Positions 1 through 64,000 of a stretch of DNA of 64,000 nt are shown here, in pieces. Source of the DNA: Meloidogyne chitwoodi (lineage: Eukaryota; Nematoda; Chromadorea; Rhabditida; Meloidogynidae); assembly GCA_015183035.1 (NCBI GenBank), contig JACZZP010000011.1, positions 620,001 through 684,000 of the forward strand, written 5' to 3'. A program made the translations under genes and the position numbers. The first letter of the stretch is position 1, and each line of letters opens with the position of its first letter. The notes under the pieces are model-generated. The model was given only the letters and a program-made list of their open reading frames with translations, was not told where the DNA came from and ran no database searches.

Positions 1-636
1 TTCTTTTCTCAAAAGTATATGCAAAATTATTAGACTCTAAATATCTTTTATAATTTTCTTGTGTCATTGAATTTCCATAATCATTGATTCTATTCACAAT
101 AAAATTAATCTTCGCCTGACGAATATTATGTTCTTTTCTAGTATTAAGATCATTTTCGATTTTACCTTGATAATCCTCAATTATTTTATTAAAAGCTTCA
201 AACAACTTTAAAAATTAAATAAATAATTAAAAATAATAATATAATTTAAAATTGTTAATTAAAAATAAGTTTACTTCCATCCTACTTTAATAAATGAAAA
301 GGTCCCCGCACTATAAGGACTAACTCTAGGTTTAATTAAAGTATTGGAAAGCCATCTTTTTTTTTAAATTTTAAAAAATACAAAATTAAATTTATTAATA
401 ATCTCTGCCCCTATATCATCAATAATAGATTCATCAATATTTTGATCAAGGAACATCTCTTTTACTTCTCCTAGTTTTTCGTTAAAAAAAATTTCAATTG
501 TTTTTTCACTCTTCAAAAAGTTGTTCAAATAATCTTGACCAAAGGAAAAAGTAATAAGAAGCAGATGAGATATTTCAGTAAGAGAAAAATTTTTTTGGTT
601 TTCAGGTTCTCTCAATTCAAATTGTCCCGTTTGCAT
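1..636 (-). CDS. Unknown protein, 5' part of gene (runs off left edge)
   Basis: Three exons are readable on the minus strand: 382-636 (ATG at 636, begins MQTGQFELREPENQ), 275-355, and 1-205, which is cut by the window edge. Donors (GT at 381-380 and 274-273) and acceptors (AG at 357-356 and 207-206) fit, and the first two exons total 336 nt, so the frame is kept. The product is hydrophilic, Asn/Lys/Glu-rich and probably helical (for example LFEAFNKIIEDYQGKIEND at the start of exon 3). There is no signal peptide or recognised domain. The family is not recognised; it may be a cytoplasmic coiled protein. The gene has no visible link to its neighbours. Confidence 0.55.
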
Positions 637-882
637 TTTTCCTATAAATTTTTATTTTTTTTATAATTTTATTAAAAATTTAAATATTTTTTTTATTTTT
701 AAAATCATTATATTAAAATAAATAAAATAATTTCTGATGGCATAAAATAAAATGTCTGCCTTATTAACGTTAGAATTTTTATATTATAAAAGATTTTCTA
801 AAAATGAAGAGAATATTAACTCTTCTAAAAGAAAGAATAAAATGCTCTACTCCAGTTTATGCAACTTTTGCTATGCAATTAA

Positions 883-1052
883 TGTCTCAGTTTAGTAATT
901 CCTTGAATGGGACACGGCCCCGTTTCCGGGTCCATTTAAAATTTTTGAAGAAAATCTGAATTTCGTTCCTTTTTCATCCTGAATTTTTTCGAAAATTTGA
1001 AGAGACCCTGAAACGGGGCCCAGGACCAATTCAAGTAATCACTAATGAGACA
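883..1052. repeat. Short palindromic MITE-like element
   Basis: An imperfect inverted repeat of about 60 bp per arm. The left arm begins TGTCTCA (883) and runs through a GC-rich core, CGGCCCCGTTTCCGGGTC. The right arm mirrors it (GACCCTGAAACGGGGCC) and ends TGAGACA at 1052. The GC-rich core stands out against surroundings that are mostly A/T. Size and structure fit a non-autonomous DNA transposon; no coding sequence and no clear duplication were found. Confidence 0.6.
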
Positions 1053-2591
1053 AAAATTTGTTTGGACTCATAAATTGAAGTAAAGCCAAATAAAAATATT
1101 TTTATTTTTTTTTAATTTATAAGTAAAAAATTTAAATATATTTTAATTAATTTTATTTTAAATTTACCAGGAGCATTGCGCATTCCAACAGTCATTTTTT
1201 GAAGTAAAAATAAAACAAAAAATAATAAAAGAAATTTTAAAAAATTTGAAATAATCATTTTATTTTAACTCTTTTCAATAACAAAGTTCTGAAAAATATT
1301 TTTTACAAAATTAAATATGCCTTAGAATTTTATTTTAAATTAAATTAAATTAAATTAAATTAATTTTTAATTTTTTTTTAAAATAGCTAACTAAAATATA
1401 TAATAAATTTAAATTAAGTAAATAAAATTTTAAGGGAAAAATTTTTTTAGAGAAATGAATGAATAGATTTTGAGAGAAATGAAGAGAGTTAAAAGGGAAA
1501 AATTTTTTCAATTTTCTTGACTTTATGTTGTTGGCAGAATGGGTGTGTCTAATTTTCGATTTGCGAAAATTCGAAAAATTTTCGAAATTTTTAAAAGAAA
1601 TTTACAATTTATAGCAAAACATTTAAATAAAACATTGTAAGTTGTTTTGGATTACGATAATTCTGTTGAACTTGTTTTTTGTTCATTTTAACTTTAAATT
1701 TATTAAAAGTCCAAAATTTTAGCCTGCAGCACTAAAAACCCCCAAATTTATTAAATTTAACCGACACTAGAAATTTTATGCGTCCGACCCAACACTTGTT
1801 TCAACCTACATCAACCATAATGAGGATTTGAATATTAAATGTTTTTATTTCTTTTTGATAAATTTTGCCAATTAGTTGGGAAAAATTTCGATTTAATAAT
1901 TTCGAAATAAAAAATTTACTATTTTATGGTTGGCATTATTGATTCTATAAAAAAATTAAATTATGAGAGGCTATAGAGTGAAGGATATAGAAATGGAAAA
2001 AATAGATAAAAATGAAGATAGAAAAAAATTTTTTTTTAAATGAAGATTAAACACAGAGTTCCCAGATGTGAGGATTTATCCTCAATTTGCGGATTTTAAG
2101 ATAACGATTAGGATTTTTTAGAATATGCATATTTGCGAATTTTTGTGTTTTTTTTTAATTTTTGAGGATTTTTAAGGTTTTATTTACATTTTTGGATATT
2201 TTTGTTATTATTTCGAATTTAGCATTAAATTTTTTAAAAATTTTACACTTGCTGCGCGTCAAATAATTAATGAAGATTATATGTAATTATTATTTTTCTT
2301 TCATAGAATTTTTCAAGATGATTAATTCCAATAATAAATTATTAAAATCTATTTTTAATAACGAAAAATATGAACATTAATAAAAACTTTCTATTATAAT
2401 AAATATTTGTATAATTTACGGATTTTTGTCCATAAATGAAAATTTTTTATTTTTTCATTGGAAACCCTTAAAAGATGTTAGTTAGACTCTCTAATATATT
2501 TAATTTTTAATAAAAGATAATTAAAAAGAAACATTTATTTTTTAATTTTTTTTAAATTTATTATTTAAAATATATTAAAAATAATTAAATA
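1053..2591. other. Intergenic AT-rich stretch
   Basis: AT-rich spacer between the unknown gene and the 3' end of the Ig-domain gene. It has poly-A/T runs and a short TTAAA-type simple repeat near 1335-1365. No exon with believable splice sites or coding bias was seen. Confidence 0.5.
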
Positions 2592-5500
2592 TTAATCTTT
2601 ATTATTTTCTAAAATAATTATTTCTTCATTCTTAATCTGTTGATTATTATCTTGTTTATCTTGTGTTGATTTGGTTATACGAACATACTTAGTAAAATAA
2701 TAATATTTATTTATTAAATTTAATTTAAATAAAATAAATTACTAAAATCGAAAATATTCGACTTTAGGAATTTTTGAGTTTCGATAACAATATTTTTATT
2801 TTTGACACAACTCTCTACAAGAGATATATTTAATTTAAAATTTAATTTTAAAATTATTTAAATTTTTTTAATTTTTAAATATTCCATAATTTATTCTTTA
2901 TTTATTAAGTATTAAAATTAATAATCTTAATTTAATTAAATTTAAAAAATTATTTAAAACCTTTCCTGGTTGTGTTCCTTTAGGTCGGACAACTAAATCA
3001 GCTGTACTTCTAGCCTCTCCTGCAATATTGTCAAGTAAACAAGTAAATTGGCCTGCATGTTCTAATTTAACTAAATCAATTTTGAGAGAATAAATAAATT
3101 GGGAATCCTTAAAAATTAATTAATTAATTTAAATTAATTTAATTAACTTTAATAATTTGTATTTCATTTTTATTTTTAAAATCATTAGAAATTAAAATTC
3201 CATCTTTAAACCATTTTACTAAAGGTTCAGGATCACCACTTGTTTTAACTGTCCAAATTAGTGAAGAGCCACTTTCTACTTCTTTACTTATTAAACGTTC
3301 AATAAAATCAGGGGCAAGCATTTTGGCTGTTTTTAATTAAAAAAAATAAATAAATATAAATATTATTTAAATTGTTAAAAATTGAATTATTACAAAAATT
3401 GACCTTTTTTATAAAAAAATAAATTTTGAAAAATTTTTAATAATTTAAAATATAAAATAATTTACTAGAAAGAACAAGTTGAGCAGAAGAACAAGCCTTT
3501 CCAAATTTATTTTCAGCTGTACAACAATATTTACCTACATCATTATTATTTATATTATTTATTGATAAATTTGTTTTTCCAAAATTATCATTCCAAAAAA
3601 ATATTCTTTCATTTGATTCTAAAATATTTCCATCTTTTGTCCAAATTATTTGAGGTAACGGAATACCTAAAAAATTAAGTTAAAATTTTAAAATAATTTT
3701 TTAATAATAGACGACATTTTTTATTAATTTTATATTAAAGTATGAAAAGCAAAGCATTAATTATTTTCGAGAAAAAAAAAGAGAAGAAAAAAATATTACA
3801 AAGGAACATTGGCATCAGGGGCGGGCGCATTGCGTTTTTGCGTCCATTTTTTGCGTTGCATTGCATTTTGCGTTTTTTTAGGCCAAAAAAGCGCAAATAA
3901 CGCAAAATTTCCCCTCTAATTTTCTCCTTCATTTCTTTCTTTCTTGCGGAGAAAAATTAAAAAAAATGAAGATATAATGTGCCCCAATCATTGCCAACCG
4001 TTAAGGCGTGGCCTATTTTCTTAGCTAATACCTACCACCCCCATTAAACACTTGACTTTGACTTTTTACTTTTAATTGCCTTACATCATATATTTTGTTA
4101 ATTGACTTCTGAATAAATATTAATTTAAAGAATGTAATTTTAATTACTATTTTAGGATTGGGGTTCGGGTACCTTAGAGGTAGTTTTCATAATCTTGTTA
4201 TTTATTTCCCCTTCTCATTTTGACATCCCAATCGGGCTCCGACATTGATCCTTCCATGGATTAATACAATCGGACGCTCTCGAACAGACCTTGTGGTTCC
4301 CCTTCCCCCATAATTATCCACACCCATTACAAAGAATTTATTAATAATTTATTTGGTTTTTCTTTTTATTGCACTTATGGTTGACTGGTTAGCGTGTTGG
4401 ACATATTTTTCATATTTCGGTGCATATTTTGACATTTTTTATGCTATATATGCGCATTTTTCGGGATTTCCGTGCATATTTTGGGCAGACCTAATTATAA
4501 ATTAATGGATTCAGTTGACTTTAAAAAGAAGGAGTATTTTAATAAACATTTTTACTATATGCCTAATATTTGTAACATAATAGCAATAGAGAAAAGAGCA
4601 ACTAAAGTCTTATATTCCAATATTTATTATTATTGATAAACTGTATTTTAAGGAAAAAAATATTTTTGAAAAAAAAAATAAAAAATAATTTATTAATGAA
4701 AGGCAAAGCATTTTAATTAATTAATATATTTTTCTCTATTTCTTTACTATGTACTATATCTGAAATAAAAATTGATTGAAAGCGTAGCACTTATAAAATA
4801 TTTCGAAATTATTAAAAAGATGTATTATAAATTTACACTAATGCCAAGATATAGAAAATGTTAAGACATGTTTTTATTAATTAATTAATTTTTACATTTT
4901 TTTAAATTTATTATAGCAAATTTAATATAATTTATTTAAAAATTATATTAATTTTAATTAATTAAAATTTAAAGAAAATATTATTTTATTTTTTATTTAT
5001 TTTAATATTAAATTTTAAAATAAATTAAAACCTTTTTCAAGGTCAACCTCAAAAATAAATTTAACGGTTAAATTAAAATTAATTAGTATTAATTTAATTT
5101 AGATGAATAAAATTAAATTTATATTTATTATTTATTTTAATATTTTAATAGTTAATTATTTGTCAGCTATGAATAATGAAGAATCCTTTAATGATGAAAA
5201 CGATTCTTTTTGTAATTTTTTACTAATTATTTTTTAAAAATATTCTTTTTTAAAGCAATGGAAGAGGAATATTTGACAGAATTTAATGAAGAAAATCTGT
5301 TATATGATTCTGATAAACCGAAACAGTATTATTTTTTAATTATTTTTTTAACCTTAAAATATTATTTTAGTGAATTTGAGGAAGATTATGAGGACATCGA
5401 TAATGAAGAAATTCATAAAAATAAAAAAAGAAAATTAAAAATGAGTCAACAAAACAAAGGGACAAAATATATTTATCAAGGAATAAATGAATGTCAAGAA

Positions 5501-8500
5501 AAATTATTTGGGAAAAAAATAAATAATAAAAGAGAGATTGGCTTAGGCGATAATGCAGCAAATGATATTATAAAATATTATTTTGAATTAAACAAAAATA
5601 CAAAATTTATTGAAGATTATAAAAAGCTTATAAATGCTAACGAACGACAAAGACGAAAAATGATAACGGTTTTTAGGATATTTTATTAAATATATTTAAA
5701 TACAAAAAATAAAAAAGTTAGGTATGTTTTTCCGGGTTGGGATCAACTGAGTGTCAGTAATTATAAAAAAAGAACGGTCAGTTCCTTTTAGGTTTTATGG
5801 TATCATTTGATAGAGCAGAAAATGTACTACAAAATACTAAAAAAGCAAAATTTTTAAAAAATTAGAAAAAAAGTTATAGCCAAAAAACAACAAATTTTCA
5901 GAAAATTTGTTATTTTTTAGAGGTTTTTTGACTGTAACTCTTTTTCAAATTTTCCAAAAATTATAATTTTTAGGTATTTTGTAGCAAATTTTCATATCCA
6001 ATAGTGTCATAAACACCTAAAATAAGCTAATTGTTCTATTGTTATAATGGCTGGCACTGCGTTGGCCCGTTCAGTGTTATTCCTGTTATGGTGAGGCTGT
6101 TTGGTATAAATAAATAAAATAAGAGTGCTCAAGTGACTCTGCACCGAATCGTTCTGCTCCTAAATTTATTTTTTATCATCCTTTTAAAATCTAAGAAAAT
6201 ATTTACATTTTTATTTTAGTAAGATTGGGTTTAAAAATTTTAAGAATATGAGATACATGGAATTCTAAAGATTTTATAAAATTTTATTTTATAAAATTTT
6301 AGGAAAGTTTAAGTCATGCAATATGTGTTCTTTATTTATATGGAAATGTAAATACAAATAATTTAGCTCAACATTTTAAGATTGGCACACAAAATTTATT
6401 CAAAATATTACATGAAAGAAAAGTTCGTTTAGTTCACGGATCTAAAAAAAGATATAAAGGAATGTAAGTTATATAAATTAATTTAAAATTATGATAAATA
6501 AAATAATAGATTATTTAATTGTTTATTGAAAACGAAATGTTCAAAGATTTTTTTTAAAGAATTTTAATATCTAAAAATATTTAGGAAAAATTCCGATAAA
6601 ATAATTGAACAAATTAAATCAAAACTTGATGAACAAAGTAAATCAGAATGCGGAGGAAAATGGGAAATTGATGGAAAAGTAATAATATCCTCTCCAAAAG
6701 AGGGAAAAAATCTTTACAATGAAATTATAATGTTAGGGGAAATTATGAACTCAATTAAAGAAAATAAAAATAATAATTATTTACAAGCAGTTTATGAAAA
6801 CGGATATTTTCATATTTTACGTGATATTAAAGATAGCAAGAATATATTATTAAAGGATAAAAATATTAAAATATTTATTAATAAATTTGATGCAATTCTT
6901 TATGATTTTCAGCATGAATTAATTTCAAGTTTTGAATGTAATATATTTAAATTAATTTTTAAAAAATTATAGCCTCATCAAAAAAATATATTTTTAGTGT
7001 TTAAGTGAAATAAAAATTAAAAATATATAGTAGGGTGCAGCCCGACCCATCGGGGGCGGAAATTTCGGGGGACGGGGATCGTCGGGGGAAGCATGTCGGG
7101 GTTCGCGTCGGGGGACAGCAAATCTTTCGGGGACGGGGTCGGGGACGGGGGTGGTCGGGGGAAGTACGTCGGGGTTCGGGTCGGGGAGTGGAGGTTCGGG
7201 GTCGGGCCGGGGTAACCAAAAATTAATTTTTCAAAGCAAATTTTTTATTTAACAAATTTATATAACTCAAACAGTGGAAATCAAACTCTCTGCTAACTAT
7301 ACATGCTAAATATTCTCCTCTTAAGCGCCGCAGGCGAAATTTTGAAAATTTATTTTTCTCTAGTTGCCAAAAATTTTTCTTTTAACTTGACAAAGTTTCG
7401 GTCATGACCACATGTTACCAGACATGACCGGATTGACCTGACCGAAGATGCAGGTCATGTTCAGGTCATCTTTGGTGACTGAAAAAATTGGAAGGAAAAC
7501 ACTGGTAACAATACCATGTTCCTAGGAATCGAACCACATATAGGTTAAGAGTAAGGTTGTCAGAAAATTTTAAAAAATTTAATTTGAACGTAAAAGATAT
7601 GTACGGTTAAAAATACGCAAATAAGGAATAATTCATTTTTTCAGCGCCGCAGGCGAAAATTTTTGAAATTAATTGAACTTAAGTTGCCAAAAATTCACTT
7701 TTTCCATAATAATTGTCAAAATTTTTAAAAATATTTGGTACTTTTACGTTATCCCTACGCACTTTTGCGGACTTTTTTTTTTGCGGACAAATTTTATTTT
7801 TTTAAAAGAGAAAATATTTAAAAGAAAAAGTATATAAAAGAAAAAATCAATCCAATGGCCAATATTTTCCCCAAGCGATCATAATTTCTTCAAAAATTGT
7901 GATAAAGTTTCATTTCATGTCCATCGCGACAAACTCTAGTTTTGTGTAGAAGACCTCGATCTTTTAAAAATTCGATGGCACTTTTTCAGTTGTTGGCAAA
8001 TCCCAAATTTTCATTATAAAGTAAATAGAATAATAAAATCAAAATAATAGACTGAAACTAAATAAAATATCAAATTAAAGAAAATAAAATTTAAAATAGA
8101 ATACAATAAAATGTACTTTTTTATTTATTCTTGTCTTTTTATATATTAATAAATTTTGTCCGCAAAAAAAAAGTCTGCAAAAGTGCGTAGGGATAACGTA
8201 AAAGTACCAAATATTTTTCAATAACTCCATCTCAGGGGTGCTTGTCATCCCCGAAAACGTCGGGGGAAACCTTCGGGGTTCGGGTCGGGGTAAAGCAAAT
8301 CTTTCGGGGACGGGGTCGGGGACGAGGGTGGTCGGGGGCAGCATGTCGGGGTTCGGGTCTGGGAAAAACTCTAAAATTGTCGGGGGTCGGGGTTTCGGGG
8401 GGACGGGGCTGCACCCTAATATATAGTAATAAAATTCAAGTTTTAACTTCTCTATCAATATAGAGAATAATAATAATAAAATACTGTAAACAGTGAGACA

Positions 8501-11500
8501 GGCTATAAGTAAGTATATTATAAATATATTTAAAGCTTTTTCCAACTTTATTGGAATATTTTTTAGGGGTAAATAAGGTAAACATTTACCTAATTTATTG
8601 GAATTAAATATATAAAAAGAGAAAATATTAAATAACTAAATTTTTGTTTAGTTCAGAAAGTCCATAAAATTATAAATAAAATTAAATTTTAGATAATAAA
8701 ACAATTTATGTTTATGATAAAGAAAATTCTACTGAAAGAATTACTGATCTTTTATTTTTCCGTACAATTTTAGAAATTTTAAATTCTATAATTTCAAAAT
8801 ATGAACAAATTAAATTTATTAATATAAAAAATGAAGATAAAAAAACTGTAAAAGATTTAATTGAATTATTTGATGAAAAGATAAAATTACCTGAAGAATT
8901 TTTTGCTTTAAAATTAAATAAACAATATTCTGAAAAAACTCAAAAAATGATAAATGAAAAAATTTCAAAATTTATAGGGGATTATATTAATGGAAAATTA
9001 GATATTATTATTACACATTTGGTTAAAAAAAAATCAGAAAATTGAGAATTAAAATGAAAATTTAAGAGAAAAAGACAATTTATTATTATTAAAACCTAGA
9101 ATTATTTACCTATTTTATTAAAATTTAAAATTTACGTAGTAAAATTATTTAAAACTTTTTTTTCAAATTATTTATAAAAGATAAAAGTTTTTTTGGTTAT
9201 TTTTAAAAAATATTTAAATGCCAGAGATAGGTAACTTACTCTGCGCTCTCTGCCTTTAACAAAATTACCCCTTACATTTAGTTATTTAATCATAACTTTT
9301 TTTTTAAATTTATATAAAAATATAAACTAAAATTTAAAAAATAAATAATAAAATTAAATTTATTTTAAAAATTATAAGTTTTTAAAATTTGATTAATTTT
9401 TGGGAAATTAATGCAAAAATTATGTTTTTTTACACAATTTTAAAAATAATTTACCAGTAACAATTGCATCAAATTTTGCATTTTGTCCTTCATTTAAAAT
9501 TGCTGAAATTAATGTTTTTGTAAAATGGGGTGGAGCAATATCAGAAAAATTATTTAATTGATAATTATTATTAGGTAAATTATTAAGTGTTTGATCATCA
9601 AATGGAGATTTATTATTATTAATTTGTTGTTCTATTACATTATTTTTATAAAATTCATTTGGAAAAATCTAAAATTAAAAATTCATTTTTTGGTTAATTA
9701 TTAAGAATTTTAAAATTTTTTAAAAAAGGAGAAATTTATTTTAAAAAATCACACTTCTAATTCAGGTTCTCTTTTTTCTGATTCATAATTTGATGTTGAC
9801 ATTATTCCAAACATTTCAGCGTGAGCTGAACATGTTGAATTTCTTTTGTTTTCAAAATCACGTCGTGGTGGAGTACTTAAAGCTCTAGCCTGATGTTCTT
9901 GAAGCTAAAAATATATATTTAGTTTTTTACAAAAATATAAACAAATAAGACTTGAATAATTTGTTGTCGTTGTTTTTGCCAATGAAGTAATCCTTGAACA
10001 CCTCCAATTGATCGTCTTGCTCTTTGATTATTATTTCCAATAGGTTTTGGAATCATTGATTTTGGTCGAATATGAATTAATGTTAAAGATTCACAACGTC
10101 CACGAATATTTTCTGCTATAAGTCTATACCAACCAGCACATTCCAAACGAGCGGAATTGAAAAGAAGAGTATAGGTATCACCAATATTTGAAAGCTAAGA
10201 GTAAATTTTAAATAAAAATTATTTTAATTATAAAAATATATTATTTTACTTCAACAAATTCAGCATTTGATTTAATTTGACGTCCATTAAAAAACCATTG
10301 AATTTTAGGTCTTGGATTGCCTAAAATCATACAATCAACTTCAGCACGTTCTCCTTCATTAATTGTCACATCAGAAGGAAAAGGGCGAATACATTCTGGT
10401 GGGTTAGCCAAACTTGAATAACCTTAAAAGTCAGAAAAAGTATTCTCTAGAATTATTTTGAAATAATAAGATCAGAATAAAAACAGAATTAATGTAGAGA
10501 AAAAATAAAAATTATTGTAGGAGAAAATAATCAGAAAATATAAAAATTCTGAAAAAAGAACATTATCTAAAAATCAGAAAATATAAAAATTCAGAAAATT
10601 CAGAACATTCTCTCAAAAATCAGAAAATTTAAAAAATTCTGAAAATTCAGAACATTCTCTCAAAAATCAGAAAATATAAAAATTCTGAAAAAAGAACATT
10701 ATCTAAAAATCAGAAAATATAAAAATTCTGAAAAAAGAACATTATCTAAAAATCAGAAAATATAAAAATTCTGAAAAAAGAACATTATCTAAAAATCAGA
10801 AAATATAAAAATTCTGAAAAAAGAACATTCTCTCAAAAATCAGAAAATTTAAAAAATTCTGAAAATTCAAAACATTCTCTCAAAAATCAGAAAATATAAA
10901 AATTCTGAAAATGCAGAACATTCTGAAAATTATAATAAATTTTAATATTTTTACTCTTACCATTATCCATAATATCACCATCACTTGCTCTCCTAGATTC
11001 TGAACCTTCAGATTTTATTAAAGCATAGACAGGACCTTGATTTTGATTATTTTGAATATAATTATTCTTAAAAATTTTAAAAAATTAAATAAATAATTTT
11101 TCAAACATTTTCATATTTTTGTTGTTTATTTTCTTCAATTTTCATATTTGCTTGTGGAGAAGAAAATTGAAATTGATTAGAATTAACTGCTGGACTACCA
11201 ATACCAAGTAATACATTAATTGTAGCTGTTGAGGTTGCTCTACCCAATATATTCTCTGCTTTAATTATATATTGACCTGCATGTTTAATTAAAACACTAA
11301 AATAAAAATAAATTTAATTTAAATTAAATTAAAATACTTAGGAATAGTTAAAATACATTGACCATCTAAATGTCTACTTAATCCAATATCTGATTGTTCA
11401 AAATCTATTGGACAATTATTATAAAACCAATGAACAGTTGGCATAGGATTACCACGAATACGAGTCTAATAAAATTAATTATATTTTAATTAAAATTTTT

Positions 11501-14500
11501 TTTAATTTTTAAATTGTTTTTAATAAATTTATGAAAAATTCCAAAATATGTGGAAGTAATATTTAAATTATCCTTTATTTTTTCTATTACTTATACTTAA
11601 TTTAAATTATTATAAAATAAAAAATCAACATTTTAAGTAATTGATCTATTTTTAATAAAAATTTAAAAAATAAAAAATTAATACCTTAAGAACAACAGTT
11701 TGTCCCTCACGTACAAGTTGACTGCAAAGAGGTGGACCAATACTAGGAGGAACATTATTTTGACAATTACCATTCTCAATAATATTTATTTTATTTTCTT
11801 CTTTTAAATTAATTTCATTCCCCAATATTATTTTATTTTTAATTTCTTTAAAATTAATAAATTGTTGGCATTGTAATTCAATTAAAGCAAATTGACGTTG
11901 ATGAGAAACTATTTGAGAGCGAGACCAGCCTAAAGCTTCTATAACAGCCAAATGGGGATCATTTTGCATAATTTCTGTTGCCAATTCTTGGAAATTATCA
12001 GCTAAAAAAAATTATTAAAAATTAAATATTTTTTCTCTTCTATTAATTATTTAATGCTCCAAAAAATATTAAAAAAAAATTTTTTATTTAAAATAAATAT
12101 TTTACATTGTTGTTTTTCTCTTAAACAATGTTCTTTTATTGTTTGTAATAAATTAATTAAATGTTGCTCATTTTCTTTTTTATAACCACCACCTTGTAAT
12201 AAAGTTGTTAAAAAATGAAGAGAAGTTTCTAGCTCACGATTTAATTTTTGTAACTTTAAAAATAATTTTTTTTTTAAATTAAAAAAAGAAAAACTTGTTC
12301 TAATTTTGTAGCCAATTCTAACCGTTTTTCAAGTAATTTTTTGTAATAATTTATTTTATTTTGAATATTTAAATAATTTTCAATTTGTGTTGTATCCAAC
12401 ACTTTTTGATTATTTTGTATTGTTTGTATAATATTTTCATTTTCCTTTTTTAAATTAATTAATTTTATTTTTAAAAATAAAATTAATTAAATTACCTTAA
12501 AATTATTTAATAATTTTTTATGTTTATTTATAAATTCAAAAGTTTCTGTATTATTTGAATTTAAAGAAATTGATTCAGAAAAGAATGGATTAATAATTGT
12601 ATTTAGCCAGTTATCAAGTATTAATATCTAATTAAAATATTTAAAAATATTATTTTATTTTTAAATTTATTAAAAATTATTCTTTCATAAATTTAAATTT
12701 TATCTTTTTTTTTAAGAGAAAATTGGGTTGATACTTTTCCTTTTTTCCGAAAAAAGTCCGCAAATTTTTATTGACAATTTTTATAAATATTAAAATTATT
12801 TGAAGAAACACCGGCAAATTATTGAATGTTACCAAATATTTTAATTTCTGTGAGTTAAAATTAAAAAAGAGAAATTTCTGCATTTGATAATATTTTAAAA
12901 TTGCGGATAATAATTTGCGGACTTTTTTCTGCAAAACGGAAAAATATCAAAAAATTGAGAATAATTGTAAATTGAAATTCCAAAAAATAATTTTAAAAAA
13001 AATTAAAAAAAATCTTTTAACCAATTAAAATTAATTATTTTAATTAATTTACCTTTTCAACAATTTTTTGTGTTTTACTAAAACCTATTTTTTCTCTAGC
13101 CAATTGTACAACAGAAATAACAGCTTCTTTAAGTATTTGAATTTTTTGATTAATTTTTTCACAAATATTTTGACTTTTATTTTCTTTATTATTATTTTCT
13201 TCTCCTTCTCCTTCTTTCCATTTTAAAATTAATTGTTCTCCTTGTTCAACAAGTAAAACACCTTTTTGTTGGGCAAGAGGTCCAAGTTCTGCAGCCATTG
13301 ATTCATTTGCAATATTTAATTCTTCTAACATTTTTTCAAGTTGAATAATAAGCTTAAAATTAATTTTTTTAATTTTAAATAATATTTTTTTTAATTAAAT
13401 AAATTATTTTTTAAATAATTTCTTAAATGAAAAAAATTATTTAAATTAAAATATATTTTTATTTTAATTTAAAAATTTTTTTATTTTTTAATATATTTTT
13501 TTAAATTTATTAAATAAATAAGAAAGAGGGATTTATATAAATATTTAATAAAAAATAAAATAATGGATATATTCACTTGCAAATAACTTAAATTTCATAA
13601 AAAAGTGATGATTAATTACTTTATAAATATACACAGAAAAGATGAAAAAGATGTGATTAGATTTATTTATAAATTTTAATTAAAATAAATAAAATAAATA
13701 TTTTTTATTTATTTTAATAAATTTTTAAAATTCGTATTTGGACCAATTTTCAATTATTGTAATTTTTTTAATTTTTAATTCAAAAAATAAATATTTTTAA
13801 ATTTAAAATTCCCCCATTTCTTACATTATCAGCATTTAAATTCCAATTTTCAGTTTTTTCCAATAATTCACTTTTAATATTTATATCATTAATTAATTGA
13901 AAATGTTTTTGTTTTAATTCATTTATTTTTAATTTAAATTCTGAAACATCTTCTGAATAATTATTATTTTTGGATATTGATATTAATTCTTCTAATTTTT
14001 CCTTTAAAATTTAATTTAATTTTAAAAATAAAATTTTTTTAATTAAATACAAAAAATATATATTATGTCACTATGTGTCCTCATTATCATTACCAAGATT
14101 TTTATTTAAAAAATCATTTCATTAATTAAAATAAACCCTAAAAAATATTTGAACTACAAAAAAACCAATAACCAAAAATATTTTAGGGTTACTAAAATAC
14201 CCAAGTGCTAATTATTTTCTTTTATAAATGCCAACATTATTAACTACTTAATATTAAAATATAGTAAATTATTTAAAAAATAACTTTAGTTTGTTCTCCA
14301 AGTGTTTTTAAAATTTTACTTTCTTCCATATTTTCTAACATTCTTCTAGTTTCACGTAACCATTGTTCAATATTTTCTAATTTATTTTTTAAAATTTCAA
14401 TTTCAAAATTTGAAGTTATTTGTTGTTGTATTTGATTAGATTCTATAGTTTTGATTATATGAAAAGGTGATGATTGTTCAGAAGAATAAATATTTTTTAA

Positions 14501-16464
14501 TTTCCGACAAGCCTCGTCTAATAATTCCCAACTTTCTGCCATTCTAAAGAATTTTAAAGAAATTAAAAAATATTTTTAAATTACTTTAACATGACTTTTT
14601 CTATACGCAAACAAGCCTCAAAAGTTTCCCTTGGTCTTTGATCATTGTCTGATAGAGAACCAAGTAAGCGAATTTGGGTAATTAAATTACTGCCTATATT
14701 CATTGCTTTACTTGTTAATTCTCCTAATTCTGAAATTTTTATTTTTTAAATTTATTTAAATTAATTTTTTTGTTTAAAAATTAAAAAAATTATATTTTTA
14801 AAATTAAAATATCTTGCGCATACTAAAAAAGAATAAGAAATTTTTGTTAATAAAATTTTATTGCTTTGTTTTTGATTTTTTTAATGTTTTATAGGAAATT
14901 GATTTTATTAGTTTTTAGAAAATAATCATTGAAAGGAATGGTTTAATTTTATAAATTAGTCAAAAATAAACAAAAATTTTAAAAAAGTTTAAAGAATTTT
15001 TTAAAGTTTTTTTCAAATAAATATATCTTTCAAATAAGAGAGAATATTAAAAATTTATTAAAAAGAAAATAAAATTTTAAATTTTAATTTCTGAGAAACC
15101 AAAAAGATTCTAAATTTTTAGCCTTTTTTCGAGATGCGCGACAAAACATTTCCGCGCTCAAATGACCTCTACTAATATTTTAATTTTAATTAATAAGCTG
15201 ACTAGCCGTCTGCAATTGCTTCATATGAATTAAAAGGTTTATTTATTATATCTGTTGATTGAAGACGAGAATTGAACAATTTAGAAAGCTTAAAAAATAT
15301 ATTATTTTATAATTATTTAAATAAAAATATTAACCTCTTCTTGTTTTAATGCTAATTCATATAAACGTTTTGTATCAGTAAGAATATATTCACGCATTTC
15401 TAATTGCCTTTAATTTAATTATTTTTTTATTAGTATATTTTTTTTAAGTTTTATGAAATTTTTAGGCTGTCAAAGTTACCATTTTTAAAGTGAGGAAATA
15501 TTTTTGAACCGAGATACAGCCTTTGAAAATAGAAAAACCGTAAGGGGGACCAGGCTCTTAGTTCGAAAGACCTTAAAGGTGTTTTAATTTTTATAAGTAT
15601 TCTAATAATAACAAAGGAGAAGAGTATAAGAATAGAAATTTCCACATTGATAGCCTTTGCATTATTTAATGCAAAATATTTAAAAAAATTTCAAAAAAAT
15701 TTTTTCACCAATATGACTAGGTAATAATTAAAAAATTCTATCAATTAATAATATAATATTACCTGCTTAATCCTCTCCAAGCAGTTGCCAATCCATTAGC
15801 CATTGCCTTATATACAATAAAATCTTGGACTTCAGTTTGTTCAGATGCTATTTGCTCAGCTCTAGCAAGTAAATCATCAACCTTTTATTTTTTAAATAAT
15901 TAATTTAAAATATTAATTAATTAAACATACTTGTTGATGTTTTTCAAGTAATCTTTTAAACAAATCAGTATGTATTTGTAGTAATTTTGTATTATCTTGA
16001 GGATTTGCTCCAATTTCTAAAAGTCCTGGATGCATTTCATCGATGCGAAAATCAGCATAATTTATGCTCTAAAAAATTAAATTAATTTCAAATATATTTT
16101 TTATAAGGTTATTACTTAATTTTGCAAAATATAAGTAATTTAAAAAAAATTCCCTGAATCGGATAAAGTTAAATTAATTTTTATAGGTTCGTTTGTTACG
16201 TTCCTTCAGAGCTTTTTTATTTTTTTTAATTTTTAATTTTTTTTAATAAATATAAATTTAATAATACTATTAAATCTCCGTTTTAACATTAAAAAAACAA
16301 TTAATTAATTAAATAACCTTTAATAAAGCAACAACTAAAGTAGAATGTGGCTCAGCACGAATTGCAATAGTTGAAATTATTGTAGTACTTTCTTCTTTTA
16401 ATAAATTAATTTGTTGAGAATTAATATGTTGTTGTTGATTTTTATTAGTTAATAATATATCCAT
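2592..16464 (-). CDS. Spectrin-repeat plus I-set immunoglobulin-domain protein (muscle/cytoskeletal type)
   Basis: A many-exon minus-strand gene. The start ATG is at 16464 (begins MDILLTNKNQQQHINSQQ; no acceptor just upstream) and the stop TAA is at 2594-2592. The N-terminal half (exons from 16464 to about 11990, for example 16318-16464, 15931-16070, 14273-14542, 13044-13331) is helical, Leu/Gln/Glu-rich and spectrin-like. The C-terminal half holds I-set Ig domains: Ig1 about 11.7-11.1 kb (GNPMPTVHWFYN), Ig2 10.43-10.0 kb (GNPRPKIQWFFNGRQ), Ig3 split across exons at 9455-9667 and about 3480-3666 (GIPLPQIIWTKDG then DVGKYCCTAENKFG), Ig4 3321-2960 (LEHAGQFTCLLDN). The exon ends at 9455 and 3666 join in phase, so a 5788-bp intron interrupts Ig3. 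The architecture resembles giant muscle or actomyosin-associated proteins such as CCDC141- or titin-like proteins; the exact orthologue is not identified. Confidence 0.75.
5103..9045 (+). CDS. Predicted secreted protein with NLS-like motif, 447 aa, nested gene
   Basis: Six exons can be joined: 5103-5211, 5256-5325, 5371-5668, 6303-6463, 6585-6937, 8693-9045. They total 1344 nt and are in frame throughout, which supports the model. The N-terminus is a classical signal peptide (MNKIKFIFIIYFNILIVN...YLSA). It is followed by a very acidic stretch (EFEEDYEDIDNEE) and a basic run, KNKKRKLKM, typical of a monopartite nuclear-localisation signal. The rest is Lys/Asn/Ile-rich and helical; the fourth exon contains a helix-turn-helix-like NTNNLAQHFKIGTQNLFKIL. 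No catalytic domain is recognised. A secreted protein with an NLS fits a parasite effector or a developmental regulator; this is inference. The last splice (6937 to 8693) is the least certain, because exon 5 could instead read through to a stop at 6972. The third intron and this last one contain transposons. Confidence 0.6.
5733..6069. repeat. Imperfect palindromic MITE in an intron
   Basis: A roughly 335-bp imperfect inverted repeat, with arms starting near CGGGTTGGGATCAACTGAGTG (left, shown in part) and its counterpart ending at 6069. The centre (about 5880-5935) is itself palindromic, around ACAAATTTTCAGAAAATTTGT. It lies wholly within the third intron of the nested secreted-protein gene. 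No coding capacity. Confidence 0.5.
7032..8417. mobile_element. Non-autonomous DNA transposon with CGGGG-rich ends and 10-bp TSD
   Basis: Terminal inverted repeats AGGGTGCAGCCC (7032) and GGGCTGCACCCT (ending 8417) are flanked by an exact 10-bp duplication, AATATATAGT (7022-7031 and 8418-8427). About 180 bp inside each end is filled with degenerate CGGGG/GGTTCGGGTC repeats, strikingly GC-rich in this genome; both blocks have the same strand sense. Two copies of GCGCCGCAGGCG lie inside. A second palindromic element (7727-8218) is nested within. A 9-11-bp duplication suggests a Mutator-like mobiliser; no transposase is encoded. It sits in the last intron of the nested secreted-protein gene. Confidence 0.75.
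7727..8218. mobile_element. Nested MITE with about 65-bp inverted repeats (GTCCGC family)
   Basis: Arms 7727-7795 and about 8152-8218 are near-perfect inverted repeats containing TTACGTTATCCCTACGCAC and a GCGGACTTTTTTTT run. The element is inserted inside the larger CGGGG-rich transposon. A related shorter element with the same 'aaaagtccgcaaa' end motif lies at 12729-12954. No coding sequence. Confidence 0.7.
9919..10146 (-). other. Ig2 C-terminal exon region of the Ig/spectrin gene
   Basis: Reads RLECAGWYRLIAENIRGRCE, the F/G-strand signature of an I-set domain (the Y-x-C motif is represented here by GWYRLIAEN). It is followed by a low-complexity basic linker rich in Arg/Gln. It supports the gene model at 2592-16464 and is listed as a landmark for that gene. 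Confidence 0.6.
10470..10931. repeat. Minisatellite, unit about 43 bp
   Basis: Roughly ten tandem, partly diverged copies of a unit reading TCAGAAAATATAAAAATTCT followed by GAAAAAAGAACATTATCTAAAAA or ...CATTCTCTCAAAAA. At least two subtypes alternate (ATTATCT versus ATTCTCTC), suggesting higher-order organisation. It lies wholly in an intron of the Ig/spectrin gene, between the Ig1/Ig2 linker exon and the Ig2 exon. Confidence 0.85.
12729..12954. repeat. Short palindromic MITE (GTCCGC family)
   Basis: The left end, TTGATACTTTTCC...AAAAAGTCCGCAAA, mirrors the right end, TTTGCGGACTTTTTTCTGC...GGAAAAATATCAA. The AAAGTCCGCAAA motif matches the nested element at 7727-8218. It sits in an intron of the Ig/spectrin gene. 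Confidence 0.6.
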
Positions 16465-17638
16465 TTTAAATAATTAATTATATATTTTTGGGAAATTAAA
16501 TTTTTTAAATTCTTTATTTTATTTTTTAGTTATTTTTTTAGCTTAAATAAAGGTAATAAATATTTTTTATTTTTAAACATATGGTAAATAAAAAATATTT
16601 ATATATATTTTTTTAATTTTATTTATGGGAATAATAATAATTCATTTTCAGCAAAAATGTTATTTATTACTTTTCATGAAATTTTAAAATATTTTATTTT
16701 TTTTTGTAAAATTTAATTTTGAAAAAAAATATCTAAATTTAATAGATTTATCAATAATAATTATTAAATTAATTTTAAATATAAATTTTAATTTAAAAAC
16801 CTTAAAGTTCACTTATACAGAGTAATTAATAGAGAGAATTTATATTTATTTAAAATTATAAAAATAAATCTTAAAAATTTTAAAGTATATTATTTATAAT
16901 TCAATTAATTTTTTAAACTCTAAAAAAATATTTAAGACAACTGTGCTGCCCTCTAGCAATTAATATATAAAATAAACTTAAATAATTCTTCTAAAAGTAT
17001 TTTACTCTTTTTCCTCACTTTGTACAATTTTCTTAAATTTATTTTTCTTCTTTAGGTCCACCACATTGATTGATTGATCCTTTCCTTTATTTTTACTTCT
17101 TGCGGGGAGAAAGTTTGAGGAAAGAAGGGGTTAGAGGAAGAAAATATTTTTTTTTTGCAAAAGAAGCATTCAAAAGGATATAATATTTTATACTATTTCA
17201 GAATTAAAAAAAGAAGAAAAATTAAGGGAAAAAAGTATTTTACAATTTTTATTTTATTACTTATAATTTTGACTAGAAAATATTTATTAAAAATAAGTTG
17301 TATTACTAAAAGCTTTAGAGCGATTATCCCCTCTTTTGATTTACCGAACGAACATTTTAAAAGGCCGAAAACAGTTGTTTAGGTCAAAATAAAAATATTA
17401 TATTTTGTCCACTTTTAGAAAATAATAAATAAATTTATAAAGGTTTTTAACAATATAAAAATATATTTGATTAAAGATTATTGAAATTCATATACTTATG
17501 TGAGTCCAAATATTTTTTAATTTTATAAAAAAATTTTTGCTTAAATTTTTTTGTGTCAGTCCGAAAGTTTCGCACCACAGTAAAAAAATTATATTTTATT
17601 AAAATATATTTTAAATTTATTTTATTCTTTTCAGCTCT
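16465..17638. other. Intergenic spacer
   Basis: AT-rich region between the 5' end of the Ig/spectrin gene and the 3' end of galectin A. It must contain the promoter of the Ig gene, but no motif is distinctive. A 75-codon open stretch at 17155-17382 (Lys-rich) has no coding-like features. Confidence 0.45.
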
Positions 17639-19687
17639 TCATTTAAATGTTTTGCAAAAAACAACAGAGCTAACTTTAACATCTCTAGAAATTTCAATTT
17701 GGCTTACTTTACTTAAATCATTTTGGTAGAATCTAGCAAGATAATTTTTGTCAACAGATACCTAAAATTAAAAAATATATAGAGAGAAATTAATCTTTCA
17801 AAGAGGTGGCAGTAAACGTTTATATATTTGATTTAACTGTATGTATGGTGCATCGACCGCGACACTTGCGCAGCAATTTTTCGGCACAATTAACTTTAAA
17901 AAATAAAATAAAACTTGGTCCTCCCTCTTATGGTTTTTCAAGTTTCAAGGACTAAATATCGGTTCATATGCATTTTTGCACCATGATATAGTGCTAGAGG
18001 AATTGAATTTATGTTTTAGACTTTCACTCTCTCGGCACCAATGTATTTATCAAAATCTTTTATTTTAATTTTCTAAGTTATGGTACACGAAAAATTGCGG
18101 CAAATGTTTGGACGCAAATGTCGCAAAACCGTATATACCTATATGTGCCCGAGAAAAATGTTTATTTAAATAAATATTACATATATTTGACCATTATGTG
18201 CATAAATATCCACAACAAATGGCTGGCCAACTACAAATCGAAATCCAACAGGACGTTGTTCGATACCCCATCCTTTTTCTTTTGTCCAAGAGTTAAGAAC
18301 AACCTTTTTATATTTTAAATATATTTTTCTATTTTTATTATTTAATTTAATAATTACTTACAACTTTTTCTTTAAAACGTGGATTGAAACTAAATAAAAT
18401 AGAAGCATTTTTTCCCATAACACCATTTTCACCCAAATTAATAACAAAATCTTTTGGTCCACCATTTTCATCACTAATAGGTGTTCCATTAATTGTAATT
18501 TTCTTATCTGGTAGAAAACCAAGGCCAAATCTAATTTTCTCAAAATCGTAATTTACTGGTACACTCTTAAAATAATAAAATATTTACTGATTTTTGTTCA
18601 AATAAAAAAATAAAATATTAAAAAAGAAGTCTTTGTTTTTGCTAAAAATCATGTTTTATTTTAATTTTTTAATTAAACTTAAATATTTTTAAAGTTTTAT
18701 TTTACCACATTTGAAAAAGTAATTGGTACGCATTCTGGAAGTTTTGGTTCTTCGCCGCATAATGTTATAGAAATTAATTTAATTGCACCAGTAATTTCTA
18801 GTTGACTTATTTTACTGAAAAAATCAAGATAAGGACGAAGATACGCTTTACCAAGCATTTTATCGTTGACATAGGTCTATAAGAAACAAATAAAGTTTAA
18901 TAAACATTCAAAATTAGATAATAATTTTTAGTTAATTTATTAAAATAATTTAATAAAAATTAAATGACTATTTAAATATTAGATAACTAGTAATAACCTT
19001 TTAAAAATTCTTAGGATTAATTAGAAATTTTACAGTTATTCCAGTGTATCTTATATAAAGAGGTATAAATTCCAAAACAAATGGCTGGCCAATTTCAAAT
19101 GGAAAATCTCCAGAACGTTCTTCAGTTTCCCATCCTCTTGGTTTTAGCCAGCTATTTCGAACAACCTTTATGATAAAATTTTTGTATTGATATTTATTTA
19201 ACATTAAATTATTTTTTAATTTATATTAGAATTAATATTGTATATTTATTTAATTCCTTACAGCATATTCATCATAGTCATAATCAAAACGTGGATTGAA
19301 ATGAAAAGGAACATTAGCAGTTTTAAATAATTCTCCACTTTCTGCCAAGTTAATGGCAAATTGGTCTGTTTCGTTAGTAGGTATTCCAACAATTGTTATT
19401 TTTTTGTTATTAAAATTTTCTGTAAATCCTGTTCCAAATCCGATCTTCTCCAAATCAATTATTTGTGGTACTGTCTTAATTTTTGTTAATAAATTAAGAG
19501 ATTCAAACAATTTTTTAATTTAAATTTAATTAAAAAAAATTCAATAACCTGATTCAATACAGCAATTGGATAGTGACAAATTTTTTGTGCTTCGATTGTA
19601 ATACTTAACCATTTAATTAACAAAATTAGCGTTAATATCAACTAAATTTAATTAAAAATTTAAAATTTAATAATATTTTACCTTCAT
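17639..19687 (-). CDS. Galectin A: secreted two-CRD galectin, 354 aa
   Basis: A beta-galactoside-binding lectin with a signal peptide and two CRDs. Eight exons: 19682-19687 (ATG AAG), 19549-19641, 19262-19474, 19034-19165, 18706-18876, 18362-18565, 18181-18303, 17639-17761; they sum to 1065 nt, exactly in frame. Exon 2 supplies a hydrophobic signal sequence (LILTLILLIKWLSITIEA). CRD1 has the sugar-binding set H-x-N-P-R (HFNPRF), V-x-N (VVRNSW) and W-x-x-E-x-R (WETEER). CRD2 keeps N-P-R, N and W-x-x-E-x-R (WGIEQR), but the binding His is Ser (FSFNPRF), so it may bind a different glycan or none. A linker exon (18706-18876) joins the CRDs. Most galectins lack signal peptides, so secretion here is notable. 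Paralogues follow in tandem on the same strand. Confidence 0.88.
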
Positions 19688-20229
19688 TTTTATTTAAATA
19701 AAATAATTTTTAAATAATTATTAATAATTGTTGATTGAATTTATTTCATTTTATTTATATATTTTATTATATTTATTTAAAAACTTGTTTACATCATTAT
19801 AATTTAATAATTTGATAATTTTTTATTTTAAAATTTTTTTAGTAAAATCTAACATAATTTTTTGTTTCTACATTTATTTTTAAACAATTTTATTCTAAAT
19901 ATATTTACATATTATTTTAAAATTGTTATTTTATTTAATTGTTCCATGTTGATTGAAAAAGTTTCTTCCTCTGTTTATTTTTTTAATAAAGGCATTAAAT
20001 AAATTTTATTATTTTTTTTAAATGATTTTGTTCGTTGGAATTGAAAAGACATAAACAGAGAAATAAATTAAATATTACTAAAAAATTATTTTATTAAATA
20101 TTTATATTGTATAAAAAATAGAGTTTTCAATTAGGAAATCAGTAGTATTTAATTTAGTAAGAGCTTAATTTATTTATTAACTTTCTTTTGACTTCATTTA
20201 ATAAATTTCTTAAAAATTAATTTATTTTA

Positions 20230-20340
20230 ATATTTTTTTTAAATTTTTTATTTATTATCTTAGGCATTTTAACAACATCTTTGGTTCCTATTAGTGTTAA
20301 TGTAAATGTACAGTCCTCTACTACATTTACTAAAATAATT
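20230..20340 (+). pseudogene. Relic of small secreted-peptide gene
   Basis: The plus strand reads a hydrophobic stretch, then GILTTSLVPISVNVNVQSST, similar in layout and partly in sequence to the open reading frame at 24840-25037 and to the degenerate copy at 61055-61185. No intact start was found. It lies upstream of galectin A and is divergent from it, as the 24840 copy is from galectin C. Confidence 0.35.
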
Positions 20341-20414
20341 TAATTAAAACTTTGTCTTCTTCTACAACACTCTATCCTAAATATTATTTTAATTATAATC
20401 CAATTAAATTTTAA

Positions 20415-20535
20415 AATATGGCGGGCACCCACAGAATCTGTGTAAACAGAATTTTATTGAGAAAGAATTTCCGCATATCCTGTGTTCTGTGCACAAAATT
20501 CAGAATCTGTGGACATTTGAAATAGGCCCCAGATG
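20415..20535. repeat. Dispersed 'CAGAATCTGTG' repeat copy
   Basis: Short stretch rich in CAGAATCTGTG and TGTGTTCTGTGCAC words, ending in ATAGGCCCC. A longer relative lies at about 60060-60295 inside another element. This is probably a fragment of a non-autonomous DNA transposon; ends were not resolved. Confidence 0.45.
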
Positions 20536-20769
20536 GCCAACGAAGAAATTGTATATAAATTTGTCAGAAGGCAATTAATTATTCTGTTTTTTTTTACTTT
20601 TTGCTATTTAATATTACTTAAATATTTATTAGTTATTACAAAATACACAAGATAAATATTTAATTAATGCAAATAAATAAAATTATATTTTCTTTATTGT
20701 TTTCTCTTTTCATCTTTCAATTAAATTTTTTGCAAAAAACAACTGAACCAACTTTAACTGATTGGCAGG

Positions 20770-21849
20770 TTATGGTGGAGAGGTGCCGCATAATGTTATA
20801 AAAATTAATTTAATTGCACCAGTAATTTCTAATTGAGTTATGTTATTAAAAAAATGACGACGATACGATGTAAAATATTTATTGTCAACATAGACCTATA
20901 GGAAATAAATTTAATTTTTAATAATTCAAAATTTGATAATAATTTATAATTTTAACAAAATTAATTAAAATAATTTACATAAATTTACATTTTTTAAAAA
21001 ATCCCTAAGATTAATTAAAAATTTTACACTTAATCCAGGGTAACTAGAAGAATAAGAATCAAATTCCAAAATAAATGTATGTCCAATTTTAAATGGAAAT
21101 TCACTACCAAATTCTCAGTTCCCCATCCATCTTTTTTTGTCCAACTGTTTCGAATAACCTTTGAATATAATTTTTAATTTTGGGCTAATGTGCTTGACAT
21201 TTATTTAAAATTGATGATATTTTTAAATATATATTAGAATTAATATTTATTTTATTATTTAATTACTTACAACATTTTCATCAAAACGTGCATTGAAATG
21301 GAAAGGAACATCAGCAGTTTTAAATAATTCTCCATCCTCTGCCAAGTTAATGGTAAATTGGTCTGTCTGATTAGTTGGTATTCCAGCAATTATTATTTTT
21401 TTGCTATCTGCAAATCCCTTTCCAAGTCCGACCTTTACAAAATCAATTTTTCGTGGTATTATCTTAAATATTTTAATTAATTATAAAAGATTTAAACAAA
21501 TTTTTAATTTAAATTTAAATTAAAAAAATTATCTAACCTTATTAAATACAATTGGAGTGTAACAATCTTGTGCTTCGATTGTAATACTTAACCATTTAAT
21601 TAACAAAATTAGTGTTATGTCCGTATACTTGAGAAAGTATATGAGTGAATGAAAAATGACTATCAGAGGGTTGGATGGTGGCACAGTCGGTTGTGCTCTG
21701 GTTTGGGCTCATTCCACGATGGTTCGATTCCATCTCCCATCCACACATTTTTCCGCAACATACGAACACAATAATTAGTGTTATCAACTAAATTTATTTT
21801 AAAATAAAATTAAAATATTATTTTAAATTTAATAATATTTTACCTTCAT
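20770..21849 (-). pseudogene. Galectin B: single-CRD galectin, broken by SINE and frameshift
   Basis: It has the same 5' layout as galectin A (ATG AAG at 21849, signal exon, two CRD1 exons, linker exon), but stops inside the linker after ITLCGTSPP (TAA at 20772-20770), so there is no CRD2. The sugar-binding motif in the first CRD exon is HFNARF (the Pro is Ala). Two lesions are visible. A 154-bp tRNA-derived SINE (21619-21772) with its 12-bp duplication interrupts the signal-peptide exon and shifts frame to an early stop. Near 21110-21118 the W-x-x-E region changes frame, losing the Arg. A copy of the galectin 3' exon remnant (GCAAAAAACAAC) sits just downstream at about 20729, suggesting that CRD2 was lost by deletion between linker and last exon. 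Confidence 0.75.
21619..21772 (+). mobile_element. tRNA-derived SINE with 12-bp TSD
   Basis: Flanked by exact copies of AATTAGTGTTAT (21607-21618 and 21773-21784), a sequence present once in the paralogous exons. Positions 21673-21743 look like a tRNA. There is a 6-bp acceptor stem (GGATGG with CCATCC), a D arm with an A-box-like TGGCACAGTCGG, a B box GGTTCGATTCC and a perfect T stem (GATGG with CCATC). The anticodon stem is degraded, although the loop would present TGG. Size, duplication and internal polymerase III boxes indicate a SINE rather than a tRNA gene. Confidence 0.8.
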
Positions 21850-22746
21850 TATTATTTAAAATAAAATAATTTATTTTTTAATAATTATTAATAATTGTTA
21901 TTTAAATTTAGTTCATTTTATAAATATTATTTATGTGTATAAATGTTTTTCTAAAAAATTGTTTACATCTTTTAAAATGTGATACATACATTTGATAATT
22001 TTTTATTAAAAAAAAAAAATTTTTTAGTAAAATTTAATATATTATTTATTTTATTTACACATTTATTTTTATGATAAAAAATTCGAAATAATATTTAAAT
22101 ATATTATATTCTCATTTAATTGTTCCACGTTGATTATAAAAATTTCTTCCTCAGTTTATTTTTAAATAAAGACATAATTGTTATTATCAAAAAGAGAAAA
22201 AGTGTTATATAAATTTTATTATTTTGTTAAATGATTTTGTTTGTTTGTTTGTTTGTTGGAATAATAAGAAATAAATATATTAGTTAAATAAAATAGTTTT
22301 TACTAAAAATTATTTTGTTCAAAATTTATATTAATATATTCTTAAAATAGATTATTTCCCAACACATTCGGTCCTATATGCTATTATAAATTGATTAGTG
22401 TTACTACATAATCTTATCAAATTTTACTATAATACTTTCAATAAAAACTTTCTTTCCTATACAGCATTCCCCTAAAAGATGAATTTTAATAATAATCAAA
22501 TTAAATTAGAAAATGTTGTTGAAAATTTAAATTTATTTAAAAAATTAAAAATAAATCATTTAATTTTACTTATGCACGAGTCATCGCAGCCTGAGACACT
22601 ATAATCTAATTGGCTAACAAAGGATATTAATTATTTATTTTTTTAATTTTTTCTATTTTGTATTGCTTATTTATTTATTAAACATCACAAATTACAGATT
22701 TAATTATATTTATGTAAAAATTATATTTATTTTTATTTTATTCTCT

Positions 22747-24265
22747 TCAAACATATTTTTTGCAAAATATAACAGAGCTAACTTTAATTGCTCTAGAAAT
22801 TTCAATTTGGGTGACATTACTTAAATCAAAACGTGAGAAAGTGATAAATGGTTTGTAGTTGACATTTACCTAAAATTAAAAAAATATTTAGAGTAGAGAT
22901 AAATCAATCTTTTATAATTAAATTTTAAGTAGATATATTTGTTTGCGGAAAAATAAACTTTATTACTAAATCTTACTGCTATTAGATCCTTGAGTTGTGT
23001 AAAAAATTCCAAAACAAATGGTTGGAGAGCTGCAAATGGAAATCCACCAGAACTTTCTTCCTTTCCCCATCCTCCTTCTATTGACCAAGTGTTTAGAATA
23101 ATCTTTTTAAATTTTAAATATATTTTTATTATTTAAAAATAATTTTATACTCGACTCAGTTCATCAAAACGTGAATTAAAACTAAATAAAATAGAAGCAT
23201 TATTTCCCATAACACCACTCTCTCCCATATTAATTAAAAAATCTTTTGTTCCATTTTCATAACTAATAGGTGTTCCAATAATTGTAATTTTCTTTTTTGG
23301 TAGAAAACCAATGCCAAATTTAATTTTTACAAAATCATAATTTAATGGTATATTCTTAATAAATAGTTAAATTAAAATTAAATATTTTTAGGATTTTATC
23401 TTACCTTATCTGAAAAAATTTTTGGTTCTTCACATATTGAAGGTGATGGTTGGGGGATGCCACAAAATGTTATAGAAGTCAATTGAACTGAACCAGTAAT
23501 TTCTAATTGACTTATACTTCTTAAACCATTAGAAGCACGAATATTAGTTGCAAAATATTTATTATTTATATATATCTTTAAGAAATAATAAATTAATATT
23601 GAAATATTTTAGAAAATACGTAAAATTAATTTAATAAATTTTACATTTATTAAACCAAAAATAAATGCGCTAGATTCTAATTCCAAAACAAATGGCTGGC
23701 CAACTACAAATGGAAAACCACCAGAACTTTGTTCAGTTTCCCATCCATATTCTTTATGCCAACCGTTTCTAAGAATCTTTAAATAAAAATTTTAAATTTT
23801 TTTTTAAATTTAAATATTTATTCATTTTATTATTTAATTCCTTACCACTTTTTCATCAAAACGTGGATTAAAATGAAAAGGAACATTAGCAGTTTTAAAT
23901 AATTCGCCATCTTCTGCCAAATTAATGGCAAATTGGTCTGTTTCGTTAGTAGGTGTTCCAACAATTATTATTTTTTCATAATCTCTTCCAAATCCAATTC
24001 CAAATCCGATCTTCAAAAAATCAATTGTTTGTGGTACTGTCTTAATTATTTTATTAATTAATTATAAAATATTCACACAATTTTTTAATTTAAATTTAAA
24101 AAAATCCTCTAACCTTATTAAATATAGCAATTGGATAAGTACAGGTTTTTTGTGCTTCGGTTGTAATACTTAACCATTTAATTAACAAAATAATTACTAT
24201 CAACTAAATTTATTTTTTAAAAAATTAAAATATTATTTTAAATTTTTATAATATTTTACCTTCAT
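22747..24265 (-). CDS. Galectin C: secreted two-CRD galectin
   Basis: Full eight-exon layout as in galectin A, with ATG AAG at 24265 and stop TGA at 22749-22747. The signal exon lies near 24117-24206. CRD1 (exons near 23848-24040 and 23645-23775) has HFNPRF and a W-x-x-E (WETEQS) in which the final Arg is Ser. CRD2 (near 23155-23350 and 22970-23105) has FSFNSRF, so both His and Pro of the H-x-N-P-R motif are gone. Binding by CRD2 is therefore doubtful. The small plus-strand reading frame at 24840-25037 is divergently oriented upstream. Confidence 0.82.
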
Positions 24266-24839
24266 TTAAATTTAAATAAAATAATTATTAAATAATTATT
24301 AATTGTTTATTGTTATTTAAATTTATTCCATTTTATAAATATTATGTTTTCCTAAAAACTTGTTTACCTCTTTAAAATGTTGATAAATTTTATTTCAAAA
24401 ATATTAGTAATACTAAAACAACATTTTTTGTTTCCGCATTTATTATTAAACAATTAAAATTTAAATTTGATAAAAAAAGTAATTTCTGCGACAAAGTTGG
24501 ACAATGGAGGATTGTTTGTAAAATAATAAATTTAGAATAATATATTTACATAAAATTGTTATATTTTAATTTTTTCACGTTGATTGAAAAAGTTTTTCCT
24601 CAGTTTATTTTTTAAATAAGGAAATAATTGTTTTTATCAAAACGAGGAAAATAATGAAATAAATTTTATTATTTTGTTGAATAATTTAATTTTTACTAAA
24701 TTGTTATTTTTTTAATTATTTATATCCTTTTTCTTAGTATAAAGAGATTTCCCTACAAAAAAGTAGAGAATAAAGTTTTTAGTGAAGGTAACTTATTAAA
24801 AATAAAAATTAAAAAATAAGTGTAATTTAATTTATAAAG

Positions 24840-25037
24840 ATGTATTTGTCAATTCAAATATTTTTATTATTTTCTAATTTTTTATTCTTATCTGAGGAAT
24901 TTTTAATAATTACCTTTTCAGTTCCTAGTATATGTTATTGTAAATGTGAAAATCCTACTATAACTTCTCAAATTTCTACAACTAGCGTAGTTGGCTCCGT
25001 TCATTCTCCGCTAGCAAAAAGTTTACAAAAAAACTAA
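24840..25037 (+). CDS. Small predicted secreted peptide, 65 aa
   Basis: The reading frame starts with a strongly hydrophobic N-terminus (MYLSIQIFLLFSNFLFL), followed by a Ser/Thr-rich tail with two cysteines (YCKCEN). Degenerate relatives on the same strand at about 20230-20340 and 61055-61185 suggest a real, duplicated gene family associated with the galectin array. It might have further exons. No known family is recognised. It is divergently placed relative to galectin C (575 bp between starts). Confidence 0.4.
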   Translation: MYLSIQIFLLFSNFLFLSEEFLIITFSVPSICYCKCENPTITSQISTTSVVGSVHSPLAKSLQKN

Positions 25038-25522
25038 AAATAACTTGACACATGAAGACATAAATATATAATTAAATTATAACATTTCCAAAGAATAAAA
25101 CAAAAACCTATGCAAATAACCGAACTTACAGTCAAACATTTCTTAAATCAAAACACCAAAAATTACTAAAAAATGTTCTAAAACATTATTCAACAAAACA
25201 TTTCCAATTATGAATTAAACATAATTTTAAAACATTTCCAGATAAAACAAAACTCAGCGAAACTATTGGTCAAGAAAAACATTATCAAACTTGAATCAAA
25301 TATTTTAAGCATTATTTTCAAGTTTTAAGTTCGACACAATTAAATTTTATTTCCAAATTTTAATAAATCAGATTTTAAGATATCCTTAATTCAAAATTAA
25401 TTTAAATATCTATCTATTATATTAAATGAGTTTTTGTTTACATTAAAAAAGTGCATTTTTCTTCTTTTTTAAAAGAGAAAAGAGAATTTTTATCGAAGCG
25501 AAAATATGAAAATAAAAATTAA
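25038..25522. other. Spacer with nothing recognised
   Basis: AT-rich spacer; contains repeated AAAACATTTCCA/AAAACATT words (25085-25250) but no exon or transposon end. Confidence 0.4.
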
Positions 25523-25530
25523 ATGAAAAC

Positions 25531-27042
25531 GGGGGGGGGTGTCATTTTAACGACGCCGTTTTAACGATAGGATTTTACCGACAGATTTTCACCGACAGCC
25601 GTTTTAACGATGCCGTTTTACCGACGGCCGTCTTATCGACGCCATTTGACCGACCGAAGAAAAAGTTCCATTTTACCGACAGAATTTTAAATTTATTCAA
25701 AATTTTTACTCCATCAAAAAATTTTATTTTCAATCTTTTTTCAACATTAAGCAAATTAAATAATTTAAATAAATTTATTAAATAAATTCTTTTTAAAAGT
25801 TTAACAAAATAAATAAAATTCCAATGACAAGGGGTTAACCCTACATTCATTGGAAGAGTAACCGGAAAGAGAAACATTAAAATGAATCAAAATTAATCCA
25901 TATGATAGTTCCTTGAAAGAACAGCTGTAACGGCGCCAACAATTGCCTTTTCAAAATCAATTGAGATGGTCCTTGGTAGAAAATTCGGCCAGAGTGCTGT
26001 CAACATGTTGAACATTCTTTCATATAAGCATCGACTTACAAAAGCGAATAACAAAGCGGAAAACCCAGTCTCCCTTTGAAATTCTTAAAATAAATAGAAA
26101 ACCTACAAAAATCTTACTTTGCCAAAATTGCAGTCTCACGTCCAAAAATAATAATAAAATTTTATAATTAAAAATAAATTTAATAATATCACAACCGGTG
26201 CATTTTTCCATCATGATTGAATGGACCAGAGTCAGCTAAAACGAAAATTCTTCTTGATCTTCTGCTCGTTGCTAAATACGAAACGCATGGGGAATGTCAA
26301 GTTCTTCAATTGTGGTAAGATTGCCCGGAGGCACTTGGTCTGCATTTCTTGTCCGTAAAATAATCTAAAAAGCATTTTATACTTTATTTTTTATTGCCAA
26401 CCTTTTTTGTAGCGTTTTTTTGAAGAAATTGCAGCTAGTACTGAACTAGGTTTATTTTGAAGAACAACTGCTCTAATCATTGATGGATTTTCCATAGTTT
26501 CAATTGCCCGTCTTTTTATTGCAGTTGTAGCGCGTTTTGATTCAATTTTGACGACACTTGTGTTGCAACTGTGTTTATTAGAAGATACTTTAATTACTTC
26601 ATTTTGCATGTTAGTCCACACTCGACCTTTACAACGTATGCCGTTTTCATCTCCTGAAGAACTACAACGCCAAAACATTGCTGTGCCATCTTTTTTCATT
26701 TTATCTTCTACATAAAGAAAACCTTCATGCTCCACTGTTGCATTTCCACGAATAGTTTCAATATCCTGTGCCATTTAAATTTAAATAAATCCTAAAAATA
26801 AATCAAATATATAATATAAATAAAAAATAATTGAAAAAAGAAATTAAAACAATTTTTTAAATTCGAAAAGATAAAATTATAAATTTAAAATTCTGTCGGT
26901 AAAATGGAACTTTTTCTTCGGTCGGTCAAATGGCGTCGATAAGACGGCCGTCGGTAAAACGGCATCGTTAAAACGGCTGTCGGTGAAAATCTGTCGGTAA
27001 AATCCTATCGTTAAAACGGCGTCGTTAAAATGACTCGCTCCC
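25531..27042 (-). mobile_element. Deletion-derived FLYWCH/MULE-type DNA transposon
   Basis: About 155-bp terminal inverted repeats (25531-25692 and 26880-27042) are nearly perfect and are made of CGACGCC/TTTTACCGACAG words. Flanking duplications ATGAAAAC lie at 25523-25530 and 27043-27050. Inside, on the minus strand, are a FLYWCH zinc-finger reading frame (26391-26774) and shreds of a Mutator-like transposase. Those shreds are GNLTTIEELDIPHAF (near 26270-26330) and a catalytic-type block, RTISIDFEKAIVGAVTA (near 25925-25985). Stops and missing sequence between the blocks show that the transposase is dead. Confidence 0.8.
26391..26774 (-). CDS. FLYWCH zinc-finger protein (N-terminal part of MULE transposase)
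   Basis: 127 codons from ATG (MAQDIETIRGNATVEHEGFL). It matches the FLYWCH pattern: Y in GFLYVEDK, FWRC, C..C-type GIRCKGRVWT and the closing H-x-C (NKHSCN). FLYWCH domains bind DNA and are often fused to Mutator-like transposases; here the transposase follows only as broken pieces downstream on the same strand. Residues about 85-127 are basic (KRATTAIKRRA, SSKKRYKKGWQ). It may still be translated as a short DNA-binding protein. Confidence 0.7.
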   Translation of the reverse strand: MAQDIETIRGNATVEHEGFLYVEDKMKKDGTAMFWRCSSSGDENGIRCKGRVWTNMQNEVIKVSSNKHSCNTSVVKIESKRATTAIKRRAIETMENPSMIRAVVLQNKPSSVLAAISSKKRYKKGWQ

Positions 27043-27676
27043 ATGAAAACAATAAAAAGAAAAGAGAAAATAAAAAAATATAACATATTAAATAGGTATA
27101 TTTAATAACTCTAACATTAAAAAGGTGTTTACGTTAATATTAAAAAGATGTTTACTTTTAATTCTAAAAAAGTTATTTCAAAATAAAGCATTATGTACAT
27201 AGTATATATTTTTTATAAAAATAAAATTAAATGTTTTTCATTTTTTATTATAAAAAAAATTTTGCTAATTTGATATTTGATTTTTATTTCTTATTATAAA
27301 TTAATTTTTGTTAAGTTGATAAACTTTTTTTAAAATTTATTTTTAAATTTAAGTTTTTTTTAATTTTTAATATTAATTTTTAAATTAAAATATAATTTTT
27401 TTTTGTTTTATTTTACGTTTGAAACATTTATTTGTTTAAGAAAAATTAAAATTTTTTTGTTTTAAAAAAATATTATATTTGTTTTTAATTTTGTTAAAAT
27501 TTTTTTAAGTATTTTAATTTTAAAATATTTATTTTTTAAATTTATTTTTTATATAAAGTTTATTATAATTTTTATTTTAATTTTATTACATTTTTATATA
27601 AAATTTTTTAAATATTTTTAAAAAAAATTTATTTATTATTAATTAGATTAAAAAAATTCATATACATACTATATAC

Positions 27677-27991
27677 CAGGGATGGGCAGCTTTCGTATTT
27701 CGTCTTTCGTATTTCGTATTATTTCGTATTTTTAGACCAATTTTATTTCGTATTTCGTCTTTCGTTTTTTTGGACGAAATACGAAATTTTTGAAATTAAG
27801 AATTTTTTAAAATTTTGAAATAAAAAAATTTTTTTGGGGTAATTTCTTATTTCGAAATTTCTTTACTTTCGTAATTTCGTATTATTTCGAGTTTTTGAGC
27901 AATTTTTATTTCGTCTTTCTTTTTTTATTTTGGTTTCGTATCTTTCGTATTTCGTCTTTCGTATTTTATTTTCAGATTTTGCCCATCCCTG
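27677..27991. mobile_element. hAT-like MITE, 315 bp
   Basis: Ends CAGGGATGGGCA and TGCCCATCCCTG are inverted repeats of the hAT type. Flanking 8-mers CTATATAC and ATATATAC differ at one base, which fits an aged 8-bp duplication. The interior is filled with TTTCGTATTTCGTC-type words in both directions. Confidence 0.75.
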
Positions 27992-28139
27992 ATATATACA
28001 CATTTTTAATATTTTAGATAAAAAAAAAATTTATTTATTTTTAAAAATCGAAAAAAATTATCTTCAAAAACTTCGAACAACATCAATTAATTTTTCAATA
28101 AAACAAGAAAGTTTAAAAATTTAAAAAAAAAAGTCAAAA

Positions 28140-28613
28140 AGAAAGAAGGGTTCAAAGCTCCCTTAAAAAGCGGAAGAATGTTTTAAAAATAAATTTAGAA
28201 GAAGTTACAGAAAATTTTTTTAACGAAAATAATTCAAATATTTTAAAAAAACGTAGAAATAATAAAAAAGATAATTTTTATAAAATTATTAAAAAAAGTA
28301 ATGAAATAGAAAAAAGTAATTTAAAAGAAATTAATATTAATTTAGATAAAAATAAAAAAAAATGTTAATTGAAAGTGAATTTAATGTTTTAAATATAATT
28401 ATTTATAAACTTGGGGAATTAAATGAAAAATTTGAAAATTGTCCAGCTATACACTTTCCAGAAGAAAAAAATAAAAGTAAAAATATATTTTATAATTGTT
28501 GTAAAAATGGTCAATTAAAAAATTTGGAAAATATGATTCAAGATTACTCATTAGATTTAAGGATTTTATTTCAACCTTTAAATAAATATATTAAAATTAA
28601 TTTAAAATTTTAA
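28140..28613 (+). pseudogene. Degraded Helitron Rep/helicase fragment
   Basis: The reading frame at 28362-28613 contains CPAIHFPEEKNK, then FYNCCKNGQLKNLE. This resembles the conserved segment at the start of Helitron Rep proteins (Cys, 'F..E', then CC-x-x-G). The upstream stretch from 28140 reads Lys/Asn-rich in another frame. No HUH motif or helicase follows, so this is only a scrap. Confidence 0.45.
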
Positions 28614-28989
28614 AAATAAATTTATTTTAAAAATTATTGATTTATTACTTTATTACTTTTTTAAATAATTTAATGACATACCTAATTTTTAAAAAGTAAT
28701 TTATTAATATTTTTAATTAACTATCGAAGAAATAATTAAAATATAATTATTTTATAAATAACTAATCCTTTAATTATTATTTTGCAATATTTTTTTTCTA
28801 AATTTAATATTTTAAATTAAATTATTTTTTTTTCTTTATTAAAAAAATGACGTAATTTTATCAAAAAATAATTTTTTTTTCTAAATTATTTTTAAAAAAC
28901 AAATATTTTTTTAAAAAATAACCCCATGAATCTTTAATTTATTTTTTTTTCAGCAATTCTTCTAGAATAATTTTAAAAAAAATTTTTCA

Positions 28990-31620
28990 GAAAAAAAAAT
29001 AAAAAAGAACATGAGAACGGCAATTGACTTTGCACGGGTTAAAATTTAAATACAATTAAAAAATAAAAATAAATGATCGACCACCATTAAAAAGCTCTGC
29101 GATATGTTTTAAATAAATGAAAAAATTTGAAACTTTAAAAAAATGTTTTAAAAATGAAGCAAAAAATGCTCTAAAAAATGAAGCTAAAATGTATTAAAGA
29201 AAATGAAAAAATGATATAATGTAAATAAAATAAAAAATGCTTAGAAAAAAATGAAGCAAAATAAGTTTTGAAGAATTGAAACAAAAAATGTTTAAACAAA
29301 TTAATCAAAAAAGAATTTAAAAAGAATTAAAAAAATTTGTAAAAGAATTGAAGCAAATAAATGATTAAAACAGAACTAAACAAAAAATGAAGAAAAAAAT
29401 ATTTTAAAGAAATGAAGAAAAAAATTTTAACAAATTAATCAAAAAATTTTCAAAAAATTTAAAAAAATTTCAAAAAGATTGAAATTAAAATTGTTTAATA
29501 TAAAATGAAGCAAAATTATTTAAAAAATTGAAATATCAAAAAAATTTTTCCAAAAAATGCTTCAAAATGTTTTAAAAAAAAATGATGAAGCAAAAAAAAA
29601 TAATTCAAAAGATAAAAAAACTTAAAAGAAAATGAAGCAAAAAAAACAAAAAAGAATTTAAAAAAAAGAAAAATGCTTGAAACGAATTAAAAAAAATAAA
29701 GTTTCAAAAAATTAATAAACAAAAAAATGAATCAAAAAAAAAAAGTTCAAAAAAATGAAGCAAAAAAAAACTTCAAAAAGAGTGAAACAAAAATATTCTT
29801 CAAAAAAAAAAGTAAATACTCAAAAAATGATTAAAAAAATGCTTCAAACAAAAGAAGAAAAAATGAAGTAAAAAAATATGAAAATATCTAACGATTTAAT
29901 TAAAATGTTTCAAAGTGAATCGAAGAAAATTTAAAAAAAAATGAAGAATGAAAATTGTTTCAAAAATGATGTAATTAAAAATGACAAAAAAATGGAGAAA
30001 ATGAATAAAAATGTTAATCAAAGAAAATTTTAAAAATAAAGAAAATATAATTCTTAAAAGAAAAGTGAAGCAAGAAGCATTGAAAATGATTAAACATATA
30101 ATTTAAAAATTAAAAATGGTTCAAAAGTGTAGTTAAAGCACTGAAAAGTTATAATATTAAATTTAAGCAATACAAACTATTGTTCAGATGCTGTAGCACA
30201 GAAATGTTAAAAAGAAGGTGAAGTGTTGAAAATGCTTTAAAATAATGAAGCATTAAAAAATTTAAAAAAATATTGAAAAATGATTAAACATATAATTGAA
30301 GCACTAAAAATTCGTCTTAAAATAACGAAGTAAAGAAAATATTAAAAAATGAAAATGCTTTAAAAATTAAATTTTTAAATATTTAAAAAACTGAAGTATT
30401 GAATTTAATTTAATTATAAACTCCAATTAAAGCATTAATAAAAAAATTAAAATTATTTAAAAAATAACAATCATTTTGAGTTTACCTTTTACATTATAAA
30501 AAAATATTGAAAATGATAAAAAAAATTTTGTTAATTATAATTGAAAAATTTTTATGTAAAATAAGTTTTTCGATACTTAAAAATAGGGTTTAGAAGTCGG
30601 GAAGCGACTCCTAACTTTAATTCAAATAATTTTAATAATTATTTCAAAATTAGTGAAATAACATTTTTTTAATTTTTAAGTTTAGTATTAAATTTTTCTT
30701 TAAAAACATTTTTATGATTTAATAAATAAATTAAGCTTTTAAAAATTTTAATTTTTCAGTTTTTAATTTTTAATTTAATTTGAATGTTTAATTTTTTAAT
30801 TGAAAATTTTAATATTTATTTTTAATATAAGTTATTGAAAAATGCTTAAATAAAAAAACTTCAAAAAATAAAGAAAAAAAATGATTAAAATGAAGAAAAA
30901 AATAATTCAAAATAGTACAAAATAGAAAAAAAGCATGTTTAATTATTTATGTAATACCTATGATTTAAAAGAAGAGTAAAACAAGGAGATAGTTTTAGAA
31001 AAATAAAGCAAAAAATATTGAAAATGATTCAACAATTAATTTAAATATTAAAAAATGCTTTAATAAATAATTTAGGAATTAAAAATGATTAAAAAAGAAA
31101 ATGAAGTAATGATAAATGTTTTTAAATTAGAAATTGAAAGTTCTTCGTAAAATGACGAAATAGTTTATAAATTAAACATTGTAGAATCTTCGACAAGATT
31201 AAATATTGAAAAAGTTTTTAGAAGAAATTAAGGCATTATACATTCTTCAACAAGTAAATTAATCATTGAAAATATTTCAAAAAGTATTTGAAGAACTTAA
31301 AATATTTACAAAAATGAAGAATAAAAATGCTTCAAAAACGAATTGAAGCACTGAAAAACTTATTATGATGAAGCAAAGAAAAAGATCAGAAAGATAAAAA
31401 ATTAAAAATGTTTCAAAAAGAAAATGAAGCATTGAAAATTCTTTGAAAAGATGTTGGAATAATAAAAAAGCTTCAGAAAAGAAATAGAAGTATTGAAAAT
31501 TCTTTGTCAAAATGTCAAAGGACTGAAAATGTTAAAGACAATGAAGAATTGAAAATTCTTCAAAAAAATAAGCTTTAAAAAGTTTTAAAGTTTTGAAATA
31601 CTAAAAATGTTTTAGTTATT
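28990..31620. repeat. A-rich degenerate simple-sequence tract
   Basis: About 2.6 kb of plus-strand A-rich sequence composed of variable AAAATGAAGCAAAAAA, TTGAAAATG and CTTCAAAAA words. The basic word is roughly 15-40 bp, too diverged to give a fixed unit. Coding potential is absent despite scattered open stretches. Two related hairpin loci, about 1.2 kb apart (30587-30614 and 31804-31832), suggest that larger segments were duplicated. Confidence 0.6.
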
Positions 31621-31803
31621 AATTTCAATTTAAATATTAATTAACAAAATAATATAATTTTCTTTAAAAAAAAATCATTTTTATAATATTAATTTTACCT
31701 TTAATTTAAAAAATAAATATTAAAAATACTAAAATTTTAATTTTTTTTTAATTATATTTAAAAATATTTTTTATGTATAAGTTTTTTAAAACTTAAAAAG
31801 AGT

Positions 31804-31832
31804 GTTTAGGAGCCGCGAAGCGGCTCCTAAAC
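31804..31832. repeat. Perfect 13-bp hairpin with GCGAAGC tip
   Basis: Arms of 13 bp (GTTTAGGAGCCGC and its complement) close a GAA loop, giving the tip GCGAAGC, known as an exceptionally stable DNA mini-hairpin. A decayed relative with GGGAAGCGACTCCTAA lies at 30587-30614. Function is unknown. Confidence 0.6.
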
Positions 31833-32090
31833 GCTCGTTATTTATTAATATATTTCTTCGCAAATTATTTTTTTATGACCAAGAAACTGACAAATTTTTT
31901 CTTACATTTTTATAAAAATAAGTGAACGGTTAACGAAAAAATTGTATGAATTTGTGTGAAGATAAAATGAAAATTAATTATTCTTAAATAAATTATTTCT
32001 TATTTATTTATTAATCACAACAAATTACAAATGATATAAATATTCAATTATAAAGGAGAAAAAATTATATTTTATTCTCTTTTCATCTGT

Positions 32091-33906
32091 TCAATTATAT
32101 TTTTTGCAAAAAATAACAGAGCTAACTTTAATTGCTCTAGAAATTTCAATTTGGCTAACTTGATCTAAATCAAGAAGACCCCAGAAAGAGACAAACTTTT
32201 TGTAGTTGACTTTTACCTAAAATTAAAATATTCATAAAATAAATATATCTTCTCCATAGGTAAAGGAGAAATATATTTGATTAACATAGGTATATATAAA
32301 TGTGCTTGAGGACACATTTTATTATTTAATTATATGTTGGTATCTTACATTTGTGTCAGGACTATGTTCTCTAAAAATTTCCAAAATAAATGGCTTGCCA
32401 ATTTCAAATGGAAATCCTCCATAACGTTCTTCTCTTCCCCATCCTTTTTCTTTTGTCCATGTATTTCGAACAACCTTTTTATATTTTAAATATATTTTTA
32501 TTAATTATTTAATGTAATTCCTTACTTCTTTTGAATCAAAACGTGGACTGAAACTAAATGCAATAGTAGCATTATTTCCCATAACACCACTATTACCCAT
32601 ATTAATGACAAAATCTTTTGGTTCAGCAAGAGGTGTTCCAATAATTGTAATCTTCTTTTCTGGTTTAAAACCAAATCCAAAACCAATTTTCTCAAAATCG
32701 TAATTTACTGGTACATTCTTAATAAAATATTAAATTAAAATGAAAATACTTATTTTTTGTCTATTGATAAATTAGAAAAAAATATTTGTTATTGCTAATT
32801 TGACTAAAAATCATATATGCAGAAGAACATTTTTAATTAAAATTATAAATATTTTTAATGTTTTATTTTACCACATCTGTAAGAATAATTGGCTCTTCAC
32901 ATGCTGGAGGAGGTGGTGGAGGAGGGTTGCCGCATAATTTTATAGAAATTAAATTAATTGCACCAGTAATTTGTAATTGACTTATTTTACCCAAAGAATT
33001 ACGATTAGTAAAATTATAAGATACAAAAAATTTATCGTTGAAATAGGTCTATAATTAATTAAAAATTTAAGGTTTTTAAATATTCAAAATTTTATAATAA
33101 ATTTTATTTTTAACATTTTCATAAGTAAATTTAATTAAAATAATTTACTAAAAATTCTTTCATTTAAAATACTTTATTTAAATCTAAGTTTAAATATTTT
33201 AAAAATTCTTTCTAAGAGATTAATTAAAATTTTTACATCTATTCCAGCGGATCGCCTAACTGAAAAATGTCTAAATTCCAAAACAAATTGCTGGCCAACT
33301 ATAAAAGGAAAATTACCAGAACGTTCTTCTTTTCCCCATCCTTTTTCTTTTGTCCAACTGTTTAAAACAACCTTTAAATAAAATTTTTTTTAGATTTTAT
33401 TTAAATATTTGAGATGACATTTATTAAAGCTATTTTTGAATATATTTATATTATTTTATTATTTATTTAATTACTTACAACATCATCATCATATTCATAA
33501 TCAAAACGTGGAGTGAAATGAAAAGGAACATCAGCAGTTTTAAATAATTCTCCATCTTCTGCCAAGTTAATGGCAAATGAGTCTGTCTGGTTCGTTGGTA
33601 TTCCAGTAATTATTATTTTTTTGTAAAATCCTGTCAATCCTTTTCCAAATCCTTGTTTCTCAAAATCAATTATTTGTGGTACTACCTTAATTTTTTAAAT
33701 AAATTATAAAAGATTCACACAATTTTTTTTTATTTTAATTTAAAAAATTATTTAACCTGATTCAATACAGCAATTGGATAATCACAAGTTAGCTGTGATT
33801 CGGTTGTAATACTAACCCAGTTAATTAACAAAATTAGTGTTATCAACTAAATTTATTTTTAAAAATTAAAGTATTATTTTAAATTTAATATATTTATTAC
33901 CTTCAT
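32091..33906 (-). CDS. Galectin D: secreted two-CRD galectin
   Basis: Eight-exon galectin with ATG at 33906 and stop TGA at 32093-32091. The signal exon is near 33757-33848. CRD1 carries FHFTPRF (the Asn of H-x-N-P-R is Thr) but keeps W-x-x-E-x-R (WGKEER). CRD2 carries FSFSPRF, lacking both His and Asn. CRD1 has an acidic insert after the motif (DYEYDDD), like galectins A and H. Both carbohydrate sites are therefore modified; it is a candidate for altered specificity. Confidence 0.82.
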
Positions 33907-34266
33907 TATTATTTAAATAAAATAATTTTTAAATAATTATTAATAATAATTGTTATTTAAATTTGTTCTCATTTTATATTTACATGTTTCTTTATTAAAA
34001 ATTTGTTTACATCTTTTAGAATAAACATTAGATATTTTTTATTTAAAAAATATTAGTAATATTAACACTTTATTTTTTGTTTCCACATTTATTTTTGAAC
34101 AATAAAAAAACAGTTAACACTTTTTAAAATTAGTAATAATGTAAACACTCAGCTCTACAATTTCTTAGTTTTTTCTGGTGTTTCTATGCTTATATAAGAG
34201 TAAATAGAAGATACAATTTTTAAAAAATTAGTGATTAGAAGATGTCATTTTTAGGGGTAAAAATTC

Positions 34267-34871
34267 GGCCCTATTATACAATATTCGTCCAATCGACTTT
34301 TATGCGTCCAATCGACTTTTATACGTCCAATCAAAGTTTATACGTCCAAACGAATTTTTATGCGTCCAATCAAATTTTATACGTCCAATCAACAAATTCG
34401 AAAATATAAAAATAGTCTTATTTATTATAAAGCCTTGCTCAAGGACTAATAGAGCTTTATTAAAAAATATTAATAGTTTAAAAGGCACACAGGGAATTTA
34501 GGCTACCTGGGGAGCCCTTAAGACTAGCATCGGGCACCTTCATGGCACTAATAAAGATATGTTACCTTCATCTTTTCAATATATGTTTCGGCGTTTTCAT
34601 AATAACAAAAAAATCTTTCAACATATATTGGAAGAGATGCGAATCCAATTCCCTGTTTAATTTGTTAAAACATTTAAAATTAATTTTAATTAAATTATAT
34701 AAAAATTTGATTGGACGTATAAAAATTTGATTGGACGTATAATATTTGATTGGACGCATAGAAATTCGTTTGGACGTATAATCTTTTATTGGACGTATAA
34801 ACTTTGATTGGACGTATAAAAGTCGATTGGACGCATAAAAGTCGATTGGACGTATATTGTGTAATAGAGCC
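34267..34871. mobile_element. DNA transposon/MITE built of 'CGTCCAATC' repeats, 8-bp TSD
   Basis: The ends start GGCCCTATTATACAATATTC and close with the near-complement (AATAGAGCC), flanked by exact AAAAATTC duplications (34259-34266 and 34872-34879). Each arm is an array of GCGTCCAATCGACTTTTAT-like units about 20 bp long (about six left, nine right), in inverted orientation. The centre (about 34400-34670) is unique. Confidence 0.8.
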
Positions 34872-35025
34872 AAAAATTCATAATTAAAAGAAGATACAAT
34901 TTTTATAAAATTAACAAATATTATTATTAAACACCACAAATAATAAGATAAATGTATTTAATTAAATTGATGAAAAAGTTATATTTTATCAACATAAATA
35001 TTTTTATTTTGTTCTTTTATCTTCT

Positions 35026-36808
35026 TCAATTAAATCTTTTGCAAAAAATAACAGAGCTAACTTTAATTGCTCTAGAAATTTCAATTTGAGTGACATTACT
35101 TAAATCAAAATCTGAGAAGATGGAAACTAACTTGTAATTGACATCTACCTAAATTAAAAAATATTTAGAAGGGAAAAACAATTTCCATAGGTGACAGGAA
35201 AAGTTTATAAATTTAATTAAATTGTATGTATTGTGTCTAGGGAGAAATAAACTGTATTTTATTACTAAATCTTACATTTATTATATTATTATTTTTTGCA
35301 TAAATTTCCAAAACAAATGACTGATTAACTGCAAATGGAAAAAACCGATGATGTTCAGTTCCCCATCCTTTTTCTTTTGTCCAAGTGTTTATAACAACCT
35401 TTAAATTTTAAATAAATTTTATTAATTAATTATTTAATATAATTACTTACAATTTTTTCATCAAAACGTGGATTGAAACTAAATACAATAGTAGCATTCT
35501 TTTCCATAACACCACTCTCGCCTAGATTTATGACAAAATCTCTTGGTTCAGCAAGAAGTGTTCCAATAATTGTAATCTTCTTTTTTGGTAGAAAACCAAT
35601 TCCAAATTTAATTTTTTCAAAATCGTAATTTACTGGTATGTCCTAAATAAAATGTTAAATTTTCTAATTTTTGTTCAAATAAAATAATAAAATATTACTA
35701 AAAATCATATTTTCATATTTTTAGAAAAATTTACTAGAAATAACATAAATTTGATTTTAATTAAATGAGAAATTTTTAATGTTTTATCTTACCACATTTG
35801 GAAAAATAATTGGCTGTTCGCATGTTGGGAGAGGTTTAGGACTGCCACATAAAGTTATAGAAATTAATTGAATTGCACCAGTAATTTCAATTTGAGATAT
35901 ACTCTTCAAAGAATAACGATCAGGAGAAGGATAAGATACAAAATATTTATCGTTGACAAATAACTATAATAATTAAAATTAAATATTTTAATCATTAAAA
36001 ATTAGATATTTTTTTAACATTTCCATGAATGAATTTAAATAAAATAATTTATCAAAAATTAATTATTTTGAAAATAATATTTTAATCTAATTAAGTTTAA
36101 TTAATTATATTAATAAATATTTCCCTAAGATTAATTTAAAATTTTACAGATACTCCAGGGGGTCTCCTAGGTGAAATAGGCATAATTTCCAAAAGAAATT
36201 GCTTTCCAATTTCAAATGGAAAACCTCCAGAAGTTTGTTCAGTTCCCCATCCATTTGGTTTTATCCAACTGTTTCGAACAACCTTTGAAATAAAAATATT
36301 AAATTTTATTTAAATATTTTTATTGACATTTATTTAACATTAAAATATTTTTTAATTTATATTAGAATTAATATTGTATATTTATTTAATTACTTACAAC
36401 ATTTTCATCAAAACGTGGATTGAAATGAAAAGGAACATTAGCAGTTTTAAATAATTCTCCACCCTCTGCCAAGTTAATGGCAAATGAATCTGTTTGGTTA
36501 GTAGGCGTTCCAATAATTGTTATTTTTTTGTTATATCCTGTAAATCCTGTTCCAAATCCGATCTTCACAAGATCAATTAGTTGTGGTACTGCCTTAATTA
36601 TTTTAATTAATTATAAAAGATTTAAACAATTTTTTAATAATAATTTAAATTTAATTAAGGCTTTAACCTTATCCAATATAACAATTGGATTAAGACAAGG
36701 TTTTTGTGCTTCTGTAGTACTCAACCATTTAATTAACAATATGAATGCTATAAACTAAATTTATTTTTAAAATAAAATGCTATGTATTTAATACTATTAT
36801 ACCTTCAT
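35026..36808 (-). CDS. Galectin E: secreted two-CRD galectin
   Basis: ATG AAG at 36808, stop TGA at 35028-35026, same eight-exon plan. CRD1 has HFNPRF with W-x-x-E but Thr in place of the last Arg (WGTEQT). CRD2 has FSFNPRF (His lost). A signal peptide is encoded by the exon near 36669-36757. It lies between galectins D and F on the same strand. Confidence 0.82.
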
Positions 36809-37463
36809 TTTTATTTAAATAAAATAATTTTTAAATAATTATTAATAATTTTTAATTAAATTTATTCTCTTTTATAAGCATATTATTCATTTATTTAAAA
36901 ACTTGTTTACATCATTTAAATTTAATCATTTGATAATTTTTTATTTAAAAATATTTTAGTAAGACCTAAGATATTTTTTGTTTCCACATTTATAAACAAT
37001 TAAAAAACAGTTAACATTTTTTAAATTTTATTATAATGTACACAACTCACTCTCGATAAAATTACTTATTTTCTACCGTCATATTTATGCTTAAATATTA
37101 ATCTTATCGATCTGCTTCAAAACTGTTCAACCAATCATTTATTTATCTATCTATTGAAATCAAATTTAAAATTTTAATTAATATAAAAAGCTATCACCTG
37201 CGACTAAATGGGACAATCATTTTTTTGTAAAAGAATGATTCTCAAATTGATTAATTGTTCCACGTTTGTTTAAAAATTAGAATGACTAAAAAAGAAAGGA
37301 AAGTAATAAGAAAATAAATTAGTATTCTTTTTTCAATTTTTGTTATTTTATATAATTATTTATTAAACACCACAAAATACAAGATAAATAGGTATATTCA
37401 ATTATAAAGGTGAAATTATATTAACATAAATAAATATTTTTATTTTATTCTCTTTTATTCTTT

Positions 37464-40400
37464 TCAAATATATTCTTTGCAAAAAATAACAGAGCTAACT
37501 TTAATTGCTCTAGAAATTTCAATTTGAGTGACATTACTTAAATCAAGGCGTATAAAAGTGATAAATTGTTTGTAGTTGACATTTACCTAAAATTAAAAAA
37601 GAAAACAATTTAAATAGTTAATATGAACATTCTTTATTTAATTATATTTATAGTTTTGTGCCTGAATAAAAATAAACTTTATTTTTATTACTAAATCTTA
37701 CATTTATTAAAGAGCTATTTTTTCTAAAAATTTCCAAAACAAATGGCTGGCCAACTTCAAAAGGAAATCCTCCCCAACGTTCTTCAGATCCCCATCCTTT
37801 TTCTTTTGTCCAAGTATTTCGAACAACCTTTTTAAATTTTAAATATATTTTTATTATTTAATAATTACTTCTTTTTCATCAAAACGTGTACTAAAACTAA
37901 ATACAATAGAAGCATTCTTTCCCATAACACCACAATTACCCATATTAATTAAAAAATCTTTTGGTCCATATTCATCAGCAAGAAGTGTTCCAGTAATTAT
38001 AATCTTCTTTTCTGGTAGAAAACCAATTCCAAAACCAATTTTTACAAAATCGTAATTTACTGGTACATTCTTAATTAAATATTTAATTTCCTGATTTTTG
38101 TTTAATTAAAAATAATTAAAAAAAGACTAATAAAAATAATGTTTTATTTAAAAATGTATAGCAAAAAAAAATTTTATTTTTTTTACCTTAAAATTAAATA
38201 TTTTTAATTTATACATATTGTAAGACTCTAACATATAAAATATTCCCCCTGGGCAGGAACAACAATCACTCCTCCCACTTTATAAACACATATAAATAGT
38301 TTAATTGTTTAAGCTAGAAAGGAATCAGTTAGAGAGATCAGTCTAAGAGAATTATTATTATTGTGAATTAAAAATGTTATTTTCCTATAAATTGTATGTG
38401 AAATAAATAATAGAATAAATATTGACAGCAGATCTTGTTTATATATTTGAAGAGTTATAATCCTTCGGAGACGAGGGAAACAATTGAGTTGACTAGACTT
38501 AGGATTTACATTTCACGCTGGCCACGCGAATTGTCATTTTCTATTTCCCATCTACCCCTTCCACTTTACTGGTAGCACCGGATTCTGGAGTAATCCAGGG
38601 TCGATCCATCACAGATGCGGAAACTAGTCACTCAATGATGTGGAGCGCTCCACCTGCCGCAGGGCAGAGCAGATATAATGGATCCGAAATAAATACATAG
38701 CTGTCGAAAAATAGAATGCGCAGAATTCACAAACAATTAATTAAATAAAATATAAGGTATACCTTGCTGAGAAGCAGAGAAGAAACAAAAAAAAGAGAGT
38801 CCACGAGTTTGAAATGTTCAACAAAAAATAAAAAAAGAAGAAAGGAGATATAATAATAAAAGAGAGAAGAGGACATGAAAGATTTTAACAAAAAGCCCAG
38901 AATATTTAAAAAATTTTTTCTATGACAAAATTTCCCTCTAAAATGAATCTTATTATTTTTAACAATTATTCTTATTTTTTTGCAAAAGTTAAAATAATAT
39001 CGTCAATCCAGAGATTAAAGTACGAAAGGCCAAACAAGGATTGAAGATTACACAATATTTTTCTCACCATTTAAACAATATAAATTTTTGTTTTATCTCT
39101 CTACAAGTATATACATAGCAGAGCTAATAAAAATAAAACGTTAGTCCTTTTCACACATAATCTAAGTGAAAATCTTTAAAGAAAATGGAGTTATCACAAA
39201 GAGAAAGGAGAAATATAATTTAAGAATCTCAGCACAAATCATTCATTCATTTTATTTATTAAGAGAATTATAAATAAAATTTTTTTTTATTATTTTATTT
39301 ATTGTCATAAATTAAATAAATAAATTTATTATTGTTATTAATAAGTAAATAAATTAATTTTAGAAAATAAGAAGCTAATTACTTAAAACAATTAAAGCAT
39401 CTTCGTATTACCGAATAGAATTCAGTGCATCACCACATTCTTTTGATTCTTCAAGGACGAGCAGTTCTCGAATTATCAATACAAACCTAGTCGAAAGACA
39501 GAGTAGTGATAAAATGACTAATACAGCAGAGGATGAAACAATTATCATGGCAATTGACAGAAATTTTTGGATAGGAAAAACTTCAATTAAAATCTCAGAC
39601 GTTGAAAAAGCACATGGTGATGTGATAGTTTTAGAAGATAGTATGAACAAAGCCATAAGAGCTATTAAAAGGTATATCAAGCAGAACACAGATGCTATCA
39701 ATAAAGCATCAGAGGATGTGAATTTAAATTTTGAATCAGTAAACACTCAGATAATCGATTTAGAAGATCGTGTGCAAGAGCTCGAAAACAATACACATAC
39801 AAAACAAGAAAAGTCGAACGTTGAACAAGGGAAAGGTGAAACGTCCAAAAGCACTGTAACCATAGTTCCAGGAGTAAACTCACTAGATAGGCGAAATATT
39901 GTAACCAGAAAATTAAATCCTGATGATGACAGTGACGAATTTAATTTCAGCTTGAACATGCTCACCTCTAATTCTGGAATTGAGATATTCGGAGAGGAAT
40001 CAGTCTACGCCTTTGACAAGTGGGCTGAAAGATTCAAAGATTATTTAATTATTGCAGGTAGGAATTGGACCGAACAAGAGAAAGTCGCAAGACTTCGACT
40101 AGCTTTAGGTGAAACGCCAAGAGATTTGTTCAGAGAGCTTAGTCCAGCACAAGTTGCTGATGTTGGAACAGCTTTAGTATCACTAAGAAGCAAATTAGAC
40201 TCTCCTCAACGAAGGGAAGCTGCTAGACTTACCTTATCAATCTGTAAACAGAGGGAAGATGAATCGGTAGCTAGATTTTTGAAAAGACTGGTACCATTAG
40301 TAGAAGTAACAAACCCAGGTTTAGTGGATGAAGCCAGGAAAGAAAAGATCTGTGAAGAGCTAAGAGGTCGTCTTAAGCCAAGTTTAACAAATATGATGAG

Positions 40401-43400
40401 ATTAATTGGGGCAGCACAAATGAGTGATCTACAAAAATTTAAAGAAAGAGCCGAGGAAGTGGAGGCTGTGCTTCAGGCAGACAGAGGATTGCCAACCCAG
40501 CTTGAACAGGTAGTAAATGTGCTCAAGAACCAAGGTAAGACATTCAATCTAGGCACAAGCACTCAGCCAAATAATAATTTTAACCAGAGACCCGATAATA
40601 ATAATTTCAGAAAACCCTTCAGAGAAGATTATCAGAATCCAAATACTCGAAGAATGATTCAAAATTATAGAGGAATGAACCCGAACAGAATTAATATACC
40701 GGCCAGAGGTTGGAATTCACAGCAAATGAGAAGTGAAAGGAACTGGACAGGACGATCAAGGTGTTACAATTGCAATAGGACTGGACACGTTGCTCGAGAA
40801 TGTCGACTCAGAAAAGCTTTCTATCAGGGGTCCAGCCATAATGACTATAGCACACAACAACAATCTAGCAGTTATCATCAACCAGAGGGAATGAATAATC
40901 CATCAAAGCGATTCAATGCAGTAAATTCTGTGCAGCCAAACATGACAGTAGTACCAGTGGATGAATTGCTACGAGCATTAGGTTCAATGAAAATTGAATC
41001 AGACACACCAATGGAAGAACTTAGGTCTGTTACCCTGAATGCGAAAACATCATCAAAGTCAGAAGAAATAAAAAATAACGAGTATGAACCTGCTGTGAAG
41101 CAGAGGAGGAATAATTTAGAGAGAACAACAAACTGGGAAGGTATTGGTCCTGGGATTACAAAATATGTTCTCGGTCTTTTAATGCTTCTTACGATGATTA
41201 TGCCTGCTAGCAGTATTCTAAATCACCCTCTAATAGTCAAACACAAGAACAGAAAATACTCTGGGAGTTACCAGACTTTGAATTATGTTCTCATAAAGCA
41301 CTCAATCATTCGATACCACCGGTTCCGAAAAGCCTTGAAATATATTTACCTAATGATCTTGAGCATGAAACCGATGCATGGGCGTGTAGAAAGGTAAAGA
41401 AATCGATAAGAAAATATACCCCGATTACCGGAGTTGCCGTTCAGGAAGAAATGAACTCGGAGCCGATGCCTGTCAGTGAAGAGGAATGTAAACAAATGAT
41501 AGAACACCGTAAGTGCAGTTTAGGAATATTAAAGAACGACTCTGGAATATTATACACAGAAAATAAAATTGACCTTTCTCCAAGATTCTGGTTTGTTGGA
41601 TCTTTTAACTGGAAGCAGGTAAGTTCAGAAAATTGTTATCTTTTTAAAACGCAAATTATCTCTAAATTCGGGGCCAAATCCATTAAAACTAGCTTAGGCA
41701 CTACAAGTTGTCAAATAAAGGAAGAAAAATGTAAGTTGGAAGATGAAACTCTCCTAAAATGGAAGGCAGGAAAAGAGCAGAATTGTGAATACAAGAAGGT
41801 AGGTGCATGGAATGGAACACAATTGGACAATGTTTGGATTTCAGACGAAATTAATTTTCGTTTGACGTTTCCTTCAAAAACTATAAAGGCTTTTTCATGT
41901 AATTTAGGCTTAGTATTATCAACAGAGGGACCGGCAGTAAGAGATGTTACTCCAGTGAAAGTAGCAAATACAATAAAATCTGAAAATCGTGGTTATGGTG
42001 ACGTATCAATCAAGGAATTAAATAAATGGATGTACCCCCGGAGGACAAAACGAGCTATAGAAGGATGGGTGAGTGAATCAGAGTTAGATGCCAAATTGGC
42101 ATATTTAGATTCTAAAGTTTCAGAAATGATGACTATTTCATTCTCACAGGCATTAAAATCAATATGTGATTATATGGAAGAAACAAGACGCTGGGCAACG
42201 TATACCATTCTAAAAGACCCAACGAGTTTTGCTAGAGCAGTTTTTCAGGAAGAGAAACTCGTTGCTAAAAGGGTTAGCTCAACAGTGATAAGTGTATGGC
42301 CTTGCGTTCAACTCAAATGGGATGAGTATGAATTCACGAAGGTACAAAATCAAAATGGACGAGCAGAGTGTTTTGATCAACTACCAATAAAATTCAAAAC
42401 CAGGTCAACTGAAAAGTTAGCATTTCTAGACCCAATTTCAATGATTATAAGCCCTGTAGCAAGAAAGGCACCCTGTGCTGAATTTAGGAGGCAACATGTT
42501 AAAACTAATGATAAATTACTTGAAATTGACCAATTGACTGGGCAAGTAAAAGAGGTAAAAGTTAGAAAATTAAAGAAGTTTAATACACCTTCAATGTCAG
42601 TACCCGAGATTCCTATCCACACATTCCATCATTTAGTCCTAACAAACATTACTGATTTAGCCACACATGCCTTTGTAACAAACATGGTAAGAGTAAGTAC
42701 TATAACGTACACCATTCAGAAGAAAGACACTGAAGTATTAACAACTATGTCTGAAGAATGGGGCGAGGTGAAGAATGAGATCAAAAATGCTCTTTATGGT
42801 GATCTTATGCGAATATGGGACGCCATACGTAATATCATCATAATCATTGTATTCCTAGATTTATGCGTAAGAATTTGGTTAATACTTCGAGATGGATATA
42901 TGGGCGCAGGCGAATATAATAGAGCGCGTTTTTGGTCCAAAAATAAAAATAAATCACCAAAAATTGATCTAAAGACTCCTGAAATAAAAACAGAAAACGA
43001 AACTATATCTGAAATATCATTGAATCCTAGGTTAGGGACTGCCAAATTCACACCAATAGTTTTAATAGAAAATGAATCCAGTCGGAAGACTGAGCAGAAT
43101 GAAGAGAATAACAAGATAAATATGCTAGGAATTAGACAAAAGGTAAATAATTGTCAGAACATCACCACAGCAGAATCAACAGTAGTGCAAGCCAAAATTA
43201 ATTTAATTCCAGTTGATGTTTTAATTGACACAGGAGCAAGTTTGAGTGTTGCTCCCAGGTCTTTAGCTAAATATCTTGATTGTAGAGTCGATAACAGCCT
43301 AGTCGAAGCAACAAGCGCCTCAGGACATACAATAATATTCAGAGAATGCGTAGATGTATCCCTTGAATTAGCAGGTTATAGAGTAAACATAAGAGTACAT

Positions 43401-46400
43401 CTTGCTGATGACGCTGAATGTGTAAAAATGTTAAATTATGACGTAATATTAGGTTGCAATGTATTTAAAACTTTAAATAAATCGATTAGTTTTGATTTCA
43501 TAAACTCGAAATTTTACATAGGAGAAAATTCTATACCGATGGGAAACTCAAATAGATTGTTAAATAATTTAAGAATTCGCTCAGTCCATGACTATACTAT
43601 TCAACCCAATGCCCAATGTATTTTAAAAGGCAAGGTAGATTCGTTAAGTCCACCGAAGAATTTTTTAATAATAAGCAGAGTTAGTAAGAACTTAATGGAC
43701 AAGGAAATGGGAATAATTTCTAGTATCTCGCCTCAAGGCGAAGAAGAAGTTGCAGTGGCAATTGTAAATCCTACCATGGAACCTAAATTGATCAGAAGTG
43801 GAGAGAACATAGCATATGCAGATGAGATCAGACAAATAAAAGATGGATGGTTTTGTGAGAGTTATACAGAAGAAACGTTAAGTTTAAATAAGTTAAATGA
43901 AAGTGTAATCGATCCCAGCTATAAGGTTGATTTGTCAAAATCTGCGATTACAGAAAATGAAAAGGAAATGCTAGAAGTCTTATTAGAAGAATTCTCGGAT
44001 ATATTCAGTAAGTGCCAATACGATCTTGGGCTTTATACTCAAGATGAACATCACATTGTAACAACCACTGAAGATCCAGTATTTTCCCTACCAAGAAGAA
44101 TGCCATACAAATATAAAGAAGAACTGACTAAACATATAGAGCAACTCCTTGCTTCCGGGGTAATGATTGAATCAGAAACACCCTGGGTAACTCCTTTCGT
44201 AGTTGTTCAAAAGAAAGACGGTGGAATTCGACCCTGTCTTGATTTTAGAAAATTAAATGATGTCACTATACCTGATAGATATCCTCTCCCTAGACTAGAT
44301 AGTATCATGGAGAGAGTAGGAAATTGCAATTATTACACGTCACTTGATCTATCGAGTGGATATTTACAGATAAAACTCAGTGAAGAAACCTCGTGGAAGT
44401 GCGGTGTAATAACTGAAGATAAAGTTTATCAAATGATCACGATGCCTTTCGGAATGAAGAATGCAACGGCCGCATTTTCTCGAGCGATGGCAACAGTTTT
44501 GTGTGGACTCAATGAATATGCATTATCATATGTGGACGACGTTTTAATTTTTACAAAGAAAGGTGATTTTAAGGATCATTTAATTTCTATTAGAAAGGTT
44601 TTAGAAAGATTTAGATTATATAATTTGAAATTAAGTCCAAAGAAATGTGTTTTTGCCACAAAAGAGATGAATTTCTTAGGTTACACACTAACAAAACAAG
44701 GCTTTAAACCTAGTTTGAGTCGTATTGAAATAATAACAGAAATGCCAGAACCAAAAAATATTAAAGAAATAAAAAGAGTACTCGGAAAAGCTGGATTTTA
44801 CAGAAGGCATATACAAGACTTTGCATCAGTAGTGGAACCTTTATTGATGCTTACCAGAAAAAGTAACAAATTTGAATGGGGCAAGAAACAGCAGTTAGCC
44901 TTTGAGAAAATAAAGGAACTCCTGTCAAAAGCACCCAACCTAGTATTTCCGAATTACTCCAAACCGTTTCATATATTCACTGACGCCTCATCTGTAGGTC
45001 AGGGAGGTGTTCTTATGCAAAAAAATGAAGAAATAAATACATTTTCAGCCATAGCCTACTGCAGTAGGACACTTTCAGCTGCTGAGAGAAAATGGCCAAC
45101 CGTACAAGTCGAATTAAGTGCCATAATATATTCTCTTAGAGAGTTTAGGCCTTACATTTTCATGTCTGATATTGAACTGCACACAGATCACAAACCACTG
45201 GCATATTTATTAAAAAAGGTAGACACACACCCCCAACTCGCACGCTGGTTGATAGAGTTACAGAACTATCAAATAAAAATAGTGCATATTTCAGGTAAGC
45301 AAAACACCCTAGCAGACGCCTTGTCGAGAGCCGCAGAAGAAACCGCCATAGAGGATGTTCAAAGTTTAGATGAGCTTAAGGATATCATAGATTTCCCGGT
45401 ATGCTTAGCTATTAATCAACAGTCAAGGTTATCCATGTTCCCTTTCATTCATGCTATGACCCTGAGACACAACGACGGTAACTCTTATGAAGTTGATCTT
45501 ATTAAGGAGCAAAATGAAGACCCAGAAGCTAATACGTACATACAATTTTTAAAGACAGGTAAATTTCCATATGACTTCAATGAAAGTGAGAAAGACGCCC
45601 TGGCATTGGAGGTAAGCAATATGTGTCTCAAATCAGGTATATTATATTACAAATTAGAAGGACTTACACCCAGGATTTATATTCCTGTTTCCTTAAGAGC
45701 ACTAATTTTTGAGTCATTTCACACGTCACCCTTGGGTGGTGGTCACTTGAATATAAGAAAAACGTTGCATAAATGTAGGAAATATTTTTGGCCAGGGATG
45801 CACGCAGATGTATTAAATTGGATAAAGCTATGCATCACTTGCCAATTAAGACATTCCCCCGTACCCAGCTATAGAGCAGAGATGATGATCGTACCTTCAA
45901 ACACCCTCTTTGCACGAGTAGGTTTAGATCTGGCTGGTCCTTTCCCAATAACCAAAAAAGGAAACAAACATATACTTAATATAGTTTGCTGGTTCACTAA
46001 ATATGTCATTTCAGTTCCATTACCTGACTCGAAAGCTCAAACAATTGCAAAAGCACTTCTTAATAATTGTTATTTGAAATACGGTGGTTTTACGGAATTA
46101 ATCTCAGACAATGCCACAGCCTTTACATCCGAGTTATTCAAAGAGTTTTGTGCCATGCTGTACATAAACAAGAGGTATGCAACTCCTCATTGGTCCCAAG
46201 GTAATGCAGCTACAGAAAGAACGTTCAGAACGTTTCACAATATTCTGGCGAAGTATATAACAGAAGAAGAGCCAGACTTTGATGAGTATTTAGACTCAGT
46301 ATGCTTTTGCTATAACACGTCAGTACATACATCAACAAATGAAACCCCCTTCTTTTTAATGTTTGGAAGAGATCCTATATTCTGTGTAGATCAAATTATT

Positions 46401-49400
46401 AACCCAAATATAAAAGAACAATCTAGTCCCATGAGCAGAGATGATTTTAAACAGAAACTAGTAAAATCATTAAGAAGAGCATGGGAATGTGCAGCAGAAG
46501 CTCACACAGAGGCCCAATTAAGGTTTAAAGAACAGTATGACAAAAAGGTAAGACAACCTATAATAAAAGTAGGAGATCGTGTTTTACTCAGGAACTACGC
46601 AGGTAAACCTAACACTTCTAAGAAATTTCAATTACCATGGAAAGGACTATACAGAGTAGTGGAACTAGATAACATACATGCCACTATTGTCAGTTGTGTT
46701 TCCCCTCAGGCTAAACCAAAAAGAGTCCATCTTAACCAAATTAAGAAGTGTTTTGAACAGTTAGGACCGACGTGCACCACTGGAGAATCAGAAGAACAAA
46801 ACCCGGATCATAACAATGAAATTGTTCCCGAGGAAGATAATCCACAAGAACTAAGTGACGAGAGGGCGCCAAATACAAATTGCGACGAAGAGGTAACTCA
46901 TCGGAACGAACAACTCGCTGAAAAGCGAAGTAGAAGTGAAGAAAGGTCGTGGAAACCAAATAAAAAAGAATTAGTAGTCCCGAATAATAGGGAATATAAT
47001 TTAAGATCACGGACACTTATTAGAAAACCAGAAAAGTATCGCATAGGCGATTCATAGATCCATTGACAACTAAAAGAAGAAAATAATTAAATAAAAAAAA
47101 TTTTTTTTTATAAATAATTCTATTTGAAGAATTTGTTTTTCTAATTCATTCTTTCTTTTCCCAATTGAACAGTCAATTAGATGTTATTTGGTTTAATTGT
47201 TGTTCTAATTTATCCATTTGTTCTGCATATTCACTGTTTTGTTGTACTCTACCCATTCTAGTTGAACAAAATATTTGCATATCGAATTGCTTCATTATTA
47301 ATTTCTTTAATTTGAAAGTTGTAATTGGTATCTTTTTAAAAAAAAAATAAAAAAAAAATATTGAATAATTTATGTAAATTAAAATTTTTTTTTTGCATTT
47401 ATTCCTTGAAAGATTTTTTATATAATGCAAATTCCAAAAAAATTCCCTAAAACCAAGTCTGAAATAATTTTAAATTTATTTTACTTTGTTAAGAGGTTCT
47501 GAATATCTTCACGAGTACAAATTTGCTTGTAAAAATTTGAAACGAGGCTAAAATAGAAAAAAGGTTAGATTTTTATTTAATTCTGAATCATCTTGAATTC
47601 TGAATCATCTTGAAATTCGTTGCTCTGAGGGTGTAAATCAAGTACAAACCCTTAGATATCACTTTACCCAAATACGCCATAAAACGTTGGAAGAGAGAAT
47701 AAGGATTATAGAACGAATTGGGATGGTTAGGGAAGCGCAAACATATTATGTTGATCTTATGGATTAATGAGGTCCAGGGTTCGACTCTTCCGAGAGGACC
47801 AAAGTTATTAATAAATTAAAATAAACCTTCAAATTATTATCCTAGCTCAACACCATTTTTAATGCCTTCCTTGCATAATTAGAACCACTTTCAAGTATTT
47901 CAAGTAAAGTATAACATCCACAATCCATTCCAGTTCATGATTGAATATTTTCCCTTTAATAAAGATATCAAATAAAAAAAATTATTAATTTGATTTTTTT
48001 TTCTTTCGTCATCATCATCTCCTCCTAATTCATTAATTTTTTTTCAATTTTTTTTCCCCGAAAAAACAAAACGAGCACATCTACAAGCTATTATATATAT
48101 AAAGGACGCTCTTTACCTACACAATGTGGAATAAAGTCGTCTGTAGTAATTTTTGCAATTTCTTGAGATAATCGGAAGAGTCCAAGTGACGTTTAAAAGG
48201 TGAGGAAGGAGCCTAAAAAGGATTTTCAAAAAAAAAGAAAAAAATAAACCAAAATAGTGTCTCTCTGACTAATGTTAGAATTCCAAAGACAAAGCAAAGC
48301 TGCATAAGAAATTATAAAAAAAAAATAATAAAACTTAGAATTTCTCAAAATTAGGGTTATTCCTTTTCTCAAGTTTCGAACAAATTCCTTCCTTTTTGGT
48401 CATTTTCATAAGCATTTCCTATGTTGATTGTTTAACTCTTATAACCTTTTTATGTCGAAATTGTTGTTGAAAGGTTTAGATGATTGAAAACACTTCTAAA
48501 TTTATAAATAGAATATTTTAAAATTTTTTAAAAAAAAAAAAATTAATCTTTCTAACGCTCATCGTCCTCCCTTCAATCAATCAATTGAATTATCAATAGA
48601 CAAAAACTAAACAAAAAAAAATCTAGTAATTTAAATTAAAAATAATTAGAGAATAAAATTTGAGAAAATAATATTAGAACATTTTTAGGAAAAGAATTAA
48701 TAGTTCCAAATTGAGTTTCAATTTGATCAAGAAAATATCATTTTCACAGGTACATTGTTCACCACTTCTTTGACTGAATTTTGACATGGATTAGCTTCAA
48801 TACGAACACAAGTACCAGAATCACATCTTTCACCTTTAAAATGGATTAGTGCCAGAACTTTAATACCTATTGACCTTTCCTCTGGTTTTCGTTCTAACAT
48901 TAAATTAATTACTTCAAAGAATGATAGAGAAAGACCGTTAGGAAGTGACGATTCTGGCATTGATCTGACGTGAATAGCACAAGGATCTATACCAGACCAG
49001 AGTTTGAGTAGTTAACATTTCCAATAGCCTTATAAATTAAAGTAGAATAAAAGTAGTTAAAACCTTGGAAAAATCAAGAAATGACATCACAGTGATCCCA
49101 ACACTCCAAACGTCTGATTTAGGCTCATAACAACTATCGCAACGAATAATATCTGGAGTTGTATAATGTGGAGTTCCACTAAAAATTATTTTCTAAAATA
49201 TTCTATTATTTTATACTTGGATATCAATTCCTTGTTCACTACAAATTGTTTGTAAAAATTTTGCAGATCCAAAATCACCAATTTTAACATGAGCATTAGT
49301 ATTACGTAAAATAATTGCAGGTTTAATATTTCTATGAACAATATCTTTAGAATTTATCAAGACAAAAGTGTTAAGTAAAAAGAATACTCATCTGTTCATT

Positions 49401-52400
49401 TGATGCTCCATATTCATTTATTAAAATAATTAATACTTTACGACAAAATTAAAATACTTTTAATAACCTGATCGTTCCAAAAATTCAGCAGTAAATTCCA
49501 TAAAAATATTAACACAATCTGCTCGCTCAACTATTCCAATATATTGGTCAAATATAAGTATCTAAATTATAATTTGATTCATAATTTAAGGTTATAATTC
49601 AAGTTTGAATTTATTATTATATTCAAAATTGTAATTCAAGTTCACACCTATCAAACTTGATTTATAAAATTGCAGTTTAAAATAATAAAAAAAAAGAAAA
49701 TATAAGAAAACCTTGAAATTCACGAATACGGGCTTCTAACCTTATTTTTTTTCCATCAGCATTCTCATCATCCGTTTCACTATACCAGTAGATTCTCTTG
49801 AAGAAGCTTTCTTACCTTATTTTCCTTCATTTCTCTTGAGAACTGCTACTTTGTTGTCGTCTAATTTTGTTATATTTACCCAATGCTGGTGATGCAGAAC
49901 GATTTTTACTACGTTTCTCTTTTAATATTCCTTCAGAGTTCTTCTCTAGATTGAATAGGTTGAGGAGCAGCCTTAGCAGAAAATAAAGCAATAATAGAAA
50001 CAACAATATTCCCATCATCAGGATGAGGAATTGGCGAAACAGAATTGCTTCTCCTGTTTTACTTTTGTTGAAGGTTTTTGACTTTTGCTTAGCTGGAGTT
50101 GCAACTTTTATTGTAAAGTTGGACGAAGACGATGAATTGGAAGAATCCCTACTAAGTGATTGTGGCAGAACTCCAGTTTCAGAGTCAATATAAGGCTCAC
50201 TGAAATTTAATTTTATTTAATTTTAAATTTTATCAAACTAACAGTTCATCATCGACAAAGCTATTATCTACAATTTTTGGTCTATCCTCACTTTTGAAAA
50301 ATTCTCCAGTACTTGGAAGGCCAAGAATATCATCAGACCGAACTGCCGAACTCCTAAATTTAAAATAATAAAATTAATTTTAATAAAACAAAAATGTATT
50401 AACAAACTGTAATTAATCCGTTGAAGATCTGTTTTCGGTGATTCTCCAGAATCAACGAAAACAAACAAATACGTGACCATACGTTTCTCGTCCAAAACAA
50501 CTAAAATTAACCATAAACTATTGATTTTTTTCTTCATTTAACAAGTTTACCAGTCCCCACGCCAATTGTTTAGCACTCGAGGAGTGGAAGTAAATATTCC
50601 ATCTGAATCTAACGGACAAGTTTCACCTCGTTTTCCACCAAAACTAATTGATGATTCTACCAGGTGTTCCTTTTATTGAAGAACTGCTGACTAAGGACCT
50701 TTAATTTAAAAATTTAAATAAGTAAAAATAAAATTTTTTTAATTAAGCCAGATAGAGAATGTTCAGACAATATTGTCTCAGTAATTCTATTTGGAACACT
50801 ATAAACATAAGAAATAGGCGATGGTGGAGTTAATTGTGAAACAGAACTTTCAGAATGATGGTCCTTTTTTTGTTAAAATTAAAGAGTAATTTTAATACAA
50901 AAATCTGAAAGAATAATTCCCATCCGGCGACGACTTTCAGTTTTTTTCTTCTCATATAATTGTTCAACAGAATCAGATCCTGTTGGTTTAGGATCCAAAA
51001 AAGAATTATATCAAAAATACGTCAAATATAATTCATGACTTTAAATTAACAGGACAATGTAAATTTAAAGCTGCTTCTTCATCCAAATATTGAACTTTAC
51101 CTTCAAGTAATTTATCATCTCCAATTGTTAAACGAATTAAATCTTTATGTAAATCTGTAATATCTTCACTATTTGGTTGCCTTTCTGATCTTTATTCTTG
51201 AATTGCTTTAAAATTAGATTTTTTTTTAGAAAAATAAAATAAAATTCAACAACATTTTTGTTTTCAATTAGAATTCTACCTTTCTTTTCAAAAAAAAGAA
51301 TTTAAAGATAATTTTTGTTTATCACTTGATGAAATGCTTTAATTATAGCAAATATAGACTAGAAAAATAAGAAATATTAAAAGAAAACAAATTATAAATA
51401 TAGATCCTGCTTCAAAGCAGAGAAGAATTAAATAAAAAATTAAGTAATTTTAAAATCTATACACAAAAAAAAATTTTTTTTTCTATAAATTTATAACAAA
51501 AAAAAATTAATAAATTGAATTACCGTAAAATCATACAATAATATTACTATTTTATTACAATAATTTCATAATTTCTCTCACTTTGTACTAAAATTACAAT
51601 TGGTTATAAATTTTTATAAAATAATAAATAAATAAATAAATATATATAATATGAATCACAATAAATTGTACAAAACTTAAATAAAAATCATAACACAAAA
51701 CACCAAGAATTGCAAAGAATCGTAAAAACCATTAAAAAAAAATTATTATAATAAAAATTAAAAAAAAAAAAAATCAGTATTGTCCATAAATAGAAAAAAG
51801 AAAGATTATAATAATATATTAAAAAAAAAAGGAGAGAGATCAAAAATCTTTTTAAATATAAAATGTGAATCACATGAACATTATACATAAAAAAATGTGT
51901 AAAATCTTAAAAACCCCTCATTAATGTCCATAAATAGAAAAAGAAAGATTATAATAATAATAAAATATAAAAAAATGTAAAATCTTGAAAACGCCTTATT
52001 GGATAAATTAAAAAAAAAAGGGATATATAAAAGGCTGTAAATATACTAATGAAATCATTACCAGTCGAAAGACTGAACATTAAATAGAAAAGACTAATCT
52101 TAATATAAATTTTATTTTTAGAGAAAAAAAAAAAACTAATAATGTCTTCGAATAAGCTTAATCCTGCTGAAAAGCAGAGTAGTGACCTTGATCATATTGT
52201 TGAACCACCACCTGCTATTGATACAACTGATCCATTAAACCTTTCCAGCATCAATCAAACTCTGGCAGACGAATTTAGCAATGGAGGATTTGGACAACCG
52301 AGAACTCATCCAAGACCAAGATCTCGAGCTGACTCTTTTGCAAATGTGGGAAGTGATTGGACTGAAGGTCCGTATCCCGATCAACATCTTGCTGAAAAGC

Positions 52401-55400
52401 AAGGAACAAGTAACCCAACTGGAAAAATAATCAACTATGTGGTGGCCCAACTCCAAGAAGGTTGTGTGATCGCCGCAAAAGTGGTTTCGCAAGCCCCAGC
52501 GCCTTTACTAATGCAAATTCCTGACAATTTGGTGGATCATCCACTCTCTTTGGGAGATAATGTGGCAATCAGAGAATGGCATGAATATGATAATTTTGGA
52601 TTAGAAGGAGATTGGTTCACGGCTGGTACTGGCAAAATGTTGAACTATAATGCTACCGCTAAGGCTGTGATCAACGTTGGTGGAGGAGTAAAGTTTCGAT
52701 CAGTTGGCATCGTTTTGGACACAAATAGGAATAGGAAAGGAGGTGATCGTCGACTCAAATCAATCGAAGTGAGCTGTGCCGAGCTTCCTGGAGTCACCCG
52801 CGTCTACCGTAAGCAGTGGGGAGATACGATCAATGACAATTTACCATATCTCTCCTTGATCAAGTTGGAACTTCAGCAAGTACTTCGACCCCCGGACATG
52901 TTGGTAGGTCTTAATTATATTCTTCCAGCATATGTTTCGTTCGGACTTGGTGATGAACAGCGAGTACACCAACCGACTGCGATCGTAAAAATTGATCTTG
53001 AAAGAGGTAAATATGAATTCCCGTTTCACCGCCAACTCGAGTGGGCGCAAATAAAGTTTGGGGAAAAAGTGATCAGTGCAGCAATCGCAGCCGAAATCGA
53101 TAAGATCCGCAAGGATCAGCAGAAATATACAGTGATAGTGGAGACAGAGACTGTCAGAACAATGGGACCGGCTCAAATGGTTGTACGCTTCGCCCATCAG
53201 GTAAGGTCGAAAATTGAACTTGTAGAGATGGCCAAATGGTATGAAGAGGATTCGTCCGTCTCCTGCTCCATAGTTCAAGATGCCTCTCCTTGCGCTCATG
53301 GATTCGTCACTCAGGCTCGAAAGGATGTCAAAGAAGACAACTTCCTACTGAAAGTGGAGCTAATTCTGGCGTATCAAGAAGCTAAAGGTGAGGACAATTG
53401 GCCAATGTGGGAAGAATATGTCAACGGTGAGCTCGATACCGTCAAGATCATACCCCTTCAATCGACTGCAGCACTTTTAAAGCGAATGGAACTGTTTGCT
53501 GCCAACCTTCCATCTGAAGCTGCTAGATCAGGAACTTCTAAAAGTAAGTTATTAACAATTTTACTTGGAAAAGGTGATCGATCTGAACGACCAGCCATAC
53601 GTGCACATCAGGTAAGTCAAGGGGCAAATTTTATTAATAATTTAGGAAATGAACAGGCCCGGACAGCCGAACTTCTTTTGGACGAAGTTCCCAGAGTGGT
53701 GTTTGCCCAGGCACCACCAGGAACTGGAAAAACACACACTGCTGCCTCAATCATGGCTGCAATACTCGAAAGGGACCCTGAGGCAAGAATTTTGGCAATG
53801 GCACCCCCAAACATTGCCGTTGTGAAGCTGGTAGAAGAAATGGATAAAGCAATGCAACAAAGTACAAGACCACAAAAGATGCTGGCGCTCTTCTCCGGAA
53901 ACGGTAAAATAAGATATGCAAAATATTTAAGGGAGATCACGCAGCACTTGCTGATCACTGCGGTTGATGATGAAGAATTGATCAAGGCATTGAAGCCGAC
54001 AGAAGAAAAGAAGGTGAAGCAATACGTGACAACCGTGGAAAGAAATCCCCGACTGGCACAAGAAGCCAGTATTGCGACAATTCTTCAGGCACACAAACAA
54101 AGAAGGTTGTGCTTCTCGACTTTATCCTTCGCTGAACAAGTTCCAGTGCTGTTTTCTGAGACTACACATCTAATTTTAGATGAATCCGGTCAAGCTCCAT
54201 ACTCGCAGGTAATTTCTTTAATTTATAACATGCCCAAACTCCGAAAGGTGTTAATAACTGGCGATCGCAGGCAACTCAAAGTGCACTTGGAGTCACTTCC
54301 TCGAGCTGTTCGAGTCGGATTTGGACTAGACAGTGTGATCTTCAACCTTGATGCGACTGATGGCGTTGGAAAGACGGCCCTCCAGGTTGGATACCGATCA
54401 CATCCACACATTGTGAAGTGCATCGAAGCTGGATTCTACCGACCTCATGGAGAAAGACTGACAGCCGGACTTGAAGCTGATCAGAGAAGCATGCTCACGT
54501 CCAGTACACTGAAGCTCCCCAAGGTAAGTTGCCCTATTATTCTAATTCACCAGGTACATGAAGCTGAACGAGATGCGGTATCAATGTCCAGCTATAATCC
54601 CGGACAAACATGGACTGCTTTAAGAATTCTCTGGCGCCTGGTCAATGTCTGCCCTCCGGAAGCATCAATCAGATGTATATGCTTGTATGGCACTCAATCC
54701 CAGGACATTGAAAGGGAGGTACAGGCTGAAGAAGAATTAAATGGCCGAGTTCTTGTGACTACGGCTGATGCAACTCAAGGGCACGAGGCCGACGTAACGG
54801 TCGTAGTCACAACCGTTTCGGAATATCAGGAAAAGTCCGAGGAGGGAAAAGAGCCATTTTGGTGCGATCCAGATCGTGTGAACGTCAGCCTCTCTCGAGC
54901 CCGCCATGGCCTGATACTGATTGGGAATCTTCACATCCTGGAACAAAAGAAAGGATGGAGGGAATTTCTGGCCGAAGCCAAGCAGCATACAATTGTGGTT
55001 GGTCCTTCATACTTGGATGCCATACGTGAGGAGGGGATCGACTACAACCAAGATGGCGAGCTGATGGACAAATCAGGTAAAATGATGCGTGATCCGGCCT
55101 ACTACACTGAAGAAGGAAAGCGCAATGTAAGTCGAGGGGGTTATCACCGATATGATTCTTATCTTTCTAGAAGCGAAGAGCAGTCTGGAGCCAGCACGTC
55201 CAAGCGGAGCCGCAGATGAAGAAAAGGAAGAAAAATTGAAGATGATGGAAGAAGTGTCCAGGAAGAACGTCAAGAAAATCTGTAAAATTGTAAATTTAAT
55301 TAAAGGTTGTTCACCCCCTCCCTCCAAAAAAATAATAATTAATTAGGTCTTTGGCTCCCCCTTATTCTCTCACTTAATCTAATCCTCATCCTCTTTTAAT

Positions 55401-57036
55401 CTTTTTATCTTTTTGAAGAAAAGGGAAAGTAATCCGGGGTATACTCCTTTTTCGACCTATGCCTTCAATTCCACGCAGACTGAAAGGGCATATCATAAGA
55501 TATGCGCGGAGGACTGTCAGAATCGCGGTGGGCAGCACCCACTAGCATTTCTGATTTATCCACACTCCCAGTTTGCTCGAGTTGATGTCCTTGGCCGATT
55601 TCATTCGGAAAGGCAGGTACAGTCGATCCAGAGAGTATCAAAGGATGAAGCCCCTAGTAATCAAATTCTTTTATTTTTAAATATTTTAATTATTTCTTGG
55701 ATCGTGGACGATCCTCACGTAAAGGGGAGCTGTAAGACTCTAACATATAAAATATTCCCCCTGGGCAGGAACAACAATCACTCCTCCCACTTTATAAACA
55801 CATATAAATAGTTTAATTGTTTAAGCTAGAAAGGAATCAGTTAGAGAGATCAGTCTAAGAGAATTATTATTATTGTGAATTAAAAATGTTATTTTCCTAT
55901 AAATTGTATGTGAAATAAATAATAGAATAAATATTGACAGCAGATCTTGTTTATATATTTGAAGAGTTATAATCCTTCGGAGACGAGGGAAACAATTGAG
56001 TTGACTAGACTTAGGATTTACATTTCACGCTGGCCACGCGAATTGTCATTTTCTATTTCCCATCTACCCCTTCCACTTTACTATATCTTACCACATTTGA
56101 AAAATTAAATAGCTTTTCGCATATTAAAGGTGGTATTAGAGGAGGGTCGTCACAAAATGTTATAGAAATTAATTTAATCGCACCAGTAATTACTAATTGA
56201 CTTACTCTTCCAAAAACATGATAAATCTGATAATATGCACCAAATTTATTATTTACACTTATCTATAAGAATAAAAAATTAAAATATTTTGATAATAATT
56301 TTTATTTTTAAAATTTAAATGGGAGAATTTAATTTAAATAATTTAATAAAAATAAACTCTTTATTAAAATACTTTTATTTAATTCTAAATTTAATTATTG
56401 ATAAATCTTTTCCTAAGATTATTTAAAAATTATACTTTTACTCCAGGGTTTTTAACTGTAAGAGAATCAACTTCAAAAACAAATGGCTGGTCAATTGCAA
56501 ATGGAAATACTAAATAACGTTCTTCCTTTCCCCATCCTTTTTCTTTTGTCCAAGTGTTCAAAACAATCTTTAAATATAAATATTTATTTAAATATTTGAA
56601 TTGATATATTTGTGAAGTATTAATTTAATTACATCTTTTTTATCAAAACGTGGATTGAACTGAAAAGGAACATCAGCAGTTTTAAATAATTCGCCATCTT
56701 CTGCCAAGTTAATGGCACATTGGTCTGTCATGTTTGTAGGTATTCCAACAATTATTATTTTTCTATCTTCTCCTATAAATCCTTTTCCAAATCCAACCCT
56801 TCTAAAATCAATTGTTTGCGGTACTGTCTTAATTATTTTTTTAATTATAAGAAAACAATTTTTAAATTTCAATTTAAAAATTCTCTGACCGTATTAAATA
56901 TAACAATTGGATTAGAACAAGTTTGTGAATCAATTATAGTAGTGCTCAGCCATTTAATTAATAAAATGAATGCTATCAACTAAATTTATTTAATAATTAA
57001 AATTTTATTTTAAATTTAATAATATATTACCTTCAT
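37464..57036 (-). CDS. Galectin F: two-CRD galectin split by the LTR element
   Basis: The 5' half (57036 to 56091: ATG, signal exon, CRD1, linker exon) and the 3' half (38070 to 37464: CRD2 and last exon) belong to one gene, as the order and sequence of exons in its paralogues show. The LTR element lies in the intron between linker and CRD2, eight bases or so beyond the linker donor (GTAAGATAT). Donor and CRD2 acceptor are both intact, and the element is antisense to the gene. CRD1 has QFNPRF (His is Gln) with WGKEER; CRD2 has FSFSTRF. Whether the gene is still spliced across 18 kb is unknown. Confidence 0.75.
38219..38570 (+). repeat. 5' LTR
   Basis: Begins TGTAAGACTCTAAC and ends CCACTTTACT. 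It has a TATA-like run (TATAAACACATATAAATAG) and, about 120 bp further on, AATAAA (38402), a probable polyadenylation signal. No difference from the 3' LTR was found. Confidence 0.92.
38281..38299 (+). promoter_or_regulatory. Candidate TATA region of the LTR promoter
   Basis: TATAAACACATATAAATAG lies about 60 bp into the LTR, upstream of the AATAAA at 38402. The spacing suits a short U3 region. It is repeated identically in the 3' LTR. Confidence 0.45.
38570..38587 (+). other. Candidate tRNA primer-binding site
   Basis: TGGTAGCACCGGATTCTG begins at the last LTR base and starts with TGG, as expected for pairing with a tRNA 3' CCA. The partner tRNA could not be assigned by eye. GGATT...AATCC in the same stretch can also form a small hairpin. 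Confidence 0.5.
38588..39513 (+). other. Long untranslated leader before gag
   Basis: About 930 bases without a conserved reading frame. It contains the palindrome at 38640-38653, a hairpin with GAGA loop at 38764-38777, and candidate acceptors such as TTTTAG near 39362. It is long enough to hold packaging signals and a splice donor for a downstream helicase mRNA. Confidence 0.5.
38640..38653 (+). promoter_or_regulatory. Palindrome in leader, possible RNA dimerisation site
   Basis: GTGGAGCGCTCCAC is a perfect 14-base palindrome about 70 bases after the primer-site candidate, in the untranslated leader. Retroviral genomes often use such palindromes to start RNA dimer formation. Function here is inferred from position only. 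Confidence 0.35.
39514..41397 (+). CDS. gag: Gag polyprotein, with hydrophobic C-terminal segment
   Basis: 627 codons. Residues about 85-100 are a short coiled segment (VNTQIIDLEDRVQELEN). Residues about 150-340 match the retrotransposon Gag capsid pattern (FDKWAERFKDYL, then SLRSKLDSPQRREAARLTL). A CCHC zinc knuckle lies at C417-x2-C420-x4-H425-x4-C430, within an Asn/Arg/Gln-rich nucleic-acid-binding tail. Unusually, residues 548-567 form a hydrophobic stretch (ITKYVLGLLMLLTMIMPASS) that looks like a signal or membrane segment. From 41211 the other, pol-side frame is also open, so the two frames overlap for about 190 bases. The hydrophobic piece may serve as the leader of the downstream env-like region by a frameshift or splice. 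The start codon is the first ATG with a good upstream context (AAAATG). Confidence 0.88.
   Translation: MTNTAEDETIIMAIDRNFWIGKTSIKISDVEKAHGDVIVLEDSMNKAIRAIKRYIKQNTDAINKASEDVNLNFESVNTQIIDLEDRVQELENNTHTKQEKSNVEQGKGETSKSTVTIVPGVNSLDRRNIVTRKLNPDDDSDEFNFSLNMLTSNSGIEIFGEESVYAFDKWAERFKDYLIIAGRNWTEQEKVARLRLALGETPRDLFRELSPAQVADVGTALVSLRSKLDSPQRREAARLTLSICKQREDESVARFLKRLVPLVEVTNPGLVDEARKEKICEELRGRLKPSLTNMMRLIGAAQMSDLQKFKERAEEVEAVLQADRGLPTQLEQVVNVLKNQGKTFNLGTSTQPNNNFNQRPDNNNFRKPFREDYQNPNTRRMIQNYRGMNPNRINIPARGWNSQQMRSERNWTGRSRCYNCNRTGHVARECRLRKAFYQGSSHNDYSTQQQSSSYHQPEGMNNPSKRFNAVNSVQPNMTVVPVDELLRALGSMKIESDTPMEELRSVTLNAKTSSKSEEIKNNEYEPAVKQRRNNLERTTNWEGIGPGITKYVLGLLMLLTMIMPASSILNHPLIVKHKNRKYSGSYQTLNYVLIKHSIIRYHRFRKALKYIYLMILSMKPMHGRVER
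41451..42960 (+). other. Envelope-like glycoprotein region (N-terminal third of the pol ORF)
   Basis: Covers codons 1 to about 503 of the ORF. Evidence is structural only: many cysteines, several N-x-S/T sites (for example NGT, NIT), the basic cleavage-type site RRTKR, then a segment starting AIEGWVSESELDAKLAYLDS that could be a fusion or heptad region. A single long hydrophobic segment follows at codons 461-480, with a basic cytoplasmic side. I could not assign it to a known viral glycoprotein class. Alternatively it could be a non-entry membrane protein. Confidence 0.55.
41451..47057 (+). CDS. pol: Env-like region fused to Pol: protease, RT, RNase H, integrase
   Basis: 1868 codons from the first ATG; the frame is already open from 41211. 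Residues 1-200 form a cysteine-rich, ectodomain-like part with N-glycosylation sites. RRTKR at 197-201 looks like a furin cleavage site, and a transmembrane stretch lies at 461-480 (NIIIIIVFLDLCVRIWLIL). The protease has D593-T-G-A-S. RT has YVDD at 1027-1030, and RNase H has TDAS around D1178. Integrase has an HHCC zinc motif from H1424 and catalytic D1493, D1553, E1589 (DD35E). The C-terminus carries a GPF/Y-like module (PWKGLYRVVELD) and an acidic tail. The integrase type and RT place it with Ty3/gypsy. An env-like block before pol, in the same frame, is not the usual gag-pol-env order. All catalytic residues are present. Confidence 0.9.
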   Translation: MNSEPMPVSEEECKQMIEHRKCSLGILKNDSGILYTENKIDLSPRFWFVGSFNWKQVSSENCYLFKTQIISKFGAKSIKTSLGTTSCQIKEEKCKLEDETLLKWKAGKEQNCEYKKVGAWNGTQLDNVWISDEINFRLTFPSKTIKAFSCNLGLVLSTEGPAVRDVTPVKVANTIKSENRGYGDVSIKELNKWMYPRRTKRAIEGWVSESELDAKLAYLDSKVSEMMTISFSQALKSICDYMEETRRWATYTILKDPTSFARAVFQEEKLVAKRVSSTVISVWPCVQLKWDEYEFTKVQNQNGRAECFDQLPIKFKTRSTEKLAFLDPISMIISPVARKAPCAEFRRQHVKTNDKLLEIDQLTGQVKEVKVRKLKKFNTPSMSVPEIPIHTFHHLVLTNITDLATHAFVTNMVRVSTITYTIQKKDTEVLTTMSEEWGEVKNEIKNALYGDLMRIWDAIRNIIIIIVFLDLCVRIWLILRDGYMGAGEYNRARFWSKNKNKSPKIDLKTPEIKTENETISEISLNPRLGTAKFTPIVLIENESSRKTEQNEENNKINMLGIRQKVNNCQNITTAESTVVQAKINLIPVDVLIDTGASLSVAPRSLAKYLDCRVDNSLVEATSASGHTIIFRECVDVSLELAGYRVNIRVHLADDAECVKMLNYDVILGCNVFKTLNKSISFDFINSKFYIGENSIPMGNSNRLLNNLRIRSVHDYTIQPNAQCILKGKVDSLSPPKNFLIISRVSKNLMDKEMGIISSISPQGEEEVAVAIVNPTMEPKLIRSGENIAYADEIRQIKDGWFCESYTEETLSLNKLNESVIDPSYKVDLSKSAITENEKEMLEVLLEEFSDIFSKCQYDLGLYTQDEHHIVTTTEDPVFSLPRRMPYKYKEELTKHIEQLLASGVMIESETPWVTPFVVVQKKDGGIRPCLDFRKLNDVTIPDRYPLPRLDSIMERVGNCNYYTSLDLSSGYLQIKLSEETSWKCGVITEDKVYQMITMPFGMKNATAAFSRAMATVLCGLNEYALSYVDDVLIFTKKGDFKDHLISIRKVLERFRLYNLKLSPKKCVFATKEMNFLGYTLTKQGFKPSLSRIEIITEMPEPKNIKEIKRVLGKAGFYRRHIQDFASVVEPLLMLTRKSNKFEWGKKQQLAFEKIKELLSKAPNLVFPNYSKPFHIFTDASSVGQGGVLMQKNEEINTFSAIAYCSRTLSAAERKWPTVQVELSAIIYSLREFRPYIFMSDIELHTDHKPLAYLLKKVDTHPQLARWLIELQNYQIKIVHISGKQNTLADALSRAAEETAIEDVQSLDELKDIIDFPVCLAINQQSRLSMFPFIHAMTLRHNDGNSYEVDLIKEQNEDPEANTYIQFLKTGKFPYDFNESEKDALALEVSNMCLKSGILYYKLEGLTPRIYIPVSLRALIFESFHTSPLGGGHLNIRKTLHKCRKYFWPGMHADVLNWIKLCITCQLRHSPVPSYRAEMMIVPSNTLFARVGLDLAGPFPITKKGNKHILNIVCWFTKYVISVPLPDSKAQTIAKALLNNCYLKYGGFTELISDNATAFTSELFKEFCAMLYINKRYATPHWSQGNAATERTFRTFHNILAKYITEEEPDFDEYLDSVCFCYNTSVHTSTNETPFFLMFGRDPIFCVDQIINPNIKEQSSPMSRDDFKQKLVKSLRRAWECAAEAHTEAQLRFKEQYDKKVRQPIIKVGDRVLLRNYAGKPNTSKKFQLPWKGLYRVVELDNIHATIVSCVSPQAKPKRVHLNQIKKCFEQLGPTCTTGESEEQNPDHNNEIVPEEDNPQELSDERAPNTNCDEEVTHRNEQLAEKRSRSEERSWKPNKKELVVPNNREYNLRSRTLIRKPEKYRIGDS
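47173..47340 (-). CDS. Possible terminal exon of an unknown protein
   Basis: The minus strand reads PITTFKLKKLIMKQFDMQIF, then a short acidic/Gln coiled tail (EQMDKLEQQLNQITSN) and a stop (TTA at 47173-47175). Composition is protein-like and an AG precedes it, but it connects to no recognisable upstream exon. It could be the 3' end of the kinase-bearing insert or a separate gene fragment. Confidence 0.3.
   Translation of the reverse strand, partial: FKKIPITTFKLKKLIMKQFDMQIFCSTRMGRVQQNSEYAEQMDKLEQQLNQITSN
48727..51192 (-). pseudogene. MEKK2/3-like MAP kinase kinase kinase fragment, antisense in retroelement
   Basis: Exons with 40-100-bp introns read on the minus strand. Kinase subdomains in order: YIGIVERADCVNIFMEF (near 49482-49560), IVHRNIKPAIILRN with KIGDFGSAKFLQTICSEQGI (49205-49345), SGTPHYTTPDIIR and KSDVWSVGITVMSFL (49070-49190), and FFEVINLMLERKPEERS (48860-48960). 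The DFG block and the following LQTIC resemble MEKK2/3. The catalytic Asp of HRD is Asn (HRN), and the ATP-binding Lys region was not found. Upstream exons to 51192 are Ser-rich linker sequence, as in MEKKs (for example DPKPTGSDSVEQLYEKKK, SSAVRSDDILGLPSTGEFF). It is probably inactive as a kinase. Introns retained in antisense fit capture of genomic DNA or readthrough RNA. Confidence 0.7.
52062..52075 (+). other. GNRA-tetraloop hairpin 5' of helicase ORF
   Basis: CAGTC-GAAA-GACTG forms a perfect 5-bp stem, 67 bases before the helicase ATG. Similar hairpins: 43079-43092 (GGAA loop), 52164-52177 and 52388-52403 (GAAA, inside the ORF), 46915-46928 (end of pol), 38764-38777 (leader). Confidence 0.45.
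52100..52121 (+). promoter_or_regulatory. Candidate splice acceptor for the helicase mRNA
   Basis: Pyrimidine/T-rich ATATAAATTTTATTTTTAG ends at 52121, 20 bases before the helicase ATG at 52142. A spliced subgenomic RNA from the LTR leader would place this ORF first. The donor is unknown. Confidence 0.4.
52142..55219 (+). CDS. UPF1-like superfamily 1 RNA helicase carried by the retroelement
   Basis: 1025 codons. Residues 1-500 are an unassigned N-terminal region, with a basic, Pro/Arg-rich segment near 50-65. The SF1 helicase core is complete: Walker A APPGTGKT at 524-531, motif II DESGQ at 680-684, motif III GDRRQ at 707-711, motif IV VGYRSHP at 749-755, motif V TADATQG at 874-880, motif VI VNVSLSRAR at 913-921. 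Motif order, DESG and the VI signature fit the UPF1/SMG-2, MOV10 and ZNFX group, which unwind RNA and act in RNA decay and silencing. The C-terminal tail is basic (STSKRSRR). The ORF is GC-richer than the host DNA and lies in the same orientation as gag-pol between the LTRs. It may aid packaging or reverse transcription, or counter RNA surveillance; these are inferences. Several short AT-rich stretches look like in-frame mini-introns. Confidence 0.92.
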   Translation: MSSNKLNPAEKQSSDLDHIVEPPPAIDTTDPLNLSSINQTLADEFSNGGFGQPRTHPRPRSRADSFANVGSDWTEGPYPDQHLAEKQGTSNPTGKIINYVVAQLQEGCVIAAKVVSQAPAPLLMQIPDNLVDHPLSLGDNVAIREWHEYDNFGLEGDWFTAGTGKMLNYNATAKAVINVGGGVKFRSVGIVLDTNRNRKGGDRRLKSIEVSCAELPGVTRVYRKQWGDTINDNLPYLSLIKLELQQVLRPPDMLVGLNYILPAYVSFGLGDEQRVHQPTAIVKIDLERGKYEFPFHRQLEWAQIKFGEKVISAAIAAEIDKIRKDQQKYTVIVETETVRTMGPAQMVVRFAHQVRSKIELVEMAKWYEEDSSVSCSIVQDASPCAHGFVTQARKDVKEDNFLLKVELILAYQEAKGEDNWPMWEEYVNGELDTVKIIPLQSTAALLKRMELFAANLPSEAARSGTSKSKLLTILLGKGDRSERPAIRAHQVSQGANFINNLGNEQARTAELLLDEVPRVVFAQAPPGTGKTHTAASIMAAILERDPEARILAMAPPNIAVVKLVEEMDKAMQQSTRPQKMLALFSGNGKIRYAKYLREITQHLLITAVDDEELIKALKPTEEKKVKQYVTTVERNPRLAQEASIATILQAHKQRRLCFSTLSFAEQVPVLFSETTHLILDESGQAPYSQVISLIYNMPKLRKVLITGDRRQLKVHLESLPRAVRVGFGLDSVIFNLDATDGVGKTALQVGYRSHPHIVKCIEAGFYRPHGERLTAGLEADQRSMLTSSTLKLPKVSCPIILIHQVHEAERDAVSMSSYNPGQTWTALRILWRLVNVCPPEASIRCICLYGTQSQDIEREVQAEEELNGRVLVTTADATQGHEADVTVVVTTVSEYQEKSEEGKEPFWCDPDRVNVSLSRARHGLILIGNLHILEQKKGWREFLAEAKQHTIVVGPSYLDAIREEGIDYNQDGELMDKSGKMMRDPAYYTEEGKRNVSRGGYHRYDSYLSRSEEQSGASTSKRSRR
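53544..53656 (+). other. Two intron-like in-frame segments in the helicase ORF
   Basis: 53544-53573 (30 nt, GTAAGTTATT...GGAAAAG) and 53612-53656 (45 nt, GTAAGTCAAG...GAACAG) have strong splice-site ends and AT-rich interiors. Both lengths are multiples of three without stops. Similar segments: 54524-54553 (30 nt, GTAAGTTGCC...CACCAG) and, less convincingly, 54209-54247 (39 nt). Near the C-terminus, 55127-55170 (44 nt, GTAAGTCGAG...TTTCTAG) would change the frame and give another basic tail. Confidence 0.5.
55220..55720 (+). CDS. Possible small 3' reading frame before the polypurine tract
   Basis: A frame open from 55413 (the track-style ATG gives MKKRESNPGYTPFSTYAF) continues to the LTR and contains Cys/His residues (HKICAEDCQNRGGQH) with a better composition than random host DNA. 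An acceptor-like TTTTTGAAG precedes it near 55419. It might be a last exon of an alternative helicase transcript. No family is recognised. Confidence 0.35.
55721..55729 (+). other. Polypurine tract
   Basis: AAAGGGGAG lies one base before the 3' LTR, the expected place for plus-strand DNA priming. It confirms the orientation of the element. Confidence 0.8.
55731..56082 (+). repeat. 3' LTR
   Basis: 352 bp, base-for-base the same as 38219-38570 on reading. It is followed directly by ATAT (56083-56086), the duplicated target, and then the galectin F donor site. Confidence 0.92.
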
Positions 57037-57644
57037 TTTTATTTAACTAATTATTAATAATATTTATAATTATTTAAATTTATTCCCTTTTAAATAAATG
57101 TTTTCTTTATTTAAAAACTTGTTTACATTTTTTAAATTTAATCATTTGATAATTTTTATTTCAAAAAGATTTTAGTAAAACTTGATATATTTTTTTGTTT
57201 CCACATTTATTTTTATAAAACATTAAAAATTCTCTTTAAAATTTGTCATAAAGTAAACAACAAATCAGTCTCGACCATTTGTTAGTTTCTGTCGTTGTAT
57301 CTTTTTTATCACACAATCAAATTTAAAATTTATTTTATTCTCAAATCGTTATTTTAATTGTTCAACGTTGATTGAAAAAAGTTTCTTTTTCTAATTTATT
57401 TTTTTAATAAAGAATTATTTTTTATCAAAACGATGAGAGTGTTACATAAATTTTATTATTTATTAATCTTACTGATTTTCCTCAAAACCTGGAATTTATC
57501 GTTCTATTTATATCATATATTTTAATATCTTTGTTTATTTATTTATCTAAATGTATAAAATAAATATTCAACTTTAATTGGTGAAAATATTATATCATCA
57601 ACAAATATTTTTATTTCATTCTTTCCAATTAATATTCTCTTCAA

Positions 57645-59372
57645 TTATATTTTTTTGCAAAAAACAACAGAGCTAACTTTAATTGCTCTAGAAATTTCAA
57701 TTTGAGTGACTTTAGTTAAATTATAACGTGAGAAACTAGTAAAAAACTTGTAGTTGACATTTATCTAAAATTAAAAAATATTTAGTTTTGAGAAATAATT
57801 TTCCATAGTTTACATATATTAAATTAAATTGTGAGTATTGTACATGAGAAAAATTGAAGTATTTTATTAATAAATCTTACATATATATCATAATGACTTT
57901 TTGAATAAAGTTCCAAAACAAATGGTTGGTTAGCTTCAAATGGAAATACCCCATAACGTGTTTCTGTTCCCCATCCAAATGATTTTGTCCAAGAGTTTAT
58001 AACAACCTTTTTGAATTTTAAATATTTTTATTAATTATTTAATTAAATAATTACTTTTTTTTCATCAAAACGCGGATTGAAACTAAATAAAATAGAAGCA
58101 TTCTTTTCCATAACACCACTCTCTCCTATATTAATAACAAAATTTTTTGGTCCACTATCATCAATAATAGGTGTTCCAATAATTGTAATCTTCTTTTGAA
58201 GTAGAAAACCAATTCCAAATTTAATTTTCTCAAAATCATAATTTACTGGTACATTCTTAATAAAATAGTTAATTAAAATCCTTATGTTGTCAATTTGAAA
58301 AATGAATTGTTATTACTATTTTGACTAGAAATAATGTAAATTTACTCTTTATTTTAAATTAAAATTAAATATTTTTTAGGATTTTATCTTACCACATTTG
58401 GAAAAATAATTGTCTCTTTGCATTTTGGAAGAGGTCCTGGTGGATTAATGCCGCATAATGTTATAGAAATTAATTTAATTGCTCCATTAATTTCTAATTG
58501 ACTTAAACTACTATGAAAAATACGACGCCGAGGATGGAATGATGCAAAATTAATATTGTTGAAATCGATCTACATATAAGAAATAAAATTAAAATTTAAT
58601 AATCATTCAAAATTTGATAATAATTTTATTTTCTAACATTTCCATGAGTGAATTTATCAAAATAATTCAATAAAAATTTACCAGATATATCCCTTAAAAA
58701 ATCCTTAATTTTAATTAAAAATTTTACATTTATTCCTTCGTATTTTCCTGTTGCATAGGGACTAAATTGCAAAACAAATGTCTCGCCGACTTTATATTGA
58801 AAATGTCCATAATTGGCTTCATTTCCCCATCCATTTTCTTTTGTCCAACTGTTTCGAATAACCTTTAAAAAAATTTTATTTAAAAATTTGAAAGATTTAC
58901 ATTTATTTAAATATTTCTAAATATTTATATTTAAATTATTATTTAATTACTTACAACTTTTTCATCAAAACGAGGATTGAAATGCAAAAAAACATCAGCA
59001 GTTTTAAACAATTCGCCATCTTCTCCCAAGTTTATGGCAAATCGGTCAGTCTTGTTAGTAGGTGTTCCAATAATTATTATTTTTTTCCCTATTGTTAATC
59101 CTTTTCCAAATCCGACCTTCGCAAAATCAATTATTTGTGGTATTTTCTTAAGTATATTTTAATTAATTATAAGAGATTTACTCAATTTTTTAATTATAAT
59201 TTAAATTTAAAAATTCTTTAACCGTATTAAATATAATAATTGGATTAGAACAAGTTTGTGAATCAATTATAGTAGTGCTCAGCCATTTAATTAATAAAAT
59301 GAATGCTATCAACTAAATTTAGTATTTAAAAATTAAAATTTTATTTTAAATTTAATAATATATTACCTTCAT
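57645..59372 (-). CDS. Galectin G: secreted two-CRD galectin
   Basis: ATG AAG at 59372. One extra A in the last exon moves the stop to TAA (57647-57645), shortening the tail by about one residue relative to its paralogues (ending FCKKI). CRD1 has LHFNPRF with W-x-x-E, but the last Arg is Asn (WGNEAN). CRD2 has FSFNPRF (His lost). It shares with galectin F a closely similar signal-exon region and upstream flank (for example AATTCTCTTTAAAATTTGTCATAAAG), pointing to a recent duplication of the pair. Confidence 0.82.
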
Positions 59373-59828
59373 TTTTATTTAAATAATTTTTTAATAATAA
59401 TTATTTAAATTTATTCCCTTTTAAATAAATGTTTTCTTTATTTAAAAACTTGTTTACATTTTTTAAATTTAATCATTTGATAATTTTTATTTTAAAAATA
59501 TTTTAGTAAAACCAAACATATTTTTTTGTTTCCACATTTATTTTTAAAAAGCATTAAAAATTCTCTTTAAAATTTGTCATAAAGTAAACAAATCAGTCTC
59601 GACCATTTGTTAGTTTCTGTCGTTGTATCTATGCTTAGGTATATATATTAATTTTAGCAATTTGCCTCAAAACTTTTCAATGCATTTCCTTGTATCTTTT
59701 TATTGATATCAAATTTGACATTTAAAATATAAATTTAAAACAAAAAATATTGGATTCTGCGACTAAGTGGGGCATAACATTACAAAGATTTTTTGTAAAA
59801 TAATAAGTTTGGAAATATATCTTATTAT

Positions 59829-60674
59829 CAGGGCCTCCAAAAATATTGACGAAAAAGTTGCAAAATATTGAATAAATATTGATGAAAAAATCTCAAAATA
59901 TTGATAGAAATATTGAAAAATCTGTGAAATATTGACCAAATATTGACGAAATTTTTTACAATTTGTCATATTTTACCCTTGGTGACATTTTGTCACATCT
60001 TGCATTACTGACCATTTGTCATATTTTACTCTTGGTGACATTTTCTAATAGTAGAAAATATACAGAACCACATAAAATTGCCTGAAACATAAATTCTGTG
60101 GCTCTGTGGAAAAAATATAGATCTGTGGATTTTCCCCATAATTTCATTCTCTCAGATTCTGAGAAAGTTTTCCGCAGATTCCGAGGTGTTTCCTCAGAAT
60201 CTGCGAGCACCCCAGAATTTTATTGAAACAGATTTTCCCAAGATTCTGTGTTCTGTGCTCAGAACCAAAATCTGGGGGTAATTGTGATAGGTCCCTGTTG
60301 AATAAACATTGTTTCCATCTATTCGGTTAATCCATTCACAAACCAGGCTATTTTATATTTAGTTTTGGCCATTCTTTTTTTATTTGAAATTTAGTTATCA
60401 GCTAAAAATGTTAAAAAATTTGAAATAGCGTTGAAACAATAAAAAATATATAATAGAACAAAGAAAAAGCGAATTTTTGACGCGAATTTTTGAAAAAAGT
60501 CCAAAATATTGACAAAATATTGAAATATTGACAAAAATCCAAAATATTGAAAAATATTGAAATCAAAAACCATCCTAGACTCTCCAAACTAACCCAGAAA
60601 TGTGTTTTTCGTGCATTTCATGCTTCCATTAGTTCGCAAAAAAAATATTGATTTCAATATTTTTGGAGGCCCTA
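59829..60674. mobile_element. hAT-like MITE, 846 bp, with 'CAGAATCTG' insert
   Basis: Ends AGGGCCTCCAAAAATATTGA and its complement, flanked by exact CTTATTAT duplications (59821-59828 and 60675-60682). The interior contains many AAAATATTGA units in both arms and, at about 60060-60295, a block of CAGAATCTG/CTGTGTTCTGTG words related to 20415-20535, probably a nested element. Confidence 0.8.
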
Positions 60675-61054
60675 CTTATTATTCTCAAATTGCTTTTATT
60701 TAATTGTTCCACGTTTTTGATTGAAAAAGTTTCTTCCTCTATTTAATTTTTTAATAAAGTCATAATTGTTATATCAAAAAAGGAGAATGTTATGTAAATA
60801 AATTTTATAATATTTTATTGAATGCTTTTGTTTGTTGGATAGTGAAATAAATTAGTTTTCTAAAATTGTTATTCATAATTTATGTATATTGTATTTTTAA
60901 AATAGGGATTTCCCTAAACATGTAAATATTTTAAAGAAAAATTAAATTCATTAAGGGATTTATTTTATAATTTTCTATTGACCAAAATTAGTAAAAAAGT
61001 TTAAAAAAATTTTAATTTAATTTATTTTTCTAAATTTATTAATAATTAAATAAA

Positions 61055-61185
61055 GATGTATTTGACAATTCAAATTTTTTTATCATCTTCTTTTTTAATT
61101 TTTTATTCATTATCTTAGGCATTTTTAACAATAATTTCAGTTCCATTTGTTATTTTAAATGTGAAAGTCCTTCTCTACAAGAGGT
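61055..61185 (+). pseudogene. Degenerate copy of the small secreted-peptide gene
   Basis: Begins MYLTIQIFLSSSFLIFYSLS like the reading frame at 24840, then meets an in-frame TAG at about 61116. The following sequence (AFLTIISVPFVI) is still related. It abuts the truncated 3' end of galectin H. Confidence 0.5.
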
Positions 61186-62093
61186 CGTGGTGGCTACATA
61201 ATGTTATAGAACTTAATTGAATTGCACCAGTAATTTCTAATTGACTTACTCCATACAAAGAAGAGCGACGAGTAGGATAAAACACTGCAAAAAATTTATT
61301 GTTGACATAGATCTTAAGAAATAAAATTAAATATTTTAAACATTCTAAATTTGATAATAATTTTTAATTTCCATGGGTGAATTTATTAAAATAATTTACT
61401 AAAGTTTAAATAATTATTAATAAATATTTTCTTAAAATTAATTAAAAATTTTACATTTATTGCAGGGTATCTAGGTGTAATAGAATCAAATTCCAAAATA
61501 AATGGCTGGCCAACTTCAAATGGAAAACCACCAGAACGTTCTTCTACACCCCATCCATTTTCCCACCTGTTTCGAACAACCTTTATAATAAAAATTTTAT
61601 TTAAATATTTGAGATTGATATTTATTTAACATTAAATTATTTTTGAATATATTAAATTAATATTGTATATTTATTTAATTACTTACAACATATTCATCAT
61701 AGTCATAATCAAAACGTGGATTGAAATGAAAAGGAACATTAGCAGTTTTAAATAATTCTCCATCTTCTGCCAAATTAATGGCAAATTGATCTGTTTGGTT
61801 AGTAGGTATTCCAGTAATTATTATTTTCTTGCTTCCTGTAAATCCTTTTATAAATCCTTCCTTCACAAAATCAATTATTTGTGGTACTGCCTTAATTAGG
61901 GATTCAAACAATATTTTAATAATAATTTAAATTTAATTAAAGCTCTAACCTTATTAAGTATAGCAATTGGATAAAAACAAGTATTTTGTGCTTCGATTGT
62001 AATAGTTAACCATTTAATTAACAAAATTAGTGTTATCAACTAAATTTATTTAAAATTAAAATATTATGGATTATTTAATAATTTTACCTTCAT
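61175..62093 (-). CDS. Galectin H: secreted single-CRD galectin
   Basis: ATG AAG at 62093, signal exon near 61950-62040, and CRD1 exons near 61686-61890 and 61454-61580. The linker exon ends early: after SITLC it reads SHHDLL and stops (TAG at 61177-61175). CRD1 keeps the complete binding set (HFNPRF, VVRN, WGVEER), so this is one of the best candidates for true galactoside binding. CRD2 has been lost; the break joins directly to the peptide-gene relic at 61055-61185, as if a deletion had fused them. Confidence 0.72.
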
Positions 62094-63098
62094 TTTTAGA
62101 ATTATTTAAATAAAATAATTTTTAAATAATTATTAATATTAATTTTTAATTAAATTTATTCTCTTTTATATATGATTTCCTAAAAACTTGTTTACATATT
62201 TTAAATTTAATCATCTAATAATTTTTTATTACAAAAAGATTTTAGTAAAACTAAATATATTTTTTATTCCTACATTTATTTTAAAAACATTAAAAAATTT
62301 ATCATTCTCTAAAATAGTTATAATGTAAACAATTCAATCACAACCATTTCTTAGTTCCTTTATATCTAAATATGCTTATATGTATATATATTAATATTAC
62401 AGATTTGACTCGTTCATCTAAACATTTCGTTATCTAAATATAAATATCAATTGGTAGAGCGAAACTTCCGGACGCCCACAAAAGCTTACAAAAAAATTAG
62501 TTTATTTCCCTTTTTAAAGACCAATTGGTTCAATAATTTATATAGCATCTTTGTAGAATGGTAATAAATATATATCCAAGTTTTGGTCCGGAAATTTCGG
62601 CCTGCCATCAAATTTGACATTTCTGAATACAAAAAAACTAGCTTCTGCGACTATATGGGGCATACCATTGCAAGGTTTGTTTGTAAAATAATTTTTATTT
62701 TATTTTCAAATGTTTATTTTAATTGTTCCGCGTTGATTAAAAAAATTTTTCATATGTTTATTTTTTGAAATAAAGAAATGATTGTTATATCTAAACGAGG
62801 AGAATGTTACATAAATTTTATTTATTTTGTTGAATGATTTGTCGTTAGAGAATAACAAGCAGGGATGGACGCAATTGTGTATTTTTGTATTTTCTGCTTT
62901 TAAATTATTCTGATTTTTTACTTCATTAAATATATTTAGGAGAATAAAAATAGATATACTAAATAATTATAAATATTATTTATTAATATATTACTTGACA
63001 AATTATTTTTATTTTATTTATCTAAAGAACGGACAGATTTTTCCTGACATTTTTGAGGCTAAAGAAGAAAAGGTAATAAAGAAATAAATTACCTATTC
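62094..63098. other. Intergenic spacer
   Basis: AT-rich; the TCCGGA-type words GAAACTTCCGGACG (62461) and CCGGAAATTTCGGCC (62587) form a loose inverted pair that may mark a decayed element. No exon was recognised. Confidence 0.4.
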
Positions 63099-63671
63099 GG
63101 TAAATGTCAAGTTGATGTCCCACTTGTCCGCAAAGAGAATTCGCTCTTTTCTTTCCTTCTCTTGCATTTTTGGCGTTAGGAGAAGTGCACGCTTATTTTT
63201 CCTTCTCCGCTATAATATGCCTTTTGGCACTTTGAAAGAAAGGGATAAAATAATTAAAATTAATTAATAATAAAGTGAACAAAGATTAATAATCAAAGAA
63301 CATAAATTTTGAACAGCATTCTCAAATAAATTTCTAAAATATCAGGTAGATAACAACCTTTATGGGATTATAATGAAGGGATAAGAACCAGTAAAAGGAC
63401 AAATAATTAGGTAATTCAGTTTCTGTAATGCCTTATCTGATGGACAATTCTGAATCTTAATCTATTCCGAAAAGCTCGATCTGTTGAGTATCGAATTATT
63501 ATCAATTAATTTTAATTATTTTACTCCTTTATTTCCAAGTGCGCCAAAAGCCATATTACAGTGAAGAGGATAAATAAGCGTGCACTTCTCCTAACGCCAA
63601 AAGTGCAAGAGAAGGAAAGAAAAGAGCGAATTCTCTTTGCGGACAGGTAGGACATCAACTGGACATTTACC
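63099..63671. mobile_element. MITE with about 135-bp inverted repeats and 9-bp TSD
   Basis: Arms 63099-63235 and about 63535-63671 are near-perfect inverted repeats (containing GTCCGCAAAGAGAATTCGCT and GCGTTAGGAGAAGTGCACGC). They are flanked by exact TACCTATTC duplications (63090-63098 and 63672-63680). A 9-bp duplication fits a Mutator-like source. The middle is AT-rich and non-coding. Confidence 0.85.
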
Positions 63672-63825
63672 TACCTATTCTTTTTAATTTTTTCTATTTT
63701 ACTTATATATATATTGCTTATTCATTTATTATTAAACACCACAAATAATAAGATAAATATATTTAATTAAATTGGTGAAAAAGTTATATTTTATCAACAT
63801 AAATATTTTTATTTTGTTATCTTCT

Positions 63826-64000
63826 TCAATTATATTTTTTACAAAAAACAACAGAGCTAACTTTAATTGCTCTAGAAATTTCAATCTGACTTACTTTAGT
63901 TAAATCATCAAAATGGTAAAATTGGATATAAGGTTTGTAGTTGAGCTTTACCTAAAATTAAAAAATATTTAGAGAAGAAAAATTAATTTCTTCCTTAGAT
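63826..64000 (-). CDS. Galectin I: 3' end only (runs off right edge)
   Basis: The last exon, 63826-63951, ends with VSSVVFCKKYN and stop TGA, as in the other members. The preceding intron begins at 63952. The rest of the gene lies beyond the window, showing that the array continues. Confidence 0.75.

What the first reader, a model, noticed from the sequence alone, without database searches (positions are those of the whole stretch)
38219..56082. A 17.9-kb LTR retroelement that carries its own UPF1-like helicase
LTRs that read as identical, a polypurine tract and one ATAT target duplication bracket gag, pol and a 1025-codon ORF with every SF1 helicase motif. Retroelements are normally restrained by UPF1 (decay of long-UTR RNAs) and MOV10/ZNFX-type helicases (silencing). 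A captured member of this family could protect the element's RNA, help packaging or aid reverse transcription. I know of no standard Ty3/gypsy component of this kind; novelty itself is inference.
Basis: partly seen in the sequence, partly recalled or inferred. Interest (0 to 1): 0.92.

Follow-up and report, generated by a model that had tools for sequence, protein, structure and literature searches.

The report
Retrovirus-like element with RNA helicase gene
A recently mobile retrovirus-like element in a plant-parasitic nematode carries, between its polymerase gene and its end repeat, an RNA-helicase gene that distantly related elements in the same genome also carry and that shows signs of selection, so the helicase looks like a real working part of the element.

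Summary
Window 38219-56082 is a young Ty3/gypsy-type element: identical 352-bp LTRs, ATAT target duplication, PBS, PPT, gag, PR-RT-RNaseH-IN and a 1025-codon UPF1-like SF1 helicase. Two further subfamilies in the same genome (B, 15.2 kb; C, 16.9 kb) have different LTRs, RT-IN about 60% and helicase 25-28% identical, and also carry a helicase ORF between pol and the 3' LTR. All 7 larger LTR-linked copies read keep helicase sequence, though several are damaged. B and C copy pairs show purifying selection on it (pooled dN/dS about 0.17, p 9e-17). The element helicases form one clade apart from host UPF1. So it looks like an old, inherited accessory gene. Open: whether close relatives in Globodera and M. 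hapla carry the helicase. The job proposed, protecting or remodelling the element's very long RNA, is inferred. Helicase-bearing retroelements are known from insects; a UPF1-like helicase as a gene of an env-bearing Ty3 lineage was not seen in the paper listings searched.

The parts
38215..38218 (.). 5' target duplication ATAT
38219..38570 (+). 5' LTR, TGTAAG...TTTACT, identical to the 3' LTR
38570..38585 (+). primer-binding-site-like TGGTAGCACCGGATTC; its first T is shared with the LTR end; priming tRNA gene not found by two exact patterns
   Evidence: GGTAGCACC is shared with elements B and C
39379..41397 (+). gag ORF (stop to stop) with weak PNMA match (below cut-off) and CCHC knuckle at 40759-40806; its 3' end carries a hydrophobic signal-like segment
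41211..42980 (+). envelope-like glycoprotein region of ORF2: conserved Cys, RTKR furin-type site 42042-42053, hydrophobic TM-like stretch 42813-42869
   Evidence: PF24664 Monjiviricetes_fusion in 2 of 3 aligned members but not in the window copy
43185..43460 (+). aspartic protease domain
44205..45269 (+). reverse transcriptase and RNase H
45681..46187 (+). integrase (H2C2 zinc binding and rve core)
47110..51346 (-). mosaic, apparently host-derived: colinear with a kinase gene at C3:1234003-1236768 (80-88%), interrupted by pieces like C23:2525708-2528405 (nature unknown, several copies), C23:1624636-1624916 and C9:181273-182088; kinase exons antisense to the element
49040..49387 (-). antisense protein-kinase exon fragments, apparently with the intron between them kept
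   Evidence: (PF00069 1.4e-7 and 1.7e-6, both just below cut-off)
52115..52121 (+). possible 3' splice site TTTTTAG, 20 nt before the helicase ATG
   Evidence: function inferred
52142..55219 (+). UPF1-like SF1B helicase ORF, 1025 codons plus stop
55721..55730 (+). polypurine-tract-like AAAGGGGAGC
55731..56082 (+). 3' LTR
56083..56086 (.). 3' target duplication ATAT

Best explanation
This is a recently transposed copy of an env-bearing Ty3/gypsy-type lineage with the layout LTR-gag-env-PR-RT-RH-IN-helicase-LTR. The helicase is an old accessory gene that the lineage has kept. Most likely it is translated from a spliced or trans-spliced subgenomic mRNA. It then acts as an RNA translocase on the element's own long genomic RNA: it clears or replaces host RNA-binding and surveillance proteins (host UPF1 in particular), so that a 15-18 kb RNA whose gag-env-pol stop is followed by 4-9 kb escapes decay and reaches particles. 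Shown: anatomy, recurrence in three subfamilies, single helicase clade, purifying selection in B and C, youth of the copies. Inferred: expression mode, RNA substrate, direction of translocation and the protective role.
For: Helicase between pol and 3' LTR in subfamilies A, B and C. Five LTR pairs with 0-1 substitutions. Helicase changes: C pair 46 syn/31 nonsyn, B pair 12/3, pooled ratio about 0.17, p 8.7e-17. RT tree within the genome: helicase elements one clade, 100/99. Helicase tree: three element rows plus P0001 one clade, 100/100, apart from host UPF1, SMUBP2, SEN1. SF1 motifs kept at 25-28% identity, with the YRxHP motif of B read from copy L031. B's helicase ends in a gag-type CCHC match (7.8e-4, 19.9 bits, just below the 20.8 cut-off). 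TTTTTTTTCTTTTCAG three bases before B's ATG, TTTTTAG 20 nt before A's. Helicase kept in two copies that have lost pol sequence, C4 and L032.
Against: No expression, RNA-binding or activity data. C has no good splice site before its helicase. B copy L033 lacks the YRxHP segment and B copy L031 is split by a frameshift. The C4 and C29 copies each have one internal stop in helicase sequence. The A pair shows no clear selection (3 syn, 4 nonsyn). Database polyproteins of G. rostochiensis, M. hapla and two unnamed sources, RT 75-81% identical to A, nest inside the helicase clade, yet two protein searches (each scoring only 7999 candidates) found close helicase relatives only in M. floridensis and one JGI contig: it may be absent there, or not annotated.
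Confidence: 0.55

Rival explanations
1. The helicase is packaged in the particle and helps reverse transcription or RNA packaging (unwinding a 15-18 kb genome), rather than opposing host surveillance.
For: B's helicase carries a C-terminal CCHC match like those of gag, just below cut-off; A's tail is rich in R, S and G; two sister elements without helicase have a small ORF of 248 or 200 aa with an RG-rich tail downstream of pol, as if an RNA-binding accessory protein were the ancestral state.
Against: No gag fusion or known packaging signal; sister elements seem to do without a helicase; no particle data.
Confidence: 0.3
2. Nuclear export or expression factor for unspliced element RNA, like CERV of C. 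elegans Cer1.
For: Cer1, a nematode Ty3/gypsy element, needs its own CERV protein for export of genomic RNA (PMC10309623, passages).
Against: 'Helicase' does not occur in that paper's main text and no sequence link was tested; localisation unknown.
Confidence: 0.15
3. The helicase is a captured passenger without function for the element, as the kinase insert next to it seems to be.
For: The same element carries a broken kinase fragment, so passengers do occur; both B copies, C4 and C29 have damaged helicases.
Against: Long helicase ORFs in three subfamilies at 25-28% identity, and synonymous excess in B and C pairs; the insert is absent from the B and C pol-helicase intervals of 278 and 1259 nt.
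Confidence: 0.06
4. Assembly artefact joining unrelated pieces.
For: None found; long reads could not be inspected.
Against: The pol-helicase-LTR order recurs at four other places (L031-L034); 4-bp target duplications were checked and found at the two of them read on both sides, B and C.
Confidence: 0.02

Closest known systems
Ty3/gypsy (Metaviridae) LTR retrotransposons
   Same: LTRs, PBS, PPT, gag with CCHC, PR-RT-RH-IN in that order
   Different: Envelope-like gene upstream of PR, helicase gene downstream of IN
Insect retrotransposons with viral SF1 helicase (TRAS and Jockey LINEs; fusions with Ty1/copia domains in Aedes and Leptopilina; PMC5563155, PMC6338049, passages read)
   Same: A retroelement keeps an SF1 helicase with its motifs
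   Different: Those are virga-like viral helicases fused to element proteins; here a UPF1/SMUBP2-like helicase in its own ORF of an LTR element, AAA_12 1.7e-26 against Viral_helicase1 6.9e-5
Orchid Ty3/gypsy elements with an AlkB m6A demethylase ORF (PMC9289625, abstract)
   Same: Giant Ty3 element with an extra RNA-acting enzyme ORF, proposed to reflect host surveillance
   Different: Demethylase and not helicase; plant; no envelope mentioned in the abstract
Cer1 of C. elegans with CERV (PMC10309623, passages)
   Same: Nematode Ty3/gypsy element with its own RNA-handling protein
   Different: No helicase mentioned; genomic RNA of about 8.4 kb
Anakin BEL-Pao elements with chuvirus glycoprotein (PMC7642597, passages)
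   Same: LTR element that acquired a glycoprotein of negative-strand RNA virus kind
   Different: BEL-Pao in mosquitoes; here Ty3-type pol with the glycoprotein between gag and protease
Cellular UPF1/SMG-2
   Same: SF1B core, best PDB match
   Different: Separate clade from the host's UPF1 genes at C28; N-terminal half matches nothing in Pfam

Membership tests
Ty3/gypsy LTR retrotransposon | Paired LTRs, target duplication, PBS, PPT | tested here: met
   priming tRNA not identified
Ty3/gypsy LTR retrotransposon | PR-RT-RNaseH-integrase order with H2C2 and rve | tested here: met
Ty3/gypsy LTR retrotransposon | RT groups with named Ty3/gypsy references | not tested
   trees held only unnamed loci of this genome and nematode or metagenome database proteins
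Errantivirus/retrovirus | env gene downstream of pol (recalled) | tested here: not met
   env-like region precedes PR and RT in A, B, C and in 7 of the 7 database proteins, out of 10, that matched both env and RT
BEL/Pao (Anakin type) | BEL/Pao protease and pol signatures (recalled) | tested here: not met
   Pfam hits are Asp_protease_2, RVT_1, RT_RNaseH, Integrase_H2C2, rve; no BEL/Pao model
UPF1/SMG-2 | SF1B helicase core with full motif set | tested here: met
UPF1/SMG-2 | N-terminal Cys-His zinc domain that binds UPF2 (recalled) | tested here: not met
   no such Pfam match at E up to 0.1
UPF1/SMG-2 | Groups with host UPF1 in a tree | tested here: not met
   element helicases one clade, 100/100, apart from host UPF1; the order among cellular families is unresolved and C is a long branch
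UPF1-like helicase | ATPase and 5'-3' unwinding | not testable with these tools
   needs protein
Viral SF1 helicase of insect retroelements | Closest to the Viral_helicase1 family | tested here: not met
   PF01443 6.9e-5 against AAA_12 1.7e-26

The most novel reading that the evidence does not exclude
A lineage of retrovirus-like elements of plant-parasitic nematodes, ordered gag-env-pol-helicase, in which Env is threaded through the membrane in the middle of one Gag-Env-Pol polyprotein, leaving Pol tethered on its cytosolic side, and in which a dedicated UPF1-class helicase was recruited once and kept as a counter to RNA surveillance.
Probability: 0.35. Interest if true: 0.9.

Novelty: new variant of a known kind. 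Interest (0 to 1): 0.74.

Why it matters
Retroelements are usually restrained by helicases of the UPF1, MOV10 and ZNFX kind (recalled). An element lineage that carries and keeps its own helicase of that class makes it possible to ask directly what such an enzyme does for a retroelement. The env-before-pol order also departs from the gag-pol-env order of retroviruses.

Tried and rejected
AlphaFold2 on the 4-row helicase alignment failed (mean pLDDT 33.7), so no fold search was made. Viral contig scans with the helicase and env alignments gave no confirmed relatives. Exact patterns for the priming tRNA gave no hit. PDB search with the env profile gave only insignificant matches. That the long spacer held a second viral gene was rejected: it matches other loci of the genome, chiefly a kinase gene. 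Recent capture of host SMG-2 was rejected. A helicase tree with more rows gave an (A,B),C order, but its B row joined two reading frames and it holds very long branches; with an untouched B row only the single clade remained, so the inner order is not claimed. RT order in the tree (A with B, 96/95) stands. No statistics were made on splice sites. NCBIfam gave only sub-cut-off matches, best the IGHMBP2-type family.

Full report
What was checked. The window is G000:C3:620001-684000 of a 47,477,280-base genome in 30 contigs. The only close helicase relative with a species name is from Meloidogyne floridensis, and a table lists M. chitwoodi at 47.4 Mb (PMC11118728, passage), so a Meloidogyne, probably M. 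chitwoodi, is inferred.

The two LTRs (38219-38570, 55731-56082) match at 352 of 352 positions, with ATAT on either side, a PBS-like and a PPT-like stretch. Pfam finds a CCHC knuckle in gag, then protease, RT, RNaseH, H2C2 and rve in ORF2, and AAA_11/AAA_12 in the 3' ORF. The helicase ORF starts at ATG 52142 and has 1025 codons.

Other copies of the same subfamily (A). The LTR query matched 11 places: 8 at 98-100%, one at 86%, and two 51-base matches on C27. C4:372217-382031 holds LTR, gag, a deletion of window 41077-49135, the second half of the insert, the helicase with one internal stop, and LTR; a further gag start follows the second LTR, and the base run before the first LTR is not ATAT. 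C29:1213780-1218005 holds the helicase 3' part (one internal stop) and the gag 5' part, with ATAT on both sides. C2 and C1 are solo LTRs with ATAT and ATAA duplications, C6 is an older solo LTR with AAAT.

Other subfamilies. A's RT-IN query (966 aa) matched 38 places. The best three beyond itself, at 59-62% identity, each lie just upstream of a helicase relative found independently with the helicase query; a fourth, a piece at C8:447341 (51%), does too. Element B at C8:1618721-1633910 has LTRs of 400 bp with one difference, ATAT on both sides and a 1079-aa helicase ORF. Element C at C12:949985-966840 has LTRs of 601/596 bp with no substitution, ATAT on both sides, one gag-env-pol frame of 2692 aa and a 1277-aa helicase ORF. 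Second copies are L031 for B and L032 for C. Thus 7 of 7 larger LTR-linked copies read (A: window, C4, C29; B: L033, L031; C: L034, L032) keep helicase sequence. The extra gag start on C4 was read for only about 1.5 kb and shows none. A Pfam AAA_12 search of the genome gave 24 places, of which six fall in these copies' helicases and one more in L033's split match; the rest lie elsewhere, among host genes where they were looked at.

Selection and age. LTR pairs have 0/352 (window), 0/351 (C4), 0/351 (C29), 1/400 (B) and 0 substitutions with 5 gap columns (C). Helicase codons, codons touching gaps dropped: C pair 46 synonymous to 31 nonsynonymous changes on 875.5 and 2931.5 sites; B pair 12 to 3 on 679.7 and 2443.3; pooled ratio 0.17, p 8.7e-17; window against C4, 3 to 4, and window against C29, 2.7 to 4.3, are too few to tell. 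Against the reading, B copy L033 lacks 219 bp that include the YRxHP motif, and L031 is split by a frameshift. Helicase scraps at 69-84% identity lie on C17, C11, C16 and C12, which suggests that the A lineage has been in this genome for long.

Origin of the helicase. Profile search of PDB ranks UPF1/NAM7 (2.6e-37 to 1.9e-36), SMUBP2 (3.7e-29), SEN1 (2.6e-23) and ZNFX1 (4.1e-14). A 12-row tree with host UPF1 (C28, two genes; one exon of one of them matched UPF1 at 2.8e-47), host SMUBP2, two unnamed host SF1 genes, one unnamed protein and two fungal SEN1-type proteins puts three element rows and P0001 in one clade, 100/100, apart from the cellular rows; C is a long branch of unusual composition. 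Within this genome the helicase elements are also one RT clade, 100/99. The simplest reading is one old acquisition before A, B and C split, from an SF1B helicase of the UPF1/SMUBP2 kind; the donor cannot be named.

The envelope. ORF2 starts with about 580 codons aligned at 40% identity to B and 34% to C, with shared cysteines, a shared RTKR furin-type site and a hydrophobic TM-like stretch before the protease. Two of three members match Pfam PF24664, Monjiviricetes_fusion, best 1.5e-10; C passes the cut-off (35.3 bits against 27), the window copy has no match, and B's larger ORF gave none. A database search with this region found 10 proteins: one of Globodera pallida, five of G. rostochiensis, one of Heterodera trifolii, one of Meloidogyne hapla, two unnamed. 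Seven of them matched A's RT as well, in pieces of different length, and in all seven env lies upstream of RT; P0017, P0019 and P0020 had no RT match. Of four scanned, three match PF24664, all below the cut-off, and P0024 does not. So gag-env-pol order is a property of a wider nematode lineage. In this genome env matches fell at 15 stretches, several weak and in other contexts. Two sister elements (C11, C7) have env upstream of pol, no detectable helicase in the 6.7-7.3 kb read downstream, and a small ORF of 200 and 248 aa with an RG-rich tail; their LTRs were not located. Four database relatives long enough for the tree (G. rostochiensis, M. hapla, two unnamed; RT 75-81% identical to A) nest among A, B and C. 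Whether they carry the helicase could not be seen, because that search returns proteins only. Two helicase searches, each scoring 7999 candidates, returned only P0001 (JGI contig, 79%) and P0002 (M. floridensis) as close relatives. This is the main open point against 'always present'.

The insert. Window 47110-51346 aligns in order to a kinase gene at C3:1234003-1236768 (80-88%), interrupted by pieces like C23 and C9 loci (78-90%); the C23:2525708 family has several copies and its nature is unknown. Kinase exons run antisense, apparently with an intron kept. The insert is present in part in the C4 copy; L031-L034, which hold the pol-helicase intervals of B and C, showed no match to it. It looks like a passenger and explains part of the 17.9 kb.

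Mechanism. Shown are the anatomy, recurrence, single clade, selection in B and C, and youth. Inferred: expression through splicing or SL trans-splicing. B has TTTTTTTTCTTTTCAG three bases before ATG, A has TTTTTAG twenty bases before it, C has no good site. Because the gag-env-pol stop is followed by 4.0 (B), 6.0 (C) and 9.0 kb (A) up to the end of the 3' LTR, host UPF1-dependent decay would be expected (knowledge of NMD, recalled). A UPF1-like translocase without the UPF2-binding zinc domain could occupy and clear that RNA without recruiting decay. Helping packaging or reverse transcription is the main rival; the sub-cut-off CCHC match on B's helicase fits either.

Comparison with print. Nine answered full-text searches turned up SF1 helicases in insect LINEs and fusions with copia domains, an AlkB ORF in orchid Ty3 elements, and chuvirus glycoproteins in BEL-Pao elements. 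None of the listings shown, which are capped, showed a UPF1-like helicase as a gene of a Ty3 element; a survey of plant-parasitic nematode TEs does not contain the word helicase in its main text (PMC11118728). Most subscription papers and all preprints are outside that library.

Noticed in passing
window 41211-42980: Envelope-like fusion glycoprotein (PF24664 in relatives) between gag and protease, with a signal-like segment at the end of the gag ORF; same order in Globodera and Meloidogyne hapla polyproteins.
   Followed up: partly
window 47110-51346: Mosaic, apparently host-derived insert with an antisense kinase gene fragment inside the element, also present in part in the C4 copy.
   Followed up: partly
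L041 (C28:2108201-2111201): A second host UPF1-like gene near the normal one has altered Walker A (AAGTGKT for PPGTGKT) and Walker B (DDCT for DEST) motifs while other motifs are kept.
   Followed up: no
L053 and L054 (C7, C11): Sister env-bearing elements carry a small ORF of 248 or 200 aa with an RG-rich tail downstream of pol, where A, B and C have the helicase.
   Followed up: partly
C4:382031-383500 (L028): gag sequence follows the second LTR of the C4 copy, so an LTR seems shared by two partial elements.
   Followed up: no
window 36138-37819 and 56423-57998: The element sits within a repeated host stretch, whose units lie on both sides.
   Followed up: no
L009 and L011 (C17 and C16, each about 153 kb): The two contigs carry the same helicase scrap at nearly the same position and have nearly the same length, perhaps two haplotypes of one region.
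   Followed up: no
L033 rc 3547-3740: B's helicase N-terminus holds a 39-bp unit repeated in tandem, and the second B copy aligns there with a different extent.
   Followed up: no
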